Origin: Burkholderiales bacterium Ga0074133
GTDB lineage: Bacteria; Pseudomonadota; Gammaproteobacteria; Burkholderiales; Burkholderiaceae_C
Length of the DNA: 64,000 nt
Reading direction: 5' to 3'
Assembly (NCBI GenBank): GCA_001464865.1
Contig: LNEG01000001.1
Location: forward strand, 48,530-112,529
Both the position numbers and the translations under genes were made by a program. The notes beneath the pieces were generated by a model. The model was not told the origin of the DNA. It ran no database searches and saw only the letters and a program-made list of their open reading frames with translations. Shown here one piece after another: positions 1 through 64,000 of the stretch (position 1 is its first letter; every line of letters starts with the position of its first letter).

Positions 1-46
1 GGTTCAGAACCGGGATTTTGAGCGTTCGAGTCGCTCGCGGGGCACC
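1..46 (+). tRNA. Partial tRNA truncated by window start; loop TTCAGAA suggests anticodon CAG (Leu), uncertain
   Basis: CCGGG anticodon 3' stem, GAGCG-TTCGAGT-CGCTC T-arm, acceptor 3' end and CCA. Confidence 0.55.
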
Positions 47-57
47 ACTCTCAAATC

Positions 58-141
58 GCACGAATAGCCAAGTGGTCGAAGGCACCTGATTGCAAACCAG
101 GCGAGAAATCCTCAGCGGTTCGAATCCGTTTTCGTGCTCCA
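58..141 (+). tRNA. tRNA-Cys (GCA)
   Basis: Acceptor GCACGAA/TTCGTGC, loop TTGCAAA, T-loop TTCGAAT, encoded CCA; unusually long variable region. Confidence 0.75.
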
Positions 142-154
142 CACAACACCCAAC

Positions 155-244
155 GGAGAGATGCCGGAGTGGTCAAACGGCGCTGCCTCGAAAGCAGATG
201 GTCCATTCATGGGCACCAGGGTTCGAATCCCTGTTTCTCCGCCA
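155..244 (+). tRNA. tRNA-Ser (CGA)
   Basis: GGAGAGATGCCGGAGTGG start, loop CTCGAAA, long variable arm, CCA. Confidence 0.9.
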
Positions 245-254
245 CTCATACTTT

Positions 255-345
255 GGAAGCGTAGCCTCAATGGTAAGGCCCCCGATTTGAAATCGGAGTG
301 AGCAGTTCGCTGCTGTCCGGGTTCGAGTCTCCGGCGCTTCCGCCA
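255..345 (+). tRNA. tRNA-Ser (TGA)
   Basis: Acceptor GGAAGCG/CGCTTCC, loop TTTGAAA, long variable arm, CCA. Confidence 0.9.
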
Positions 346-355
346 AACACTTTAT

Positions 356-445
356 GGAGAGATGCCGGAGCGGTCAAACGGCGCACGTTGGAAACGTGAT
401 GGTCCCGCAAGGGACGCCAGAGTTCGAGTCTCTGTCTCTCCGCCA
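356..445 (+). tRNA. tRNA-Ser (GGA)
   Basis: GGAGAGA acceptor, loop TTGGAAA, long variable arm, CCA. Confidence 0.9.
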
Positions 446-459
446 GAACATAGATTTTT

Positions 460-545
460 GGAGGGTTGACCGAGTGGTTGAAGGTGACCGGCTGTAACCC
501 GGTTCTGTAAAAAGCGCGCTGGTCCGAATCCAGCACCCTCCACCA
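460..545 (+). tRNA. tRNA-Tyr (GTA)
   Basis: Acceptor GGAGGGT, loop CTGTAAC, class II variable arm, CCA. Confidence 0.9.
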
Positions 546-552
546 AAAATTT

Positions 553-627
553 CGGAGTGTCGGTAAGTGGCATACCACTCGCTTTGGGAGCGAGATTTCA
601 AGTGTTCGATTCACTTCACTCCGACCA
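553..627 (+). tRNA. tRNA-Pro (TGG)
   Basis: Acceptor CGGAGTG/CACTCCG, stem CTCGC/GCGAG, loop TTTGGGA, CCA. Confidence 0.9.
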
Positions 628-634
628 CCCACAT

Positions 635-710
635 GGGGACATAGCTCAGCTGGGAGAGCACTTGCCTTGCAAGCAATAGGTCCGCGGTTCAATCCCGCGT
701 GTCTCCACCA
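635..710 (+). tRNA. tRNA-Ala (TGC)
   Basis: GGGGACATAGCTCAGCTGGGAGAGC, loop CTTGCAA, CCA. Confidence 0.92.
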
Positions 711-726
711 TCACGACAATTTTTTC

Positions 727-800
727 GCGGCATTTCTCCTGGGAGAGGACTCAGCCTTCCAAGCTGATGGATGCGGGTTCGAATCCCCAATGTCGCTCCA
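727..800 (+). tRNA. tRNA-Gly (TCC)
   Basis: Acceptor GCGGCAT/ATGTCGC, loop CTTCCAA, CCA. Confidence 0.85.
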
Positions 801-805
801 ATCAT

Positions 806-880
806 GCCTGGTTAGCTCAGAGGAAGAGCACTCCCTCGATAAGGGATAGGTCGGGATTTCGAAACTCCCACTAGGCACCA
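806..880 (+). tRNA. tRNA-Ile (GAT), slightly degenerate
   Basis: GCCTGGTTAGCTCAG, loop TCGATAA (C at position 33), irregular T-arm, CCA. Confidence 0.75.
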
Positions 881-905
881 AAATCTAACTTTTCAGATCG
901 CATTT

Positions 906-981
906 GCCCTTTTAGCTCAATTGGTAGAGCAGCTGTTTTGTACTCAGCAGGTCGAGCGTTCGATTCGTTCAGGGGGCACCA
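906..981 (+). tRNA. tRNA-Thr (TGT)
   Basis: GCCCTTTTAGCTCAATTGGTAGAGC, loop TTTGTAC, CCA. Confidence 0.85.
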
Positions 982-990
982 TTTTTCATT

Positions 991-1066
991 GGCTGCATAG
1001 CTCAGCAGGTAGAGCACTGACCTCATAAGTCAGCGTGCGATGGTTCGACCCCATTTGCAGCCACCA
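991..1066 (+). tRNA. tRNA-Met-like (CAT)
   Basis: GGCTGCATAGCTCAG, stem CTGAC/GTCAG, loop CTCATAA, CCA. Confidence 0.9.
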
Positions 1067-1089
1067 ATCATACTTCTCGTCATCATATT

Positions 1090-1180
1090 GGAAAATTGGC
1101 CGAGTGGTCTAAGGCAACTGCCTGCTAAGCAGTGACTCTGAAATATGGGTTCATCAGTTCGAATCTGATATTTTCCGCCA
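1090..1180 (+). tRNA. tRNA-Ser (GCT)
   Basis: GGAAAATTGGCCGAGTGG, loop CTGCTAA, long variable arm, CCA. Confidence 0.9.
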
Positions 1181-1195
1181 CAGTTTTTTTTCTGT

Positions 1196-1271
1196 TCCCC
1201 AGTAGCTCAGTCGGTAGAGCGCCTCCCTGTTAAGGAGACCGTCCGTGGTTCGATCCCACGCTGGGGAGCCA
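1196..1271 (+). tRNA. tRNA-Asn (GTT)
   Basis: TCCCCAGTAGCTCAGTCGGTAGAGC, loop CTGTTAA, CCA. Confidence 0.93.
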
Positions 1272-1285
1272 ATCATTTTTCACGC

Positions 1286-1368
1286 GCCCATGTGGTGAAA
1301 CGGCAAACACAGCTGCCTCAAAAGCAGCCGCCACAGGCATGCTGGTTCGACTCCAGCCATGGGCACCA
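1286..1368 (+). tRNA. tRNA-Leu (CAA)
   Basis: Acceptor GCCCATG/CATGGGC, loop CTCAAAA, long variable arm, CCA. Confidence 0.9.
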
Positions 1369-1380
1369 TTCTTCAGTCAT

Positions 1381-1456
1381 GCGTCCATAGCTCAGCGGAT
1401 AGAGTGCCCGGCTACGAACCGGGAGGCCGGAGGTTTGAATCCTTCTGGACGCGCCA
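1381..1456 (+). tRNA. tRNA-Arg (ACG)
   Basis: GCGTCCATAGCTCAGCGGATAGAG, loop CTACGAA, CCA. Confidence 0.93.
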
Positions 1457-1462
1457 TCAACA

Positions 1463-1537
1463 GGCCTGTTAGCTCAGTGGTAGAGCGTCGGATTGTCCAT
1501 CCGAGTGTCCGGGGTTCAATTCCCCGATAGGCCGCCA
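1463..1537 (+). tRNA. tRNA-Asp (GTC)
   Basis: GGCCTGTTAGCTCAGTGGTAGAGC, loop TTGTCCA, CCA. Confidence 0.92.
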
Positions 1538-1541
1538 AATC

Positions 1542-1617
1542 GCCGCAATAACTCAGCGAACAGAGTGTGCGCCTCCTACGCGCAATGTCGCCAGTTTGAA
1601 TCTGGCTTGCGGCACCA
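1542..1617 (+). tRNA. tRNA-Arg (CCT)
   Basis: Acceptor GCCGCAA/TTGCGGC, stem TGCGC/GCGCA, loop CTCCTAC, CCA. Confidence 0.85.
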
Positions 1618-1937
1618 TCCAGTCGCATCTTCTTCACATGTGCCGGTGCCGTGACGCATCGCACTTCCCAACACCTCACTGCGTGCACGCCACGCCGTGT
1701 TGTGCCCAGGTCAGCTCAGCCCTGAAACCAGAAACGCTGAGAACGTGTCCGTGCAGGCCCTGCAGTCGCCACCGATAGGCGGCGTGGGGATCTGAGCACA
1801 TGGCCACGACGCAGTGCCCCGGACAAGATAGCCGCGAGGGGCGCAACGGCTGCAACCCGTCGAGCCAGTGTGGGACTGGCTGTTGAGGTTCGGCGCCAGC
1901 TCCCAAAGAGCTGTGCGACCGAAACCCATGCTCACAC

Positions 1938-2011
1938 GTCGGCTAGCTCAGAGGTAGAGCAGTGCCCTTACAAGGCAATGGTCCGCGGTTCAACCCCGTG
2001 GCCGACGACCA
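1938..2011 (+). tRNA. tRNA-Val (TAC)
   Basis: GTCGGCTAGCTCAGAGGTAGAGC, loop CTTACAA, CCA. Confidence 0.9.
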
Positions 2012-2017
2012 CTTCAT

Positions 2018-2090
2018 GCGGAAAAAGCTCTGCTGGTCGAGCGCAACCTTGCCAAGGTTGAGGTCGCGAGTTCGAACCTCGCTTTCCGCT
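2018..2090 (+). tRNA. tRNA-Gly (GCC), no encoded CCA
   Basis: Acceptor GCGGAAA/TTTCCGC, stem CAACC/GGTTG, loop TTGCCAA; 3' end reads TCAT rather than NCCA. Confidence 0.85.
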
Positions 2091-2256
2091 CATTCATTGT
2101 TCACATCATCAACTAGGAGTTTCCATGAAACGAAAACCGAAGGCACGAAAGGTGCCGGGCCCGCGAAATCCCCTCGTCGCGGTAGCCCACTTCAAGAGGG
2201 CTGGCAGTCACAGCAAGTCCAACAAGGCTCTGCGTCGCCAGGAAAAGTTTCACATG

Positions 2257-2330
2257 GGGGGTGTAGTTCAAGTGGAAGAACACTCGGCTTTTACCCGAGA
2301 TGTGCGGTTTCGATACCGACGCCCCCACCA
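2257..2330 (+). tRNA. tRNA-Lys (TTT)
   Basis: Acceptor GGGGGTG/CGCCCCC, stem CTCGG/CCGAG, loop CTTTTAC, CCA. Confidence 0.85.
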
Positions 2331-2376
2331 CGAGATCTCATTCCAAAGCGCAACTGCTTCGGAATGCGTTCTCCAT

Positions 2377-2450
2377 ACCTCGGTAGCTCAGTGATAGAGC
2401 AGGTGGTTTTCTACACCCCAGGTCGCGGCTCGTACCCGCCCGAGGTGCCA
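2377..2450 (+). tRNA. tRNA of ambiguous identity (Arg TCT or Glu TTC), possibly degenerate
   Basis: Acceptor ACCTCGG/CCGAGGT, canonical D-arm, CCA; anticodon and T-arm frames are irregular. Confidence 0.6.
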
Positions 2451-2458
2451 ATCTTTAT

Positions 2459-2534
2459 GGTGCGTGTAGCTCAGTGGCAGAGCCCCAGGTTGTGATCCTG
2501 GTTGTCGCGGGTTCGACCCCCGTCTCGCACCCCA
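2459..2534 (+). tRNA. tRNA-His (GTG)
   Basis: Extra 5' G and C73 discriminator, stem CCAGG/CCTGG, loop TTGTGAT, CCA. Confidence 0.88.
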
Positions 2535-2542
2535 AATCCATA

Positions 2543-2625
2543 GCCCGTGTGGTGGAACGGCAGACACGCGACCTTGAGGGGGTCGTGCTTCAAGCGTGCA
2601 GGTTCGACTCCTGCCACGGGCACCA
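2543..2625 (+). tRNA. tRNA-Leu (GAG)
   Basis: Acceptor GCCCGTG/CACGGGC, loop TTGAGGG, long variable arm, CCA. Confidence 0.9.
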
Positions 2626-2705
2626 GTTTGCATGGCCTCAACGTTGTTTTCGCTTTCCCCATCCCATCAACGTCAACCAACACTCAATGCCCACACAGGT
2701 GATCT

Positions 2706-3278
2706 ATGCAGATCCTGCGCCTCGACATCACTGGCTTCCCGCAAGCCTGGCTCTCCCCTGAGCAGGCCGCGCCGTACTACGCCACCGACTCGGTGTGTTG
2801 GACGGTCGGCGATGTGTGCACGTCACTTCGCGGAGGCATGAACAGCGTGACGGGGCGCCAGTCTCAGATCGACCTGCACCCCATCATTGCGGTGCGTGGC
2901 GCCGCTCAGGTCAACCTCTTCGATGCGGTGCCATCGTTGACGAATGCGAAGCTGTTCAAACGCGATCGCTACACCTGCGCTTACTGCGGCAACGTCCACC
3001 TGCGCGGCCTCACGCGGGATCACATCGTGCCGACCAGTAAAGGTGGTCTCGATGTCTGGCAGAACGTCGCGAGCGCCTGTCGCGGATGCAATGCTCTGAA
3101 GGGGTCGAGACTGCTGCAGCAGGCGGGTATGGAGCTTCTCTACACCCCCTATGTTCCTTCGGTCTTCGAGGGGTTCTTGCTGTCAGGGCGTCATATCCGC
3201 GCAGACGTGCACGAGTGGCTGGCAAGCCGGGTATCGAAGACTTCGAGGTGGTACGCGTCGACCCCACTGCTGAACTGA
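2706..3278 (+). CDS. HNH endonuclease
   Basis: LFKRDRYTCAYCG...LTRDHIVPTSKGG...WQNVASACRGCNALKG. Confidence 0.88.
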   Translation: MQILRLDITGFPQAWLSPEQAAPYYATDSVCWTVGDVCTSLRGGMNSVTGRQSQIDLHPIIAVRGAAQVNLFDAVPSLTNAKLFKRDRYTCAYCGNVHLRGLTRDHIVPTSKGGLDVWQNVASACRGCNALKGSRLLQQAGMELLYTPYVPSVFEGFLLSGRHIRADVHEWLASRVSKTSRWYASTPLLN

Positions 3279-3902
3279 TCAGCATTCCGACCGGGCTGCG
3301 TCATCGCGGCGGATCTGCATCTCCACCTCGATTCGGATTTCCTCGGCACCTGCCTTGTCGCGCAGCAAGGTCAGCAGCTTGTTGTGGCCAGTCTCTTGGG
3401 GCAAAGCGGCCAACCTTTTGGCCATGAGACCGTCATGCAGCTGCTGTGTGACGCGAAGCATGGCCACCAGGTCGATGAGACGACGCCGTTTCCAAAGCAC
3501 CTTGAGCTCGTCTCTATCGCTCTCCGCCAACAAGTCGGAGACCTGCTGCAGCTGGTCACGCAGCCCGGTGGCCGCAAAGTCCTCTGGCGTGAATACATGA
3601 TGCCCATTGGTCGAACCAACACGCGCGCCGAGGGAGTTGAGCAATACAGGGAGGCAATGCGCGACGTGCCGGGCGACGGCCAGATGGTCTTCGAGCTCCT
3701 TATCGCCCACCACACGTGCAGTCCAGCCGCTGCGGACATCTGCCACAACGTCGCGGAACACGCGGCTCAAGCCCGCCAGAATGCCTTGTTGTTCGCGCAG
3801 CTGTAAAACTTCGCTTCGCAAGACGGAATAGGCCAACGCGAGCAGCGTCAGAGCAACCATCAGGACCAAGATCCCCAGAAGGAGGAGTTGCTGCGTTGCC
3901 AT
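3279..3902 (-). CDS. Hypothetical protein with N-terminal TM helix
   Basis: MATQQLLLLGILVLMVALTLLALAYSVL; intact ORF tail-to-tail with the HNH gene. Confidence 0.65.
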   Translation of the reverse strand: MATQQLLLLGILVLMVALTLLALAYSVLRSEVLQLREQQGILAGLSRVFRDVVADVRSGWTARVVGDKELEDHLAVARHVAHCLPVLLNSLGARVGSTNGHHVFTPEDFAATGLRDQLQQVSDLLAESDRDELKVLWKRRRLIDLVAMLRVTQQLHDGLMAKRLAALPQETGHNKLLTLLRDKAGAEEIRIEVEMQIRRDDAARSEC

Positions 3903-3909
3903 CCTGGGT

Positions 3910-4425
3910 TCAGTGTTTCCGTGGTCCGCGGTAGGGCTTTGCGGGGGAGGGTTCAGAGTCGCGCGCGATCATGGAGTCAATGTCCTGGATATCTCGCATC
4001 ATGGGATCGCATGCGGGATCGTCTGGGAACCGGCCCATTGAATCCGGGAACACCAGCTGGAAAGAAGGGACCGCATGGGAGAAATTCTCACCATGCAGCA
4101 TGGCCATGCGACCGAAATGTTCGAACTGTGAAATGGTCAGCTGTTTGACCCGCAGAGGCATGTTGGCCACTTCGTTCACGATCGAGCCAGTCTGCGCCTG
4201 GAACTCTCCGCCGATCAGCTTCTCAGCCGCTGCGTTGAGCAAGATGTTGGCTGTTCGGGGATCAATGCCCATGAGCAGGATTTCTGGCAATCCACGCGCG
4301 CTCAGGCCTACCGTGTAGGAGATGCTGGGGATCCCCTTTTCGACGTCTTCGAACACACTCTGAACAGCCCAGCCGTGTGTATCGACAAGATTGCAGATCT
4401 TCTTCCAGTACGCGTCGAGGTCCAT
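3910..4425 (-). CDS. DUF4262-like protein
   Basis: HGWAVQSVFEDVEKGIPSISYTVGL...GLPEILLMGIDPRTA. Confidence 0.75.
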   Translation of the reverse strand: MDLDAYWKKICNLVDTHGWAVQSVFEDVEKGIPSISYTVGLSARGLPEILLMGIDPRTANILLNAAAEKLIGGEFQAQTGSIVNEVANMPLRVKQLTISQFEHFGRMAMLHGENFSHAVPSFQLVFPDSMGRFPDDPACDPMMRDIQDIDSMIARDSEPSPAKPYRGPRKH

Positions 4426-4497
4426 GAGTGATGTCAGCTGGTGAGGTCGGGTAGGTTGTGTGTATTGTATATCTCAACCAATAAAGACTCTCCCCGT

Positions 4498-5232
4498 TCA
4501 TCCCCCAGCTTGTGTGCTTTCAACCCATGCCAAGTGGTCAAAACCTCGGTGCTGAAGGCCGTAAGCTACTAGAGCTGCTCGGCGTGCTGTCAGGATCTTC
4601 GCGCGACCGGCTGAGGGGTCTTCTTTCAGCTCGCGCTCCCAGCTTTCCAGCCAGGCTGCAGCCTCCCCGGTGTCTCCTAACTCGATCAAGACCGCGCGAG
4701 GAACATCCGGCCAGAGACTGTCGACGGTCATCACCACCTTCCCATCGTCTAAAACAGCCCTGGGCGCTTCAAGAAATCCCATCCAACGGCGAAGCTTGTC
4801 TCTGGCCAGTTCCAGGGCGGCCGCCGGCGAATCTGCGACCCCGTAGTTTGTAGACCGATCCCAAGCCCCACCGTCGAGACATCGAACTTCCAGGCGACCA
4901 TCCGGGAGGGTGATCGCAAAGGGTTTCATCCACCAGGTCAATAGCTCCTCCTCCGATCGTTCCTCATTGGGTGTGTCGTCGAAGGAGGGGGAGAGCACGG
5001 GATTGATCAGAAGCACGGCTCGTGGGTTGCCAGCTGGGGAGGCGAGGGTGGAGGCGGGGGTGGTGGCTTTTCGGACCTCCAGCACATGGTGCCAGCTGCT
5101 GTACCCCCTTGACCGGGCAATCTGCTCGAGCATGACGTTGTAGGGGGAGCCTTGTTCGCGCGTCAGCGTTTTGGCTTCGCGCTTCATCCCTGCCAGCATG
5201 GTGGCTGTGAGTCGGTTGATCATCTCGTGCAT
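4498..5232 (-). CDS. Hypothetical protein (start uncertain; ORF extends to 5295)
   Basis: MHEMINRLTATMLAGMKREAKTLTREQGSPYNVMLEQIARSRGYSSWHHV. Confidence 0.6.
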   Translation of the reverse strand: MHEMINRLTATMLAGMKREAKTLTREQGSPYNVMLEQIARSRGYSSWHHVLEVRKATTPASTLASPAGNPRAVLLINPVLSPSFDDTPNEERSEEELLTWWMKPFAITLPDGRLEVRCLDGGAWDRSTNYGVADSPAAALELARDKLRRWMGFLEAPRAVLDDGKVVMTVDSLWPDVPRAVLIELGDTGEAAAWLESWERELKEDPSAGRAKILTARRAALVAYGLQHRGFDHLAWVESTQAGG

Positions 5233-5484
5233 CCTTGTGCGCCCATGGGCAGCCCACATGCCCAACGCAGGAGTCGAGGTGAAGAAATCGATCACCGTCC
5301 GGCCGAAGCCAGTTCACCTGTGTGGGCGGTGGGCGCCGGATACGCCTGGCGAATTCTAGGGGCATGCAGATGCGTTCGCACCTTGAACGGATGCCTTGAT
5401 CGCTCCATGGCCTCTTTGGTCACCGGCGGGCGTTCCTGGAAGCCTGTGTCCGGGACAATGAAGTTTGGTCACACGGAGCAATGC

Positions 5485-6054
5485 ATGCCATTCACACCTT
5501 TCCATCTTGGAGTCGGCGTCGCCGCGAAATCACTCGCCCCGCGGCTGATTTCGCTGCAGGTTTTTGCCCTCTCTCAGGTGGCCATGGATATCGAACCAGG
5601 GGTGCTGATGGCGAGGGGGGCAGACGAACTCCATGGGTGGACTCACACCCTTCCGGGTGCGGTGCCAGTGGCCCTAGCCTGTGTCATCGTCTGGAAGATT
5701 CTGGAGGGGCGCCGCATCTGGAGGTGGACTTTCGAACCCATACGGGCTGCGATGCTCTGGACGACAGTTTTCGTGGGCGTGTGGAGCCACGTCGCACTGG
5801 ACTCACTCATTCATCGCGACATGGCCTCGACACGGCATCTTCTTGCCCTTGATGGGTACGGCCTGCTGCCGCACGAGTCAGTTGAACTCGCCTGCCTGGC
5901 AATGGCCGCCATTGGGGGTGCTGTGGTGGCAATCAGACTGGGTGCGCAAGGCGTTTCAGATTCCTTTCGAGCCTTGATTCGAAATCTGCAGCAAAGCCCC
6001 GGAAAGTTTGAGCGCGCGGCCTCAAGAACCGATCAGCCAGGCCCGACCGATTGA
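5485..6054 (+). CDS. Membrane protein, DUF4184/metal-dependent-hydrolase-like
   Basis: MPFTPFHLGVGVAAKSLAP...SHVALDSLIHRDM; several TM segments. Confidence 0.6.
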   Translation: MPFTPFHLGVGVAAKSLAPRLISLQVFALSQVAMDIEPGVLMARGADELHGWTHTLPGAVPVALACVIVWKILEGRRIWRWTFEPIRAAMLWTTVFVGVWSHVALDSLIHRDMASTRHLLALDGYGLLPHESVELACLAMAAIGGAVVAIRLGAQGVSDSFRALIRNLQQSPGKFERAASRTDQPGPTD

Positions 6055-6078
6055 CACATAAATCAAGGCGACTTACGA

Positions 6079-6603
6079 TTGACCGCTATGTCAATCGCCT
6101 CGAATCTCCTCGCCCAGGTCTTGTCCGCAGCTCAAGCTGCTGGATTGGACCAGGCGCGCTTGGCCGAGATGGCAGGGATGGCTCCTGAAACCATCTCCAG
6201 AGCCAAAAAGCGCGGGACCGTAGATCTGCGAACGATTGAGGCCTTGGCGAAAGTGGTGGGCCTTCACTTGGAACTTGCCCCAGACACCCGTCCTGCTGAT
6301 CCTGCGCCGATCGCCACGAACAGATCACCTCTCGCAGATCCCAAATGGGGTCTGGCCTGGTCAAACCCGAACATGGACACAGGGACCCTCATCCGAAACG
6401 CGCTTGCCAAGGGTGGTCTCATTTTGCTCGCTGAGGCTGTGAAGGCTCATGGGCTGGATGAGGTCAGCACCCAATGGCGACTGGTCAAGCCAACACTGAA
6501 GCCTCGCACACAAGAAGAAGTGGAGAGGAGGTTGCAGAACTTTGCCAAAGGAATTTCCAATGCTCAGGCCCGACACCGCCAAACTGTGGGACTTTCTTCG
6601 TGA
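6079..6603 (+). CDS. HTH antitoxin-like regulator, probable partner of the AbiEii protein
   Basis: DQARLAEMAGMAPETISRAKKRGTVDLRTIEALAKVVGL; overlaps the downstream nucleotidyltransferase. Confidence 0.65.
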   Translation: MTAMSIASNLLAQVLSAAQAAGLDQARLAEMAGMAPETISRAKKRGTVDLRTIEALAKVVGLHLELAPDTRPADPAPIATNRSPLADPKWGLAWSNPNMDTGTLIRNALAKGGLILLAEAVKAHGLDEVSTQWRLVKPTLKPRTQEEVERRLQNFAKGISNAQARHRQTVGLSS

Positions 6604-7348
6604 CGATCGTGCGCTATCTGGGTTCGTCTTGGTCGGGGGGACCGCCCTGTCGATGCACCTGGACCACCGGATCAGTGAGGACCTCGACCTCATGTTTCTT
6701 GGAAAGCAGCTCCCCAAGGGCCGAATCGACGCACTGAAACGCCGCGCATGGGCGGCCGGCTTTGAATTCAATGCAAACGATTCACCTGAGGTGGTCGCTG
6801 AGTTCGAGGACACTGGCATGGACTACCGAGACTTCCAGCAGGACTACGTTGTCAATGGGACGGTGAAGGTGACGTTTGTTGCCCCCGACGCGGAGAACTC
6901 AAGGCAGCTCGAGCACGTTGAAAGTCCCGGCCCACGCGTTGCGAGCATGGAAGAGATCTTCAGGCTCAAGTGCATCGTCGCGGCCGACAGATCGAAAACT
7001 CGTGACTGGTTTGATCTCTACCTCCTGCTCAAGGAGGGTCGATTCAAGCCGGCCGACATGCTCGCGACGTTCCAGCGGGGTGGCGTGCCATCGAAGTACG
7101 ACATTGCAATTCGACGCCTGTCAGAAGGTCGCCCGAGCCTCAATGATGAGGGCTATGAAACACTTTTGCCCAATGCGCCATCGGTGGAGCAAATGCGTGA
7201 GTTTTTCATCGCGGTACGCGACCACAATGAAATCGAGATTGCTGTCATGGATGATGTTGTTCAGCGTGTGAACTCAGCCCCTACACATCCGAAAACTGAA
7301 CCCGGCATTGCATCCACCGGAAGCGCGATCAAGCGCCGGCGCCCATGA
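6542..7348 (+). CDS. AbiEii/AbiGii-family nucleotidyltransferase toxin
   Basis: FVLVGGTALSMHLDHRISEDLDLMFL...FRLKCIVAADRSKTRDWFDLYLLL; start is more likely inside the ORF at MLRPDTAKLW; tail SAIKRRRP. Confidence 0.8.
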   Translation: MPKEFPMLRPDTAKLWDFLRDDRALSGFVLVGGTALSMHLDHRISEDLDLMFLGKQLPKGRIDALKRRAWAAGFEFNANDSPEVVAEFEDTGMDYRDFQQDYVVNGTVKVTFVAPDAENSRQLEHVESPGPRVASMEEIFRLKCIVAADRSKTRDWFDLYLLLKEGRFKPADMLATFQRGGVPSKYDIAIRRLSEGRPSLNDEGYETLLPNAPSVEQMREFFIAVRDHNEIEIAVMDDVVQRVNSAPTHPKTEPGIASTGSAIKRRRP

Positions 7349-7373
7349 ACAACTGCCTGATCGAAACCACCCC

Positions 7374-8414
7374 ATGAATGACGAAACCATTTCCGTCAGC
7401 ACAGCCGAAAAATCTCTCTACGGGGTCCATGGCTGGTTGCTTTTCTTCATCTCGGCCAGTCGGTTCCTTGCGCCAGTGATGGGGGCAGGTGCGCTTGTCA
7501 GTGACTTCGCTCAGATCGAGCGTGATAACCCGATTTTCTTTGCCTCTCCCGAGATGGTCCTGTTCCGATCGATCAGCTGGTCATTCCTGCTGGGCGTCAC
7601 TGTGTACACCTGGTGGTTCACCGAGCGGCTGCGAAAGGCCTTCGAGCCCGAGTCGGTGGACCTTGCGGTGCGGAGTCTGATTGGCATCGCCATTGCGAAC
7701 GTTGCAATCACCCTGGTCAGTGTCGTCGGTGTATTGGGGCTAAGAGACCTTGACTTCATCGTGAGCAATTTGGTGCCAGTCATTTTGGTGTCCGGCATTT
7801 CTTGCGCCGTCTGGGTGAGCTACTTCAAACTCTCAAAGAGGGTTCAAAACACATACGGGACATTGAAGCGCGCCGCCGAGACCAATGCAAAGCCAGCGGG
7901 CGCACCCAGCACCACCAGCATTGCTCTTCCCGTACCAACGGCAGCAGCGATCCCTGTCGAGCCACCCATGAAAACACCCCTCGAGCACGGGCCGCGAGTC
8001 GACTCTGCTCCAAGGGGCGACGATCATTTCTTTGCAATGGCGCTTGCGGAACTGGACGGGGAATCGAGAAACATCGGCCGATGGGCTCGATTGTTTTCTG
8101 AAGCGGATGGTCAAGAAGCAGTGGCCAGGGCGCGATATCTGCGTGAGACGGCGGCTGAGTTGAAGCGGCAAGCCGCTGCGGCCACCGAACTCGACGCGGT
8201 GCGAGCACAAGATGAAGCGAGGAAGACAGAGGCTGAAGAGCTGCGGCTTCAGTTGGCCAGAAGAGGGCTGCTTTCGGAAGCGATGGTGGGCAGACGTAAA
8301 GACCATCTCATGCAAGGCCATCTTGATGGCACATTTACAGTCAGGCATCCTTCCGGGCTGACTCAGCGCTTTCATGAGGAAGTAGAAGCCATCAAATGGG
8401 CTCATGAAGGTTGA
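7374..8414 (+). CDS. DUF2569-like membrane protein with long soluble C-terminus
   Basis: EKSLYGVHGWLLFFISASRFLAP plus 4 TM segments and a charged coiled-coil tail. Confidence 0.6.
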   Translation: MNDETISVSTAEKSLYGVHGWLLFFISASRFLAPVMGAGALVSDFAQIERDNPIFFASPEMVLFRSISWSFLLGVTVYTWWFTERLRKAFEPESVDLAVRSLIGIAIANVAITLVSVVGVLGLRDLDFIVSNLVPVILVSGISCAVWVSYFKLSKRVQNTYGTLKRAAETNAKPAGAPSTTSIALPVPTAAAIPVEPPMKTPLEHGPRVDSAPRGDDHFFAMALAELDGESRNIGRWARLFSEADGQEAVARARYLRETAAELKRQAAAATELDAVRAQDEARKTEAEELRLQLARRGLLSEAMVGRRKDHLMQGHLDGTFTVRHPSGLTQRFHEEVEAIKWAHEG

Positions 8415-8494
8415 ATGATTGGTCGGTGGGCCTGGTGGCGCGCATGTGAGGCCACCGGAGATGTAGCTGCTCAAGTTGAGCCCAAGGAGTTTTC

Positions 8495-9202
8495 GTGACC
8501 CCCTTCAAAATCAAGATGGCGACGTTTTCCCTGGTTGCCACCTTTGCCACTGCAGCTTCAGCCCAGTCCTTGGTCACAGTCAGGTTTGCCGAGATCTCAG
8601 TGAACCTCGTGATCCCCAAGGGGCACTGCGTCATCCCGCGTGACGATGAGCTGGGCGCGCTGCACTACAAGCTGCAGGAGGAGGGCAACCGTGGCAGAAG
8701 CAAAGTGGCCGTCCTCTTTTCCGATTGCAAGGAATGGTTGAGTCGGCGCGCCAACCCTGCTTTGCTGCTGCAAAACCATGGCAACTATCTGCTGCAACTC
8801 ACAGAGGAACGCGAGCTGCTTTTGCCTCCAGCAGTCACGAGGGCAGACGTGGTGCAGATATACATCGACTACGAGAAGAAGAAGCTGGGTGCGAATGGAG
8901 ATCTGAGCGAGACCATCAAGAAGCGACTTGCCGACTCGACAGTTCCTGGCCCGTCTATTGAGGGACCCGTCAATATCGGCCTCATTGATCACGACACCAG
9001 AGCTGCATACCTAGGCGTCGGAAGCACCATGAATTACGAGGGGAGGCTGGTGCGAGTGGTCGGGGTTGTTGGTGCCACAGCTATTCGCTCTGTTCCAACG
9101 ACGCTCAACTTGTACGGGCCATCTACCCAGGGCAACCCATTTCGGGCGCTGCTTTCGCAACAGAAGGCTCTGGTACAGCAGCTTGTCGCGGCGAACGAGT
9201 GA
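8495..9202 (+). CDS. Hypothetical secreted protein
   Basis: Signal peptide MTPFKIKMATFSLVATFATAASAQS; intact ORF. Confidence 0.65.
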   Translation: MTPFKIKMATFSLVATFATAASAQSLVTVRFAEISVNLVIPKGHCVIPRDDELGALHYKLQEEGNRGRSKVAVLFSDCKEWLSRRANPALLLQNHGNYLLQLTEERELLLPPAVTRADVVQIYIDYEKKKLGANGDLSETIKKRLADSTVPGPSIEGPVNIGLIDHDTRAAYLGVGSTMNYEGRLVRVVGVVGATAIRSVPTTLNLYGPSTQGNPFRALLSQQKALVQQLVAANE

Positions 9203-9237
9203 TCGCAAACCGATTCTTCTACATTTCTAGCTCTTCT

Positions 9238-9316
9238 CGACGTAAAAGCCCAACTTGCCACTCCAGTTGGGCAATGGTGTCGCTGTTGAAGCCAGTGACG
9301 ACGTGAAAGCCCAACT
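9238..9316 (+). repeat. Two copies of CGACGT(A/G)AAAGCCCAACT; the first starts a perfect 8-bp hairpin GCCCAACT/AGTTGGGC (9248-9272)
   Basis: Copies at 9238-9255 and 9299-9316 in the convergent intergenic region. Confidence 0.7.
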
Positions 9317-9357
9317 ATAGATGCGGTCGGTGCTCGATTGAATCCTGCGAACAAACC

Positions 9358-11166
9358 TCATCTTTGGTGATCGATGATGGCTTTTCGCAGGCCCGGTGGA
9401 ATGGAGCTGCTCGTGCACAGCACCCCTGAGTTCTGAAGCATTTCCATGAGTTGCCTCTTGTCGATCCCGGCGGGAAGCATGTTGGAGAACTCGTCAAGGT
9501 TGTCATGCTCTCCTTGGGCCATCGATCGAGCCGTCATACCCATTGCATTGGCTTGATCTGTCCTCGCGCCTTTGGAGAGAAGAATCTCCACGGCGGCCCA
9601 GTTCTGCCGTTGCATTGCAATCAACAGCGCACTCCATCCCATCACATCTTGCGCATCGATGTCAGCCCCTTTGCCGATGAGGAACCTCATCAATGCACCC
9701 GTCTTGTCGTGTGAAGCTGCGTCGACAATGACAGGACGTTGCACCGAATCCTCGGCAAGAAGCTCTGGATCGAGCTCGATGACCGCATAGAAGGCTTTGA
9801 ACATGCCCTCCGTGAGCAGGCAAAGTGTTAGCGGCTCATTATTTTCGTTTCGGGCCCGAGTGAGTTCCGGTTTTTCGCGCAGGATTTCGATCACTTTGTT
9901 TTCTTCTCGCTTGCTGATCTCAGCAAGGATTACGCGCTCATCTTTTGAGGGCGCATGGCGGGTGCCCCCCATCAGAGATTTCAAGGCCTGGGCATTGTTC
10001 GCGCTCAGGTTGGCTGCGCTTCCAATCTGATCGGCCATCGCTTCCATGTCCACCTTTTTGATCTGTACACCGGTGCCCAGACCCATGACAGCCTCAAGTG
10101 TGTTCTTGTAGTACTTTCCAAGGCCGCTTTCCCACAAGTCACACGCCCAGCTCATCCGTTCTATCCAGTGAGCCTCTGGCCCAGGGTAGTGGTCCATTGA
10201 ATTTTCAGTGACTGTGAACCTCAGCGAGTCGTTGGACACGCGATCGCCATCCATCCTGCTGATGCGGCGAGCAATTCGGCGAACTGCAAAACTCTTTGGC
10301 AGGGTAATGAATGTGTCTTCCGAAGAGGACGATGACAAGCAAGTCGACTCCATTCCCCAGTGTCGATACTCCGCCGGGTCGTTCATCTCAGCTTGCATCT
10401 CGCTGCGAAGCTCAACGATTGTTTCTGTTCGCTCCATAAGAAGCCCGGTGAGCCGATTGGCCTCGGCCAGGTTTTCGGCGTCCAGCACCTTCTCCTGTTT
10501 CATCGACACCAGAAGCGGCATGCAAAGCTGAGGTTCTGGATCTAACCAAGTGTGAGAAGGTTGATAGAACCGATGGGTGTATCGCTCACTGGCCAGTCCG
10601 TAAAGACCACCAGCGTCTTCGTGCAAAGATGCGTAGGTCTCATTGAGTGTTGGAAGCACAAGCGTGGCGCCGTCGTTCAACAGCGGCCACAGGTTGAAGT
10701 CCTGCGAGAGAAGCATGTTGACGACTGTGCCGTCCGACATCGAGACGAAAACGATGTCGAAACCGCGCAAAGGCATTTGAACAATGCGGTCCAGACCCTG
10801 CGCACCAAGGTAAGTCACCTGGGCTGCAGCCGCTGGCGGTACCAGCCCGACCTTCATCGCCTCGCCATCCCCTACCGATGTGGCGACGACGATTTCTGCC
10901 CACTCACCAGTCTTTCCGACCATTCTGGGAACCAGCGACCACATTCCACCCTTGTCCATGGTGTCGATGCTGGTGCCAAGAACCAAAATCTTGACACGCT
11001 CTTTCGTCAGCAAATCCGGCCGCGTGTCCGAGATCCATGCGGCAAGTGAGGCCGGGATAGCTATCAACTGGTCATCCTTTGCGTCTCTGAGATCACTCAG
11101 CCAGGGGTGTCCGCTTCGGCTCAAGTCCTTGCGCAGGTAGGAAAGCTTGTGGTGCTGCTTGATCAT
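9358..11166 (-). CDS. Ankyrin-repeat protein with large unrecognised N-terminal region
   Basis: DAASHDKTGALMRFLIGKGADIDAQDVMGWSALLIAMQRQNWAAVEILLSKGARTDQANAMGMTA. Confidence 0.75.
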   Translation of the reverse strand: MIKQHHKLSYLRKDLSRSGHPWLSDLRDAKDDQLIAIPASLAAWISDTRPDLLTKERVKILVLGTSIDTMDKGGMWSLVPRMVGKTGEWAEIVVATSVGDGEAMKVGLVPPAAAAQVTYLGAQGLDRIVQMPLRGFDIVFVSMSDGTVVNMLLSQDFNLWPLLNDGATLVLPTLNETYASLHEDAGGLYGLASERYTHRFYQPSHTWLDPEPQLCMPLLVSMKQEKVLDAENLAEANRLTGLLMERTETIVELRSEMQAEMNDPAEYRHWGMESTCLSSSSSEDTFITLPKSFAVRRIARRISRMDGDRVSNDSLRFTVTENSMDHYPGPEAHWIERMSWACDLWESGLGKYYKNTLEAVMGLGTGVQIKKVDMEAMADQIGSAANLSANNAQALKSLMGGTRHAPSKDERVILAEISKREENKVIEILREKPELTRARNENNEPLTLCLLTEGMFKAFYAVIELDPELLAEDSVQRPVIVDAASHDKTGALMRFLIGKGADIDAQDVMGWSALLIAMQRQNWAAVEILLSKGARTDQANAMGMTARSMAQGEHDNLDEFSNMLPAGIDKRQLMEMLQNSGVLCTSSSIPPGLRKAIIDHQR

Positions 11167-11216
11167 GATGAGATCTTTAAGAGGGCTGGAGCGTAGATTT
11201 TGATTTCGATATCAAC

Positions 11217-12305
11217 TTAATACCGACACGCCACACCTGAAAGGCTGACGTTGTACAGGTTGTACTCGCTGTCGTAATAACGGGTGTTGAGAGTCATGGC
11301 TCTGCATCTCGAATGCACCGCTCCACTGTACGTGGTGAGATGCCGATCAGAATAAATTGGACTCGGGATTGGGCTCCATGTCGAGTTGTATGAAGAGCCG
11401 TTGTAGAACCGATAGTAGGGAATTCCAGATTGAGTGGTGGGTGAGACCGGGCCTCCACCCCAGGGCAAATTTCCTTGAGACCAAATTGTGCTCGCCATTT
11501 GGCTCACGGTTACTGGATATGACCAGGTGCCAGCACTCTGGGAATCGTCATACGTGAAATAGTAGTAGGTGAAAAACTTATCAGAACCGAGTGAACCAAT
11601 TGGAGGTTCGCAGGACCCGCTCTGAAGGATCCATGATCCAGCGTTGCACAGATAGGTAGCAGAACCGCTGTTTCCGTTGGCGCTGCCCAATGTGGCGTAA
11701 CTCCCTGCCGAGGTCGTTGGGAAGTTGGCTGCGCATGTGTAAGGACTCCCCCAGCTCAAGGTGGATGCGCCACATGTAGGTGCGGGAGAGGATGTGCAAC
11801 TCGATCCCGACTGTGGCACCCATGTCCCGTTGTTGCACACGTAGTTGATCGAGCCCTGGAAGCCGGGGTACCCAGGTGGGTCTGTGGCGGTAACCGCGGT
11901 GCCGTGGATTGACGACGCAACCGGCGTCGCAGTACAAGCCGCCGGACCTGGCCACTGAGGCGTGAATACTGGGCATGATGCATTCGCCATGGTGACCACC
12001 GTTGACGGCTGAGCCACGGTGTTGCCATTGACCTGCAGTGCCGATCCCGTCGAGTTGGCTTGCGCAGCGCTTGCTCCCGCGCCGGTGGTCGACCCCAACG
12101 ACACCGAACTGTTTGCTGATGGCGCACCTGCGCGATCCTGGGCCCAGATCGTTGCGCTCTGTGTGTTGGAGCGGATGACGATTGGAGGTGGAGCGACGCT
12201 CTGTGCCATGACACCACCCCAAGTGAGGGAGCCAGCAATCGAGAAGGCACACAGTCGCGCGACAAAAAGCGTTTGGCTGCCTGAAATGCGCGCGCGGGTG
12301 GTCAT
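11217..12305 (-). CDS. Secreted repeat protein with Cys/Trp modules
   Basis: Signal-like N-terminus; repeats INYVCNNGTWVPQSGSSC and ATYLCNAGSWILQSGSC. Confidence 0.65.
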   Translation of the reverse strand: MTTRARISGSQTLFVARLCAFSIAGSLTWGGVMAQSVAPPPIVIRSNTQSATIWAQDRAGAPSANSSVSLGSTTGAGASAAQANSTGSALQVNGNTVAQPSTVVTMANASCPVFTPQWPGPAACTATPVASSIHGTAVTATDPPGYPGFQGSINYVCNNGTWVPQSGSSCTSSPAPTCGASTLSWGSPYTCAANFPTTSAGSYATLGSANGNSGSATYLCNAGSWILQSGSCEPPIGSLGSDKFFTYYYFTYDDSQSAGTWSYPVTVSQMASTIWSQGNLPWGGGPVSPTTQSGIPYYRFYNGSSYNSTWSPIPSPIYSDRHLTTYSGAVHSRCRAMTLNTRYYDSEYNLYNVSLSGVACRY

Positions 12306-12494
12306 GTATGGCTCCAGAAGTTTTTTTGCGGAGATAGCGCACACAAGGTAGCGTGCGGATGAGATATATGATACGCGACATGCATCGCCTTAGGCGGCTT
12401 ATTTCCGCCCACAGCCATGACGCATGTCACTGTCTCAACGGTCGGCATGACACGCGCCATCGCAGCCGGGCACCGTTTTCCTTGATGGCTGACT

Positions 12495-12938
12495 TCATCT
12501 CCGTTTTTTGGAAACCCTGCTGGGCATTTGCCCACTGAGAGCGACCGGAACCCTGGCTCCGTTCGCGGCGGCTGCGGTTGCCGCCTCCTGAGCCAAGACT
12601 TCGATCCTTTTGGCGGACATCAGGTGGAGTGCGTCACTGTGCAGTTCGCTGCCTTTTTCAACGTGACTCATGAGGTTGTGGGCCTCAACCACCAGGTACT
12701 CAGGGATGCTGAGCCCGGGATCCCGGCACAGTTTGGTGAACGAGTGGTATGTCGCTGTCGTCACGCCCATGCCGATGAGCTCGTCTACCAACTTGCGCAT
12801 GCGGTTGAAGTAATGAAACTGCAGCAGCTTGCGCGCGATGCCACTTGCCAACTCGGGCTCAAGTACAGCACCGCCGGCGCCAGGTCCACGGACCCGGTCG
12901 TCATGGCCTTTTGGGCCTGAACTCACTCCACTGGACAT
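12495..12938 (-). CDS. Hypothetical protein with basic C-terminus
   Basis: Intact ORF, tail MPSRVSKKRR. Confidence 0.55.
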   Translation of the reverse strand: MSSGVSSGPKGHDDRVRGPGAGGAVLEPELASGIARKLLQFHYFNRMRKLVDELIGMGVTTATYHSFTKLCRDPGLSIPEYLVVEAHNLMSHVEKGSELHSDALHLMSAKRIEVLAQEAATAAAANGARVPVALSGQMPSRVSKKRR

Positions 12939-13252
12939 ATTGCACCCTCTTCCCGGTAAATAACGGAGTTATAACGTACTGAGTATTGATATAATCAGCA
13001 CGTCATAAATAATACCCGAAGTAGGGGTTCGGTGCCAGTACCGGTCATGGCGTAAGACGGCGCCATTACAAGCCCTCTTCGTATATAGACTTTCATGTAG
13101 TACGAAAGAAGCAGAAAACATGTTTTCCTGCGTTTACTCCAGAAATGCCTTCAGCACGGTGTTTCCGTGTCCACGAGCTGACCCGGAAGCCCGTGCGCGA
13201 TCAACTCCTTCGGCTTCCCGATAATTCGCTCATCAACAACTGGGGGTCTCGG

Positions 13253-14437
13253 ATGGGGAAAAATTTCGTTGCAGTGGCTGGCCTGGTGCTGCCCCTCATG
13301 GCCGGCGCTCAGAGCGTCCCGTCGATCACGCAGATGTTTGGCGACCGTGCGGCACCGGCGCCTGAAGCCAAGGTCGTTCGCATCGGCCATGTGGGCCCCA
13401 CCAGTGGTGCGATCGGGCACCTCGGCAAGGACAACGAATTGGGGGCCAGGATGGCCATCAACGCGCTCAATTCCATGTCGCTAACGATGCAGGGCATGCC
13501 CGTGGTCTGGGAGCTGCAAACCGAAGACGATCAGGCGGATCCAGTCGAAGCTGTTGCCGCCGCGCGCCGACTCGTCCGCGGTGGCGTCCACGGAGTGGTT
13601 GGCCACCTGAACTCCGGTGCATCCATTCCCGGCGCCGCCGTCTACAACGCGGCCGGCATCCCCATGGTGAGCCCTTCCTCAACGAATCCCAAACTCACCC
13701 GACTGGGCTACCGGGGTGTTTTCAGGCTTGTCGGCGACGACATGCAGATGGGCGAGCAACTCGGGCGCGTGGCTGTTGAACGGTTCCGCGCGAAGAAGAT
13801 TCTCGTGTTGGACGACCGAACCGCTTACGGGGCCTACGTGTCTGAGGGGTTCGTCGAGGGCGTGCGAAAAGCTGGCTCCAACATAGCCGACCAAGCCTAC
13901 TTGCCCGAGGGCAACAAGGACTACCGCCAAATCGCCAGCCGGGCCCAATCTCTCGGTCCAGATGTCATTTTCTTTGCCGGCATGGACACCGATGCCGGAC
14001 CTTTGCTGCGTGATCTCCGCCGCGCGGGTGTGCGCTCCATGTTCATCGGCGGTGATGGCATCTGCAGCTCGGATTTGCCGAGGCTCACCGGCGCTGCTCT
14101 GGGTGATGAGCGTGTTCTGTGTGCTGAGGCCGGCGGTGTCACCTCCGAGGAGGCGGATGCGCTCAAGGTTTTCAAGGAAGACTTTCGCAAGCAATATGGA
14201 CAGGAGATCCAGGTGTACGCCCCGTACACCTACGACGCCGTGATGGTGCTTGCCAATGCCATGATCTCTGCGAACTCGACCTCGCCGCAAGAATACCTTC
14301 CAAAGCTGAAATCGACGCCTTACACCGGCGTCACCGGTGCGATCAGTTTTGACAACAAGGGCGACCTCCTGAAACCTGCGTTCACGATGATGACTTACAA
14401 GGGTGGGCAGCGAATCACTGCGGGCGTGGTGCGCTGA
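13253..14437 (+). CDS. Periplasmic branched-chain amino-acid-type ligand-binding protein (Peripl_BP_6)
   Basis: VRIGHVGPTSGAIGHLGKDNELGARMAINALN...GVVGHLNSGASIPGAAVYNAAGIPMVSPSSTNP. Confidence 0.88.
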   Translation: MGKNFVAVAGLVLPLMAGAQSVPSITQMFGDRAAPAPEAKVVRIGHVGPTSGAIGHLGKDNELGARMAINALNSMSLTMQGMPVVWELQTEDDQADPVEAVAAARRLVRGGVHGVVGHLNSGASIPGAAVYNAAGIPMVSPSSTNPKLTRLGYRGVFRLVGDDMQMGEQLGRVAVERFRAKKILVLDDRTAYGAYVSEGFVEGVRKAGSNIADQAYLPEGNKDYRQIASRAQSLGPDVIFFAGMDTDAGPLLRDLRRAGVRSMFIGGDGICSSDLPRLTGAALGDERVLCAEAGGVTSEEADALKVFKEDFRKQYGQEIQVYAPYTYDAVMVLANAMISANSTSPQEYLPKLKSTPYTGVTGAISFDNKGDLLKPAFTMMTYKGGQRITAGVVR

Positions 14438-14442
14438 AGGCC

Positions 14443-16584
14443 ATGAACGACGTCGCCCTGCCCTCGCCTTCCGTGCCGGCGCGGCGACGTGGACGCCCCC
14501 CAGGGGCCAAGAACAAGGTGCTGCGCACCGAGGTACTGGGCGTCCACCACTTCGCCTTCCTGCGCTCCTGGTTCCAGGGTGTCGAGTCCCACGAGGCCTG
14601 GAAGCGCTACATGGACTTCTGCGATCCGGTGTCGGATCCCAGGCACGTGGAGAGCCGGCGAAAGCAGCTGATGGCGGACATCCTGAGAGCAGGAGAGGCG
14701 CTCGACGCAACCCTGAGACCAGAACACAAGATTTCGGGTGCGCTGAAGCTGCTCGCGAGATCACCCATCGCACCGAAGGTGGTGGCCGTGCCCCCCTCGC
14801 TTGAAGCGTTTGCCGAGTCCATCGGCATGGAGGACTGGGGTGAGGCAGAGATCCTTGAGAAGTACAAGGAGCACTATCACCTGGACCGCCCCCTTGAGGA
14901 TGACGAAAAGCCCTCTCCAGAAGACGCCAAGGCGGCCGAACAGGTCAAGGCCCTCAATCAGGTGGCCACCGCACTGGCGCGCAGCCTCAAGCTGACCGAT
15001 GGTCTGGATCTCTGGCTCCACGATGCAACCACTGAACATCTCCAGGCCGTCAAGGTTGTGACGGTTGGCCAGCTCATCGACTTCATCAACCTGCACGGCT
15101 ACAACTGGCACCGCAAGGTCGGTGGCATAGGGCCCACACGAGCTCGGTCGATCACCGCGTGGCTCAACGACAGTGCTGCCGATCTGAACAAGCCTTTGAG
15201 CCACCGGGCACTTGCGAAGCCGGGAAGCATCGAGGAGTCATCGAAGGATTTGGTCTCAACGCAGCGGTACGGCATCGTCCCGCTGGACCAGCTCGTGATC
15301 GATCCTGCGCTGAACGGCGAAAAAGGGGTCTTCCGCACTGGCATGGTGAGCACACTGGGCGCCAACAACGATCTGGACGCGGTGCGCGCCTGGCTCTCCC
15401 ACTACAAGGAGCGGCCCCACACCTATCGGTCCTACGTCAAGGAAGTCGAGCGCTTCCTCCTGTGGTGCGTGCACGAACGGCGCAAGGCTCTGTCCTCGGT
15501 CAACTCGCAGGACTGCATGGCGTACCGGGAGTTTCTGCGCGACCTGCCAGACACCTGGATTCAGAGGCCGGGTGCGCGCCGCGAACACGACAGCGGATGG
15601 CGCCCCTTTCGCGCGCAGCTCGCCCCATCCAGCATCAAGCAGTCCATCGTGATCATTCAGATCATGTTTGGGGCACTGCACAAAGAGGGATACATGGCTG
15701 CAAATCCCATGGCGAACGTGAGCCATGGATTTGATCTTCCCGAGAGCAAGATCGAAATCAAAAGGTCTCTCACCGAGGCGCAGTGGGCCCACGTGAAAAA
15801 CAGCATCGAGCTGGAGGAGAACGGGGCTGTGAGGCGGAGATTTTCCGCTTTGCTCGAGCTGCTGGTGGCCACCGGCGTTCGACTTGATGAGCTGTCCAAC
15901 GCCAAGTGGAAAGACCTGGTGAAAAGGACCGTGGACGACCAGGACGCGTGGATTCTCACTGTGACAGGGAAACGCAAGAAAGTGCGCGAGGTGATGGTGC
16001 CCAACCGTGTGGTGGATCTGCTCAAGGCGCACCACGCAGACTACCTCGAGCTCGCAAACGCGGAAGAAGGTAACGACCAGCCCTTGATCGGCTCGCTCAA
16101 TCACCGGGTCGGCGAAAAGGGGTCGAAGCTCGTGGCCGGCCAAAAAGCGCCCTCTTCCCTCCAGCCTGGTGTTTCAGATCCGATCGACTTCACGATCACG
16201 AGCGCAGGCATCTACTTGCTGCTCCGTCGGATGTTCCGCCGCATCTCTGCTTCCGCTCCTCCTGACATCGATGCAGAGCACCTCAGCAGGGCTTCAACTC
16301 ACTGGCTGCGCCACACCTTCGGCCGACAAAGCGCTGCGGCCGAGATGCCGATCGAGGTCCTACAGCAAACCCTGGGGCACGCCAGTATTGCAACCACCAC
16401 CATTTACCTGACCACAGAGCGTGATCGCATGGTGCGTGAGATGCGCAAAGCCCAAGATGCGCGCGCCCTGCTCCACTCCAAGGGGCCGATACCCATGGGG
16501 GTCAATTCCCTTGCTACAGTCAAAGCCCACCCAGACATGGAGCCCATGAATGACGGCACTGATGAAGTACCTGACGATCGATGA
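14443..16584 (+). CDS. Tyrosine recombinase/integrase with DUF3701-like N-terminal domain
   Basis: LWLHDATTEHLQAVKVVTVGQLIDFINLHGYNWHRKV; ATGVRLDELSNAKWKDL; HWLRHTFGRQSAAAEMPIEVLQQTLGHASIATTTIYL. Confidence 0.9.
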   Translation: MNDVALPSPSVPARRRGRPPGAKNKVLRTEVLGVHHFAFLRSWFQGVESHEAWKRYMDFCDPVSDPRHVESRRKQLMADILRAGEALDATLRPEHKISGALKLLARSPIAPKVVAVPPSLEAFAESIGMEDWGEAEILEKYKEHYHLDRPLEDDEKPSPEDAKAAEQVKALNQVATALARSLKLTDGLDLWLHDATTEHLQAVKVVTVGQLIDFINLHGYNWHRKVGGIGPTRARSITAWLNDSAADLNKPLSHRALAKPGSIEESSKDLVSTQRYGIVPLDQLVIDPALNGEKGVFRTGMVSTLGANNDLDAVRAWLSHYKERPHTYRSYVKEVERFLLWCVHERRKALSSVNSQDCMAYREFLRDLPDTWIQRPGARREHDSGWRPFRAQLAPSSIKQSIVIIQIMFGALHKEGYMAANPMANVSHGFDLPESKIEIKRSLTEAQWAHVKNSIELEENGAVRRRFSALLELLVATGVRLDELSNAKWKDLVKRTVDDQDAWILTVTGKRKKVREVMVPNRVVDLLKAHHADYLELANAEEGNDQPLIGSLNHRVGEKGSKLVAGQKAPSSLQPGVSDPIDFTITSAGIYLLLRRMFRRISASAPPDIDAEHLSRASTHWLRHTFGRQSAAAEMPIEVLQQTLGHASIATTTIYLTTERDRMVREMRKAQDARALLHSKGPIPMGVNSLATVKAHPDMEPMNDGTDEVPDDR

Positions 16585-17167
16585 ATCGGAGGTCGTGGCC
16601 ATTGCAATCGAGCGCTCTGATGACCGGCTGATTGGCAGGCTAGTCTCGATCATCGAGCGCCTTCAAATCGAGGTGGACAACAGGGCCTGGTTGAGACCGC
16701 AGAGAGACCCGGATGACCCTGAGACTTTCATCCTCGCATCGGGCAAGCTCTACCCGCCAAAAGAAGCCGCGGAGTACAGCGATGCGAGCATTACCTTTGA
16801 CACCCCAGATGGCAGGCTGAACCATCCGCCTACAGGCTCAAGAGATCTGTTTTCAGCCACGATCACTGTGCCGGTATCGAACATGGAGATCGCGGCGATC
16901 CATCTTGAGCCAAGGAGGGAAAACTTCCCGAGCGAGCAGGATTCATTTCCTCTTGAAGAGCACGATCCCTCTCGGCAAAGCGTCTCGATCAGAGCCTCTT
17001 TTGAAGACGGGGTGCCAGTTGTTCGAGCGTCGATTTCATCGGGCAGTTACCTCAAGCAAGTTTCAGCTGGCTTCACCGCTGAAATGCACAAGGAAGAAAT
17101 CAAGCTGCGTCTGAACGGACGCACTGAAACCATTGCGGCCCAGGCAGGGGTGGAAGAACCTGATTGA
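16562..17167 (+). CDS. Hypothetical protein
   Basis: Intact ORF directly downstream of the recombinase. Confidence 0.5.
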   Translation: MKYLTIDESEVVAIAIERSDDRLIGRLVSIIERLQIEVDNRAWLRPQRDPDDPETFILASGKLYPPKEAAEYSDASITFDTPDGRLNHPPTGSRDLFSATITVPVSNMEIAAIHLEPRRENFPSEQDSFPLEEHDPSRQSVSIRASFEDGVPVVRASISSGSYLKQVSAGFTAEMHKEEIKLRLNGRTETIAAQAGVEEPD

Positions 17168-17216
17168 ACGGCGGTGGCCGAGGAGAACGTGCGCCCTCCC
17201 CTGCCCCAAGGCTCCA

Positions 17217-18341
17217 TCAAGAGGTCGTCGTTGGCTCTTTCGACAGTGCACTCTCGATGCGCTTTTGTAGGTCTTCAGTCTCTTCGACGCTCAGGCCCTT
17301 GAAAGAGATGCTGAATTCACCGCGGCTCGGCACCACCTTCAGCGCTCCTTTGTGGGCACCAAACTTCACGTGTGAGCTTTCACCCCTCACGCGGCGCTTC
17401 GGCCCCTCGAGCTTGGACTTCACCAAGTTGGCAATCTGGTGCCGGTTGAGCTGCTTCTCCTTGATTTCATCGACGATGTCCAGCGCCATCAGCGTACGAG
17501 CTTCGAGCGTCTCCTCTTCCATGTTGTCGCTGAAGAGTTCGGAGACGGTGTAGAGCGCAATCCCGGTTGTCGTCGCCGGTGAAGCATCCATGGCCAAGTG
17601 CACCTTCGACGGCATGCGCGCAATCCGCAGGTAGCTACTCACTGCGGCAGGAGACAGGCGCCCTCCTCCTGGTGCCTCGACCTTTTCAATGAGCTCAACC
17701 TGGCTCTTGACTACGCCCTTCTCCATCAGTGTTTTCAGGCTGAGTGCGTAGTCCAGAAGGTTCGTGTCGGACCTGTTCTCGTTGAGCGCGCGTGCACGCC
17801 GGAACAGTTCGAGATCGTCGTGAGGCGGCTCTTCGAACTTGATGTCGAGGAACGATGTGTCCGTGATTTTTGCGGCCCGATATCGTGTACCTCCATCGAT
17901 CAGCTTGACTCGCCCGTCCTGCACGTATCCATGGGCTGCAACGTCTTGTCCATCGCCCATCGTTTTCGCGATCTTGTTGATCTTTTCCTCCGTGTAGATC
18001 CTTCGAGGACTCATCGGATTTGTGTCGATCATGTGGAGCGGAACTCGCACGATTGCGCCAGGAATGCACGCACGCAGGTCGAATGCAACCGGCACAGTGA
18101 CCTGGGGTGTCGCAATTGTTGTGGCCGCAACCGGGGGTGCACTGGCCAGGACGGGCGCAGAAGAAGGTGCCGAGTTGCCCTGAACGCCCTCCTCTGTGAT
18201 TTCCGTAAGGCCTGTTGGCTGTCGCTTGACGATTTCCGTGGCTGCCGCAAACCGGTCGACGGCCGTAGAACTGGCGGCCGACTGGTGAGCGCTCATCGCA
18301 GCAGCCGGATCCATTTTGATTTTTGGAGCCTTTGTGACCAT
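17217..18341 (-). CDS. parB: ParB-like partition protein
   Basis: VPLHMIDTNPMSPRRIYTEEKINKIAKTM...VKLIDGGTRYRAAK; directly follows parA. Confidence 0.9.
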   Translation of the reverse strand: MVTKAPKIKMDPAAAMSAHQSAASSTAVDRFAAATEIVKRQPTGLTEITEEGVQGNSAPSSAPVLASAPPVAATTIATPQVTVPVAFDLRACIPGAIVRVPLHMIDTNPMSPRRIYTEEKINKIAKTMGDGQDVAAHGYVQDGRVKLIDGGTRYRAAKITDTSFLDIKFEEPPHDDLELFRRARALNENRSDTNLLDYALSLKTLMEKGVVKSQVELIEKVEAPGGGRLSPAAVSSYLRIARMPSKVHLAMDASPATTTGIALYTVSELFSDNMEEETLEARTLMALDIVDEIKEKQLNRHQIANLVKSKLEGPKRRVRGESSHVKFGAHKGALKVVPSRGEFSISFKGLSVEETEDLQKRIESALSKEPTTTS

Positions 18342-18345
18342 GGTT

Positions 18346-19041
18346 TCACTCCTTTGACGCAGGGATCTTCAGCAGCGCTGCCACTGCATCAGCCAACGCA
18401 TCGATTTCAACGATCGCATCTTTTGCGTTGGGCATCCTGTGCACGAACGTTCCATAGAGCATCGATCGCGTGTAGGCAACTCGATCACTGAGCACTTCTT
18501 TGAGAGGCGGGAACTCGGGGAAATTCTTGTCCTTGCCCACCACGTCCAGTGCCATTCGCTCGTCAGGCCTGTTCTTTCGAAATGCTGTTGCAACGACCCG
18601 CACCGGGTAGTCGAGCCCGCTCGTTTGGCGCGCCTTCTTGGCAAGCGCCAGAGCTGCGGGCAAGGCATCTGTGTCCGCCGGGCTGAGCTTTGTTGGAATC
18701 AATGCCAGGTCACTTACCAAAAGCGATGCCCAAGTGTTCGGTTGATCCACAGATGGCGCACAGTCAACGAAAATTAAGTCATATTTAGCGACTAATTTGC
18801 CAAGTTCAGCAGCAGTCGATTCTTTGTATCTGTAACCTGTCCACAAAGTCGCAGGGAAATTCGCACCCCCCTGGCGGGACAACCAGGCTCCAGCGGTCTG
18901 CTGAGCATCTAGGTCGGCGACCAAAACGTCGTATCCGCGATGGCCAAAAGTGCCGGCCAACTGGCAAGTGGTCGTGGTCTTGCCTACCCCGCCCTTCTGA
19001 TTGAAGAGAGTGATGATCTTGCCCAAAGGTTTCTTGCTCAT
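18346..19041 (-). CDS. parA: ParA partition ATPase
   Basis: KIITLFNQKGGVGKTTTTCQLAGTFGHRGYDVLVADLDAQQTAGAW. Confidence 0.95.
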   Translation of the reverse strand: MSKKPLGKIITLFNQKGGVGKTTTTCQLAGTFGHRGYDVLVADLDAQQTAGAWLSRQGGANFPATLWTGYRYKESTAAELGKLVAKYDLIFVDCAPSVDQPNTWASLLVSDLALIPTKLSPADTDALPAALALAKKARQTSGLDYPVRVVATAFRKNRPDERMALDVVGKDKNFPEFPPLKEVLSDRVAYTRSMLYGTFVHRMPNAKDAIVEIDALADAVAALLKIPASKE

Positions 19042-19210
19042 AGCTTCTCCTGTTTTGAGCCGCGATTCTCGCAAGTCGATGGTGAAAACGCAAGCAGATC
19101 AACAAGCTAGGCCCATCTTTTTATGTTCTTGAAGAGTATTGCGCGCCAAGTGTTGGCTTTTTATCTTCCCGGGCCAAGCCGAACCACTCAGCGGAGTCCC
19201 CAGTGCGCGA

Positions 19211-19592
19211 CTTCAGACGTCTGAAGTTGCACGCCAGGAAGGCGCGTACGCGCCCTGTAGAGCGTTGCTCTCGGAGGAGTACCCCAGGTATTCACCCGGC
19301 CGCAGAAAAAGCTAGTGTTCTGCGTTGGTAATAAATCAGCCAACTCGAAGTCGAGACATTGCTATGCGGACAGCTTTTCTTCGCTGCATTGTTTCCCGAG
19401 CTCAGCACTTCTTCAGACGTCTGAAGTTCGATCCCCTGATGCAACCTTCAGACGTCTGAAGACCGTATCGGTGATGGGATGGGATTGATTTGGTCCACTT
19501 CAGACGTCTGAAGTTGATCTGCATCCTCGACTGTACGTACATGCTTGTACATCAGAGTTGCCTGGGATGGAGATGACTTCAGACGTCTGAAG
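19211..19592. repeat. Five perfect 16-bp palindromes CTTCAGACGTCTGAAG, candidate parS centromere
   Basis: Copies at 19211, 19411, 19446, 19498 and 19577, immediately upstream of parA. Confidence 0.9.
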
Positions 19593-20150
19593 TTTTGGTG
19601 CCGGGATTTACTTCGCTTATGAGCACTCTGGTCCTGTCCGGTCCGGACGAGTCAAAAGCCATGGTGATGTTTCGCGTGCCGCACAGATGCCGCATCCAGC
19701 GGGCAATCCGTCCATCTTGCAGAGTACTTCCTCGGCGCTCTTGACACAGCAAGGCCTTCTGTTGGGCAACTTTGTTATCAGTCGCAATTACGTGCTAAAG
19801 GAAGGTGGTGTTGTCATCGTCGTGTGTATCCGATATCTCTCCCGCAGGTTATTGGGGCAGGTTCTCCACCTACGGAATCAAGGGCGAGAGAGGAGGGCGG
19901 CCTGAGGAGGCGCATCCTCTGGGCCTGAACACGTGTACCCAGCGGCCCCATTGCACCCCGGTGAACACAACGGCTCCAGTACACCTCTGGGATTCGAGCT
20001 CGTTGGTATGGGCGATCAAGCGAACGGGATCAGCTGGGGCACCTCATGCAGTAGATGAATCGTCGAAAGTCACCAAAGACCCACCTACGTGACTCGGGGG
20101 ATCTTGCCTGGCGCACCGTGGTCCTACAGTGTTCAGGTATTCATCGTTCT

Positions 20151-21276
20151 GAGGTGACCGTTTATGGGTTCGGAGGCCATGTTTAGCGACAAGTTAATAA
20201 CCACTCACACTCCACAATCGCTAGATCTGGCATGCCCATGGAACTTGAGGCATCGACTTTCGATGGGGTAGTCGCCGTTATTTGTGAAAACAGGTGACCA
20301 CTTATGGGGATGCAAGCGCTGAGAGCGGTTCCCGACCCCATAAACGGTCACCTCAAGACGTTTCCCAGGGGCAAAACTTGAATAAAACAGCCATTCCAGG
20401 CGTTTCAGGCCCCATAGATGGTCACCTCAAGCCTTCATAGCGGGCACGATGCCCCCATAAAAGGTCACCTGAAAGCTCACTTAAACACTGGGATGGCTGA
20501 AGCAGGTTTGGGATTGCAAGCCCCATAACATGTCACCAATGCCATCAGGTCGGACCGCCTGGTGACCATGGTGCACAAACAGCAGGAATTAAGGAGTAGG
20601 GCGGCAGATCCATGGTCGACCCCACAACAGGTCACCTTTGAACGATGAACAAGCACAGCGCAGAGTGTGTTCGCTGATAGATCTCCCCATAACTGGTCAC
20701 CTTCAATTGACTCGTCCCAGCAGAGAGCTAAATCAAGTCGTCCAGCTGCTTCGGACCACCACCCCATAACTGGTCACCTTAGCCAATCGGTTGAATTTGG
20801 ACTCACAGGAGGACGCCCCATAAACGGTCACCAAAACAACGGCCTTGAGTTCATGGGGATCGTGGGACCTGCAGTTATCGCCGGCCGACCAGGCCTGCCG
20901 CCCTTCCCCATAGCTGTACACCTAAGCGTGCTGAGCGAGGAATCACCAAGATCTGAACCCATCCCCACAGATAGTCACCTCAAGCAATCCCCATAACTGG
21001 TCACCAATGAAGCTCCCCATAAAGGGTCACCAATACAAAGGGGGGGGGGGCTGGTCAGTTATCCAGATGAAAAGGGGCTCTTGATCCGCCCTGCGCCGAT
21101 GCAACACCCCATATCAGGTCACCTTTCTACCCAAATTCAGTAACCTGTTTCCCCATAGAGGGGGACCCTCGCCCCACAAGTGGCGACCAATGGCCCCATA
21201 GGCGTCCACCGGCGCCCCAAATCCCGTAACCTATCGACCCAGAAGTGGCCACCTATTCCCCCATAGATGGTCACCT
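20151..21276. repeat. About 21 iterons, consensus CCCCATAAnnGGTCACCT (replication origin)
   Basis: First two inverted (20151, 20292), the rest direct (e.g. 20336, 20761, 20988); the last six at 21-22 bp spacing (21151, 21172, 21194, 21215, 21237, 21259). Confidence 0.93.
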
Positions 21277-21474
21277 CGACCTCTTGGAAGCCGCGTCGTT
21301 ACTGGTGTTTGACGTGCCTAAAGGTTAAAAGAAGCAAGTGTTCTTCTAAAGGAATGAAAGTGCTCTTCTAAAAAATACACAACCTCGATCCGTGGGTCTT
21401 GTCAAGAAAAAGACAGGGGAAACACGGCCCTACAGGTGACCTACCATCGCATGATTTCCACCTAGAATGACTCG

Positions 21475-22788
21475 ATGGCAAAGAAACCTTCCACCTCCCG
21501 CGGCGAGATGAGCCAGTTTGGGCTGTTCCAGGTACCCGAGGTACCCCGGCCCTACAAAAAAGCCGTACAGGTAGTCCACAGCAAGCCCAGAGGCCAACTG
21601 TCGCTACTGCAGCGCAAGGTTTCCAACGCGTGGCTGAAAAACGCGACGCAGAACGAAGCGGATCCTGAAGGCTGGTGGAGCCTGCGCATTCAAGACATGG
21701 CCAGCGACATTGGGTTCGACTCCAAAAATGGAGCGTATCTCAAGGAGTCTGCGTACGAGCTGATGCGCGTGGTTTTTGAATGGGATGTGATTGCCCCGGA
21801 AGGCAAACGTGTGAAGTGGAAGGCATCCGTCCTTTTCCCTGACATCGAGATCACCTCGGAGCACATCCGGTACCGCATCAGCAGCCAGCTGCGCGACCAG
21901 GTGCTCAATCCTGAGATGTACGCGTTGGTGGACATGAACATCGTGAAGCGGTTCAAAAAGTCCGCGTCACTGGCGCTGTACGAGTTCTGCGTTCGTTTTG
22001 AACGGGTGGGCCAGACATCAGAGGTTCAGTGGAAGAGCTTCAGAGACATCATGCTGGGCGAATCCTCTGAGTCGAAGTCGTACCAGGAGTACAAGTACTT
22101 CAAAGCCAAAGTGCTGAAACCCGCCATCGCGGAGGTCAACGCTCAAGCAGATATCAAGGTCGAGCTCGTCGAGAAGAAGGTGGGCCGGAGCATCGACAAC
22201 ATCCAGTTCAAAGTCCACAAGGAACGTCCTGTGCACCTTGAGGTGGTCATCGAGGATGAAGAGTCGCTAAAGCTCGTCGGTGAGATGATCAAGATAGGGT
22301 TGCCGCAGTCTGAAGCGAAAAAGATTCTGCGGGAGTACCAGCGCCAAGAGGTCGCTGCTGCGATCGAGTACACCAAACGCAGAGCAGCAGACAAGCGAGC
22401 GAAAGAACTCGGGAACGTTGCCGCATACCTCCGCCAGGTCCTGAAGAACGGCTGGGCGGTTGTGGATGAGGAAGTGGCGAAGGGGAAGGTGACAGAGAGG
22501 CCGTCCAAGAACACAGGCAATTCACTCATCGAGGGCCAGTACATGGTCCACCAGATGAAAGAAGCAGAGGGCTACTTCAAAGAGCTGGAACCTGAGGACC
22601 AGGACAAACTGATCAACACCTACAACGAGCAGCAGCCCACTACACAGCTTCAGGTGAAGAAGAAAACCTCCAAGGGCGCGCAGACGGCATTCTTCCGCTG
22701 GCTTGGTCTTCACGTCTGGGGGCAGCCGAGTTCTGACGAACTCCTCGCCTTTGCCAGCGAGATGATCGCAGCTGCAGCCAAGGACTGA
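21475..22788 (+). CDS. Rep_3-family replication initiator
   Basis: QLSLLQRKVSNAWLKNA...LRIQDMASDIGFDSKNGAYLKESAYELMRVVFEWD...FKKSASLALYEFCVRF; adjacent to iterons. Confidence 0.85.
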   Translation: MAKKPSTSRGEMSQFGLFQVPEVPRPYKKAVQVVHSKPRGQLSLLQRKVSNAWLKNATQNEADPEGWWSLRIQDMASDIGFDSKNGAYLKESAYELMRVVFEWDVIAPEGKRVKWKASVLFPDIEITSEHIRYRISSQLRDQVLNPEMYALVDMNIVKRFKKSASLALYEFCVRFERVGQTSEVQWKSFRDIMLGESSESKSYQEYKYFKAKVLKPAIAEVNAQADIKVELVEKKVGRSIDNIQFKVHKERPVHLEVVIEDEESLKLVGEMIKIGLPQSEAKKILREYQRQEVAAAIEYTKRRAADKRAKELGNVAAYLRQVLKNGWAVVDEEVAKGKVTERPSKNTGNSLIEGQYMVHQMKEAEGYFKELEPEDQDKLINTYNEQQPTTQLQVKKKTSKGAQTAFFRWLGLHVWGQPSSDELLAFASEMIAAAAKD

Positions 22789-22892
22789 GACGCCTTTCGA
22801 AAGCAGGACTTTGTCCGCGGATGACTGCGTGCCACTGTTGACGCGATGGTGCGTATCTGATATCGTAATCACATACGTTTTCAGGATCATAC

Positions 22893-23600
22893 ATGTTCAA
22901 CCGCCGCTTTCTTGACTCAGTGAGGCACCGCCTCATCAACGTGATGAGTCCCTCGCTGCAATCTCGGAAATTGAAGCCCAAAGGGGTTGAAGACGGCTTC
23001 ATGGTCTTCGTGGACTACCAAAATTTCTACTTCCATTTGAGGACGGTCTACGAGATCAATGCACAGCAGGTGAATCCGCTGCAGCTTTTTGAGTCGCTCG
23101 CACAAGAAAATGGCTTCAAAATTGCTGAGGTCATGATCTTCACGGGTGTACCAGATGCCGAGAGAGACCCGAAAGGCTCAGCCATGATCCAGAGGCGATT
23201 GGCGTTCTTTCGGCATATTGGAATCCAGGTATTCACGGCACCGATGGTCTACGTAAATGATCGCAAGGAAGGCCGCGCACGCGCCATGGAACGGGGCGTG
23301 GATCTTATGCTGGCCAGCGAGTTGATCAAGAAGGTCAATGCCGGCGTTTCCAAGATCATGATCGTGAGCAACGACAAAGCATTCGCTCAATCAGTGCGCA
23401 TTGCCGCTGATGTCGCCATGGGCAACGGCAAGGTGCTTGAAGCACTCTCTGTGATTCCTGAGGGCTTTGATCCGGAGTCTCTACGCATGCGTGGAATCGG
23501 AGCTGAGGGCATTGACTTCACAACCCGGATTGGCCTCAGCCAGGAACTCATGAACGATCACATGGCTGTGCGCATCCGTGATGAGGGAGCGATCGCTTGA
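22893..23600 (+). CDS. NYN-domain (PIN-like) protein
   Basis: MVFVDYQNFYFHLRTVYEIN...RAMERGVDLMLASELIKKVNAGVSKIMIVSNDKAFAQSVRIA. Confidence 0.8.
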   Translation: MFNRRFLDSVRHRLINVMSPSLQSRKLKPKGVEDGFMVFVDYQNFYFHLRTVYEINAQQVNPLQLFESLAQENGFKIAEVMIFTGVPDAERDPKGSAMIQRRLAFFRHIGIQVFTAPMVYVNDRKEGRARAMERGVDLMLASELIKKVNAGVSKIMIVSNDKAFAQSVRIAADVAMGNGKVLEALSVIPEGFDPESLRMRGIGAEGIDFTTRIGLSQELMNDHMAVRIRDEGAIA

Positions 23601-23659
23601 TCAACCTGGGGCCGCTGGGGTGATCTTCGTTGCTGGAATCGCAGTGGCGAGTTACCTCG

Positions 23660-24178
23660 TCACTTAGGCAGTCCATGCTGTTCAAAGATGGCCCGCGCTT
23701 CTAGACCTGTGACTCTTGAATCTGCTGCAAGTCGATTTGCAAGCATCTCAATTGCGGGCATCCATGATGCAAGAAGAGTCGAAACTTCACGCCATCCAAA
23801 CATCATGAACTCACGGTCTTTTTCTTCCGGCCACGCACCGTCTCCTTCGGTGAAGTCGCCACCAAAGAAAGACACCTTATCGTCGCGTGCGTTTCCCATG
23901 CTGAAGTCGATGAACCACTTGTCGGGGGTCTTGGGCCCTTGAGGAGCAAGCCGGCCGGATCGGTGAAGGATGAATTCAATGGCGTATCCTGCGGCCGCGA
24001 TTGTCTGCCTTTGTGCCGCGTCATCTGCGCGAAGGACGCGACAAACACCGCCTCCTTCAGGGAACACTTCGATGCTGTCGACATTGGCACCCGTCAAGAA
24101 TGCTGCCGCACAGTGTCCTGCCTCATGGTAAGCGCGGTAAAGAGGTGTGGTGTGATCGACGATGTTCGATGAGCTCAT
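23660..24178 (-). CDS. Stand-alone M41 (FtsH-like) metallopeptidase domain
   Basis: YRAYHEAGHCAAAFLTGANVDSIEVFPEGGG; no AAA+ domain in the ORF. Confidence 0.7.
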   Translation of the reverse strand: MSSSNIVDHTTPLYRAYHEAGHCAAAFLTGANVDSIEVFPEGGGVCRVLRADDAAQRQTIAAAGYAIEFILHRSGRLAPQGPKTPDKWFIDFSMGNARDDKVSFFGGDFTEGDGAWPEEKDREFMMFGWREVSTLLASWMPAIEMLANRLAADSRVTGLEARAIFEQHGLPK

Positions 24179-24348
24179 GAAAAACGGTTCCTGAAAAAAG
24201 CGCACAACATCCAGCGGCTGGTATCCGATGGCTCAAGTCTAGCCAGCCGGCGTGTCTCTCCCAATCACAACGAGACTCATGTAGGGGACATCTTTCTCGG
24301 TCGGTGAGGCCAGTCCGATTCGAACCCTGGTTTGTAGCTCCCATGAAA

Positions 24349-24374
24349 AAGGCCGCACTTGGTAGTGCGGCCTT
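24349..24374 (-). terminator. Intrinsic terminator hairpin after the GAF gene
   Basis: AAGGCCGCACT-TGGT-AGTGCGGCCTT flanked by A/T tracts. Confidence 0.8.
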
Positions 24375-24395
24375 CTTCTGAGCTTGTGGAGGAAT

Positions 24396-24980
24396 CTACC
24401 GCGGCGTGAGCTGCCAGGCCGATGTATCCGTCATTGCGGCCTTCTGCTTGGCTTCCTTGCCGTCGATTCGCATGGCAGCTAGTTTGGCCGTCATCTCCAG
24501 CGATTTGAGATCTTCAGTGTTCGGGTTCTCCAGTGAGCTGAAGGAGAAGCAGCACAGCGTCCCGTAGATCTCACCGCTCTTGAGCACGATTGGGGTGCTG
24601 ATGTGGGTGCCAATTGGAAACGGCAATTGATCAAGCAGAGATGCAGCCAACGGATCTTCGCGTGCGTCAGCGATGAACCTGGGAAGCCTGCCATCAACAA
24701 CACGTTGGCACCAGGACTCTTCGAGCTGATCGGATCCACCGACTTCAATCGTCGGTCGAATGCCGGTGGTGGCCACCTGGCGAAAAACACGGCAGCCATC
24801 GACAAACTCAGAGCAGAAGACGACGTCCATCTGCATGCGGTCGCGAATCAGCTTGAGGACCTCCGAAATGGAGCTGTCCAGCGAGACATCAGCCTGGTCG
24901 GCGGTGGCCACCATCAAATCGGAGATGGTCACGTGGAGGTCGCTGGGGTCATAGCCCAGATCGTGGATGTCGATTTTCAT
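24396..24980 (-). CDS. GAF-domain protein
   Basis: VFCSEFVDGCRVFRQVATTG...WCQRVVDGRLPRFIADAREDP...GTHISTPIVLKSGEIYGTLCCFSF. Confidence 0.8.
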   Translation of the reverse strand: MKIDIHDLGYDPSDLHVTISDLMVATADQADVSLDSSISEVLKLIRDRMQMDVVFCSEFVDGCRVFRQVATTGIRPTIEVGGSDQLEESWCQRVVDGRLPRFIADAREDPLAASLLDQLPFPIGTHISTPIVLKSGEIYGTLCCFSFSSLENPNTEDLKSLEMTAKLAAMRIDGKEAKQKAAMTDTSAWQLTPR

Positions 24981-25009
24981 GAAATGGGTGAACGTAGAAG
25001 TCGAAGATG

Positions 25010-25276
25010 TCAGGCCGCTGCGGGCTGATCCAATGGCTTGTAGACGGCGGTCGGGACCACGTAAAAGGAGCGACCCTGCTTCACCGCCGGCGGCGACAGC
25101 AATCCCGCCTTGGCCCACCGACGCAACGTGGCTATGCAGGGGGCATCTGCTTTGGTCGCATAGGTCAGCTCGCGCCATGTATCGAGCTTGATCAGCGGAA
25201 CCTTGCTCGTCGCCAGCTTGATCTTTTTCGGATCGAGATTGGGGGCACGCTTGCGCGCGCGGGGTGTTCTATTCAT
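25010..25276 (-). CDS. Small MerR/excisionase-like DNA-binding protein
   Basis: IKLDTWRELTYATKADAPCIATLRRWAKAGLLSPPAVKQGRSFYVVPTAVY. Confidence 0.65.
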   Translation of the reverse strand: MNRTPRARKRAPNLDPKKIKLATSKVPLIKLDTWRELTYATKADAPCIATLRRWAKAGLLSPPAVKQGRSFYVVPTAVYKPLDQPAAA

Positions 25277-25289
25277 CACTGCACCTGCG

Positions 25290-26357
25290 TCACGCATGAA
25301 GTTCCGAGTCGACCAAGGCATCCGCATTTCTCTGTATGTCTGCGAGGGAAACGTCCCCTTGAGATTCGGCTACAGGAGTTGCCTCCCATGGGGCGGAGTC
25401 ATTTGACGTCGATTTGTTGGTGGCCCCTTCTTTGGCCTCACCCTCGGCCGCAGCCGGCGTCTCCACCACGCCCTGCATCGGAGCCTGCCCGCCCAGTGCT
25501 TCAAGCAAGCCATCAATCAGGATCGTAAGTTCGCCGGTTTCAATGGCCACAGATCCATCAAAGAAGTCTGCAGCTTCGTCGGCGGGTTCTTTGTCGATCG
25601 CAAACTTGAGCTTGGTCAGACGCATCTCCCCGTCCAGTGTGAAGTTGACCTTCCCATCCCAAACCAAACCCATCCGGACTGGCATTTTTCCGATTGCCAG
25701 GTGTTGGCCGACCTCGTCACCGAGCAGGTAGTGGCTGCCGAATTTGACCGAAGCCTTGGTATCGTCCTGTGCCTTCATCTCAAGGGTGTTGCCGAAGTCC
25801 AGGGAGCCAGGTGCCTCCTTCTGCTCCAGCCACGACGCCATGCATGCGAGAGGAGATGCCAAGGTGTTCACGCGGGAGCAGGTGAAATTGGGGATCAGGC
25901 GCACCAGCTGGGTGATGATCTGATCAGTCTTCGAGGATGAGGTCGAGTTGATGATCAGCCAATTCTTGTCCTTGTTGAGCCAGATGACTGTGCGAGACTT
26001 TTTCGGAAAGGCTTTGGGAAGCAGTTCGAGAAGGCATTCTTCCTTCAGGCTCTTTCGCTCCTTCTTCCCAGGCTTGCGACCAGTCTGCTCCTCGATCGCG
26101 GCTGCGCGCTCGTCGACAAGATCGTTGATTGCAGAAGATGGTACCGACCGGGTTTCCATCGCCATGTTTGCGATCCACTGTCCACCGATTGATTCAACCA
26201 ACGCACCGTTTTCTTCGCGGGGTGGCACCCAGCCCACGGACAGCTCTTGCGTTGGCCCGGTTGGGCGAAATGGGTGATCCTTCAAAACGGCCTCGAGCTC
26301 CGAAGCGGAGGAGGGCATGCCGGCCTGGACTTGGAAGATGGTGATGGAGGTAAACAT
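25290..26357 (-). CDS. rdgC: RdgC-like recombination-associated protein
   Basis: ELSVGWVPPREENGALVESIGGQWIANM...KKERKSLKEECLLELLPKAFPKKSRTVIWLN...MRLTKLKFAID...TGELTILIDGLLEALGG. Confidence 0.88.
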   Translation of the reverse strand: MFTSITIFQVQAGMPSSASELEAVLKDHPFRPTGPTQELSVGWVPPREENGALVESIGGQWIANMAMETRSVPSSAINDLVDERAAAIEEQTGRKPGKKERKSLKEECLLELLPKAFPKKSRTVIWLNKDKNWLIINSTSSSKTDQIITQLVRLIPNFTCSRVNTLASPLACMASWLEQKEAPGSLDFGNTLEMKAQDDTKASVKFGSHYLLGDEVGQHLAIGKMPVRMGLVWDGKVNFTLDGEMRLTKLKFAIDKEPADEAADFFDGSVAIETGELTILIDGLLEALGGQAPMQGVVETPAAAEGEAKEGATNKSTSNDSAPWEATPVAESQGDVSLADIQRNADALVDSELHA

Positions 26358-26388
26358 GTGGTCCTGTGGTGTTGTGGTGGTCGAAGAA

Positions 26389-26976
26389 TCAGGCAGCCTG
26401 GCGCTGAGCGAGCTGATTTCGGTGAAAGGAGGTCGAGGACTGTCCGGAGGCAAACGTTTCAAAGGTGAGATCACCTGCAACTGGGATGACTTCAAGAACC
26501 ATGGTGGAGTGCACCGAAATCGTCCGTGGCTCGACGATTTCACGAACATCGATGTAGTGGAAAGTAGACAAGTTGTTCACCACCTCAGTGGGGACGCCGG
26601 GGAAATAGAGTGCGAACTCGCGCATGTTTCGCTTCCGGTGGCCAAAACTCCCGCAAACGAGCGCGAGGCCCGAACTTCCCGGGCGAACTGCCACATGAAT
26701 CCAGGGCGCCCTGGAGAACCAGGAGGTCGTCGACGGCGGAATTCCAATGAAGAAGCGTCGCCCGAAGAGGCCGATCATGAATTCAGCACTGAGGCTGGCA
26801 TCCACCTCCATCAACTGAGGGGATGGCATGCGCACACGGCCACGAGCCGAACAGTCGTTCCACCACTGGCTAAATGACTCTGCAGCATCTGCGGCACCAG
26901 GAACGCCAACCTCGGCGTAACGGTTCACTTTGTTGGCGGCACCGGATGCGCCCGGTATCTGGGTGTCGGAGTGCAT
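26389..26976 (-). CDS. Hypothetical protein
   Basis: Intact ORF upstream of rdgC, divergent from 27053. Confidence 0.55.
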   Translation of the reverse strand: MHSDTQIPGASGAANKVNRYAEVGVPGAADAAESFSQWWNDCSARGRVRMPSPQLMEVDASLSAEFMIGLFGRRFFIGIPPSTTSWFSRAPWIHVAVRPGSSGLALVCGSFGHRKRNMREFALYFPGVPTEVVNNLSTFHYIDVREIVEPRTISVHSTMVLEVIPVAGDLTFETFASGQSSTSFHRNQLAQRQAA

Positions 26977-27052
26977 TTCAGGCCTTCTCAAAACATGCGA
27001 ATAAGATATACTCTACACCAGAAGCAGCTAACGCACAACACTGGAGCTCATC

Positions 27053-27544
27053 TTGTTCAAGAGCAAACTTCCCACTGCAGCAGAGTCCATCCCTGCCATG
27101 CTCAAGGCCTGGAGCTCCATGAGCAGCCGAAAAAGCGGAACGCCAACGGCATTCAGCATCTCCGGCGAAGCCGTGCCCAATGCCAGTGTGGGCTCTGAAC
27201 ACGGTTTGATGCCGCTGATCTGCTGGCACGCCGACAGCATCTACCGTTTTGCCATGGGCGGGCGGTCTCTCGGCATCAAGTTCCGTACGGCACCAAAGGC
27301 CCTGACTGGATTTGCCGTGGACTTGCGCCATGTGGAAAAGCCGCTTTCCGAAGTCCTGTGCTTTGTTGTTGAGGCCATCGAGGACATCTACAAAAACTCC
27401 CCCGCCAACGCATTGGCCAAAGGGGCGGTCGATGTGCAAGATTTGGTACACCGCTTCAAGGCTGAGCTGCAGAGCGCGCGAGAAATGTCGCTGGCCGCCG
27501 GGACGGCATCGCCTACGGAAAAGCCTTTGGCGATCAACCCATGA
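27053..27544 (+). CDS. Hypothetical protein (TTG start)
   Basis: Intact ORF overlapping the next gene start. Confidence 0.6.
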   Translation: MFKSKLPTAAESIPAMLKAWSSMSSRKSGTPTAFSISGEAVPNASVGSEHGLMPLICWHADSIYRFAMGGRSLGIKFRTAPKALTGFAVDLRHVEKPLSEVLCFVVEAIEDIYKNSPANALAKGAVDVQDLVHRFKAELQSAREMSLAAGTASPTEKPLAINP

Positions 27545-28515
27545 TGCAGTCCAACGGGGTTGATGCCCCTCAACGGAACAAGGCGCTGCTCTCCGCGCCC
27601 CAGGAGGCATCCCATGATCTGCGGGTGATCTGCAACGCGGTCAAGCGCAGTGCATCGTTGACGACCGCCGTCATTGCTACCGGTGCGGACGGTGAGACCG
27701 TGGTGCTCGCCGCCGAGCGGATGACCATGGCCTTGCTTGATGAAGCTGGCATTGCTCCTTCTCAACGGAGTGAAGGTCATGCGGCGTATGCAATGACCAT
27801 GGAGGCTGTTGCCGTCACGATTGAAGCAATCGCCGCCAACAAGCGCGGCGCACGCATCCTGGCTGAGGACATCGACTCGGCAACAACCGCTGCGGTAAAG
27901 CTGTTTTCAGACCTGATCAAATCGAAGCCCGTGGCGAAAATTGCCGATGTCGCTTGGTCGGGCGACATCAAGGACGCTTCTGCACTTCGCCTGGCCATCT
28001 GCACCGCGCTGACACCCTTGTCAGTGCACATGGGCGACTACTGCTTCGAGCGGGACCGCAAGGCGTGCCTGGTGGAGTCTGCAAAGCTCGTGGCCGCAGT
28101 CGCCATCGAGGCTGCAGATCGGCTCGCTCCAAATGGGTCCAGCACCGCAGCACGGTCGGTCCTTCAGCAGTCACTGCTGAACTCCTGTTCAAAAATCTAC
28201 ATTTCGCTCTGGAAGAGGGAGGTGGATCGCACCAAATCCTTGCTCAACGCGATGGATCCGCACACTCGGCATGAGACCCGTGTGCGCATGGGGTCTGAGC
28301 CGATCAGCATGGTGATGGAGCCTCTGGCAGGACGGCTGGATGCGACCTTTGGTGCACTCGTCGAGGCGTCGATGCTCATCGTGCCGATTTCTGAAGATGA
28401 AGCGCTTCGCGCAGCTCCTCGTACGGGTGGTGTCACACGGTCATCTGACGCGATCGGAGTCGAGGGAAAAACGGCCTCCCCGAAGCCGTGGCAGCGGAGG
28501 TCCTCCGGTGTTTGA
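27541..28515 (+). CDS. Hypothetical protein
   Basis: Intact ORF, translationally coupled; basic tail SPKPWQRRSSGV. Confidence 0.65.
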   Translation: MMQSNGVDAPQRNKALLSAPQEASHDLRVICNAVKRSASLTTAVIATGADGETVVLAAERMTMALLDEAGIAPSQRSEGHAAYAMTMEAVAVTIEAIAANKRGARILAEDIDSATTAAVKLFSDLIKSKPVAKIADVAWSGDIKDASALRLAICTALTPLSVHMGDYCFERDRKACLVESAKLVAAVAIEAADRLAPNGSSTAARSVLQQSLLNSCSKIYISLWKREVDRTKSLLNAMDPHTRHETRVRMGSEPISMVMEPLAGRLDATFGALVEASMLIVPISEDEALRAAPRTGGVTRSSDAIGVEGKTASPKPWQRRSSGV

Positions 28516-28525
28516 CACTCTCCTC

Positions 28526-29047
28526 ATGGCAGAGATAGTTCGTGCGTCGCTTGTGGTGTCCTCACCACCGCCTGCAGACCTGGCCGCCAGGCCCGATGTG
28601 ATTCGACCGCCCACGGCTCAATGCTTTTATTCCGAGGCCGCCAGGCAATCGCTGGAGCCAATCAAGCTGTTGGCGGTCATGAAAACCGAAGGCGGCAAGG
28701 TGGGCTTGTTCGCGCGCAACACGGATGGCTCGTACGACATCGGGCCCATGCAGATCAACAGCATTCACCTGCCAGATCTGAGCAAGGAATTCGGAATCTC
28801 CCAACGACAACTGGCGGAACACCTCGCGTACGACGGCTGCTTCAACATAGCCGTCGGTGCCTGGATGTTGAGGAAGCGGACCAACGAGTCCCAGGGTGAT
28901 TTTTGGTATGGGATTGGACGCTACCACTCCAAGACCCCAAAGCACCGAAACCGCTACATCTTGCGAGTTCACGAACACATGACTTCGATGGTGAACCAGA
29001 TCAACGCGGCCGCAAGGCCAGCTGCACGACTCAAGGAGACTCTCTGA
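28526..29047 (+). CDS. Lytic transglycosylase-like (SLT) conjugation protein
   Basis: IKLLAVMKTEGGKVGLFARNTDGSYDIGPMQINSIHLPDL...FNIAVGAWML...GIGRYHSKTP. Confidence 0.85.
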   Translation: MAEIVRASLVVSSPPPADLAARPDVIRPPTAQCFYSEAARQSLEPIKLLAVMKTEGGKVGLFARNTDGSYDIGPMQINSIHLPDLSKEFGISQRQLAEHLAYDGCFNIAVGAWMLRKRTNESQGDFWYGIGRYHSKTPKHRNRYILRVHEHMTSMVNQINAAARPAARLKETL

Positions 29048-30177
29048 TGGCCAAAAAGAATCACGACGGAAAAGACAAAGACGATGCGTTTGTCATCGGC
29101 GCCCTGGTGGCGGCGGTCTTCATCATCCTTGGACCCATTGTCATGCTGGTTCTCTGGGACCGCGTGGGCGATGTGATCACCTTCCTCGCTGCAAGGGTTC
29201 GATACGTCGAGATGTTGCTCTTCGCAGTTGTTTTCGACAGCGCCTTTTTCCTGTTGCAGAAGCTGGGCATGGTGATGGAGTCCTCAGGCCGGATGAGCCT
29301 GGACAACTTCACAGCCATGATGGCCCAGACCGGCTACTTCACCCGGTGGCTGTTCATCCCGGGGATGGTTTTCCTGGGGGTGTACGCCTTCCTGAAGTCA
29401 CCCAGAGAGCTGTACAGCAAAGAGCACACCATGTCTTCGCTGGCAAAACAGGAATCCAAGGTCTGGCCCGAGATTGCTCCGGTAGCAGGGCTTCAGGACA
29501 GGCTTGTGAAAGAAGACCCCACCAAGGGCGAGTGGGCGTCAGCAATGACCGAGCGCGAGTTTGCCGCAAAGCACAAACTGCTCACGGTTGATGGTGAAGG
29601 AAAGCCTGCGGCCAAGAAGGAGGAGTCGCGTGCGATTTTTGCCTCGATGCTCGGTCAGCGGTGGACCAGCGCATATGCGCTGCCAACTCACACGAAAGCG
29701 CTGTTCGCCTGCTTTGCAATGCGCATTGGAGGCGACCCTGATGGGTGCACCGAAAAGCTTCGCCTGATGGCCTCCACGTTCACTGAGCATGGAATCAAGG
29801 GCATGGACACCAGCTGGGTGGATGGGGAGTTGAAAAAACACCTGCAGAACCCCTTGGTTCAGCGCGCCATTGAGAAGCATGCCTACGTCTACACGATTCT
29901 CGCCACGATGCTTCAGATTGCCAAAACCGACGGCGTATTGGCCAGCCCGATGTTCATCTGGGTCAAGACCATTGACCGCAAGCTCTGGTACACGCTCAAC
30001 AACGTTGGCCGTTACGCATTTCATGTGGATTGCGCCGGGATCATGGCCCATTGGCTCTTCGAGAAAACGGTGGGTCTCGCAACACCGACCCCGATGGTGG
30101 GGAAAGCTGTCGACGGACTCGATATGGCGCTCAAGGAATACAAGGAAGACGACTCCCTCGAGCGGATGTTTGAGTGA
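29047..30177 (+). CDS. DotM/IcmP-TrbA(IncI)-like conjugation membrane protein
   Basis: N-terminal TM helices, TTRA-like context LFACFAMRIGGD...RAIEKHAYVYTILATML; directly precedes the DotL-like gene. Confidence 0.7.
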   Translation: MAKKNHDGKDKDDAFVIGALVAAVFIILGPIVMLVLWDRVGDVITFLAARVRYVEMLLFAVVFDSAFFLLQKLGMVMESSGRMSLDNFTAMMAQTGYFTRWLFIPGMVFLGVYAFLKSPRELYSKEHTMSSLAKQESKVWPEIAPVAGLQDRLVKEDPTKGEWASAMTEREFAAKHKLLTVDGEGKPAAKKEESRAIFASMLGQRWTSAYALPTHTKALFACFAMRIGGDPDGCTEKLRLMASTFTEHGIKGMDTSWVDGELKKHLQNPLVQRAIEKHAYVYTILATMLQIAKTDGVLASPMFIWVKTIDRKLWYTLNNVGRYAFHVDCAGIMAHWLFEKTVGLATPTPMVGKAVDGLDMALKEYKEDDSLERMFE

Positions 30178-30238
30178 GTTGTCAGTGCACCATGTTTGGT
30201 GTAAAGTATATCTACTACGCAACAAAAAGTGATCCAGC

Positions 30239-30814
30239 ATGTTTCGCAAAAAACCCGACATCTTTGCACCCGGATTCCCCGCCACCGATGAGGTGAAGGC
30301 CAAGAAGATCAAAGGTGGCACGCTCCTGCTCATCAATGGCACCAATGCATTCAGCATCGCCAATCCTGATCAGTACACAGAAATCTCCGTGAAGGACGCC
30401 GAGGGCGGCGCCAAGAACATTGTCGGAAAGCTTTTTGGTGGCAATGAGTGCGTGCTTGCTCGGTTTGGCTCGGCGTCCGCCGCCGCAAACGGTCATGCAG
30501 CGTTGATCAAGGCTCACAGTGGGCTGACGCTGGGTGGAATGGGCTTCGCAATGAAGGCTGTGCTCGGTGTTGTTGCGATCTGGTTCGTCTTTGGTCTGTT
30601 CTCCACACCCGGCAACTCCGCCATTGCCTCGGCTCCAGCTTCCCCAGTCCTGGCGGGCGCCCCCGCTCTGCCAGGCGGCTCAACCCCTTCCGCTGCGGCA
30701 CCAGTCAATCCCAGCCTGGATGACCTTGCGAACGGTGGCTACCAGTTCACAGCTCCAAAGATCCAGATGCCCAACGTTCAGGCACCCACCCTGGACTGCG
30801 CACCAGTCAACTAA
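30239..30814 (+). CDS. Small membrane protein of the conjugation module
   Basis: Single TM (MKAVLGVVAIWFVFGLF) and Pro/Ala-rich C-terminus. Confidence 0.6.
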   Translation: MFRKKPDIFAPGFPATDEVKAKKIKGGTLLLINGTNAFSIANPDQYTEISVKDAEGGAKNIVGKLFGGNECVLARFGSASAAANGHAALIKAHSGLTLGGMGFAMKAVLGVVAIWFVFGLFSTPGNSAIASAPASPVLAGAPALPGGSTPSAAAPVNPSLDDLANGGYQFTAPKIQMPNVQAPTLDCAPVN

Positions 30815-30863
30815 GCCATTGCCTTCCGGCAATCCCGCTCTGCTCCCAGCCTGAAGTCCCACG

Positions 30864-33668
30864 ATGCCATCTCCCAGCCTGAAATACGAATTGGAGCGTG
30901 AACAGAGCTCGATGCTTGTTGACACAAGGACATCGCGTTCGAAGTTCCGATCGTTTGTGATGGATCCCCCGGTTGCGGGGCTGGCTGTCTTGGCACCTGC
31001 CGTTCTCGGCTTCTTCTTTTACAGCTACATCGAGGCGTTCGCGCTTGTGTCTGTGCTCACCTTCTGGGTGATCCGCCGAATCCACCTTGAGACCGGTCTG
31101 CCAATGCGAATTCCGCGCAGCTCCGGCCTGCTCGACCCAAAAGACCTTGACCTCAAGACAGGCAAACCAAGCCGTGCTGGGGGTATTGTCTACATGGGCA
31201 ATGACCAGGACACCAAGGAAGAAATCTGGTTGACCGACACCCAGGCCCGGACCCACATGCTCTTCATGGGCACGACTGGCTCCGGTAAAACCGAATACCT
31301 GATCTCGCTGATTTACAACTCCCTGGTTCATGGCTCCGGCCTGATCTACGTGGACGGCAAGGCAGACAACAGCCTGTACGGGAAGATCTACTCCATGGCA
31401 CGCGCCATGGGCCGCGAAGATGATGTGGTCGTCATCAACTTCCAGACTGGTGCACGGGACATTTACGGCGCGCAAGCCAACAAGTTGTCCAACACGATGA
31501 ATCCCTTCGCTGTGGGCTCATCGGGCATGTTGAGCGAGCTGATCAAAGGCTTGATGGCCACCGGCAAGTCCGACATCTGGTCCGAGCGAGCTGCGTCGTT
31601 TGTCGAAGCGCTCATCAAGCCGCTGGTCTACCTGCGTGACAACAAGGGACTGATGCTTGATGTGGGTGTCGTTCGTGACTATTTCAATCTGGACAAGCTC
31701 GAAGAGCTGGCATGGATGAAATACAAGGACGACAAAGCCATGCAGGAGAGCGGCGTCCTTGACGGCCTGAAGGCCTACCTGCAGTCGCTCGCCGGCTACA
31801 AGGTCAGCAAATACCTCCAGCAGGAGAGCACCGTTGGTGAGCAGCACGGCTACATCGAGATGCAGCTGACCAAGGCATTCGGCTCCTTGAGCGACACCTA
31901 CGGCTACATCATGAAAACCCAGATGGGTGAGATTGATTTCGTGGATGTGTTCCTGAATCGCCGCATCCTGATCGTGCTGTTGCCGGCACTGGAAAAGTCA
32001 CCAGCCGAGCTGACCAACCTGGGCCGCATCGTTGTTGCCTCGATCAAGGCAACCATGGCCAAGGGCCTTGGCGCCACGCTGGAGGGTGACTGGTCCAAAG
32101 TGATCGACTCACGGCCCACCACTGCGCCGTCTCCATTCACCTGTGTGCTCGATGAGTACGGGTACTACGCCGTCGAGGGTTTCGCGGTTGTCCCCGCGCA
32201 AGCACGGTCACTCGGATTTTCGGCCGTCTTTGCTGGACAAGATCTTCCCGCATTCGAGAAAGCATCGAAGGAAGAGGCGAAGTCCACCCTCGCAAACACC
32301 AACACGAAGCTGTGCGGAAAGCTGGAGTGCACGACCACATTCGACTACTTCAAGAACCTGGCGGGCCAGGGCTACTACACCCGTGTCCAGCGCTATGAGC
32401 AGGACTTCGGATCGATGTTCACACCCAAGATCACCCTCGATGATGGGGTGAGCATTGACCGGATCGATCGCGTCAGCTCTGCGGATTTGCGTGGTCAGTC
32501 TTCTGGCCAGTGGTTCCTTTTCTTCGGCAACTCGATCATCCGGGTGAAGTCTTTCTTCGCGAACCCGAAAAAGGTCAAGAAGCTTCGCGTCAACCACTTC
32601 ATCAAGGTGGCCCGGCCGTCGCCGGATGAGGTTGCTGCTTACCTCGGTGGTGCGGACTACTTCAAGCGCGCCATCGAGAGCGATGCGGGCATCCGTGGCT
32701 TCATGGACCGCGTGAGTTCACCGACTGACATCGCCGACATCAACGATGCCATGACGCACTTCCAAGGTTGTGACCCCATCCTGATGGCGGGCAAGGTCCT
32801 CGCATACGGCGCGCAGTCGGAAATGCAGCGTCGAGCAGCGCTGGCCGCGATGGGTGTCTGGGGTGGCGGTATGGACGACGACGACCTGGATGAAGAGGGC
32901 GGTGATGAGGGTGGCGGCGCTGCACTTGCACCCGATCATTCTGCTGACCTGAACAACGACATCATCATGCATGCCCTCAACATCGGTATGCGCAGTAGCG
33001 CACCTGTTGCGGCGCCGGAGCCCACAACCACCCTTCGTGACGATGGTTTCTCCACCGAGGGCGGCACAGATCAGCCTTCTTCTCCTGCTGTTATCGCTGA
33101 CACCCTTTGGGGCCAGCAGCGTCGAGATCTTTCGCCGGACTCTGCGATCGACCCGAGTGACCTGTACAGCGAAGATCCGTCAGAAGAGTTCACGATCCCG
33201 GCGGAAGCGTTTGACGGCATCAACGATCTCTCTGGCGCTTCGGTACCAGGAAACGACACTGAACTGGGCCGTGAGGATCCAGCCTACGACCAGAGCAATC
33301 TTTTTGGCTTCGAAAAAGGCGTCCTGATCGGGGACGGAGAGCCCGAGCCAGCCGAGCACCAGGCGGAGCCCGATCCCGACTTCGGCATGGAAGAGCAGCT
33401 GCCCGGCGCTCCCACGATGGCATTTGACCCGCCATTGGCCAGCGATGGTCTGCTCAATCGGGATGCTGTGGAGAGTGGCCTCGCGCAAATTGAAACCGTC
33501 TTGGGCAGCACTGAGACCGAAGCGGCGTACACCAGCTCTGTTGTGGCATCCAAGTTGGCAGACACCACGCGCTACCTGAGCCATCCCACCACGAAGCGGA
33601 TCAACATACGCGAGTTCGAAGAGGTGGCCAGAAGCATCAGCGCCAGCATTGCGGAGATGGACAAGTGA
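30864..33668 (+). CDS. DotL/IcmO-TrbC(IncI)-like type IV coupling ATPase
   Basis: THMLFMGTTGSGKTEYLISLIYNSLVHGSGLIYVDGKADNSLYGKIYSMARAMGREDDVVVINF; CVLDEYGYY; FAGQDLPAFEKASKEEAKSTLANTNTKLCGKLE. Confidence 0.9.
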   Translation: MPSPSLKYELEREQSSMLVDTRTSRSKFRSFVMDPPVAGLAVLAPAVLGFFFYSYIEAFALVSVLTFWVIRRIHLETGLPMRIPRSSGLLDPKDLDLKTGKPSRAGGIVYMGNDQDTKEEIWLTDTQARTHMLFMGTTGSGKTEYLISLIYNSLVHGSGLIYVDGKADNSLYGKIYSMARAMGREDDVVVINFQTGARDIYGAQANKLSNTMNPFAVGSSGMLSELIKGLMATGKSDIWSERAASFVEALIKPLVYLRDNKGLMLDVGVVRDYFNLDKLEELAWMKYKDDKAMQESGVLDGLKAYLQSLAGYKVSKYLQQESTVGEQHGYIEMQLTKAFGSLSDTYGYIMKTQMGEIDFVDVFLNRRILIVLLPALEKSPAELTNLGRIVVASIKATMAKGLGATLEGDWSKVIDSRPTTAPSPFTCVLDEYGYYAVEGFAVVPAQARSLGFSAVFAGQDLPAFEKASKEEAKSTLANTNTKLCGKLECTTTFDYFKNLAGQGYYTRVQRYEQDFGSMFTPKITLDDGVSIDRIDRVSSADLRGQSSGQWFLFFGNSIIRVKSFFANPKKVKKLRVNHFIKVARPSPDEVAAYLGGADYFKRAIESDAGIRGFMDRVSSPTDIADINDAMTHFQGCDPILMAGKVLAYGAQSEMQRRAALAAMGVWGGGMDDDDLDEEGGDEGGGAALAPDHSADLNNDIIMHALNIGMRSSAPVAAPEPTTTLRDDGFSTEGGTDQPSSPAVIADTLWGQQRRDLSPDSAIDPSDLYSEDPSEEFTIPAEAFDGINDLSGASVPGNDTELGREDPAYDQSNLFGFEKGVLIGDGEPEPAEHQAEPDPDFGMEEQLPGAPTMAFDPPLASDGLLNRDAVESGLAQIETVLGSTETEAAYTSSVVASKLADTTRYLSHPTTKRINIREFEEVARSISASIAEMDK

Positions 33669-34396
33669 AATCGAACACACTGGGCCGAAGAGCACTCGTC
33701 CTGGGCGTGGCCTCCAGCATTCTTTCGCCGGGTCTCGCCTTCGCTCAGAACGGTTTCTCAGGGTTTCGCAACGATCTCCAATCGGTTCGTGGTGATGGCT
33801 TCGGCCCGGTCACGACACCAAAACCGATCGTGATCGAAACACCGGCCTCGACAACTGTGCGCAATGGGGTCTTGGAGCCGTTGCGTTCGCCAGTCATCCA
33901 GTCAGGCGCTGCGGTGTATGGCGACTGGCGGTCGGGTCTGCTGCAGGGGGATAGAACCCTCCTGGTGCGCCGCAGCGGAGGACCTGCAGAGCGCGTCACC
34001 TACTTCAATCGGGATGGGTCGCTGAACGTCGACGGATACCGCCGTATGTGCTGGTTGATGCGCGACGTGAGAGCGAATGTCGTCGCCCAGATGGACATCG
34101 ACTTGATGGACATGATGTGCGGACTTCAGCGGTGGGCTGCGCACAACGGTGTGAACTCGGTGGTCACCGTCACATCGGGTCTTCGGACGGACAAGACGAA
34201 CAGCAATACCGAGGGGGCGGCGAAAAACTCCCTGCACAAAGATGGCCGAGCTGTGGACTTCATCATGGATGGAATTCGCAGTGGCCAGCTCGGCGCAATG
34301 GTCGGCGCATTTCGCTCAAACGGCGGCACCGGCATCTACCTGGCCAAGAACTTCGTCCACGCGGACACTGGTCGTACGCGAACCTGGCGCGGCTGA
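33665..34396 (+). CDS. Secreted DUF882/M15-like peptidase
   Basis: LVLGVASSILSPGLAFAQ signal; VTVTSGLRTDKTN...NSLHKDGRAVDFIMDGI...FVHADTGRTRTW; overlaps the coupling gene stop. Confidence 0.8.
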   Translation: MKSNTLGRRALVLGVASSILSPGLAFAQNGFSGFRNDLQSVRGDGFGPVTTPKPIVIETPASTTVRNGVLEPLRSPVIQSGAAVYGDWRSGLLQGDRTLLVRRSGGPAERVTYFNRDGSLNVDGYRRMCWLMRDVRANVVAQMDIDLMDMMCGLQRWAAHNGVNSVVTVTSGLRTDKTNSNTEGAAKNSLHKDGRAVDFIMDGIRSGQLGAMVGAFRSNGGTGIYLAKNFVHADTGRTRTWRG

Positions 34397-34411
34397 AGCT
34401 GCTCGGCAGCT

Positions 34412-34921
34412 TCAGGACTCTGCTGCCTGGGCAGCACGAGGTTTGACGGGGACCAGAATGTTCCTGTTGCTAAAAAACTCCTGGCGCACTTGCAGATACA
34501 CCCGCTCGAACTCGCCGGCGCTGAGCTGGCCAACTTGAAACACGTGATCTCGAATCAGGTTGTCAATGACATCCCTCTCATCCTGGGTCAGCACAGCATG
34601 TACCCAGGAGCCGCTCTCCATTGATCGAGCTCGTATGGAAAGAAGGGCGAGAGTGGCTGCTTCTATCGCGATTTCAAGGCCCTTGACCACACCCAGGCGC
34701 TCGATGCGCGCTGACACGGCCAAAGCTGTTCTGAGGTCGTTCCATGCTGCCGCGCTCTCTTGAGGCTGTTCAAGGCCTTGGCTTGCTCGATTGAGGGAAG
34801 CGGCCAAGCCATCGACCGTGGCCTGGCTTAATTTCGCTGCGCGCGACGCGGCAACCTCGAAAGTGTTGACGGTTGGCTTCCAGCGCCTGGTTGCACCGGG
34901 CCTTCGACTCTTGCTGCCCAT
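34412..34921 (-). CDS. Hypothetical protein
   Basis: Intact ORF; PVKPRAAQAAES tail. Confidence 0.5.
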   Translation of the reverse strand: MGSKSRRPGATRRWKPTVNTFEVAASRAAKLSQATVDGLAASLNRASQGLEQPQESAAAWNDLRTALAVSARIERLGVVKGLEIAIEAATLALLSIRARSMESGSWVHAVLTQDERDVIDNLIRDHVFQVGQLSAGEFERVYLQVRQEFFSNRNILVPVKPRAAQAAES

Positions 34922-34945
34922 CGTTCAGGATCACGATCTCAAGAA

Positions 34946-34978
34946 AAAGGCCCCGAGGCTGGAAGCGTCGGGGCCTTT
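34946..34978 (-). terminator. Intrinsic terminator hairpin
   Basis: AAAGGCCCCGA...TCGGGGCCTTT. Confidence 0.8.
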
Positions 34979-34989
34979 GACGAAAACAA

Positions 34990-35700
34990 TCACGCCTTGG
35001 CTTTCGCCTTGGAAGTGCTCTTGGCCGCAGCCTTCGATGTGGTCTTCGCCTTCGCAATCACAGCGGCCTCAGGGCCCTCGGCCGCCAGCTTGGCCGCGAT
35101 GGAGCGTGAGCGCTTCGTGTCGCGGGGCACGTCACGATCGCGCTGCTTGATCACTGGCCAACGGCCGGCTTTGAACAGGTCTGGTGTTCCCCGCAGCGTT
35201 GCTTCCAGCTTGGCCGTCTCAATCAGGCGCTCGATCAGCTCCTCCGGATCAAGTCCTTCAGCCGACTGATTGGCCTGGCTGGGTTTGCCGCTCGCCTGGT
35301 TAAGAGCTTCGTTCACATACCAGAGCAAGCGCATCACCGACGGAGACTGGCGACCGGAACCTGAAAGCCAGCGGTTGGAGGCCGTAGACTCAGCGCCCAT
35401 GATCAGCGAGAAATGCCGCGGGTGCATCTGGACGTGCTCTTTGATGCTGTCAAAGACGTCAGGAGGGGTCGGAAACTTCGGCAACAGGAACAGGTCCGGG
35501 TTCTGGTCCATGAAGCGAAGCAAAAGCGCAAGACTGGTATCTGCCAGAGGCAGCTCTGCATCGCGGCGCACGGCGTACATCCATCGCGTGATGGACAGGC
35601 CGAACAAGAAAAGTGCATCGGTGGTGGTGATACCGAAGGACTGACGCATCGCGTCCAAATCTTTGCCCAGAACCGGGCGGTTCGTAGGGATGAAGGCCAT
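34990..35700 (-). CDS. Hypothetical (regulator-like) protein with Lys/Ala-rich C-terminal tail
   Basis: MAFIPTNRPVLGKDLDAMRQSFGITTTDALFLFGLS...; tail IAKAKTTSKAAAKSTSKAKAKA. Confidence 0.65.
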   Translation of the reverse strand: MAFIPTNRPVLGKDLDAMRQSFGITTTDALFLFGLSITRWMYAVRRDAELPLADTSLALLLRFMDQNPDLFLLPKFPTPPDVFDSIKEHVQMHPRHFSLIMGAESTASNRWLSGSGRQSPSVMRLLWYVNEALNQASGKPSQANQSAEGLDPEELIERLIETAKLEATLRGTPDLFKAGRWPVIKQRDRDVPRDTKRSRSIAAKLAAEGPEAAVIAKAKTTSKAAAKSTSKAKAKA

Positions 35701-35734
35701 GGTGAACTCCTGTGTGAATCGTATATTTGACGGA

Positions 35735-35812
35735 GGTGTAAAAGATATCTAGAATGTCAATGATACGACTTTGGTGTATCGGTGATATCACTTAAACTCA
35801 AGTGATGATATC
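35735..35812. promoter_or_regulatory. Divergent control region: GGTGTAAAAGATATC plus inverted repeat GATATCACTT/AAGTGATGATATC
   Basis: Between divergent genes 34990-35700 and 35872-36642. Confidence 0.6.
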
Positions 35813-35871
35813 TTAAAAACACGTGCGGTCAACCCATAATCTCTCCCATATCCGATATCCAGAAGGGCAAC

Positions 35872-36642
35872 ATGAGCAAAGCAAAAGCCACCGAAAACGA
35901 GGTCGTCATCGATGTGGACAACGCTATTGACCATGCCAAGAACCGGCCTTCCACCATCAAGCTCAAGACGGTAGCGCTCTATCACAAGAGCGGCGTTGGA
36001 GCCAAGGCCAAGGTCAAGCATCACACCGGTGCAGTCAACGCCCGCATGGGTGAGGACGGTGTCGTCGAGCTGCTCGCCGGCAACGTCCCGTTCATCGCTG
36101 ACACCTTCAGGGGCAAGGCTCCCAAAGCTGGTAGCGGCCTCCTGATGCTTTACGGCATCCGTGACACATTGGACGAAACATCGCGACTTCGCGCGCTGGC
36201 ACGCACTTCTGGACTCCATTTCGCCGACGCCGAAATCGAAGTCGAGATCGGCTACATGGAGCCAAAGCTGGTCAACCGCGAGATGTTGAAGGCCTATGGC
36301 AAGAACATGCAGTTTGCGAACGTGCGCCGAATGATGGTCGACCTGCAGATGGACATCGCGCAGGCGTTCAGCTCTTATGCGGACATCGATGACGCTGAGC
36401 GTCCAACCCGTGTCTCTGAAATCGCGCGCTTCCCCCACTTCTTCGACAGGTTGTTCGAAGAAGACCGCGAGATGCAGAACCTCTCCGTTCTGGGTATCCC
36501 GCTGCTGGATGATCCGCGGTTCACGGACAAGATGCGCCAGGTCGCCTATGTTCGGCCGAACGCAAAAGTTGTGGCCATCCGCCAGGGCGCCACGGACGCC
36601 CGGATCCTGCTGCCAAGCTGGATGACCAACGTCAAGGTCTGA
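35872..36642 (+). CDS. Hypothetical protein
   Basis: Long intact ORF between divergent control region and terminator. Confidence 0.7.
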   Translation: MSKAKATENEVVIDVDNAIDHAKNRPSTIKLKTVALYHKSGVGAKAKVKHHTGAVNARMGEDGVVELLAGNVPFIADTFRGKAPKAGSGLLMLYGIRDTLDETSRLRALARTSGLHFADAEIEVEIGYMEPKLVNREMLKAYGKNMQFANVRRMMVDLQMDIAQAFSSYADIDDAERPTRVSEIARFPHFFDRLFEEDREMQNLSVLGIPLLDDPRFTDKMRQVAYVRPNAKVVAIRQGATDARILLPSWMTNVKV

Positions 36643-36654
36643 CGGTACCCGCAA

Positions 36655-36684
36655 GAAAAAAGGCCCCTGATCCAGGGGCCTTTC
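36655..36684. terminator. Bidirectional intrinsic terminator
   Basis: AAAAAAGGCCCCTGATCCAGGGGCCTTTCT between convergent genes. Confidence 0.88.
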
Positions 36685-36695
36685 TCTTTCCGCTC

Positions 36696-37715
36696 TCACA
36701 CAAGTCGCAGTCGCCTCGCTCCGCTGGCAGCAGAGTTGGCTGCCGCGACTGTGGTGTTGACGATGACAGCTGGGCCCTTGTGGAGAGAGATTTCACGGTT
36801 CATGCGGTGCGCCCGCAGTTCGAGAAGGCACTCAGTCGCAAGCTGTTGCTGCGTACCATCACCCCAGGGTTCATCCTCGAGCCAGGTTTCCAGATCAGGG
36901 TCAAGGAACTGGAAGTCCACTTGCGCCAAGGCCAGAGGCCGGTTCAAGGCCTTGATCGACTGGTGGATCAGTGGATCGTTGCCACCGTGTCCGTTGAGGG
37001 CTGTGTACTTTGGGTCGATCCTTTCGGCCTTGAAGTGATCGAGCAGGATTTGTCGGGCAACTTCGACTCCATCGCCTCTTGCAGATCCTGCGGCGAGTGC
37101 AGCTGAGGCCAGGCACTCTTTCGATCGGCCGCGGGTTGGGCTATACCCCAACAGCAATCTGGAACATTCAAGAGCTGCTGCCGTCCGTTCTATCTGCACC
37201 AGGTTGTCATTGTCTTGGGTGAGGCTGCACATGAGTGAGAGGAACCCTGCGGCGTACTCGTCATCATCGCTGTGACGGTATCGAATAGTGGTCTCGGGAT
37301 GCTGTAGCGCGTATTCGAGCATCTCAGGGTAAAGCTGTCGAGCTCCGATCTGGATCAGTGACATTCCCATCGGCTGCGGATCCGCCACTTTCTCGTTCTG
37401 CGCGTTCACGGTCGAGTCCATCCGCGTCATGAGGACATCGATTGGGCAGCTTGGCGCCAATTTGATCTGCACCGCGTCGCTTTCGAAAATGGCCTTGAAG
37501 ACATCAAACCGCCGGGCATAGGCGCAGAACCTGACGAAGGAGGTGCGGCCGTCGAGCCCAATCTCTCCGCCCAGTCCTGAGTGCAAATGCTTGATGCCCC
37601 ACTTGTCATCAAGGATCAGCTTCAAGACGATGCGCGCGTCGATTCCACTCCGAATGGCGTGCTCAAGCCTATGCCGGGATGCGACCTGCTGACTGGATTC
37701 AAGTGGTTTGGTCAT
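36696..37715 (-). CDS. Ankyrin-like protein with basic C-terminus
   Basis: Alpha-helical repeats; tail ANSAASGARRLRLV; start 4 bp after the preceding stop. Confidence 0.6.
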   Translation of the reverse strand: MTKPLESSQQVASRHRLEHAIRSGIDARIVLKLILDDKWGIKHLHSGLGGEIGLDGRTSFVRFCAYARRFDVFKAIFESDAVQIKLAPSCPIDVLMTRMDSTVNAQNEKVADPQPMGMSLIQIGARQLYPEMLEYALQHPETTIRYRHSDDDEYAAGFLSLMCSLTQDNDNLVQIERTAAALECSRLLLGYSPTRGRSKECLASAALAAGSARGDGVEVARQILLDHFKAERIDPKYTALNGHGGNDPLIHQSIKALNRPLALAQVDFQFLDPDLETWLEDEPWGDGTQQQLATECLLELRAHRMNREISLHKGPAVIVNTTVAAANSAASGARRLRLV

Positions 37716-37719
37716 GACT

Positions 37720-39072
37720 TCACAACATGTTTCGTCGAGTTCGTAATGCGCCGCCATTGGAATCAGCAGGCACTGCTGACTCCTGACGTTGCTGATCGAT
37801 GGCCATTGCCATCTCCTGTGCTTGTGCGCGCGCACGCAACGCTGTTTCAGCTGACATCTGAATCCTCGTGTCGCCCAGTCTTGCCGATGCGTGATCGATG
37901 GCCTTCACGAAATCCACCCATGGGGGCTCCAGGCACAGGGCACTGTGCGCACACTCCAGGTAGTGGATCAGGGCACACGGGTCGACATTCGCAACCAGGT
38001 TGAGGTCTCGGCTGTCAGCAGGCCTCCTCGCGTTAGCGTAGATCACCTGATCGACTGCGAACTGAAGCGCATCCAATCTGTCCGTAGACATACCCACCTC
38101 CACCATGACGGTCACCAGTCCGGCGCCTGCCTGAATCCAGGGCTGCTCTCTGTCAATGCGGCTGAAGAGTGCTGACGACACACCCTCGTGAACGGCGCTT
38201 TTCACAAGTTCAGATCTGCGCTGGCCCACGGCTTCGGCTGCCACCTTGAGGGCGCTTGCAGAATCGCTGTGCACATACCGGCCCTGCGCAGGGCAGGCGA
38301 GGAACAAAATCATCTCGCCAAGTTGCCTGCTGACAATGCGAAGCGTCTCCGGATTGTCCAGAATGAGGTCCGTCGGAATGCGCCTGGGCGTCTTGCCCTG
38401 TCGCGCGGCCGCCTGGGCCAGACCGGAGAGCTCAATCAGCCCAAGGCAGACTTCCCAGTTAACTGGGATGTCGACGCCTGGGGTGTCGACGCTTGCTTCC
38501 AACAGAGAGGAGAGCGCCAGGTCGTGGGTGGACGGGCGCAGATGTTCGAACGTGCTGCGGTGGGCAGCAAAGTCCGTGAGTGCCTCAGTTGTGAATCCAT
38601 CCCTTGTCGATGGCAAGCGCAACCCATGGGAACGCAGCAAACGCTCCATGACGGTGTGCCTGCTTTGCCTTTTCCTCAGGTGAAAACCCAGCCTGGGATC
38701 AAGGAGCACTGGATAGCGAAGGAGATCGGTGCTCACCACCTTCACGCATTTCTGAACAATGTCCTCTAGGGCCGTGGGCGCCATTGAAGATACGACCTGT
38801 GGCGCGCTGGTGATGGAGTGCACCTTGAACGAGCCGATCAAACGGTCTGCGATGTTGGGCGAATCGAGAAACGGCAGCAGCTCGGCAAGCTCGTTGGGAT
38901 AAGTTGCCGGCGAATTGAGGGCGATGGTCTTTTTGAACTGCGCATCGATCGGCTGCCTGCCGCGCAACAGATCGGATTCAAGATCAAAGTGTCGTGTCAG
39001 GCTGGCTGCTGTGGCGTCACACGAAGCCTCCTGCAATCGCTCAATGACGACGTTCGGCGTGGTGTGGATCAT
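37720..39072 (-). CDS. Unrecognised paralog family, member 1
   Basis: TTPNVVIERLQEAS; LLRYPVLLDPRLGF; LRLPSTRDGFTTEALTDFAAHRSTFEHL; tail ALRTRRNML. Confidence 0.75.
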   Translation of the reverse strand: MIHTTPNVVIERLQEASCDATAASLTRHFDLESDLLRGRQPIDAQFKKTIALNSPATYPNELAELLPFLDSPNIADRLIGSFKVHSITSAPQVVSSMAPTALEDIVQKCVKVVSTDLLRYPVLLDPRLGFHLRKRQSRHTVMERLLRSHGLRLPSTRDGFTTEALTDFAAHRSTFEHLRPSTHDLALSSLLEASVDTPGVDIPVNWEVCLGLIELSGLAQAAARQGKTPRRIPTDLILDNPETLRIVSRQLGEMILFLACPAQGRYVHSDSASALKVAAEAVGQRRSELVKSAVHEGVSSALFSRIDREQPWIQAGAGLVTVMVEVGMSTDRLDALQFAVDQVIYANARRPADSRDLNLVANVDPCALIHYLECAHSALCLEPPWVDFVKAIDHASARLGDTRIQMSAETALRARAQAQEMAMAIDQQRQESAVPADSNGGALRTRRNML

Positions 39073-39082
39073 GTCGGCAGCT

Positions 39083-40426
39083 TCACAACGCCGCGCGCCG
39101 TGCGCGCTGATGGGTCGGGACCGAGGCGGGTTGTGCCCCTTGTTCCGAGATGATGTCGCTCATCATCTGCGCGCTCGCCAGGGCCTGGAGGGTTGGCCGA
39201 GTGCGAGACCCAGCTGTCAGCCTGCCGGACTTGGCATGCTCGCTGACGGCATGTTCAATGCGCATCTGCATATCGATGAAAGGGAGGCGGACCTGGGCTG
39301 CCTGCGCAACATCGCGCACAAACATCTCAAACAGGTCGGGCTCCGTGTTGGTGCAGACTGAAACGGTTGATTCGTCGTACACGGGCACCAGGGCTTGAAA
39401 AATTCCCTCAGCTGCTGCCTCCTTGCTTGAGAACGCACCGCTCTTCACCCCCAGCTCGATCAACCATGTGCCTGCACTGCGGCCAACCCCCTCAGCTGTT
39501 TTTTCCTTCACACCGGCGCCATCAGGGATGAAATCGAAGACGGCGCGCTGAATGCCGGACGCGAGCGTAGCGGAGGCCAGAACACCGGATCTACAGAACT
39601 CCGCCAGGTGAGAGAAATAGGGGAGGCTGTCTGCGTAGTTGCGATCGGCGCGCTCCGAGAGGACAGACCTCCCCAAGGCGTACCCGAACATCCGCGTTAG
39701 GCGCCTTTTTCGTTCGTCATCTGCGGTAGCAAGTGTGTGTGAGCTGGGAAGCTTGAATCTTCCGGCCTGAACCATGCCACTGACAATCGTGGAAAGCTCC
39801 ACCACAGATCCTGTGATGAACCCGAACGAGAAGTTGACGCCATCCAAGTCTGATGCAATCTGGGCCAGGCTTGATCGCCCCTCTCCGGCGCACAACTGGT
39901 CAACAACGCTGGGGTGGGTGGCAAACGTTTCGAGCTGGGAGGTGCTGAGGCTGTCGACGCCTGAGGGCAGGCGAAAAGTTCTGCTTCTGAAAATGGCAGT
40001 GGGCAGCGACTCCATGGCTTCGTTGGGGTTGCACCTGTAAACGATCCGTGGATCCAACAGCACTGGGTACTGCACCAGCAAGTTGGTCAAAACCATCTGG
40101 GCGTGGGCGCGAAGATCGCTCACCTCCGCAGTGAGCTTGAACCCCCCAAAGTTCACGATCGATCCAGTGGACACAACACCGATGATCTGTTTGGCCACAT
40201 CGGTGGACCTCAGCAGGATTCGACAGGCTGCAGGGCCTGGTTTCACCGACATAGGTATCCAGATGGGCAGAGGCCGCTTGCCGGTCATGATCGGCTCGCC
40301 GCATGTCTCCAGGACTGCGCGCGATTCGCGGTTTTCGATCCCAATTTGCTTTGTCAGCGCAGCGTGAGACTTCTGTGATGCAGCCTGGAGGCGGTCAAAC
40401 ACCTCATTTGGAGTTGTGTAGTCCAT
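39083..40426 (-). CDS. Unrecognised paralog family, member 2
   Basis: TTPNEVFDRLQAAS; LLVQYPVLLDPRIVY; FRLPSGVDSLSTSQLETFATHPSVVDQL; tail RARRAAL. Confidence 0.75.
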   Translation of the reverse strand: MDYTTPNEVFDRLQAASQKSHAALTKQIGIENRESRAVLETCGEPIMTGKRPLPIWIPMSVKPGPAACRILLRSTDVAKQIIGVVSTGSIVNFGGFKLTAEVSDLRAHAQMVLTNLLVQYPVLLDPRIVYRCNPNEAMESLPTAIFRSRTFRLPSGVDSLSTSQLETFATHPSVVDQLCAGEGRSSLAQIASDLDGVNFSFGFITGSVVELSTIVSGMVQAGRFKLPSSHTLATADDERKRRLTRMFGYALGRSVLSERADRNYADSLPYFSHLAEFCRSGVLASATLASGIQRAVFDFIPDGAGVKEKTAEGVGRSAGTWLIELGVKSGAFSSKEAAAEGIFQALVPVYDESTVSVCTNTEPDLFEMFVRDVAQAAQVRLPFIDMQMRIEHAVSEHAKSGRLTAGSRTRPTLQALASAQMMSDIISEQGAQPASVPTHQRARRAAL

Positions 40427-40433
40427 GTCGGCT

Positions 40434-41783
40434 CTAGATGCATGCGCGCCGGCGCGGCGCAAGTGGTTGTGTGGGGCCGGAAGGAGGGCGAACCATCTGG
40501 ATTGCCGAGTGCATGGACTGCTGCAGAGCAGCGGCCTCAATGGCGGCCTCTACCTCTGCATGCTTCTCAGTCCTGTTGGCATCGCCCATCTGAGCCCTGT
40601 AGTCCTTGATCCGCTGGTGCATTTCGGTGAACGGCTGCGGCCGTCCAGAGCGAGAGCAGATGTGCTCAATCACTTCGATCAGCAGGGCGCCGGAGCCAGC
40701 TGGAACAACGTTTGGCGAGCTGGTATACGGTCTGGGCGGCATCAAGGTGGCGATGGCCATGTCCGCGGCCTCACGAATGGACGGTGTAAACCCCACCTTA
40801 ACCGCCGTGTCGAGCATGTCGGGCACCCGCGCGACATCGATGACGCCGGAGAAGACACCTTCACGAATCGCCGCTTTGAAACCATCGGCTGCACGTGCCA
40901 TCAGTTCATGGCCGCCCAGACGGTGCACGCGTTCGAGACCCGCCAAAGCGTAGGGCGTTGAATCGACGAAGAGCGTGGAATAGATGCCCGGCCTGGTCCG
41001 TGGCCATGCCGCCATGCAAAGCAGCCGGCCAACCCCGCCGGCCATGAGCTCACGCTGGCTCTTGTCATCTCCCATCAGGTGGGGAGACACTCGCCATGGC
41101 TTGCGCCCTTGCTGACGCCCGAGCAGGGCGTGCTCGTAGACCTCGAGGTAGCCTGCGTGTGCGTTGAGGATGCGGTAGTGAGCCACGGAGCTTGCGATGC
41201 GTGAGCCAATCCCGGCGTACTCGCTTTTGAGCTGCTGGAAGATCGTCCGGTGAGTCGCAAAGCTCACCATCTGCTCCTCGGTGTATCCATCCAGTTTCGA
41301 CGGCAACCGCAAGATGCCCGTGGTGGACAACACCTCATCGAGGTTCTTCAGGGTCTCTTCTGGGCCTACAGAGAATTTGATGCGTGAGTCCAGCAGGTAC
41401 GGGTGCCGAATCAGCGCATCAGCAAAAACGCTGCGTGCCTTTCTCACCCCCGCCAGGATTTCATCGGTAGAGCAATTTGCACCCGTGGAGGTCTTGAGGC
41501 TGTCACAGGCCATGATGGCTCCGACCATGCGCGTGGCCAGAAAATCCGAGTCCATCATCTTGAGCACATCGGGGTAACCCACGTCCGCGCGGACGGGAGT
41601 ACCGATGACCAATTGAGCGCCGAACCTGAGCCCTTTGATGGGCATGCGGTGCGAGATCTCCAGGACGCCCGTGGACTCCTTGGCCATCGCCATCGCAAAC
41701 ACCTTCTCGCCCTTGGCGAGTGAGGCAAGCAGCAGCCGGTCAAAGCACCCGTTGGGCGTCGGATCTAGGTTCGTCGAATCCAT
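40434..41783 (-). CDS. Unrecognised paralog family, member 3
   Basis: PTPNGCFDRLLLAS; LIRHPYLLDSRIKF; LRLPSKLDGYTEEQMVSFATHRTIFQQL; tail APRRRACI. Confidence 0.75.
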   Translation of the reverse strand: MDSTNLDPTPNGCFDRLLLASLAKGEKVFAMAMAKESTGVLEISHRMPIKGLRFGAQLVIGTPVRADVGYPDVLKMMDSDFLATRMVGAIMACDSLKTSTGANCSTDEILAGVRKARSVFADALIRHPYLLDSRIKFSVGPEETLKNLDEVLSTTGILRLPSKLDGYTEEQMVSFATHRTIFQQLKSEYAGIGSRIASSVAHYRILNAHAGYLEVYEHALLGRQQGRKPWRVSPHLMGDDKSQRELMAGGVGRLLCMAAWPRTRPGIYSTLFVDSTPYALAGLERVHRLGGHELMARAADGFKAAIREGVFSGVIDVARVPDMLDTAVKVGFTPSIREAADMAIATLMPPRPYTSSPNVVPAGSGALLIEVIEHICSRSGRPQPFTEMHQRIKDYRAQMGDANRTEKHAEVEAAIEAAALQQSMHSAIQMVRPPSGPTQPLAPRRRACI

Positions 41784-41799
41784 GGGTGTCCACCCCGAC

Positions 41800-44157
41800 T
41801 CAGGCGGGCTTGAGCTGGCGGTTGCGGCTGACCTGAGCGCTGTCGTGCTTCTTGATGTCCACCTTGTTCAGCGTCTTGGTGTCGAAGAACACGGTGTCGG
41901 CAAAGTGCGAAACGTCCTTTTTGAACTTGTCGTTGTGGCACTCGCGCGGGGCCAGGAACAATGTCGTCGGCAGGTTCTTCATGCCGCATTCGTTGGCCTT
42001 CTTCAGCAGGCGGCGACCATTGGGAGCGGTGTCGTACGTGTCGGTGAAGTAGATGATCGCGTCGATCTTTCGCTTGGCGTACGGGCTTTTTGCACCAGGG
42101 CGCACCATCTCGAAGATGCTCTCGATACCGGCCTGCAGGTTGGTGCCGCCGCGGCCGCCGTAGGTGATGCCCTTTTCCAGGAAGGACTTGTAGTTCTGTT
42201 CCGTGATGTACACGGGCTCGCCGCGCGCGACGGTGTCAGCAAAGACGATCACGACTTCAGGGGCTACGGAGCGCGACATCTTGCGCGGCATGTAGATGGC
42301 TTCGGTCACGAAGCGCTTGAGCTGCCCGTCGTTCACCGAGCCCGAGGTGTCGATCGGGATGAAGATCAGCGGTCGCTGCTCTTTACCCGGAACGGTGGAG
42401 CCCATGTAGGGCACGTCACGTTGATCTGCAAAACCCATGTCTGCGGCGTCGACGTGGTAGATCATCCACGGCTCGCCCATGTCGAACCGTGAGCCTTTGC
42501 CCGAGGCCTCCATGATCTTCTTGACAGCCATCTCCCACGAGATGACGGGCTTGAAGAAGTCGACCATCTGCGCCTTGGCGTAGTTGACCATGTGGCCGCC
42601 CGGATAGCGGCTTCCCACGCTCATCATGTCCTCGGTTGCCTTGTTGATCGCCGACACCATGTTCGACTTCGTAGCGGCGACTTCTTCGGCCACCTTGATT
42701 AGGTCGTCAAAGCCGAGCTTTTCCATGGTTGCGCCGCCAACGCCGGCGTCGTTCAGCGTTTTCACCAGATCTTCCGTGCTCATCACGTGGTTGTTGTGCC
42801 CGGGCACGTTGGGCGAAGGGATCATTCCCTCCGTTCCAGTGCCGTCCTGCGAAGCCTTGTCCTGAGCACCCGGGGAGCCTTCCCCCTGAGCGCCGTCACT
42901 TTCACCTGGTTGAGGCGCGCCGCCCTTGCCACGGCCCAGTGATCGCTCAAGGTCGGTGACTTGTACGCCGCCTTGAGGCGCGCTGCCCATGGGGCTGCCC
43001 GCCTTGGGGTTGAGGACCTGTTCGAGCACCTGCAGAGCAAGGGCAACACGTTCGGAAGGCTTCAGCACATCCAGATAGGGGGAGCCGGTTTTGGCGGTAG
43101 TGGTCGCAATGCCTGTGCCCACAGCGGCGGTGGTCAGGCGCGCGTGGATGGCGTCGCGCTCGCGCATGCAGGGATGCGTGGAGAGCTTCTGGAGCCCATC
43201 TACGACGGCCGCCAGGTCTTTGTCGGTGACTTTGGCAGGATTGGCCTTGGCAAGGCCGATGCGGCGAAGTTCTTGCGAGAGGGTGGAGAGGTCCGCAGGG
43301 GTCATGGACTTGCTCTTGCCGCCCATGGTCGTCGCATTGATCACGGAGACCTTCACGGAATCGGATTCCTGCGCTGCGCCTTCCATGATCTTGTCGAAGG
43401 GCACCTTCTCGTTCTTGACCTTGGGCTGCTCTTTCCACTCCTTGAGCATGAGGGCGGCAATGGCCTCTTCCGAGAGGCCGTCGAACTTCTTGTAGTCCTC
43501 GAAGTTCATGGCAACGCCGCCAGAAATAGCGGAGCATGCGGCTTCGTGGCGGGCAAGGAAGTCCTTCACCTCGTCCAGCAGCTCGTTTTCGCCGGGATCC
43601 TTGCTGGCATTCTTATCGGACCACGCCTGGCTGCAGCCCGACTTCAGGATGTCGATGTTGATCCGCGCATCCTGCGCCCAATTCGCCAACCCATTCGGGA
43701 AGTCCAGCATGCGGGACAGATGCAAGCGGCGGAGGTGATCTGCTTCGTGCCTGAAGATGAAGTTGAGCGAATCCAGGCCGGCGTCCTGCTCTTTGACCAG
43801 CTGCTCGAAGAATGGTGCCGCGATGAACATTTTTCCGCTCATGTCCACGAACGCGGTGTCGACCTTGGCCACCAGCTCTGGGAGGTCGTAAATCAGAATG
43901 GGCGTGCGAGAAACGATTTCACCGAGCAGACCTTCGCGCATGAAGTCGTGTCGGATGTTGCCCTTGAAATGGCTACGCATCTCAAGGAATGCGTCACGGT
44001 AGTCCTCGAGCTGGTCCTGCAAGTGCTGGTGGTTGGCGTTCAGCCGCTTGCCGCCTTTGCCAATGCCCAGGGCTTGCTCAACGGTCGCGGTGTTGCGCTG
44101 GACCAGTTGACCACCTGGTGGGTTGGTGGAATTGGATGCAGTGGATGCTGTGGCCAT
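41800..44157 (-). CDS. Putative metallopeptidase plus VWA-domain protein
   Basis: LNFIFRHEADHLRRLHLSRM; IFIPIDTSGSVNDGQLKRFVTEAIYMPR; GGRGGTNLQAGIESIFEM. Confidence 0.85.
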   Translation of the reverse strand: MATASTASNSTNPPGGQLVQRNTATVEQALGIGKGGKRLNANHQHLQDQLEDYRDAFLEMRSHFKGNIRHDFMREGLLGEIVSRTPILIYDLPELVAKVDTAFVDMSGKMFIAAPFFEQLVKEQDAGLDSLNFIFRHEADHLRRLHLSRMLDFPNGLANWAQDARINIDILKSGCSQAWSDKNASKDPGENELLDEVKDFLARHEAACSAISGGVAMNFEDYKKFDGLSEEAIAALMLKEWKEQPKVKNEKVPFDKIMEGAAQESDSVKVSVINATTMGGKSKSMTPADLSTLSQELRRIGLAKANPAKVTDKDLAAVVDGLQKLSTHPCMRERDAIHARLTTAAVGTGIATTTAKTGSPYLDVLKPSERVALALQVLEQVLNPKAGSPMGSAPQGGVQVTDLERSLGRGKGGAPQPGESDGAQGEGSPGAQDKASQDGTGTEGMIPSPNVPGHNNHVMSTEDLVKTLNDAGVGGATMEKLGFDDLIKVAEEVAATKSNMVSAINKATEDMMSVGSRYPGGHMVNYAKAQMVDFFKPVISWEMAVKKIMEASGKGSRFDMGEPWMIYHVDAADMGFADQRDVPYMGSTVPGKEQRPLIFIPIDTSGSVNDGQLKRFVTEAIYMPRKMSRSVAPEVVIVFADTVARGEPVYITEQNYKSFLEKGITYGGRGGTNLQAGIESIFEMVRPGAKSPYAKRKIDAIIYFTDTYDTAPNGRRLLKKANECGMKNLPTTLFLAPRECHNDKFKKDVSHFADTVFFDTKTLNKVDIKKHDSAQVSRNRQLKPA

Positions 44158-44345
44158 GTGCGGTTCTCGCTGAGGCTGTGCGAGCAGGGTGTGCTCGCGA
44201 ATGCGGGATTTGCGCGACAAAGCTGTCGCCTGAAATCGTCCTGGCGAGCCCTGAGACAGGCCAGATTAGTTGCATAAACTATATCACATTCACACAATAA
44301 TCCCCGTGTCTTGGGACGCGCAGCCAGCTGTCCTTCAGCGTGATT

Positions 44346-45479
44346 TCAATGCTTCCCGAGCACGCGCGCCTGTGCGATCGCGTATTCCCGTGAGAAGTCG
44401 ATGCCGATGTCGACTTCGGGCCTGACCTGCTGAATCCCGGCGTACAGCATGGACATGAGCTGCAGGCCGGTAAAGCTCTCCCCCAGGGAGGGAACGGCGT
44501 AGTCCGAGGATGGGTCGTTGATGGACACGCCGCCGGATGTGATCTGTGCCACCTCCAGAATGAGTTTGTTGCGTTCTTCGGGTGGCATTTTGCCCATTCG
44601 AAGCAGTGCTTCTGTCATGTAGATGACGACGTCACCCCTGACTTTGGACTCACCGGCAGCGTTGACGCGCATTCTCGTCTGAGCCAGCTGGGAGCTGACC
44701 TCCTTGGCTGCGGTGGCAATGTCAGAGCCGGCCGCCTTGGCGATCAGTTTCTTGACCACGTCCTGGGCGAGATCGAGCTCTTCGATGCTGGCCTCAAGGC
44801 CCATCATGGCCACGTTCATCGAAACGCCGAGGGCGCTGCGCAGATCGTCTGGATTTGCTGCAAGGACCTGTTGAAGAAGGGGGAGTGCCTCTCGATGCTT
44901 CTTCTGTTCAGAGAGAACGGCGCCGAGGTTCTTCAGCGCGCGCATGTTCGCCGGTTCAATGGCGAGTGCCTGGCGCTGAGCCCGCTCTGCCATCTCCATC
45001 TTCCCCAGCTTGAAGTAGGCGAGTCCTTGCGCCACCCAGATGTCCGCCTGCAATGGACGCATCTCGCCGGCACGACCCAGTCGTTGAACAGCCTCTTCAA
45101 ATCGACCCGTCTCGTTGTAGGCAAGGCCGAGGTTGTAGAGAACGTCGGCGTTGCTGGGATGCTCCCGGATGACGAACTCAAGGAAATCGATCCCCTCCTT
45201 GAAGTGACCCAGCCGAAACATGTGCACCGCCACGTTCTGCGGTGGCATGCCCGATGGCACAAAACACACCGTCACCAGCCCGTCGTCAATGGAGGTTGTG
45301 AGCACTCCGTGGCTCGAAGGATTCCAATTGGCATCTCCGGTGAGTTCCATTCCCACCTCTCGAACCATTGCCAGGTTCAGCGCAACCCCGAAACTGGCGT
45401 CAGAAGGGGTCTTTGCACCCGCGGGGAAGGTGCTGGTGTCGACCTGGTCAACAGGAATTTGTCGAAAGTAGGGTGTCAT
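44346..45479 (-). CDS. TPR-repeat protein
   Basis: NADVLYNLGLAYNETGRFEEAVQRLGRAGEMRPLQADIWVAQGLAYFKLGKMEMAERAQRQALAIEPANMRALKNLGAVLSEQKKH. Confidence 0.88.
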   Translation of the reverse strand: MTPYFRQIPVDQVDTSTFPAGAKTPSDASFGVALNLAMVREVGMELTGDANWNPSSHGVLTTSIDDGLVTVCFVPSGMPPQNVAVHMFRLGHFKEGIDFLEFVIREHPSNADVLYNLGLAYNETGRFEEAVQRLGRAGEMRPLQADIWVAQGLAYFKLGKMEMAERAQRQALAIEPANMRALKNLGAVLSEQKKHREALPLLQQVLAANPDDLRSALGVSMNVAMMGLEASIEELDLAQDVVKKLIAKAAGSDIATAAKEVSSQLAQTRMRVNAAGESKVRGDVVIYMTEALLRMGKMPPEERNKLILEVAQITSGGVSINDPSSDYAVPSLGESFTGLQLMSMLYAGIQQVRPEVDIGIDFSREYAIAQARVLGKH

Positions 45480-45509
45480 GTGTTCTCCGACACCGATTAT
45501 CGGGGAACG

Positions 45510-46925
45510 CTAGATGCCGCGACGCGCCGAGCGTGGGCTCTGCGTCTGAGCGCCCTTCGGTTGCCATGTCATTCCAAGTGAGGTGGAAACCGCCTCCATG
45601 CTCCGTTCCATGGCTCGTTGCATGCTTTGCCGGTTTTCATGCACATTCAGAATCTGGTCCCAAGGCTGCGGAATGGGAAGCTGACATTTCGCCATGTATT
45701 GACGCAAGTCCGAGACAGAGTTCAGGTGTGGTGTGACCGCTTCGATGAAGGCATTCATCGCATATTCGTCATTGGCCGACCATTTGGTCGAGCTCACAAA
45801 GAGTCGCTGGCAGATGAGATGTGGATCTGACTCAATCTGCAGTCCCTGCATGATCTCAATCGTCGAGGAGATTAGTTCAGCTGGGGGCGTCTCGGTACCC
45901 CTGAATACGGCCGCGATGGGCGCATACATCGAGAGCGATTCAAAGCTTGCCATGGATGCCATTGACCGAATCGAAGGGTTTGCAACGAATTCCTCTCTGG
46001 CAGCAGCATCACGAGCGATGTAGTGGGCGATCATCTTGGTGAATTCATAGAAATCGCCAGGGTATTTGTGGGCTTGCTCTGGAGCGTCGTCCAGACACTC
46101 GAAAGCCATCCACGATTCCGCTTTCTCTTCGCGGTGGCACTGCAAAGCCATCGCGGATAGCGAAAAATCGTAGTTTTCACCGTAGGTTTTATTGAGCCTG
46201 CCAGCAATCCTGTTGCCCTCGAACACCGTGCTGTTCGCACCGCTCGATTTCAAGACCTCTTTCGTGAGCTTTCTGTCCAGTGCGATCTGCACGCAAGGGT
46301 GGTTTGCGAAGCTCTTCAGCTGAGCCTCGGTGAATCCCATTTCCGCTGAGGGTAGGACACCAGAGTGTGACCTCTGAATCGCCAGTGGAAGCGGAATATG
46401 GGTCGCAGGAGACTTGGGGCCCCGAGTATTGACCACCTGAACCATTGGGTGCATGAGAACGGGGTAGTGCACCAGGATTTCACACAGGTCACGCCTGGCT
46501 TTGGAAATGATGCCCAGACCAAAGCTGGACTCGCTCCTCGGATGGACATCGAGGATGGCCAGCGCAGATGCAACGCGCTGCGCAATCGTTGGAAGAAACC
46601 GCCCCTCAAAGCCCGTGAAATCGTTGCCCTCATTTTCTGCATAGAGCAGCGCTGGCGCTGAGTCTGGCGTCCACCTCAGCGGCATTTCAGCGATCTTGTG
46701 TGCGATGCCATCCGGTCTCGCAATACACCACCCCCTTCGGCTGATCTCCAAGTCTTTTTCGGTGAGACCGTGGCGCTTGAAGTGCATGTGTGATCCGCCA
46801 ATGCTGAAACTGGAAATCAGTGAGATCTCCTGCATGCGGCGAAGGTGGCCATCGCTGAACTGGGTCACGTCGCCGACCAGTTCGGCCGCCATCGTGCCGG
46901 GCTCGGGTAAGCGATCAAATTTCAT
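45510..46925 (-). CDS. Unrecognised paralog family, member 4 (divergent)
   Basis: ILVHYPVLMHPMVQV; GVLPSAEMGFTEAQLKSFANHPCVQIAL; tail SPRSARRGI. Confidence 0.7.
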   Translation of the reverse strand: MKFDRLPEPGTMAAELVGDVTQFSDGHLRRMQEISLISSFSIGGSHMHFKRHGLTEKDLEISRRGWCIARPDGIAHKIAEMPLRWTPDSAPALLYAENEGNDFTGFEGRFLPTIAQRVASALAILDVHPRSESSFGLGIISKARRDLCEILVHYPVLMHPMVQVVNTRGPKSPATHIPLPLAIQRSHSGVLPSAEMGFTEAQLKSFANHPCVQIALDRKLTKEVLKSSGANSTVFEGNRIAGRLNKTYGENYDFSLSAMALQCHREEKAESWMAFECLDDAPEQAHKYPGDFYEFTKMIAHYIARDAAAREEFVANPSIRSMASMASFESLSMYAPIAAVFRGTETPPAELISSTIEIMQGLQIESDPHLICQRLFVSSTKWSANDEYAMNAFIEAVTPHLNSVSDLRQYMAKCQLPIPQPWDQILNVHENRQSMQRAMERSMEAVSTSLGMTWQPKGAQTQSPRSARRGI

Positions 46926-46928
46926 CGG

Positions 46929-49900
46929 TCAGGCCTTGAGAAATCGACGCGCCGACGCAGGGAGAGCAGCAGCCCGTGCAGGGTCAGGCTGGGATGAAGG
47001 AGGCGTGGACGGTGCGGGTTTGCCAGCCGCAGGTGTGTGGGCGCTCCGATGCGAGTTGGATCCCAGCAGCTGCAATCGCTTCATTGCGGTGGCCGGCATT
47101 GGGACGCTGGGGCTCCCATTTGGTGGTGCGGCCAAACGTGAAGGTGGTGCGGCGACAACTGGGCGCGTCCCAGCGGCCTGTGCAGAGCGGCGCAACCAGG
47201 GCTTGTGCTGTTGAGGTGGCGGGGTACCCTCCACCTTTGCTGCAGCAGGTGCTGTGGGTTGTGCTGGCGCCGCTTTGGGGACCTGAGGCGGTGTGGATGC
47301 AACACGTGCGCCGGCTTGGCGCAAAGAGACCAGGCTGACATGTTCTTTCGGACCAGAGATCTGGTCCCAGGTGTTCTTCGTTCCACCATCCGCTGGCTGG
47401 TCGCTGGTGCCAAAAGTGTAGGCAATGACCTTGTCCGAGCCCTTGGCTACCTTGGCATTTCGCGCGAACATGGCGGCATAGCCTGAGGAGGGTGGCTCAA
47501 AGCTCACCACGGCACCGCAATTGATCGCCATGTCGATTTCAGCGAGTCCGTCAACACCGGTCAACTGCATGAACCGCTCGTGGTAGTAGTTCGCTGCCGA
47601 GGCCGCACTCTGATCGGGTCCCACGAAGCGTGCTTCCTCGAAGGGTGCGGGCAGGTGCAACACCAAGCCTTTGACGGCGCTTTCCAGGTACAGGCGGACC
47701 GCGAGGTGGTCGGCCCAAGCTGCACCACCGCTGACCAGGATGTCTTCGGGACCCACGCGACCGCGCGCGTCGGCAACCATCGCCTCCCACAGTGCTTGGT
47801 CCATCTGCTCGTGCTTGTCGCGCCCGGCGGTGCCGATGATGGCAACGCGGCGACCATCTGCTTGATCGGTGGAACCTGCTGCAGGCACAGGTTGAGCCTT
47901 GTGTCCAGGCGACGCGGCCTTCGGGGTGATGGCCCCTTTTCTGTCGGTGCGCGGCGCCGTGGGGGATTGGCGGTCGTCCAGGTGGTTGATCCGCGAGTCC
48001 GGCAGTTCCATGAGGAATCGGCTGGGCTCCGACTCACGCGATTCGCCATTGTTCATGCGCTCATGGGCGTGGCTGATCGTGAGTGTTTTGCGCGCGCGTG
48101 TCAGCGCCACGTACATCAGCCGTCGCTCTTCCTGAAGTCCAGGGCCGTCGTCAGCTTCCACGTACTCATCCTGTGGCAGACCGCCCACGTAGACCATGCG
48201 AGACGCTTCTTCAATGGATCGACCGTTACCGCGCTGCTCGTCTTCTGCGATCGCGCGATTGTGGGGGAAGACGCCTTCCTCCAGGCCGGCGATGTAGACG
48301 TGGTCGAACTCCAACCCTTTGGAGGAGTGCACGGTCATAAGGCTGACGGTGTTCTTCTTGCTCATGTCGGACTCGGATGTCGAGGTCATGAGAGCAACGA
48401 AGGACAGGTATTCCGGCAGCTGCTCGGTGGCGGAGCGCAGCAAAGGGTTTTCGAGCTCGAACTGGCGCGCCGCTGAAATCAGTTCGGCGATGTTCTCCAT
48501 CCGCTCTTTGGCCTCGTCCTCGCTCGACTTGCTGCCGGTGGCCTCTTCGGTGTAGTGCTGCTCGATGCCCGTTTTCTTGAGGATTTCCTCGATCAGTCGG
48601 GACAGCGGCATGTTTTCTGCCGCATCAGCCAGGTCCAGGATGGTGGTGGTGAACGCGTGCAGTTGCCGGAGTTTCTTCTGTGCGGCCGCATTGCCCACCG
48701 AGGCCGGATTGAGCTGCATCATCTGGGCACGTTTGTCGACCATCTCGATCATCGAGATCCGCTCGGACTGGGCTTGCTGACGCAGATCCTCCAGCGTGCG
48801 CTCGCCAATGCCCCGGGGCGGGAAGTTGGCCACCCGAACGAAAGACAAATCTCGGCTGATGTCGGCTACCAAGTCGAGGTAGGCGAGGACGTTTTTGATT
48901 TCCTGGCGCTCGTAGAAGCGGAAGCCGCCGTAGACGGTCAGGGGAACGCCCAGTTTGTTGATCTCTTGTTCGAGAGCCCGGGACTGCATGTTCGTGCGAT
49001 ACAGGACCGCAATCTCCGAAGGGGAAACCCCGTCGTTCTTGATGCGGTCGTAGATCTTGGCTGCAATCGAAGCGGCTTCGAAGTGGCCGTTGCCATAGGT
49101 CACCATGTCGATTTGCTCACCGCCGTCGCTCTTGCTTGTTCGCAGCACCTTGCCGAGTCGGTTGGTGTTGCGCTCGATGATCGCGTTGGCGGCCTCGAGG
49201 ATGTGTGGCAGCGAGCGGTAGTTCTGCTCCAGGCGAATCATCCGTCCCTTGGGGCTCTTTGCATTGGCCGTCATGGTCTTCAGGAATTTCCCCATGTTCT
49301 TGGGGTCAGCTCCGCGGAAAGCGTAGATGCTTTGGTCGTCGTCACCCACTGCGGTGACATGGCACTTCGGACCCTTGAGGAGCTCAAGCCACTCGAACTG
49401 GATGTCGTTCGTGTCCTGGAACTCGTCAACCAAGATCGCGCGGAACCGGTCTTGGTAGTGCGATCGAACGGTCGAATTCGTTCGCAGCAGTTCGACGGCA
49501 CGCGCGAGCAGGTCCTGGAAGTCCAGAAGGCCCTGGCGATCCAGTCGTGACTGGTACTCGCCAAAAACGGCCTCCATCTGCTCTTCGTCGCTTGAGGACG
49601 CCGTCACCTGGGTGGTGATCAGCTCAGGCTTCTTGTTGCGCTCTTTCTTTTCGTTGATGTGCTTCACGCACTGCTTGGGCGTGACGAACTCCAGTGCTTC
49701 GGTGTCTTCTTCTTCGGCCTCTGCAACGCCGGCCAGTGGGTCAGCTGCAGACAAGAGGTCGGGCTTGGCCAGAGCAGCAAGCTTTTTCGCCTCCTTCACC
49801 GATGCCTTTGTCAGCCCAAAGTCTTTCAGGATGTTGCGAACCAGCGCTTCCTGGCCGTCCGTGTCCAGAATGGCAAAGGACTTTGGCAGCCCTGCTTCTG

Positions 49901-50411
49901 CGTAGTTCTCGCGCAGGATCCGATTGCAAAGGCTGTGGAAGGTGCCCACCCACAAACCGTTGATCGCACTCTTGTTCATCAAGGGGCGCAATCGGAGCTT
50001 CATCTCCTGCGAGGCCTTGTTCGTGAAGGTCACGGCCATGACGGCGGCGGCAGGAAGGGCGGGTTCGCCCTCGGAGATGAGTCGGGCAACACGCGCTGTG
50101 AGCACGGATGTCTTGCCAGATCCCGCGGCCGCCAGTACCAGTGCGGACTCATGGGGCATGAACACCGCTTCGCGTTGCTCTGTGTTCAGGCGGTCGTACA
50201 AGGCTTGACGGTTAGCAGCACGCTCCGCTTCACGCTTGGCGAATGCCGCCGCCGCCTCCTCATCGGACATCGGCAATCCGTCTGCGCGGTAGCCTGCAAC
50301 ATCGGAGTCGACCGCACCTTGCTCCACCACAGGCGGGGCGGCGCTTTCGAAATACTCTGCTGGCGCGTCCCAGGCGCCTTCGCCAAACGGGTCGTCGTAG
50401 ATGTTGCTCAT
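46929..50411 (-). CDS. UvrD/Rep-type SF1 helicase with C-terminal SLOG/DprA-like extension
   Basis: LNTEQREAVFMPHESALVLAAAGSGKTSVLTARVARL; VTAVGDDDQSIYAFRGADP; SLMTVHSSKGLEFDHVYIAGLEEGVFP; then RRVAIIGTAGRD...ILVSGGAAWADHLAVRLYLE...GYAAMFARNAKVAKGSDKVIAYTFG. Confidence 0.9.
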   Translation of the reverse strand: MSNIYDDPFGEGAWDAPAEYFESAAPPVVEQGAVDSDVAGYRADGLPMSDEEAAAAFAKREAERAANRQALYDRLNTEQREAVFMPHESALVLAAAGSGKTSVLTARVARLISEGEPALPAAAVMAVTFTNKASQEMKLRLRPLMNKSAINGLWVGTFHSLCNRILRENYAEAGLPKSFAILDTDGQEALVRNILKDFGLTKASVKEAKKLAALAKPDLLSAADPLAGVAEAEEEDTEALEFVTPKQCVKHINEKKERNKKPELITTQVTASSSDEEQMEAVFGEYQSRLDRQGLLDFQDLLARAVELLRTNSTVRSHYQDRFRAILVDEFQDTNDIQFEWLELLKGPKCHVTAVGDDDQSIYAFRGADPKNMGKFLKTMTANAKSPKGRMIRLEQNYRSLPHILEAANAIIERNTNRLGKVLRTSKSDGGEQIDMVTYGNGHFEAASIAAKIYDRIKNDGVSPSEIAVLYRTNMQSRALEQEINKLGVPLTVYGGFRFYERQEIKNVLAYLDLVADISRDLSFVRVANFPPRGIGERTLEDLRQQAQSERISMIEMVDKRAQMMQLNPASVGNAAAQKKLRQLHAFTTTILDLADAAENMPLSRLIEEILKKTGIEQHYTEEATGSKSSEDEAKERMENIAELISAARQFELENPLLRSATEQLPEYLSFVALMTSTSESDMSKKNTVSLMTVHSSKGLEFDHVYIAGLEEGVFPHNRAIAEDEQRGNGRSIEEASRMVYVGGLPQDEYVEADDGPGLQEERRLMYVALTRARKTLTISHAHERMNNGESRESEPSRFLMELPDSRINHLDDRQSPTAPRTDRKGAITPKAASPGHKAQPVPAAGSTDQADGRRVAIIGTAGRDKHEQMDQALWEAMVADARGRVGPEDILVSGGAAWADHLAVRLYLESAVKGLVLHLPAPFEEARFVGPDQSAASAANYYHERFMQLTGVDGLAEIDMAINCGAVVSFEPPSSGYAAMFARNAKVAKGSDKVIAYTFGTSDQPADGGTKNTWDQISGPKEHVSLVSLRQAGARVASTPPQVPKAAPAQPTAPAAAKVEGTPPPQQHKPWLRRSAQAAGTRPVVAAPPSRLAAPPNGSPSVPMPATAMKRLQLLGSNSHRSAHTPAAGKPAPSTPPSSQPDPARAAALPASARRFLKA

Positions 50412-50437
50412 GGTGTTCTTTCGGTGGCCGACGTGGC

Positions 50438-51016
50438 TCAGGGCCGGCGTCGAATTGCAGAGCGCTGCAGGCTCTGCGGTAAATCTGAATGGCTGGGCAC
50501 AGTGTTGGCCGCCTCGCCCCGGGCATTGAGGGTGCCGGCTTCGGCGATGAGCACGCGAGGAGCGACCGGAGCGGGCAGGGCTGCCGCTGCATGCCGCTCC
50601 ATGATGGCGATTCGGGCATCAATCACAGCGTCGTAGGCATTGGTCTCAGACCCCGCTTTCCCACCCACTGTAGGGATGCCCTCGACATAAACCTGCCATG
50701 CCCAAGATGAACCAGCACGCTCGGAGACGGCTTCGATCCATGGACGACCGGAAAGCCGTTTTCTTGTCTCGGCTGCCTTTTGTCGACCTTGCTCGTAAGC
50801 GACGGACAATTTGTCGCTGAAGCTCGCCGTTGCGTCTGAGCGATTGAGCATTCCATCGTAGAACCCTTGCAGGCGGGCGCGCGCCGGCAGACTGCTGGCT
50901 GATGCGATGAGTCGTGCAATGCGCGTGTCGCGCGCGGATTCTGGGCTGAGCGAAAAGCTGACAACTCGGGTGTCCGAATCGTCCACCGCATCCGTGCGCA
51001 AAGGTAGGGGGATCAT
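50438..51016 (-). CDS. Hypothetical protein with basic tail
   Basis: Intact ORF in operon; tail QRSAIRRRP. Confidence 0.65.
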   Translation of the reverse strand: MIPLPLRTDAVDDSDTRVVSFSLSPESARDTRIARLIASASSLPARARLQGFYDGMLNRSDATASFSDKLSVAYEQGRQKAAETRKRLSGRPWIEAVSERAGSSWAWQVYVEGIPTVGGKAGSETNAYDAVIDARIAIMERHAAAALPAPVAPRVLIAEAGTLNARGEAANTVPSHSDLPQSLQRSAIRRRP

Positions 51017-51040
51017 GTGATGGGGCTCCGGCGACAAGGT

Positions 51041-52075
51041 TCACATACGCGGGCGAGGGCCGGGGGGTGTTGCAGTCGCCTTATCCCCTTTCGAGTCCAT
51101 CGATGCAAACGAGGGGCCGACCACTTCGTTGATCGTCAGCTCAATTTCCGCCAGGCGGAGGCGAGATTCCTCCAAGCCAAAGAAGTTGACAGTGCTCTCG
51201 AGTGCGTACTGCATGGCCGCGCGCAAGCGGTCGTCATCGCTCATGGGTGCGTTGATCATGGACAGCGCGTCCATCATCACCATGCGCATGTAGTTGTTCT
51301 GGTCCTTGGCCATCCAGGGCGCGTCGATGTTGATGTCGTGCAGCAGTCCTTCGTAGACGTTGGCCTTGCCAGACTCATCGTAGTGAAGCGTCACCAGCTC
51401 ACCAGGCGCGACGATGCGATCGAGCGCAACGTTGTTGTGGACCACGATGTCCTGTGCGCCCACTTGTTGAGCGGAGAAATTCTCGGACACGGCAAGGACG
51501 CGGCCGGAGGAAACACCGGTGCTGCTAGCTGCCGGCTTGAGGAAGCGGATGACCTCGACACGCATCTCCAGCTCGGCCAGCTTCTTCACTGATGCCAACT
51601 CTGGGTCGAGATCGCCCTCGATGGGCTCAAGAGCGAGATCTTCGAAAGAGAAGGCCTTCTTCGGTGCGTTCTGCGTCGCGACCTTCGTCTGCACCAGCTC
51701 GCCAGCACCCAGGGCATTTGCAGACTTGGCTGGCTTGAGCGAACTGATGCTCCCTTGCTCAACCAGCTCCAACCCCTTTTTCACCAAAGTGCTGACGGGG
51801 CGGAAAGGCTTTTCCAGTGGGCTGCTCAGTGACAAAGGGCGCCAGGCTGACACCGGCTTGTCCGTCATCCAGAAGTTGCCCGTGAAGAGCACCCTGGTGG
51901 ACACGGCAGAGGCTTTGAGCTCAGGGCGAGTAACGAAGAAACCCGAGCTGGCGGGCTTACGCTCGGGAGGTGCCCACTCCATCATGCTGAGGACGCCATC
52001 GACACCGCGGGACACAGCCTGCTCTTGGCGTGCAGACAGGGGTGTGGGGGAAAGGGTTGGGCTGTTCAGGTTCAT
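51041..52075 (-). CDS. Hypothetical protein
   Basis: Intact ORF in operon; tail PPGPRPRM. Confidence 0.7.
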   Translation of the reverse strand: MNLNSPTLSPTPLSARQEQAVSRGVDGVLSMMEWAPPERKPASSGFFVTRPELKASAVSTRVLFTGNFWMTDKPVSAWRPLSLSSPLEKPFRPVSTLVKKGLELVEQGSISSLKPAKSANALGAGELVQTKVATQNAPKKAFSFEDLALEPIEGDLDPELASVKKLAELEMRVEVIRFLKPAASSTGVSSGRVLAVSENFSAQQVGAQDIVVHNNVALDRIVAPGELVTLHYDESGKANVYEGLLHDINIDAPWMAKDQNNYMRMVMMDALSMINAPMSDDDRLRAAMQYALESTVNFFGLEESRLRLAEIELTINEVVGPSFASMDSKGDKATATPPGPRPRM

Positions 52076-52091
52076 GGCTTTTCCTTGGTGA

Positions 52092-52928
52092 TCAATTTGG
52101 CTTGCGACCGGACGTCGCGGATGGAGTAGGGCTGGCCACTTGGTCCATGTCCTGACTTGCAGTGCGCATGTGCGCAACGACGGACGGATGGGCCATGGTC
52201 AGCTTTCCGCCATCAATCCGCAGAAGTGGCGTCTTCTGTCCAATCACTTCATGCGTGAACGCAGAAGTTGCGCGATCCATGACGCGTGCGGTTGGGGGGT
52301 GGAAGGCTTCAGGAACGATCGATCTGACAAGGTTGCCAAGGGTGTCGGTGATGACCCATCCGTGGACCTTCCTGACCGGGCGACCGTTTTCATCAGGCTT
52401 GGCCTGGGTGTGAAAAACCTTGTAGCCAATCAGATCTCGATCAAGGTTCTCCGGCTTTTTCAGCTCATCCAGAAATGAGGCCAGTCCGGGTTGGAAACCA
52501 GTGGCCTCTGTGAAGACCTTGAGATCGGACAGGCGCAACGCACCCGCTGGGAAAGCCATGTTGTTGGCTTCGCAGTTGCGCCATGACCGTATGTACGTGG
52601 AATGTTGCGTATTGGTGGTCGCGTTGCCGGTGAAGAAGCCGCCACTGCGGTTGCATTGCGTGTCGAAGATCTTGAGTCCAGATTCCACTTGGTGTGGATG
52701 AAAAGGAATCAAGCACGCGTCGATATGCCAGTGCCGGTCCTGGAACATCGCGGCCGGGTGTCTGGCTTGGTTCTCATATGCCGTGAGCACACGGGCAGCC
52801 TCCTCAACTTGCTGAAGCGAGAGCGTGCCCGCATCCGAGAGGCTCCGCCCGCTCTCGCAGACCCGCTTCATGGTGCTCAACGAGCCGTCATGGGCATTTA
52901 CGGTGCTGATCAGTGCGTGGTGAGGCAT
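52092..52928 (-). CDS. Hypothetical protein
   Basis: Intact ORF in operon; tail SATSGRKPN. Confidence 0.7.
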   Translation of the reverse strand: MPHHALISTVNAHDGSLSTMKRVCESGRSLSDAGTLSLQQVEEAARVLTAYENQARHPAAMFQDRHWHIDACLIPFHPHQVESGLKIFDTQCNRSGGFFTGNATTNTQHSTYIRSWRNCEANNMAFPAGALRLSDLKVFTEATGFQPGLASFLDELKKPENLDRDLIGYKVFHTQAKPDENGRPVRKVHGWVITDTLGNLVRSIVPEAFHPPTARVMDRATSAFTHEVIGQKTPLLRIDGGKLTMAHPSVVAHMRTASQDMDQVASPTPSATSGRKPN

Positions 52929-52930
52929 GG

Positions 52931-53641
52931 TCAAGCTTCCGTGAAGGGTGAGGGGCTGGCCAGGCTGGGGCGAATCGGCGAGCCCGAGAGACCGGGTTGG
53001 CTGAAAGTCGTAACGTCTCGTTTTGCATCCACCGGTGCGAAGGTCTTTCCCGCAGCGACGTCCGCCAGTACACGGGAGATGGGTGTTTGCATCGGCAGGA
53101 TGGCAGTCGCGACCTCGTGCTCATCCTTGAACTGACATTCGGCGAGGACTGCGTCGGCGTGCGTCGGGTGAATGGAATGAACGCGCAACCCCTTCTCGCC
53201 TTCGGCCTTGAAGAGCAGCACCCGCGCGCCATCGGTTTGGGCTCCGAGCTGGTACGGCAGAAGCGGGGGCACTTCCATGTGGCGCGCTTCTGCCTTGGAC
53301 ATCTCGGCGGCTTGCTCGGAAGGTGAGAAGACAAGGCGGGCGTTCTCGATGGCGCCGGCGTTGACGTCGATGAAAACGAGTGGCTTGTGTCCGGCCATCA
53401 CGTCGCTGGCCGCTGCCGAGAGGATGGCGTCGATGGAGGGCAGGGCATTGGCACGCTCGCATGCACTCCACACAGCGCCCTCAAGGTCCGCACGAACCAC
53501 GCCGAAAGGAAACTCGACCGCCCTGGAGCGATCCATGCAGACCATGATGGCGTCGCGTACCCCCAAAGAAGGGCGCTCACCGGTCTTGTATGAGCTGACA
53601 GAGCCGTTGTTGAGGGTGAGGGTGGTGTTGATCTTGGGCAT
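52931..53641 (-). CDS. Hypothetical protein
   Basis: Intact ORF in operon, 2-bp gap to the next gene. Confidence 0.7.
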   Translation of the reverse strand: MPKINTTLTLNNGSVSSYKTGERPSLGVRDAIMVCMDRSRAVEFPFGVVRADLEGAVWSACERANALPSIDAILSAAASDVMAGHKPLVFIDVNAGAIENARLVFSPSEQAAEMSKAEARHMEVPPLLPYQLGAQTDGARVLLFKAEGEKGLRVHSIHPTHADAVLAECQFKDEHEVATAILPMQTPISRVLADVAAGKTFAPVDAKRDVTTFSQPGLSGSPIRPSLASPSPFTEA

Positions 53642-53655
53642 GGGAATTCCTTTGT

Positions 53656-54633
53656 TCAGAGCGCAGCTGCGCGCCGGCGGCCACCGGGAGCGGGTACGGA
53701 TGGGTTGATCGAAGAGGCGATGTCTGCCGCATCAGAGCGAACGCTGGAAATGGACCGCTTCATCAGCTGTGCTTGCACACCCGGGATGTGCTCAACCAGG
53801 CCATTGCCCTTCATGCGGTCGAAGAGGTCGGCGCTGCTTTCACCCACGCATCCCATGGCCACAAGGAGCTCAACCGCAAACCCGTTCTTCGCGCCAAGGG
53901 CAGCCAGCATCGGATGGGTGGGACGGTTCCAGTCACCATCGAAGGTGAGGCCGGCCTTCACGAGGCGGCCGGTGATCTGGGTGGCGTAGTGCCGATAGGA
54001 AGTGTTGTTCCAGTCTCCGCTTCGGATCAAAGAGTTGACCGCATACTCGCCAACCTCCGCGCCGAGTCCCGCATCCAGCAGGGCAAAAACGACTTTGGGC
54101 GGCTCAGGATTCTTCCCGGCGGCCTGAATGCCGGTCCATTGGCCGATGGCCATCTGGAGCAGTGAATCGCGACCGGGACCGCTTTGAATGTGTTTGAGCA
54201 CATCGCGTGGGACATCGAGGTTTGCAACGGTGGCGCCGTATCCAATCAACAGGAAGACGTCCTGCGTGCGACCGTGGATGACCGCGTCATAGAGCAAGGC
54301 GCCGTAGCGAGGATCCTTCGCCGATGGCGTGTCGATGTTGAAGCCGTGGGCGATGGCCAGCATGTAACCTGACTGCACCCCTTCACGCAAGCAGGCAAGT
54401 GCGAAAGGAATCTGCTGACCCTTCTGGTTCTCGGGGTCGGGAATTTCCTCGAGCAGCAGAGATGGATCCTTTTGGATTGCACCCAGAACGGCTGCCTGCC
54501 GGCCCTCTCTGAGAGCTGTCGACACCAAGGACAGGACTCGTTTTCGCTGATCACCTGAAAAGACAGGTGCAGCTACCTTGCGCGAACTGGAGAGGCCAAG
54601 CGCCTCTTTGAAAAACGAATCTGGGGATGGCAT
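53656..54633 (-). CDS. Ankyrin-like repeat protein with basic tail
   Basis: RYGALLYDAVIHGRTQDVFLLIGYGATVANL; tail APGGRRRAAAL. Confidence 0.65.
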   Translation of the reverse strand: MPSPDSFFKEALGLSSSRKVAAPVFSGDQRKRVLSLVSTALREGRQAAVLGAIQKDPSLLLEEIPDPENQKGQQIPFALACLREGVQSGYMLAIAHGFNIDTPSAKDPRYGALLYDAVIHGRTQDVFLLIGYGATVANLDVPRDVLKHIQSGPGRDSLLQMAIGQWTGIQAAGKNPEPPKVVFALLDAGLGAEVGEYAVNSLIRSGDWNNTSYRHYATQITGRLVKAGLTFDGDWNRPTHPMLAALGAKNGFAVELLVAMGCVGESSADLFDRMKGNGLVEHIPGVQAQLMKRSISSVRSDAADIASSINPSVPAPGGRRRAAAL

Positions 54634-54785
54634 TGCGTCATACCTGCTCGACAGCCCATGGTGGGCAAGCGCAAAATCTGTATGAGTACAGTATATCGGA
54701 TATTACATACACCGTCCGTCTGATTCTTGCGGCTGGATACGCATACAGCATGCACACCTTGTGCGTTTGAGATATCTTGTTGAGC

Positions 54786-55391
54786 ATGGACACAACCACA
54801 CCCTCTCGGATTGATCGGATCAAACGTCGACAAGCTGCCGCCCAGGCGGGTAGCCAGCGCGCGGCTGAGACCCCAGTGACGGATGGAAAGAAGGCGCCCC
54901 GAAAGGAGGTGGCCAGCAAGGAGTCAACGCAGGCCGCGCCCCTCAGGCCTGCTGCAACTTCCAAAGACGATCACGTGGGCGTCGCGGACACCGATAGCCT
55001 GGACATGATTTCCCATATCGATGTGCTGGGCGCAGAAGAGCTTCGCTCTGACTTTGTCGAGTACCTTGAGGCCATCGCTTCGGTGCATAGCTACGGGGAG
55101 ACCGACAGAAAGTTCATCTCCGACTACTTCATGCCAGCAGGCATTGATTTGGTGGGTGATCCCATTGCCAGGAGGAACCTCAAGGATAGGATTCGCGGCT
55201 GGCAAGTCGATCTGATCACCTTTGGTTGGGTGCCGCCCCAAGGAAAGGAGCGCCTGGAACACCGGGCTCGCACCACCTTCAGGCAAGAGGTCATGGGGAT
55301 GGAGGTCGATGAAAACGGGATTCCCTATCCTGGTGTCGCAGCAAAGCAGTTCATTCAGGCCGCAAAACGATCCTCGGCCGCAAAGCCTTGA
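54786..55391 (+). CDS. Hypothetical protein with charged N-terminus
   Basis: Intact ORF, divergent from 53656-54633, followed by a terminator. Confidence 0.65.
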   Translation: MDTTTPSRIDRIKRRQAAAQAGSQRAAETPVTDGKKAPRKEVASKESTQAAPLRPAATSKDDHVGVADTDSLDMISHIDVLGAEELRSDFVEYLEAIASVHSYGETDRKFISDYFMPAGIDLVGDPIARRNLKDRIRGWQVDLITFGWVPPQGKERLEHRARTTFRQEVMGMEVDENGIPYPGVAAKQFIQAAKRSSAAKP

Positions 55392-55404
55392 TGCGCCACA
55401 AACC

Positions 55405-55431
55405 AAAAAAGCGCTCATTGAGCGCTTTTTT
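55405..55431. terminator. Intrinsic terminator
   Basis: AAAAAAGCGCTCATTGAGCGCTTTTTT. Confidence 0.88.
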
Positions 55432-55444
55432 GTGTGCGGCCTGA

Positions 55445-55957
55445 TCAGACGGTCGCGGACTGGGGCCGGTGGTCAGAGTACTCGGCCTGGAAGTTGACGC
55501 TGATCTCTGGAGCGCCTGAACTGCCCGGGAGGATCCAATCGCCTTTGGGGAAACCCACCGTGTTCAAGCCGCGCTTGGGTCGTGGACTTGATGCCACAGG
55601 CTTTGAAGTCGTTTTTGGGGGTTTTTTGGCCGATGCCACCTTGGACTTCGGTGGCGATTTTCGAGGTGTCTTTGGCTTTGCGGGCGCCGCGACATCGTCC
55701 AAGAGATTGGTAGAGGACGAATCGTCCGCATCCTTGTCGACGCCAAAGGAAGATCTTGAGCTGGCTATGACCGCCTCCGCCATTTCAGCAGGAGTGCTGG
55801 GGCCCTGCGCCCAAGGACTCAACACCGATGACTTGGCCTCAATCCTCTTCGAGATCAAACGCTCGTCAATGACGATGTCCACCATCTCGTCGGTAGAGGA
55901 CTGATGATTGCCCTGTGTTCGCGGGGCGGAAAAGATTGACTTCAATGCAGAAAACAT
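55445..55957 (-). CDS. Hypothetical protein with Lys/Pro-rich low-complexity segment
   Basis: APAKPKTPRKSPPKSKVASAKKPPKTTSKPVASSPRPKRG. Confidence 0.6.
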   Translation of the reverse strand: MFSALKSIFSAPRTQGNHQSSTDEMVDIVIDERLISKRIEAKSSVLSPWAQGPSTPAEMAEAVIASSRSSFGVDKDADDSSSTNLLDDVAAPAKPKTPRKSPPKSKVASAKKPPKTTSKPVASSPRPKRGLNTVGFPKGDWILPGSSGAPEISVNFQAEYSDHRPQSATV

Positions 55958-56009
55958 GTCGCGATCCTAGTTGCGGAGAAGATATCACATGCACCCACTG
56001 CTGTCAATT

Positions 56010-57056
56010 TCACACCCTTTCAAGCGTTTCGAGTATGAAGTCACGCGCGACTGGCGGTGGAACAGCGTTTCCAAGAAGGTGGATGGCCTGGGCATCGCTC
56101 GAAGGCAGCGCATAGTCGGTGGGGAAGCCCATGGCATCCCGGGTTTCGCCTGCGCTCATCATGCGCATCCGATCACCATCGATTACTGCCCATCGCGCTC
56201 TCGTGGTGATGGTTCCCACCGGGCGGTGAATGCTTCGGCCGGTGAGGCCTGATCCACTCTTGTAGTAGGGCGCCAGGAAACGCTCGCCGTGAACAGCGCG
56301 GCCGGAAAGAATGCGTCGGAGGGTCGCCGGGCTTCTGTTCGGCTTGTGCACGGGGCTCCACTTGGGGTGCTCCCAGTCAATGAAGTCACCGATGGCGACA
56401 TGATCCAGTTTGGGCAACTTCAGCTGGATTGGATTCTTGCTCTTCGTCGCCACAATGAACAGTCGAACGCGGTTCTGAGGAACCCCATGATCTGCTGAAT
56501 CAACCACGTTGTGTGACACTGAGTAGCCCAGTCGATTCATCGCATCCGCCCATGCGGGGTACAAAAGCCAGCTGGAAAATTCGGGGACATTTTCAATCAC
56601 ACAGGCCTCTGGACGGTGGTATTCAGCGCAGCTGACAACGGCCCAGGCGGTGCTGCGCTGGGCATCATGATGAGGACGATCAACACCGCGTGCTCTCGAG
56701 TGCCCTTGGCAGCACGGACTGGCCAGCAGGATGTCGTGAGCAGGAACATCTGACCAGTCGGCCTGGTGAAGATCCTGGCATGCGTGAGAGGTTTCGGGAT
56801 GGTTTGCAGCGTGATACTGCACCGCCAGCGGCCAGTGGTTTGCCGCCCAACGAACGTCCACCCCAGCCATCCGCGCTCCCGTGCTGAATCCACCTCCGCC
56901 GGCGAATAGATCCACCGCAGAGGCTCGAGCTGGTTTGCTCATATCCAGGCCAGCCAGTGACTTACCGTGCGCATGGTGGCTGATCGAGGCGGCGTGAGCT
57001 GAACGTGTTGTGTGGAGAGCGAGGCTTTGCGTCATGTTCACTTGGTATCCATTCAT
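56010..57056 (-). CDS. C5 cytosine DNA methyltransferase (start 57056 or 57035)
   Basis: AVDLFAGGGGFSTGARMAG; LLASPCCQGHS; CVIENVPEF; QNRVRLFIVA; LLGNAVPPPVA. Confidence 0.92.
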   Translation of the reverse strand: MNGYQVNMTQSLALHTTRSAHAASISHHAHGKSLAGLDMSKPARASAVDLFAGGGGFSTGARMAGVDVRWAANHWPLAVQYHAANHPETSHACQDLHQADWSDVPAHDILLASPCCQGHSRARGVDRPHHDAQRSTAWAVVSCAEYHRPEACVIENVPEFSSWLLYPAWADAMNRLGYSVSHNVVDSADHGVPQNRVRLFIVATKSKNPIQLKLPKLDHVAIGDFIDWEHPKWSPVHKPNRSPATLRRILSGRAVHGERFLAPYYKSGSGLTGRSIHRPVGTITTRARWAVIDGDRMRMMSAGETRDAMGFPTDYALPSSDAQAIHLLGNAVPPPVARDFILETLERV

Positions 57057-57132
57057 CTGTCGTGGTAGACTATGTGAAAAGGATATCAGATACGCATGGC
57101 TGTGACAACTTCCGGCCGCTTCACGAACTGGA

Positions 57133-59526
57133 ATGCATACCGTGAACCAACAGAACAGCAAGACCGCAGCGCCTGCGCGCAAGCGACTTTTCGCCAACTC
57201 TCATTCGCTTCAGGAGGAGATTGCGGCTGCCGCTGCAACTGGTGCATCTGCTGCTTCAGCGTCCGCTCCTGCTTCTCCCAGCCCGCTGCAACTCCCTGCG
57301 CCGTCAACCCCCTCCGCATTGGAGAAAGAGTCGGCCCAGAAGCAGTTCGAGGATGCCACGGCCATTCTTGAGTCCCTCTACGACCTGGTCAAGGAAAAGT
57401 GGCCAGGGTTCATCGCCCGCGATGGTCAGCGTCAGATGATGAACGAGGCGTTGATGGCATTCCTGCAAGCCAAGGACGCTGATGATGAGACGCGCGGTGA
57501 GAACCTGGCCACGCTGGAAGCTGGCACCGGCACCGGCAAAACCGTTGCGTATTGCCTGGCCGCCATCGCTGCGAGCCGGGTGACGGGAAAAAAGGTTGTC
57601 ATCTCCACTGCGACAGTCGCACTGCAGGAGCAGCTGGTGGAGCGCGATCTGCCGAGGCTTTCCGAAGTCTTGGGCGGAATCGAGTTCCAGATTCTCAAGG
57701 GGCGCAACCGCTATGTCTGCAAGTCGAAGCTCGACGGTGCAGCGGAAAACGACTTCGCGTCGTACCTGTTTGATGAAGAAGAAGCCGAGCCAGCTGGGAA
57801 GAATGAGGGCTTTGCTTCTGTCGCCAAGTCCTTGGCTGTTCAGTTCGACTCGTTGAGCTGGAACGGGGAGATGGATACGCTTCCCCAGAAGCTCGAGCCT
57901 CAGGACTGGCGAAAAATCCAGGCGGATACCTCGACCTGCACCAACAGCAAGTGCGACAACTTCAAGAAGTGTGCCTTCTATGTTGCCCGTGGCAAGGCAA
58001 AAGACGTGCCCATTCTGGTGGGCAACCACGCCCTGGTTCTGTCCAATCTTGCGCGTGAGGCCAAGATCTTGAAGCCGTCCGAACACCTCTTCGTGTTCGA
58101 TGAGGCCCATCACCTGCCCGATATCGCTGCCGACCAGTTTGCGACGAATGCCCGCCTGGGTAGCACCGAGAAGGCTCTCTCGCGAGCAAAGACCTTGCTG
58201 CAAAAGGCTTCCAAGGAGTGCGCACCCGAAGTGCAGAGCCAGGCCAATGCCATTGGTGGACTGGTCTCGAACGCCATTGAGCGGGTCCGCTTCCTCCGGA
58301 ACACTTTCGAGAACTCCAACCTGTTCGCTCAGGGAGATTCTCTCTACCGGTTCCAGAACGGTCTGGTCCCTGAATCGTTGGCCGAGCAGTTCACCGAAAC
58401 TGGCGTTGACCTCACATCTGTTCTGAATGCGTGTCAACTGGTCCAGGCAGATCTCCGCGGCGCAGCAGAGGATGTCTCACCTTCAGAGCGCGCTGCGCGA
58501 GCAAAGCTCGAAGGCGAAATTGCGATGTGTGCCCAGGTGCTCATTGAAGCCGCCAAAGTCTGCCGGTACCTCGCACGTCATGAAGGCGTGCCGTTGGTCA
58601 AGTGGATCGATGTGATTCCGATGCGAGGCAGTGTCGACTTCAAGCTCAATGCAAGTCCTCTTACTCCGGCCGCCGGGCTTCATGCAGGTCTTTGGTCCAA
58701 GGTGAGTGCGGCAATTTGCACCTCCGCGACGATGACGGCCTGCGGCAACTTTGACTACTACGACCGATTGACCGGTCTCAACCGGATGCCCGACCGCCGG
58801 TCCGCCATTGTCGAGTCCCCCTTCGACTACCAGAAGCAGGGCCTTCTGCGCGTGGCGCCGATGGTCAACAACCCGAAGTCGGCGTCGTTTTCAGCTGAAC
58901 TCGAAAAGCTTCTGCCCGAACTCCTGGCATCTGGCCAGGGTGGTCAGCTGGTTTTGTTCACATCCAAGCGCCAGATGAACGCCTGCTACGAAGCGCTGAC
59001 GCCAGAGTTGCGCGCGTCGGTTCTTGTTCAGGGCCAGGGCGCACGCGGCGACATGCTTCGTGAACACGGAAAACGTGTCGAGGCAGGCAAGCCCAGCATC
59101 CTTTTCGGGCTTCAGTCCCTGGGGGAGGGCATCGACTTGCCCGGCAACCTGTGCACGCACGTGATCATCGACAAGCTGCCCTTCACTCCGCCCACGACGC
59201 CGGCTGATGCCGCGCTTGCGGAATGGCTCGAGTCACAGGGCCGCGATGCTTTCACCGAGATCTCGGTGCCGAAGGCCTCGATGAAGCTTGCCCAGTGGAT
59301 TGGTCGCGGCATTCGCACGGTGTCCGACAGAGCTGTCATCACCATTTGTGACACCCGCCTGGCCACGACTCGCTATGGGCAGCACATCGTTGCAGGACTT
59401 CCCAACTTCCCGTTCGAAGTCATGCGGCTTCCAGGCGCTGACATGTCTGCCGGTCAGTCGCCTCCCCGCTCTTCAGATATCCCTCAAACAAAAGGTCGGC
59501 ACTTTAAGCGATCAGCTGCGCACTGA
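57133..59526 (+). CDS. DinG-like Fe-S SF2 helicase
   Basis: LATLEAGTGTGKTVAYCLAAIA; CKSKLDGAAEND...CTNSKCDNFKKCAFY; FVFDEAHHLPD; SILFGLQSLGEGIDLPG; LAQWIGRGIRT. Confidence 0.9.
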   Translation: MHTVNQQNSKTAAPARKRLFANSHSLQEEIAAAAATGASAASASAPASPSPLQLPAPSTPSALEKESAQKQFEDATAILESLYDLVKEKWPGFIARDGQRQMMNEALMAFLQAKDADDETRGENLATLEAGTGTGKTVAYCLAAIAASRVTGKKVVISTATVALQEQLVERDLPRLSEVLGGIEFQILKGRNRYVCKSKLDGAAENDFASYLFDEEEAEPAGKNEGFASVAKSLAVQFDSLSWNGEMDTLPQKLEPQDWRKIQADTSTCTNSKCDNFKKCAFYVARGKAKDVPILVGNHALVLSNLAREAKILKPSEHLFVFDEAHHLPDIAADQFATNARLGSTEKALSRAKTLLQKASKECAPEVQSQANAIGGLVSNAIERVRFLRNTFENSNLFAQGDSLYRFQNGLVPESLAEQFTETGVDLTSVLNACQLVQADLRGAAEDVSPSERAARAKLEGEIAMCAQVLIEAAKVCRYLARHEGVPLVKWIDVIPMRGSVDFKLNASPLTPAAGLHAGLWSKVSAAICTSATMTACGNFDYYDRLTGLNRMPDRRSAIVESPFDYQKQGLLRVAPMVNNPKSASFSAELEKLLPELLASGQGGQLVLFTSKRQMNACYEALTPELRASVLVQGQGARGDMLREHGKRVEAGKPSILFGLQSLGEGIDLPGNLCTHVIIDKLPFTPPTTPADAALAEWLESQGRDAFTEISVPKASMKLAQWIGRGIRTVSDRAVITICDTRLATTRYGQHIVAGLPNFPFEVMRLPGADMSAGQSPPRSSDIPQTKGRHFKRSAAH

Positions 59527-59543
59527 AAGCGTCGGCACAATGG

Positions 59544-59573
59544 AAAAGAGCCGGTAACCCCGGCTCTTTTTTT
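59544..59573. terminator. Intrinsic terminator
   Basis: AAAAGAGCCGGTAACCCCGGCTCTTTTTTT. Confidence 0.9.
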
Positions 59574-59576
59574 GCT

Positions 59577-59894
59577 TCAAACCTGAAATGGTGAAGGCCG
59601 CATCGGGGATCCCGCAATCTGCTGGCCTTTGGGGTTTGCATTCAGAGTCGCAGCATGTTCAGCGAACTCTTTGTTCAGTCGCGCAGCTTCCTTCCGGTAG
59701 CTGGTGATGGAGCTTTCGGGGATCACCAGGCGTGTACCGCGCGGAGTAGGCAACCCACCTACGTAGCCACGTGTGTTGAAGTAGAGCTCATCGAAGAAAA
59801 CACCCTTCAACAGCACCTCGTACCGCATTTCTTTCTCGGCGATGGACTTGCGATGAGGAGCTTCGACAATTTCGATGTATTTTTCGATTGGCAT
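59577..59894 (-). CDS. Hypothetical protein
   Basis: Intact ORF next to terminator. Confidence 0.55.
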   Translation of the reverse strand: MPIEKYIEIVEAPHRKSIAEKEMRYEVLLKGVFFDELYFNTRGYVGGLPTPRGTRLVIPESSITSYRKEAARLNKEFAEHAATLNANPKGQQIAGSPMRPSPFQV

Positions 59895-59896
59895 GG

Positions 59897-60355
59897 TCAG
59901 CGCATCCGTGATGGGTAGAGGGGTCGCAAGGGGGATGAGTCAGCAGACGTGAATGCCACTTCTGCTTCGAGCTTGGGCGTTGACTTGATCGCTTCGATGA
60001 ACTCACGTGGGAGGTGGCAGTTTCGTGGTGCTCCCCGAAAAAGGGGGCCAATGTCTGCGGGCGTATATCCTGCGAGTCCACATCCGATCTTGGTCACCTC
60101 GAACTCCATGTCGGGATGCTGTCTGGCAAACGCCATGAACTTGGCGACGTGAACCTGGATGGCTTCGATGGGGAGGGTGCGCAGGTTTTCATCCTTGGTC
60201 GGGATGGCGTAACTCTTACCCTGCAATCCAATACCCTTGCCGTAGACGGCGCCGTGGTAAAGCCTGGCGTCCTTTGCTGCGCCAGCGCCGTGGCGGCCGG
60301 CAAGGTTGCTGCCGAAGCAAAAAATTCGTTCTCCGGGATCTGCAACGCCGTCCAT
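59897..60355 (-). CDS. A1S_2505-like/macro-like phage-associated protein
   Basis: ERIFCFGSNLAGRHGAGAAKDARLYHGAVYGKGIGLQGKSYAIPTKDENLRTLPIEAIQVHVAKF...VTKIGCGLAGY. Confidence 0.75.
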   Translation of the reverse strand: MDGVADPGERIFCFGSNLAGRHGAGAAKDARLYHGAVYGKGIGLQGKSYAIPTKDENLRTLPIEAIQVHVAKFMAFARQHPDMEFEVTKIGCGLAGYTPADIGPLFRGAPRNCHLPREFIEAIKSTPKLEAEVAFTSADSSPLRPLYPSRMR

Positions 60356-60363
60356 GACTTGTC

Positions 60364-60870
60364 CTATCGTGGTGATGGCTTGGAAGCGGGGGCGCTCTCG
60401 ATGACGGGCTTCTGCAGCAGCGTCTCCCTCAGCTCCGACATCGATTCGTCCCACACGGAAAGAGTGAGCTGGCGTGCATGCGCAACCAAGTCTTCCCGTT
60501 CGGTGTCGGTGAGTGGGCGAGCATGGCTTTCGTGTGCCTGAAGACTGCCTCGCAGTTCAGAGAGCTTCCCAGCAGCGAGGTGGAAAATTGCTCCGCCGGT
60601 GGAGGCTGCGCTTGCAACAAAGGCCGCAACCCCAAGAGAGGAGGGTCCGCCGGCCAGGGCAATTCCGGTGGCGCCGATCAAGCCAACAGCTGCCAGCTTG
60701 AAGTTGGCTCCGGCCAGTCGTGTGTGATTGTTGGCATCGTCTCCATGGCTGGAGGCTTTCGACCTGATCCACTGACTTCGAAGGCCTTCAGGTACCGAAC
60801 TCGCAACGGACTCAGCGACGAAGCTGGTGCGAAGCGCTTGATCCTGGAGCCGTGCAATCAATGGATTCAT
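60364..60870 (-). CDS. Hypothetical membrane-associated protein
   Basis: Hydrophobic LAAVGLIGATGIALAGGPSSLGVAAFVASA; intact ORF. Confidence 0.55.
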   Translation of the reverse strand: MNPLIARLQDQALRTSFVAESVASSVPEGLRSQWIRSKASSHGDDANNHTRLAGANFKLAAVGLIGATGIALAGGPSSLGVAAFVASAASTGGAIFHLAAGKLSELRGSLQAHESHARPLTDTEREDLVAHARQLTLSVWDESMSELRETLLQKPVIESAPASKPSPR

Positions 60871-60884
60871 GAGATACCCCTTGA

Positions 60885-61193
60885 TCAGGCCATGCGAGGA
60901 CGGCGAGCGGTCGGAGCCGCGCTGTTCTCGGCCGCTTGACCAACCAGGTTGCTGACAGCATCGGCCCACACGCCTGAAAGGCGAGCACGGACGGTTTCAG
61001 CGGTTTGGCCAGCAGATGTCTTGCGGATCTCAGCAAAACCAGCGGTAACAGAATTGAAGATGGATTTGCCAGCTGCGCTCGCATCGGTACTGATGGACGC
61101 CATGGCGGGGGTCAGAGAGCCGTTGGTTGCGTTGCGCGCCAAGGAGGCGGTGATGCCGGCTTGGTCGCTGAGTGCTTTGATCTTGGGATGCAT
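60885..61193 (-). CDS. Hypothetical small protein with basic tail
   Basis: MHPKIKALSDQAGITASLARNATNG...; tail APTARRPRMA. Confidence 0.55.
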   Translation of the reverse strand: MHPKIKALSDQAGITASLARNATNGSLTPAMASISTDASAAGKSIFNSVTAGFAEIRKTSAGQTAETVRARLSGVWADAVSNLVGQAAENSAAPTARRPRMA

Positions 61194-61215
61194 GATGTCC
61201 TTGCGTCGTGGTGGG

Positions 61216-61500
61216 TTAGTGAACGGTGAAGTTCGAGGACACGAGGTCCTGGACCATCGCGTTGAGCCGCTCAGCGTTTTCGAGTAGCGACGCGAAGTCA
61301 GGCACATCGGTTTCGCTCTCGACGCACATCGCCAGCGATAGGCCGTCAGCGATGAAGGAGATCTGGCCAATGGTGCCGAACAGGGCGTTGCGATCCTCTG
61401 CCGGAAGAGCCTTCTGGCTTTCGATGAAGAGAACCAGCTGCATTCCGGACTGGCGCAGTTCAGCCAAGCACGTTGCGGGTGATTTTGTGAGCGTCTGCAT
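61216..61500 (-). CDS. Hypothetical small protein
   Basis: MQTLTKSPATCLAELRQSGMQLVLFIES; preceded by a GTATGTGATACC motif. Confidence 0.55.
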   Translation of the reverse strand: MQTLTKSPATCLAELRQSGMQLVLFIESQKALPAEDRNALFGTIGQISFIADGLSLAMCVESETDVPDFASLLENAERLNAMVQDLVSSNFTVH

Positions 61501-63324
61501 AGGGCATACCCCATAAGTGAAGTGCGTTAAGGGTATCACATACGCTTGTTTGATGCCACCCATCTTGCTGATAGAGAGACCAGCGAAGAACAAGCGCACC
61601 TTCGGGCTCGGCCTCGCACCGCGAATGTTCGCGTGGCCGCCGCCTCGACGTCAACGGACTGCGAAGATGCACACCTTGCGGTTGGCATTGACATGGGATA
61701 GCGGCAAAGAAAGCACGCGTGCTGAGCCGGAAAACTGGGCTGAAGTGCAGGTGTCGCGGCAACAAGCCGAGGTCTAAAGGTGACCAGCATCGGGCGCAAC
61801 TCAGTAGTGGGCACGCGCCTGTAGGGCATCTAGTCCATTCAGGGCGGGAGGCTCTCCACGACTGGGAGTGAGGTGATCAAGTTCTGCGATGAATTCATCA
61901 ACACGAGGCCCGATTGAACCGTTATAGTTAGCGTTCATTCATGCCACCAGGTGTCATTGAGCTATTTCCAGTTCAATGTGGTCTCCGCTAAAGACTGCCT
62001 AGTTGTGCACTGATGCCGAACGACACGTTTGTGTCATATGTGCAGCAAACGGTACAAAAAGTAGAGTTGATGCTGCTTTCCGTTCCGCATACGGGTTGTA
62101 ACTTCTGATTGCGACAGTAATCTGTAGTTTTAGATCTGAAGCGGGTTGTTTAGGCACTTGCTGCTGCTGTGCGTTGCGATTTCTTCGTTTGCGCCGTCCT
62201 CGTTACAGGTTTGTGTCGTGCTTTTTCCTTTGATGGAGCAAGACATTCTTGATGCAATGAGGTCTCAGCAGCATGGCTTTATGACCAGCTGGTCCGGACA
62301 AGTGGGATCCCAGATACACGGAGAGGTCACTCCCATCGCGGCTCCCTGAACTCATACGCACCTGGTTGACCAACCCGGAACTTGTTGGGCGTATTTGCCA
62401 GAGCGACCCTTGAGCGTCCCTCTTGCCCAGCTTGGACCACGTCTGGACTTTGACCACCGCATCTAGTCCGTCTACATCCGATCATCAACGACGCTTTCGT
62501 GTTGCGCTTTGCTGCGGTGCGCACGCGGCCACGGATCGGGTACCTGTTTTCCGCAAGTCTTGCCTTCGCGTCCCCTGCCGCGCTTATCCCCCATCCCGAC
62601 GAAGCAGTCGTCCGGTTAGGCGAAGCCCTGGCGCTTGATTGCCCTGCCGTTGATATTGACCTCCTGAACCTGCTCGTGGTGTCGGGCTTGGTCCTTGGTA
62701 CCCCTCCTTTAGATTTCAGCCTCTGACCGATTCAGGGCAATTGGACATCTCCACGATATACGTTGCGCGATTTCCATCAACCTCCTTGAAGGAGGTCTTG
62801 GGCCGCAACCCCTTTTCTCTTCATCACGGCTTGGCCTCATTCCGAAATTCCACCTGATGCACCAGAGAATCTTGGAAATAGGAAAATATCTGAAGTTCGA
62901 CATGTAATCACAACTTTGAACTTATTGATATTTCGTTTGGCACTGTCCAAATTAGAGTTCTCCTGTATTCGGTGTCCACTTCTCGAGCCGCGCCTAATAT
63001 CGCAGCTACATCATTTGTTTAAGAACTCAGATATTATTGACGTCAATCCTTGAATGCAACGGAGACGATGGAACATTCTTCATCGTAGATGTTCGTCGTT
63101 TAAAGTCTATCCTGCTATTGAAAGTTGGCGTGTGAATAGCGGGCGCTCAAGAGGTAGGCGGCCGCCTGCTTGGTCTCCTCTCTCACACTCTTGGGAAGAG
63201 TCGATAAATTTGGGTGGCATCAAGGGAAAGATTATTGAAACATCTTTCTTATTTGACCCGTCTGATTATAGAAAACGATCAATTAACTACTGAATCAATT
63301 GTAATCAACGTAAAGGCCGCACCC

Positions 63325-63499
63325 CCATGCGGGGCTGCGATAAAGCAGAGCGGGGCGAAGAAGGAACAGAGTGGGGCTGTCAAGTGTATGAACGGGGCTG
63401 TTGCGTAGCAGGATGGGGCTGTCGCCTAGCAGAGTGGGGCTGCTAAGTAGCAGAGTGGGGCTGTTCTGCAGCAGAGTGGGGCGATCAAATTAGCCCCCA
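63325..63499. repeat. Eight 21-bp direct repeats, consensus GGGGCTGtnnnnTAGCAGAGT, iteron-like
   Basis: GGGG at 63331, 63352, 63373, 63394, 63415, 63436, 63457 and 63478 (exact 21-bp period), flanked by inverted CCCCC blocks. Confidence 0.88.
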
Positions 63500-63886
63500 T
63501 TTCGGAACCAAAGTTGTCAGGAGGTCGTGTGGGTGGTATCTAAACTTCAAAACGTTGTCGTCCATTAGGCCTGTGGGTGACATTTCATCGAGATGCCGGA
63601 AAAGGGTGTTCTCGTCAACTTTTATTGCAATACACCTGACTGCAACGCTAGAGCTGGCCTCTTTATCTCGGAATCGTGCTCGGCCGCGCCTCAAACGCGA
63701 ACTATTCATTTATTTATTTCAACTGCTTTCCGTGCCTGGATCCATCGAATTTTCCGGGCTACGTTCAGGACCCTAGTCTCAGTTGACAACCTTGGGGTCT
63801 TTGTAACGTGGGTACAACTTTTTTTTGCCAGAAAACAGGGGTGAGTGTGTTGTCATCATCAGACTTCATTGATAACTTAGCCATTT

Positions 63887-63911
63887 TTCGAGAGTATTAA
63901 TACTTCTCGAA
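63887..63911. repeat. Near-perfect palindrome TTCGAGAGTATTAATACTTCTCGAA
   Basis: Direct reading; one-base asymmetry. Confidence 0.7.
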
Positions 63912-64000
63912 GCCTCACTCCACGGCGCCCTCCACCCCCTCCTCCGCCACCACCAGTCCTTCAGCCGTCCTCAAGCCCCTCTGATCTGGCTACATCGCTC

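Follow-up and report, generated by a model that had tools for sequence, protein, structure and literature searches.

A dense tRNA array on a probable plasmid

The window, the whole stretch of 64,000 nucleotides analysed here from Burkholderiales bacterium Ga0074133 (contig LNEG01000001.1), opens inside a tRNA array. As the preliminary description had recognized, this mobile-element array is cut by the window edge, which leaves the 3′ part of a tRNA-Leu(CAG) at 1..47 (plus strand; direct reading). Seventeen further genes, identified with ARAGORN and Rfam, occupy 58..1617 of the plus strand: Cys, Ser-CGA, Ser-TGA, Ser-GGA, Tyr, Pro, Ala, Gly-TCC and Ile, then Thr, Met, Ser-GCT, Asn, Leu-CAA, Arg-ACG, Asp and Arg-CCT. 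They are followed, on the same strand and by the same evidence, by tRNA-Val(TAC) and tRNA-Gly(GCC) (1937..2091), tRNA-Lys(TTT) (2257..2330), and tRNA-His(GTG) and tRNA-Leu(GAG) (2460..2625). These are the 22 plus-strand tRNAs reported by ARAGORN within 58-2625; a search with Rfam RF00005 added one more at 2377-2447 (39.4 bits), missed by default ARAGORN, which we annotate by direct reading of its anticodon register as tRNA-Arg(TCT) (2377..2450, plus strand). A second tRNA-Glu at this position was rejected, because the TCT (Arg) register pairs better.

All 23 window tRNAs scored above the RF00005 gathering score (31-67 bits), none falling below the covariance-model cut-off, and the possibility that most of them are pseudogenes was rejected. 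The anticodons named in the preliminary description are correct, and CCA is encoded by every gene of the array save Gly-GCC (2018-2091).

The contig carries five more tRNA genes (Met, Glu, Trp, Phe and Gln; L031:19437-19947) to the left of the window, in the segment G000:C1:28531-48530, designated L031, and the array starts approximately 560 bp left of the window edge. Together with the window tRNAs and the edge-cut Leu(CAG), they bring the array to 29 tRNA genes with 28 distinct anticodons for 20 of the 20 amino acids; the array is real and larger than the about 25 genes previously estimated. We defined a tRNA array unit as at least 20 tRNA genes at a density of at least 2 per kb, and here 29 tRNAs fall in 3.2 kb. 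Intergenic spacing is mostly 4-25 bp, with wider gaps of about 46-320 bp on both sides of Lys and before Val.

The contig also carries genes for Rep3, DnaB, a T4SS TraI-like protein, a TraD-like ATPase and an integrase, indicating that it is likely a conjugative plasmid or megaplasmid. Related arrays sit on named plasmids.

When compared with host tRNAs, as had been suggested, the array tRNAs showed 62-83% identity to their best host isotype (median 73.5%), although this comparison is incomplete because the host Trp, Cys, Ile and Ala-TGC tRNAs were not found in the metagenome-assembled genome (MAG) of this bacterium. The array isotypes are redundant with chromosomal tRNAs but distinct in sequence, with a maximum of 83% identity, and their anticodon loops are unlike those of the host. 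A chromosomal or misassembled cluster was rejected, given the divergent tRNAs and the plasmid genes on the contig; nothing approached near-identity to a chromosomal cluster.

The leader ORF has codons for nearly all array anticodons

What can be learned about the working of the array comes mostly from its control region, about 1 kb beyond the window and invisible to the preliminary description. This region contains a regulator gene (L031:18347-18730), 36% identical to the regulator beside a Polaromonas array, a promoter with a palindrome (L031:18797-18825), the palindrome being present at 29 of 33 leaders, and a 64-codon leader ORF, MNRLPINARTASKPAPAGRAMLCAIGCDWQSPISYSIEVLHSGVSKLAQQTAAFENSLYPGGTG (L031:18865-19059, about 1 kb upstream of the window). 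As in attenuators, this short ORF has a ribosome-binding site and precedes an intrinsic terminator located before the tRNA genes. It includes all 20 amino acids, and only one of the 28 array anticodons has no codon in it (27 are represented).

All 20 amino acids occur in 17 of the 33 unique related leaders, whereas windows of the same length taken from local ORFs would give 1.0, and none of the leaders contains all 20 in the +1 or the +2 frame. Among 22 complete loci, there were 19 cases of an amino acid absent from the leader, and in 18 of them the array also lacked the corresponding tRNA (permutation mean 8.8, sd 2.0, P about 5e-5; the Burkholderiales leaders are mutually related, so that per-locus P values are not independent). 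The sole exception was L068, whose array has Asp although its leader does not. Of 328 array anticodons, 315 are served by a codon of the leader, versus 257 with random windows. The regulatory codons are cognate to the tRNAs that they would regulate, as expected of an attenuator. Speaking against such a role, several strong R1 matches occurred without any tRNA nearby.

Predicted mutually exclusive RNA structures and an rRNA-type boxA

RNA folding predicted an antiterminator (L031:19027-19106) and an intrinsic terminator (L031:19092-19127), both left of the window. Our automatic terminator scan overlooked the latter because of a 1x1 internal loop, and folding revealed it. One arm is common to both structures, making them mutually exclusive: the antiterminator is predicted to fold before the terminator can, using the 5′ arm of the terminator, with the stop codon in its hairpin loop. 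In 32 of 33 loci the fold of lowest energy is the antiterminator, positioned relative to the stop codon as in an attenuator. Its covariation extended to 9 pairs, against 4.9 in shuffled data (2/500). The pairing energy between the leader tail and the terminator arm alone was barely better than shuffled (mean z -0.9); this duplex energy is a weak test, and we replaced it by folding of the whole region.

Between the terminator and the first tRNA lie an rRNA-type boxA (L031:19166-19175) and a structured RNA (L031:19295-19431). The boxA 12-mer is identical to sequences before the 16S gene in genome G061 and within the 16S-23S spacer in G642; the 13-mer TGCTCTTTAACAA is absent from the MAG of this bacterium, and the rrn identity of the boxA rests on those two genomes rather than on its own rrn. 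In most arrays that carry it, the boxA is located at about -60 from the first tRNA. A search for boxA plus tRNA-Gly gave genome matches that were array starts in 22 of 23 cases, and no matches in viral contigs.

Phage arrays with partial tRNA sets

Partial-set arrays of uncultured phages are preceded by leaders of matching composition. The L257 leader, LCSLSLSSYSLSLS, precedes a phage Leu/Cys/Ser/Tyr array (set {C,L,S,Y}) and matches individual isoacceptors at the codon level in 9 of 9 cases; leader TKRGITRMTTKRVIWG matches the array set {G,I,K,M,R,T,V,W}, and MRNRKPNPMQWQPKRHF the set {F,H,K,M,N,P,Q,R,W}. Overall, 139 of 148 anticodons of phage arrays have a cognate leader codon. In phage loci, the own array serves on average a fraction of 0.72 of the leader residues, compared with 0.25 for an array of a different type. 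No attenuator-like leaders were found for the mycobacterial and Acidiphilium arrays examined, nor for most viral arrays.

It is very probable, in our view, that induction through leader peptides listing the downstream tRNAs, whereby a shortage induces its own replacement, is a general principle of plasmid and phage tRNA arrays. The principle would be at work in Burkholderiales plasmids, with all-20 leaders, and in several unrelated groups of uncultured phages, with all-20 or partial-set leaders.

Proposed mechanism and alternative explanations

We interpret the array as an inducible replacement tRNA set under ribosome-mediated transcription attenuation, with a probability of roughly 0.85. Comparison of sequences demonstrates that leader, terminator, antiterminator and boxA are conserved and that the codons of the leaders match the tRNAs of the arrays; it thus lends good support to the regulatory logic. 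Transcription of the leader ORF, which is presumably translated, would start from a promoter that the neighbouring regulator probably holds, acting as a repressor. With all charged tRNAs plentiful, the leading ribosome would reach the stop codon and cover the 5′ strand of the antiterminator, so that the terminator would fold and transcription would end ahead of the array. If any single tRNA were missing, the ribosome would stall upstream in the leader, a three-way antiterminator would form with the 5′ arm of the terminator, and the polymerase would read on, switching on the array. We propose that the rRNA-type boxA, presumably via Nus factors, would then keep the polymerase processive over approximately 3 kb of untranslated RNA. 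The output would be divergent tRNAs for 20 amino acids, refilling whichever pool was lost. The natural trigger is probably tRNA destruction by toxins or by anti-phage or anti-plasmid nucleases, and the array tRNAs, whose anticodon loops differ from those of the host, are candidates for evading anticodon nucleases.

Alternatively, the leader could be an arrest peptide, or a general sensor of translation speed for ribosome-targeting antibiotics, with the array aiding drug survival, a role reported for the Anabaena trn operon. This is unlikely: the trn operon of an Anabaena megaplasmid is indeed induced by translation inhibitors (PMC10272220) and the leader has a conserved C-terminal PGEG-like motif, but these conserved C-terminal codons make up the antiterminator strand. 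Furthermore, the leader sequence drifts (dN/dS not low) while its amino acid set is retained and tracks the array, and phage leaders spell partial tRNA sets; an arrest peptide requires neither.

Very unlikely is a sensor of amino-acid starvation, responding to uncharged tRNA once any amino acid runs out, as classical attenuators do (PMC1183508). Starvation would likewise stall the ribosome on an all-20 leader, but extra tRNA genes are useless when the amino acid itself is absent; that the regulated product is tRNA, together with the isoacceptor-level codon match of L257, points to the sensing of tRNA species.

Codon supply, the classical idea for phage tRNAs (according to the accessible part of the review PMC10264068), would have the tRNAs fit plasmid codon usage and the upstream sequence be incidental; plasmid and other contigs do differ in codon use (r 0.75, from crude ORF calls), but its probability is slight, as it explains neither a 20-amino-acid array with an initiator-like Met that duplicates anticodons the host already has, nor the conserved attenuator and the matching codons of the leader. 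Of the three roles raised in the preliminary description, resistance to host defences, as replacement of depleted tRNAs, fits best, and codon supply and integration platforms find little favour.

Relation to known systems

The reasons for whole tRNA sets on mobile elements, be it codon supply, tRNA-destroying defences or neither, have been debated for decades. We found no published description of tRNA arrays controlled by a codon-listing leader. Such a leader spells out in its own codons what its array senses, and the question of array purpose is therefore directly testable. If our reading is true, loss of any listed tRNA should induce the array and loss of unlisted tRNAs should not; it would also predict which arrays act as units and which tRNAs are attacked by defences, and supply a natural means of reporting that a tRNA, whichever it may be, has been lost.

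In their accessible portions, PMC5966550 and PMC12803027 describe mycobacterial array units on plasmids, phages and chromosomes, with at least 20 dense tRNA genes for 19-20 amino acids, diverged from chromosomal tRNAs, a conserved HNH endonuclease and, in some, an XRE regulator or release-factor-like gene. The present array resembles them in its dense, near-complete and divergent tRNA set on a mobile element and in its HNH gene, but differs in sequences and gene order, and those portions describe no leader peptide, attenuator or boxA; our leader/attenuator detector gave no match in the one mycobacterial plasmid examined (L181). In Anabaena PCC 7120, a megaplasmid carries the 26 tRNA genes of the trn operon, which is normally silent, induced by translational stress and repressed by TrcR (PMC10272220), much as we propose here. 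The regulator of this operon, however, is an RHH protein with another operator, and that paper mentions neither leader nor terminator and describes no codon-matched leader.

The trp, his and leu attenuators are built alike, with regulatory codons in a leader ORF, an antiterminator and a terminator that exclude each other, and a stop codon sited to promote the terminator when a ribosome terminates there, but they sense one or few amino acids and control enzymes (PMC1183508), whereas the present leader has codons for the array tRNAs as a whole and would control the tRNA set itself. For phage tRNAs, too, it has been proposed or shown that they make good the tRNAs lost to host defences such as anticodon nucleases and retron/PrrC systems, a likeness to our array as replacements borne by mobile elements; in the accessible text of PMC10264068 and PMC11555353, evasion operates through tRNA sequence or strong promoters and not through attenuation.

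Protein genes at the array

A gene for a 190 aa HNH endonuclease (2706..3278, plus strand; Pfam HNH_5/HNH) adjoins the 3′ end of the array. In our tree it belongs to a clade almost confined to tRNA arrays, and at least two tRNAs lie immediately upstream of the HNH gene in 34 of 40 related loci. The HNH protein alone was rejected as an array marker, since it has matches in 352 of 400 family genomes, mostly a chromosomal paralog. An integration or homing cassette, in which the endonuclease spreads the array and the tRNAs are attachment sites, agrees with the HNH gene following most arrays and with the interpretation of mycobacterial array HNH genes as homing endonucleases (in the accessible part of PMC5966550), but is as improbable as codon supply: it predicts neither codon-matched leaders nor boxA nor regulator, no repeats or integration boundaries were seen at the array in a non-systematic inspection, and nothing beyond the HNH gene speaks for the integration platform suggested previously. 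HNH-mediated homing may instead add a layer of mobility to the array, rather than being its function.

Within the array, a small basic ORF beginning MKRKPKARKVPGPRNPLVAVAHF (2125..2256, plus strand) has no stop before tRNA-Lys and reads into the tRNA gene. The idea that this ORF at 2125 might be an ArfA-like nonstop rescue gene was weighed, but it had no Pfam match. Comparable small ORFs occur inside the arrays of the related loci L034 and L035.

A divergent, complete tRNA set on a plasmid-like replicon

ARAGORN and the Rfam tRNA model identified 23 complete plus-strand tRNAs (window 58-2625), preceded at the window edge by the 3' part of a plus-strand tRNA-Leu (window 1-47). The window corresponds to G000:C1:48530-112529 of the source genome, and the contig extends further left; because five more tRNAs (Met, Glu, Trp, Phe and Gln) lie there, the array comprises 29 genes with 28 distinct anticodons and supplies all 20 amino acids. 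The preliminary description, which proposed about 25 tRNAs cut by the window edge and at least 20 different anticodons, was thus borne out, the array being larger than supposed. It also placed replication and conjugation genes on the same replicon, in agreement with the Rep3 initiator, DnaB, T4SS TraI-like protein, TraD-like ATPase and integrase encoded by the contig, which is, judging from these genes, a plasmid-like replicon. Near-identity to host chromosomal tRNAs, named there as evidence against a mobile array, was not observed: identity to the best same-isotype host tRNA was 62-83% (median 73.5%).

Direct reading revealed a C1:A72 mismatch, a feature of initiator tRNAs, in the first tRNA-Met. 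The tRNA-Ile (window 806-880) and tRNA-Asp (window 1463-1537) have unusual anticodon loops, with C at position 33, where U is near-universal, and C37/A38, respectively. Additionally, a small ORF (window 2125-2394) that encodes a basic product and has a strong ribosome-binding site enters the tRNA-Lys in frame with no stop, and RNase P cutting at this tRNA would generate a nonstop mRNA. Comparable small ORFs occur inside the arrays of comparison loci L034 and L035, but stop ahead of the next tRNA.

The control region upstream of the array

A control region lies about 1 kb to the left of the window, at L031:18780-19435 (L031 is the adjoining contig segment; adding 28530 gives the contig position). 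A regulator gene (L031:18347-18730) is followed, in order, by a promoter with a TGTAAAC/GTTTACA palindrome (L031:18797-18825), a predicted leader ORF of 64 codons (L031:18865-19059), an intrinsic terminator (L031:19092-19127), an rRNA-type boxA (L031:19166-19175) and a structured RNA (about L031:19293-19431), and then by the tRNAs. At 29 of 33 loci the palindrome GTAAA-N-TTTAC was found at most 170 nt from the leader; 459 kb contained 31 copies overall.

Most arrays bearing boxA have it around position -60 relative to the first tRNA, and the array boxA 12-mer also precedes the 16S rRNA in one relative and occurs in the 16S-23S spacer of another. A collection in which each of 85,462 species is represented by a single genome was scanned for boxA with the start of a tRNA-Gly behind it, and of the 23 matches 22 were array starts. 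Genome G197 has one other exact boxA copy (G197:C1 near 9551, locus L206), and it lies ahead of a second tRNA array carried by the same contig, which is 6.6 Mb long.

The structured RNA is conserved and about 140 nt long; it has a GGGATGTGC/GTGCAGCGA core and is closed by a long stem that covaries, and 12 of its 27 pairs show changes on both sides. It also occurs just 5' in the arrays of L034, L035, L068, L071 and other loci; an Rfam search of this RNA in one relative gave no match apart from tRNA.

Predicted leader peptides match the composition of their arrays

Leaders were chosen by rule, ignoring composition, as the longest ORF with a ribosome-binding site and a stop just 5' of the terminator. 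The leader predicted at our locus contains all 20 amino acids, as did 17 of 33 unique leaders, where windows of the same length drawn from local ORFs predict 1.0, and the other two frames of the leaders never did. Leader sequences drift and their dN/dS is not low, yet the amino acid set is kept.

Across the 22 loci that are complete, a leader lacked an amino acid in 19 cases, and in 18 of them its own array lacked it too (mean of permutations 8.8, sd 2.0; P about 5e-5, P values being optimistic because Burkholderiales leaders share ancestry). Of the 268 amino acids supplied by arrays, 267 had a codon in the leader. Correspondence extended to anticodons: 315 of 328 had a cognate leader codon, compared with 257 for random windows and 301 for synonymous reshuffling, and 27 of 28 did at our locus.

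A predicted antiterminator/terminator switch

Folding of the transcript up to the 5' arm of the terminator predicted a three-way junction in 32 of 33 loci, in which a first hairpin, whose loop contains or adjoins the stop codon, is followed by a second one. In the predicted fold, a leader CCGGG at codons -6/-5 from the stop pairs with CCCGG, an arm also required by the terminator. Nine junction pairs were changed on both sides, compared with 4.9 after shuffling (2 of 500 shuffles). The leader strand would be masked by a ribosome that has reached the stop codon, and would stay accessible if the ribosome stalled farther upstream. The predicted regulation of the array by this attenuator follows from the sequence.

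A covariance model of the switch region matched 35 of 398 genomes of the order, and several matches in other families also have tRNAs downstream. Further leaders with all 20 amino acids were recovered by this search, including those of L087, L076, L092 and L205. No tRNA was found downstream of the matches at L191, L195 and L200, which may be degenerate arrays or a switch for other genes.

Leaders of phage arrays

Relatives of the HNH endonuclease gene directly 3' of our array (window 2706-3278, plus strand) led, in viral contigs, to further tRNA arrays, which provide independent evidence. Some of these arrays have very short leaders with all 20 amino acids, spelled in 35 (L248) or 41 codons (L258); since these were ranked by composition, control positions were used, and leaders at P<=0.01 were found in 3 of 54 arrays versus 1 of 822 controls.

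Arrays with partial sets have leaders that spell the same amino acids: LCSLSLSSYSLSLS, LCLSLSSYCSLSLS and CLSSLSSYSSLLS for {C,L,S,Y} arrays, TKRGITRMTTKRVIWG for {G,I,K,M,R,T,V,W}, NRANSNHPAQTVATPFQGG for {A,F,G,H,N,P,Q,R,T} and MRNRKPNPMQWQPKRHF for a {F,H,K,M,N,P,Q,R,W} array. The smallest possible P (1/201) was attained by 12 of 51 candidate leader-array pairs, and in 14 pairs 72% of leader residues were served by the own array versus 25% by arrays of other types. The L257 leader has a separate codon for each of nine anticodons, and Salicola phage SCTP-2 also has a leader with an attenuator fold. The mechanism is not universal, because mycobacterial, Acidiphilium and most viral arrays tested had no recognisable leader.

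Related arrays and a putative replacement function

DNA searches led to Variovorax RA8 plasmid 3 and Polaromonas P1-6 plasmid 1, whose tRNA arrays have the same HNH gene behind them. Protein searches found HNH matches in 352 of 400 family genomes, mostly a chromosomal paralog; second copies (52-68% identity) lie behind tRNA arrays, with at least two tRNAs directly upstream in 34 of the 40 such loci fetched. These arrays include those of Methylibium PM1 (27 tRNAs, 20 amino acids), Variovorax WDL1 plasmid 3 (27 tRNAs) and Variovorax SRS16 plasmid 2 (about 40 tRNAs). In a tree, array-linked HNHs group together with support 92/98 (38 array rows and five without an array), and the chromosomal HNHs form a separate clade (99/95); the chromosomal paralog may be the origin of the array HNH.

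RNA ligase genes reside within the Variovorax RA8 array (Pfam RNA_ligase; L034:20863-21924), with an HNH-like N-terminal part ahead of the ligase domain on direct reading, and within that of Arthrobacter phage Mimi (L214:1042-2016), suggesting tRNA repair beside tRNA replacement. The best reading of our array is a set of replacement tRNAs, with an attenuator that would sense shortage of the same tRNAs. We infer replacement because the tRNAs are divergent and form a complete set, because the Variovorax RA8 array holds a ligase gene, and because there are published cases of phage tRNAs standing in for those that host defence has destroyed (PMC11555353, PMC10264068). The likely trigger would be tRNA-cleaving toxins or defences. 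Earlier reports describe tRNA arrays with an HNH gene in mycobacteria (PMC5966550, PMC12803027), and a stress-induced array is known from Anabaena (PMC10272220). Text searches of the open-access literature for control of tRNA arrays by an attenuator or a leader peptide returned no example; subscription journals may describe one.

In Variovorax SRS16 plasmid 2, the array HNH is followed, after a few kb, by a peptide-chain-release-factor-like gene (L108:13817-14335) similar to the RF-1-like genes of mycobacterial arrays. Our contig also carries two helicases (window 46929-50411 and 57133-59526): one is UvrD-like and similar to DRT/Gabija helicases, and the other is a DinG similar to that associated with type IV CRISPR. 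Finally, a second spacer element, AAACCGGCCGCAA..ATTGGGCGGC..CGGAACCCGTAACCGG, short and conserved, is repeated between array tRNAs (L034:19857-19905 and L035:8305-8350; also in L073, L101, L104 and L108).

Follow-up and report, generated by a model that had tools for sequence, protein, structure and literature searches.

Gene organization of the locus

The window, a stretch of 64,000 nucleotides from a 112.5-kb contig (C1) of a Burkholderiales bacterium, contains two runs of genes on the minus strand, operon A (54633-44346) and operon B (44157-36696), which might form a single transcription unit since they are separated by just 188 bp. The originally predicted arrangement of two consecutive, tightly packed operons was borne out, with all 13 open reading frames present and of coding-like composition. 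The spacing within both runs ranges from -4 to +30 bp (predicted, 2-30 bp). The exception is a 77-bp overlap between paralogue 1 and the last gene of operon B, which is found in the annotation and vanishes if a later start is assumed. As predicted, operon B ends at a bidirectional intrinsic terminator (36655-36684, assigned to neither strand; AGGCCCCTGgatCAGGGGCCTTTTTT), which consists of a perfect stem and a T run and is flanked by convergent genes. Promoter-like elements, assigned from their sequence and from a motif found throughout the plasmid, are located on the minus strand 5' of operon A (54688-54712; GTGTATGTAATATCCGATATACTGT) and 5' of operon B (44278-44295). The GTGTA/GATATC motif that had been proposed to precede each operon is real, although it is degenerate at both promoters. 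Clean copies of GTGTA-N3-GATA[TC], which mainly reside immediately 5' of genes, were counted 14 times in a contig from Hydrogenophaga, seven times in the Acidovorax plasmid pACP4.1, four times in C1 and not once in 334 kb of chromosome.

Operon A (all genes on the minus strand, C-terminal sequences in brackets) starts with a gene encoding a repeat-like protein (53656-54633; GGRRRAAAL), which has counterparts in Hydrogenophaga (36%; NRRRTASI) and pACP4.1 (about 30%; RTRRRLDSI). It is followed by two unknown proteins, the first without an arginine tail (52931-53641; SPSPFTEA; 50% in Hydrogenophaga, TPSPFTGV) and the second with a weakly basic tail (52092-52934; SGRKPN; 52%, SRTRPH), by a protein containing a KfrB domain that had been overlooked previously (51041-52075; PF18790, E 8e-11; PGPRPRM; 56%, ARRNRP) and by a lineage-specific unknown protein (50438-51037; SAIRRRP), for which no homologue was found in the Hydrogenophaga contig. 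The sixth gene (46929-50411) codes for a UvrD/Rep-type SF1A helicase containing both the N- and the C-terminal UvrD domains (PF00580/PF13361; E 2e-83 and 1e-69). Its C-terminal Rossmann-like domain showed no match in Pfam or in a sequence search of the PDB, and its best sensible match in Foldseek is a type-I LOG protein (probability 0.99, TM 0.43, E 5e-3), which makes the predicted SLOG-like label a reasonable, if tentative, assignment by structural resemblance. The protein, which shares full-length identities of 69% and 55% with its homologues from Hydrogenophaga and Acidovorax, ends with a disordered linker carrying a KPWxRR motif and the tail LPASARRFLKA. The operon is completed by paralogue 4, assigned by its HMM family and an AF2 family model to an all-alpha solenoid family (45510-46925; SPRSARRGI), and by a TPR protein lacking an arginine tail (44346-45479; TPR_1, E 8e-19; 54% in Hydrogenophaga).

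Operon B, also on the minus strand, begins with a DUF2201 metallopeptidase-VWA protein (41800-44157; PF09967, E 7e-7, above cut-off; NRQLKPA), which is found in three further plasmid groups at 54-69%. Its HExxH motif (HEADH) and its DxSGS motif are conserved, HEADH and DTSGS being invariant in four sequences. Three paralogues follow, namely paralogue 3, a predicted alpha solenoid (40434-41783; AF2 pLDDT 75, pTM 0.74; APRRRACI), paralogue 2 (39083-40426; QRARRAAL) and paralogue 1 (37720-39072; LRTRRNML; 36% in Hydrogenophaga, RRPRRVHV), before the operon closes with a repeat-like protein (36696-37796; SGARRLRLV; 36%, KPRRLRLV). All four paralogues belong, as predicted, to a single HMM family of 13-14 members from four plasmid groups, for which no significant match among solved structures was found in the PDB. 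Whereas domain matches confirmed the TPR, UvrD and metallopeptidase-VWA labels of the original prediction, its description of the genes at 36696 and 53656 as ankyrin-like lacks support from Pfam even at E<=10.

DUF2201 metallopeptidase-VWA proteins are usually paired with a MoxR-type AAA+ motor. The protein described here shares with these systems the DUF2201 VWA domain and an N-terminal HExxH domain. It differs in that no gene for the partner (AAA_5, PF07728) was found on three of the four plasmids, namely C1, pACP4.1 and the Hydrogenophaga contig. A MoxR-VWA chaperone pair was rejected on these grounds, and the proposed chaperone-like role lacks its usual motor. A phage origin was equally rejected, as the VWA protein has no match in IMG/VR and only a weak phage match, and the paralogue has no phage match at all.

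Conservation in a family of conjugative plasmids

Besides Rep3 and ParAB, C1 encodes a Dot/Icm-type (MPF_I) transfer system including DotL, DotM, DotH, a DotG/TrbI-like protein, DotC and DotB (PF12696, PF23127, PF12293, PF03743, PF16932, PF00437). A synteny search located the set in a Hydrogenophaga replicon, where the gene order leading from Rep/Par via DotM-DotL, operon B and operon A to the next helicase is conserved, and the genes are thus found together in a related replicon. DotB, DotC and DotO homologues of C1 were not detected by blastp on the Hydrogenophaga contig. The pACP plasmids from Acidovorax retain UvrD-SLOG and the VWA protein. Their paralogues are distant from the latter, and the genes occupying the equivalent position are not homologous. 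The Methylibium plasmid RPME01 has kept the VWA protein and the paralogues without UvrD-SLOG. The predicted candidate system therefore stands as a conserved, co-oriented and undescribed set of genes but not as a self-contained machine. Operons A and B are core genes conserved within a rare plasmid family of Burkholderiales, whose members are large and conjugative, with transfer systems of the Dot/Icm type (MPF_I). A relaxase (PF03432), the obligate substrate of transfer, was not found on C1, RPME01 or pACP4.1, although RPME01 and pACP4.1 were both typed as MOBP by MOB-suite.

A shared C-terminal arginine tail

A feature not contained in the original prediction is a common C-terminus. Most operon products end with a linker rich in Ala, Pro and Ser followed by a compact arginine tail, typically of the form RxRRxx[LIV] or RRRP. 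At residues -4 to -6, 50% of the operon proteins have arginine, and Asp and Glu are nearly absent from the final 12 residues. The tail is found in seven of the 13 operon genes compared to 7 of 360 chromosomal genes (p=2.8e-8), a background from which C3, C4 and C9, further plasmid-like contigs of the same genome, were left out. In RPME01, 16 of 35 genes near the VWA gene are tailed compared to 22 of 444 elsewhere (p=1.3e-10). With each family counted by one member, tails were assigned to 17.5% of families on the Hydrogenophaga contig, 2.3% on the chromosome and 0.8% on control MPF_I plasmids. Some 19 unrelated families are each tailed on two different replicons, among them RecJ, DNA ligase, AbiEii-like and HipA-like proteins and an array family of about 37 members. 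One example outside the operons is an AbiEii-type nucleotidyltransferase on the plus strand (6542-7348; PF08843, E 1e-17) ending with SAIKRRRP, whose homologue in Hydrogenophaga ends with KASRRRKI. Among orthologues, the tail is conserved while the linkers have diverged, and its codons are mixed.

Under a strict definition, none of three control MPF_I plasmids carries the tail, although two of them, pND6-2 and that of Bordetella flabilis, have equal GC and arginine content. Its absence from GC-matched control plasmids and chromosomes led us to reject high GC content as its source. No tail was found in recognisable transfer, replication and partition proteins.

The coupling protein DotL as candidate receptor

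A candidate receptor for the tail is the coupling ATPase DotL/IcmO (TraG-like; 30864-33668, plus strand; PF12696), which has homologues (50-67%) in all four tailed plasmid groups. Its residues 650-934 carry a net charge of -42, and the net charge of the C-terminal extension ranges from -38 to -55 in tailed plasmids compared to -11 to -24 in controls. The control extensions are likewise acidic, if to a lesser degree, which weighs against DotL as receptor. DotM (28903-30177, plus strand; PF23127, E 1e-46), another component of the coupling complex, was rejected as acidic receptor, as the charge of its C-domain does not differ from that of the controls and is not unusually acidic. The C-tail of DotL is a platform for the coupling complex, although the contacts of Legionella effectors are located on IcmS/W and DotM and not on DotL (PMC12857230), which argues against docking to DotL.

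Possible function of the tail

The shared arginine tail within a Dot/Icm conjugation backbone suggests protein cargo of conjugation rather than a conflict system. We thus consider, with a probability of about 45%, that the tail serves as recruitment signal for the type IV secretion system of the plasmid and that the operon proteins are delivered together with the plasmid for its establishment. Docking to DotL, transport and all roles in the recipient are what we infer for such a process, in which the tail would bind the acidic C-terminal extension of DotL, or an adaptor residing on it, and the protein would be passed to the recipient alongside or parallel to the plasmid DNA. There, UvrD-SLOG might help to convert incoming single strands into duplex DNA, the KfrB and alpha-solenoid proteins might contribute to establishment or maintenance, and the cargo might be acted on or regulated by the VWA metallopeptidase. 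An Arg-rich C-terminus common to unrelated proteins of a single T4SS element corresponds to the basic C-terminal signals known from T4SS substrates (PMC10025392, PMC11288057), and conjugative protein transfer has precedent (PMC8406263). In recipients, UvrD is required for the conversion of single- to double-stranded DNA (PMC10085688), and transferred ssDNA has been suggested as the target of UvrD domains in conjugative polyvalent proteins (PMC5512222). Conversely, known Dot/Icm signals are Glu-rich (PMC10025392). The lack of a tail in the TPR protein and in the second gene product of operon A also speaks against secretion, as does the fact that basic tails bind nucleic acids too. Further counterpoints are the DotB, DotC and DotO homologues missed by blastp on the Hydrogenophaga contig and the lack of a Pfam relaxase match. 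More tentatively, the compact tail, with arginines at -4 to -6 and a terminal Leu, Ile, Val or Pro, could constitute a general export code of the conjugative Dot/Icm plasmid family. Read by the acidic DotL extension, it would direct dozens of proteins into recipient bacteria, both a DNA-establishment kit and the effector-like paralogues of a large array.

Nucleic-acid binding underlies an alternative that we regard as rather unlikely, by which the tail would tether plasmid-encoded DNA-handling proteins in the donor, either to plasmid DNA or to a common hub, with no secretion involved. It would account for UvrD, RecJ, an ATP-dependent ligase domain and nucleotidyltransferases among the tailed proteins and for compact arginine clusters after disordered linkers, which are typical of nucleic-acid-binding tails. 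However, classical DNA-binding proteins such as Rep, ParB, RdgC and a DnaB-like helicase are devoid of the tail, a role in DNA handling is not known for the array and solenoid proteins, and the fixed position and frequent terminal Leu, Ile, Val or Pro suggest recognition of a free C-terminus. Ordinary plasmid maintenance operons, whose tails result from paralogy or compositional drift near the stop codon, appear very improbable. Many tailed proteins belong to one array and one solenoid family and KfrB-type genes are known to act in plasmid stability, but the enrichment persists with one member counted per family, and neither the roughly 19 unrelated families tailed on two replicons, nor the mixed codons, nor the GC-matched MPF_I plasmids without tails conform to this explanation.

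The original prediction had envisaged a DNA-processing or conflict machine, and while the former is compatible with UvrD and KfrB, we consider an anti-phage or inter-plasmid conflict system improbable. UvrD helicases and SLOG domains are found in defence systems, and AbiEii- and HipA-like proteins are encoded on the same contig, yet a PADLOC scan of six operon proteins matched just generic UvrD (GajB/DRT-type). Moreover, the genes are part of a conserved plasmid core with transfer genes and are not retained as a unit, the VWA protein being found without UvrD-SLOG. The helicase shares its UvrD type with Gabija (GajA/GajB) and other UvrD defence systems, but it is fused to a SLOG domain and resides in a transfer-core context, and the GajA nuclease is absent among the scanned operon proteins.

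Relation to known transfer signals

How proteins are marked for conjugative transfer is an open question, and known cargo signals are heterogeneous. A short tag that can be read from the sequence, is found in many unrelated families of one plasmid family and is absent in related plasmids makes this question directly testable. It also offers an initial clue to the function of dozens of otherwise featureless megaplasmid genes, including those of operons A and B. The C-terminal Arg-type transport signals of Agrobacterium VirB/VirD4 substrates (Vergunst et al. 2005, cited in PMC10025392) resemble the tail in their location, their arginine-dominated positive charge and their use by unrelated proteins of one type IV system. 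They differ from the candidate signal described here, whose arginines cluster compactly at -4 to -6 ahead of a terminal aliphatic residue or Pro and which extends over dozens of families of a Dot/Icm-type conjugative plasmid. The F conjutome and the Sog primase of IncI1, latter with the same MPF_I transfer type, equally illustrate a conjugation machine able to carry proteins of DNA metabolism, but involve different families and no described short common tag (PMC8406263, PMC11288057). Finally, the polyvalent proteins of conjugative elements also contain element-encoded DNA-processing domains, including UvrD, with a proposed early action in the new host, but combine them in a single giant multidomain protein instead of separate proteins tied by a tail (PMC5512222).

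Organization of the operons and their replicon

Operons A (54633-44346) and B (44157-36696), which are both encoded on the minus strand and together comprise 13 genes, are separated by 188 bp. The gene positions assigned in the original prediction were all borne out and the terminator placed behind operon B is present as a perfect hairpin followed by a T run. Gene junctions within the operons range from -4 to +30 bp, except for the last junction of operon B, where a 77-bp overlap depends on the choice of the start codon. The GTGTA/GATATC motif proposed to precede both operons is real, although its copies in front of A and B are degenerate. In a search permitting spacers of 2-5, nearly all sites showed a spacer of 3, with clean GTGTA-N3-GATA[TC] sequences occurring 14 times on a contig of Hydrogenophaga sp. 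2FB (NZ_SCML01000002.1), seven times on the Acidovorax plasmid pACP4.1, six and four times on the contigs C9 and C1 of the source genome, three times in the entire Methylibium RPME01 and not at all across 334 kb of chromosomal contigs. The motif is mostly located some tens of bases 5' of a gene and resembles a promoter or operator used across the plasmid, with promoter-like sites in the window at 35736-35789 and 54688-54712. The GATATC palindrome is over-represented on C1 (25 positions vs 7.7 expected).

The window covers the final 64 kb of C1, a contig of 112,529 bp in a draft genome of 255 contigs, which by its gene content is a plasmid. C1 encodes a Rep3 initiator, ParA, a ParB-like protein and RdgC. 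The genes for DotM and a DotL/TraG-like coupling ATPase fall inside the window, and the left part of the contig contributes DotH, a TrbI/DotG-like protein, DotC, DotB and DnaB/DnaC-like helicase proteins. Since no overlap was found between the two contig ends, the plasmid is probably incomplete as assembled. The contigs C3, C4 and C9 appear to be part of the same plasmid, based on their homology with the Hydrogenophaga contig, the common motif and the tails described below rather than on assembly. The left edge of the window harbors an array of 22 tRNA genes for many amino acids (58-2625). Operon A is adjoined by genes for a C5-cytosine DNA methyltransferase and a divergently oriented DEAD_2/Helicase_C_2 (XPD/DinG-like) helicase (56010-59526), the latter being syntenic in Hydrogenophaga.

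Conservation of the gene set

Relatives of the DUF2201 metallopeptidase-VWA protein (41800-44157) are rare. They were detected in one genome out of 399 from the order and in three out of 401 from the family, where coordinates and score mark two of the three as RPME01 itself and a copy with an identical score; GTDB contigs contained two matches and IMG/VR none. The Hydrogenophaga contig keeps the order rep/par, rdgC, dotM, dotL, operon B, operon A and a 797-residue helicase, with identities of 69% for the VWA protein and the UvrD-SLOG helicase (46929-50411), 56% for KfrB (51041-52075), 54% for the TPR protein (44346-45479) and only 23-36% for the paralogues. Its operon B contains two paralogues vs three on C1, two additional genes are found between VWA and TPR, and the gene at 50438 lacks an equivalent on this contig. 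On the Acidovorax carolinensis plasmids pACP3.1 and pACP4.1, UvrD-SLOG (55%) is located near VWA (54%) and next to rdgC, while in RPME01, VWA (55%) is found 18 kb away from three tandem paralogues and UvrD-SLOG is absent. The paralogue family encompasses 13-14 members over four plasmid groups and is predicted to form an all-alpha solenoid (pLDDT 75), whose model yielded no significant structural match.

A distant VWA relative is encoded near the DotI and DotH genes of a Shewanella xiamenensis plasmid (~20001-26000), a gammaproteobacterial Dot/Icm-type replicon without Arg tails. The link between the VWA protein and Dot/Icm plasmids may accordingly extend further.

An arginine-rich C-terminal tail unites both operons

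Side-by-side comparison of C-termini revealed an Ala/Pro/Ser-rich linker followed by an Arg-rich stop as the feature uniting operons A and B, with endings including RTRRNML, RARRAAL, PRRRACI, SARRGI, ARRLRLV, RRRAAAL and AIRRRP. We used a simple test (three or more Arg and neither Asp nor Glu among the nine C-terminal residues), defined after C1 and the Hydrogenophaga contig had been seen and then applied unchanged to pACP4.1, RPME01, control plasmids and chromosomes, and a stricter, later variant that additionally demands a linker and an aliphatic, Pro or Met terminus. Genes were called by a simple codon-usage caller, where starts may err and a few ORFs may be spurious, with C-termini set by stop codons alone. 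The simple test identified 41 of 187 genes on the Hydrogenophaga contig, 11/80 on C1, 18/64 on C4, where they form a consecutive run ending in xRRR[GA][LI], 14/117 on C9, 38/479 in RPME01 and 13/206 on pACP4.1; chromosomal contigs scored 4/213 and 2/107. The stricter test retained 23/187, 7/80 and 12/64 genes on the Hydrogenophaga contig, C1 and C4 vs 1/213 and 0/107 on chromosomal contigs, and none on the control MPF_I (Dot/Icm-type transfer) plasmids (Pseudomonas pND6-2, Bordetella flabilis, Shewanella), of which pND6-2 and the Bordetella plasmid equal C1 in GC and Arg content. Counting one member per family, 17.5% of Hydrogenophaga-contig families are tailed vs 2.3% of chromosomal (p=2e-8) and 0.8% of control families. 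Of the 13 operon genes, seven qualify as tailed, four of them members of the paralogue family, whereas chromosomes yield 7/360 (p=2.8e-8) and the remainder of C1 5/68 (p=2.7e-4). Tailed genes of RPME01 cluster near VWA (16/35 vs 22/444 elsewhere, p=1.3e-10).

About 19 families unrelated by sequence carry the tail on two different replicons each, including RecJ, nucleotidyltransferases of the AbiEii and NTP_transf_8 types, an ATP-dependent ligase domain and a protein that we read by eye as a HipA-like kinase. The tail is found in none of the recognisable transfer, replication and partition proteins. Since orthologues retain the tail while the preceding linkers are no longer alignable, and since its codons are mixed, selection acts on the tail peptide. 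In the searched literature, where coverage of subscription papers is thin, we found no earlier description of this tail.

The putative kinase (C1:18691-20943, C-terminus APAPRRSRSPR) is located in the transfer gene region and its pACP4.1 relative is basic-tailed too. Long arrays of consecutive uncharacterized proteins of about 230-320 residues on C4 (19-38 kb) and the Hydrogenophaga contig (108-129 kb) belong to one homologous family of about 37 members across plasmids, almost all of which terminate in xRRR[GA][LI].

A potential role in protein delivery

Positively charged C-terminal signals are found on some type IV substrates (PMC10025392, PMC11288057), and conjugation machines deliver proteins to recipients, as in case of the Sog primase passing through an IncI1 (MPF_I) system (PMC8406263). 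The long C-terminal tail of DotL holds partners of the coupling complex (PMC12857230). In tailed plasmids, DotL has an extension of 284-309 residues with a net charge of -38 to -55; it is shorter in untailed control plasmids, with a net charge of -11 to -24. The main rival explanation regards the Arg-rich terminus as a DNA-docking tail. In the simplest model, where we infer docking, transport and function alike, the tails would instead dock on the acidic DotL extension or an adaptor located there, and the products of both operons would be co-delivered to aid plasmid establishment. Conversion of incoming single-stranded to double-stranded DNA requires UvrD in the recipient (PMC10085688), and an action on transferred single-stranded DNA has been proposed for the UvrD domains found in conjugative polyvalent proteins (PMC5512222).

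Further conserved motifs

Proteins without Arg tail share another conserved C-terminal ending, PSPF (SPSPFTEA, TPSPFTGV, RPSPFQV), which is found in the window at 52931-53641 and 59577-59894. A KPWxR[RK] motif is contained in the disordered linker of UvrD-SLOG (46929-50411) in three plasmids and also forms the extreme C-terminus of a conserved protein encoded 5' of DotM (27541-28515).
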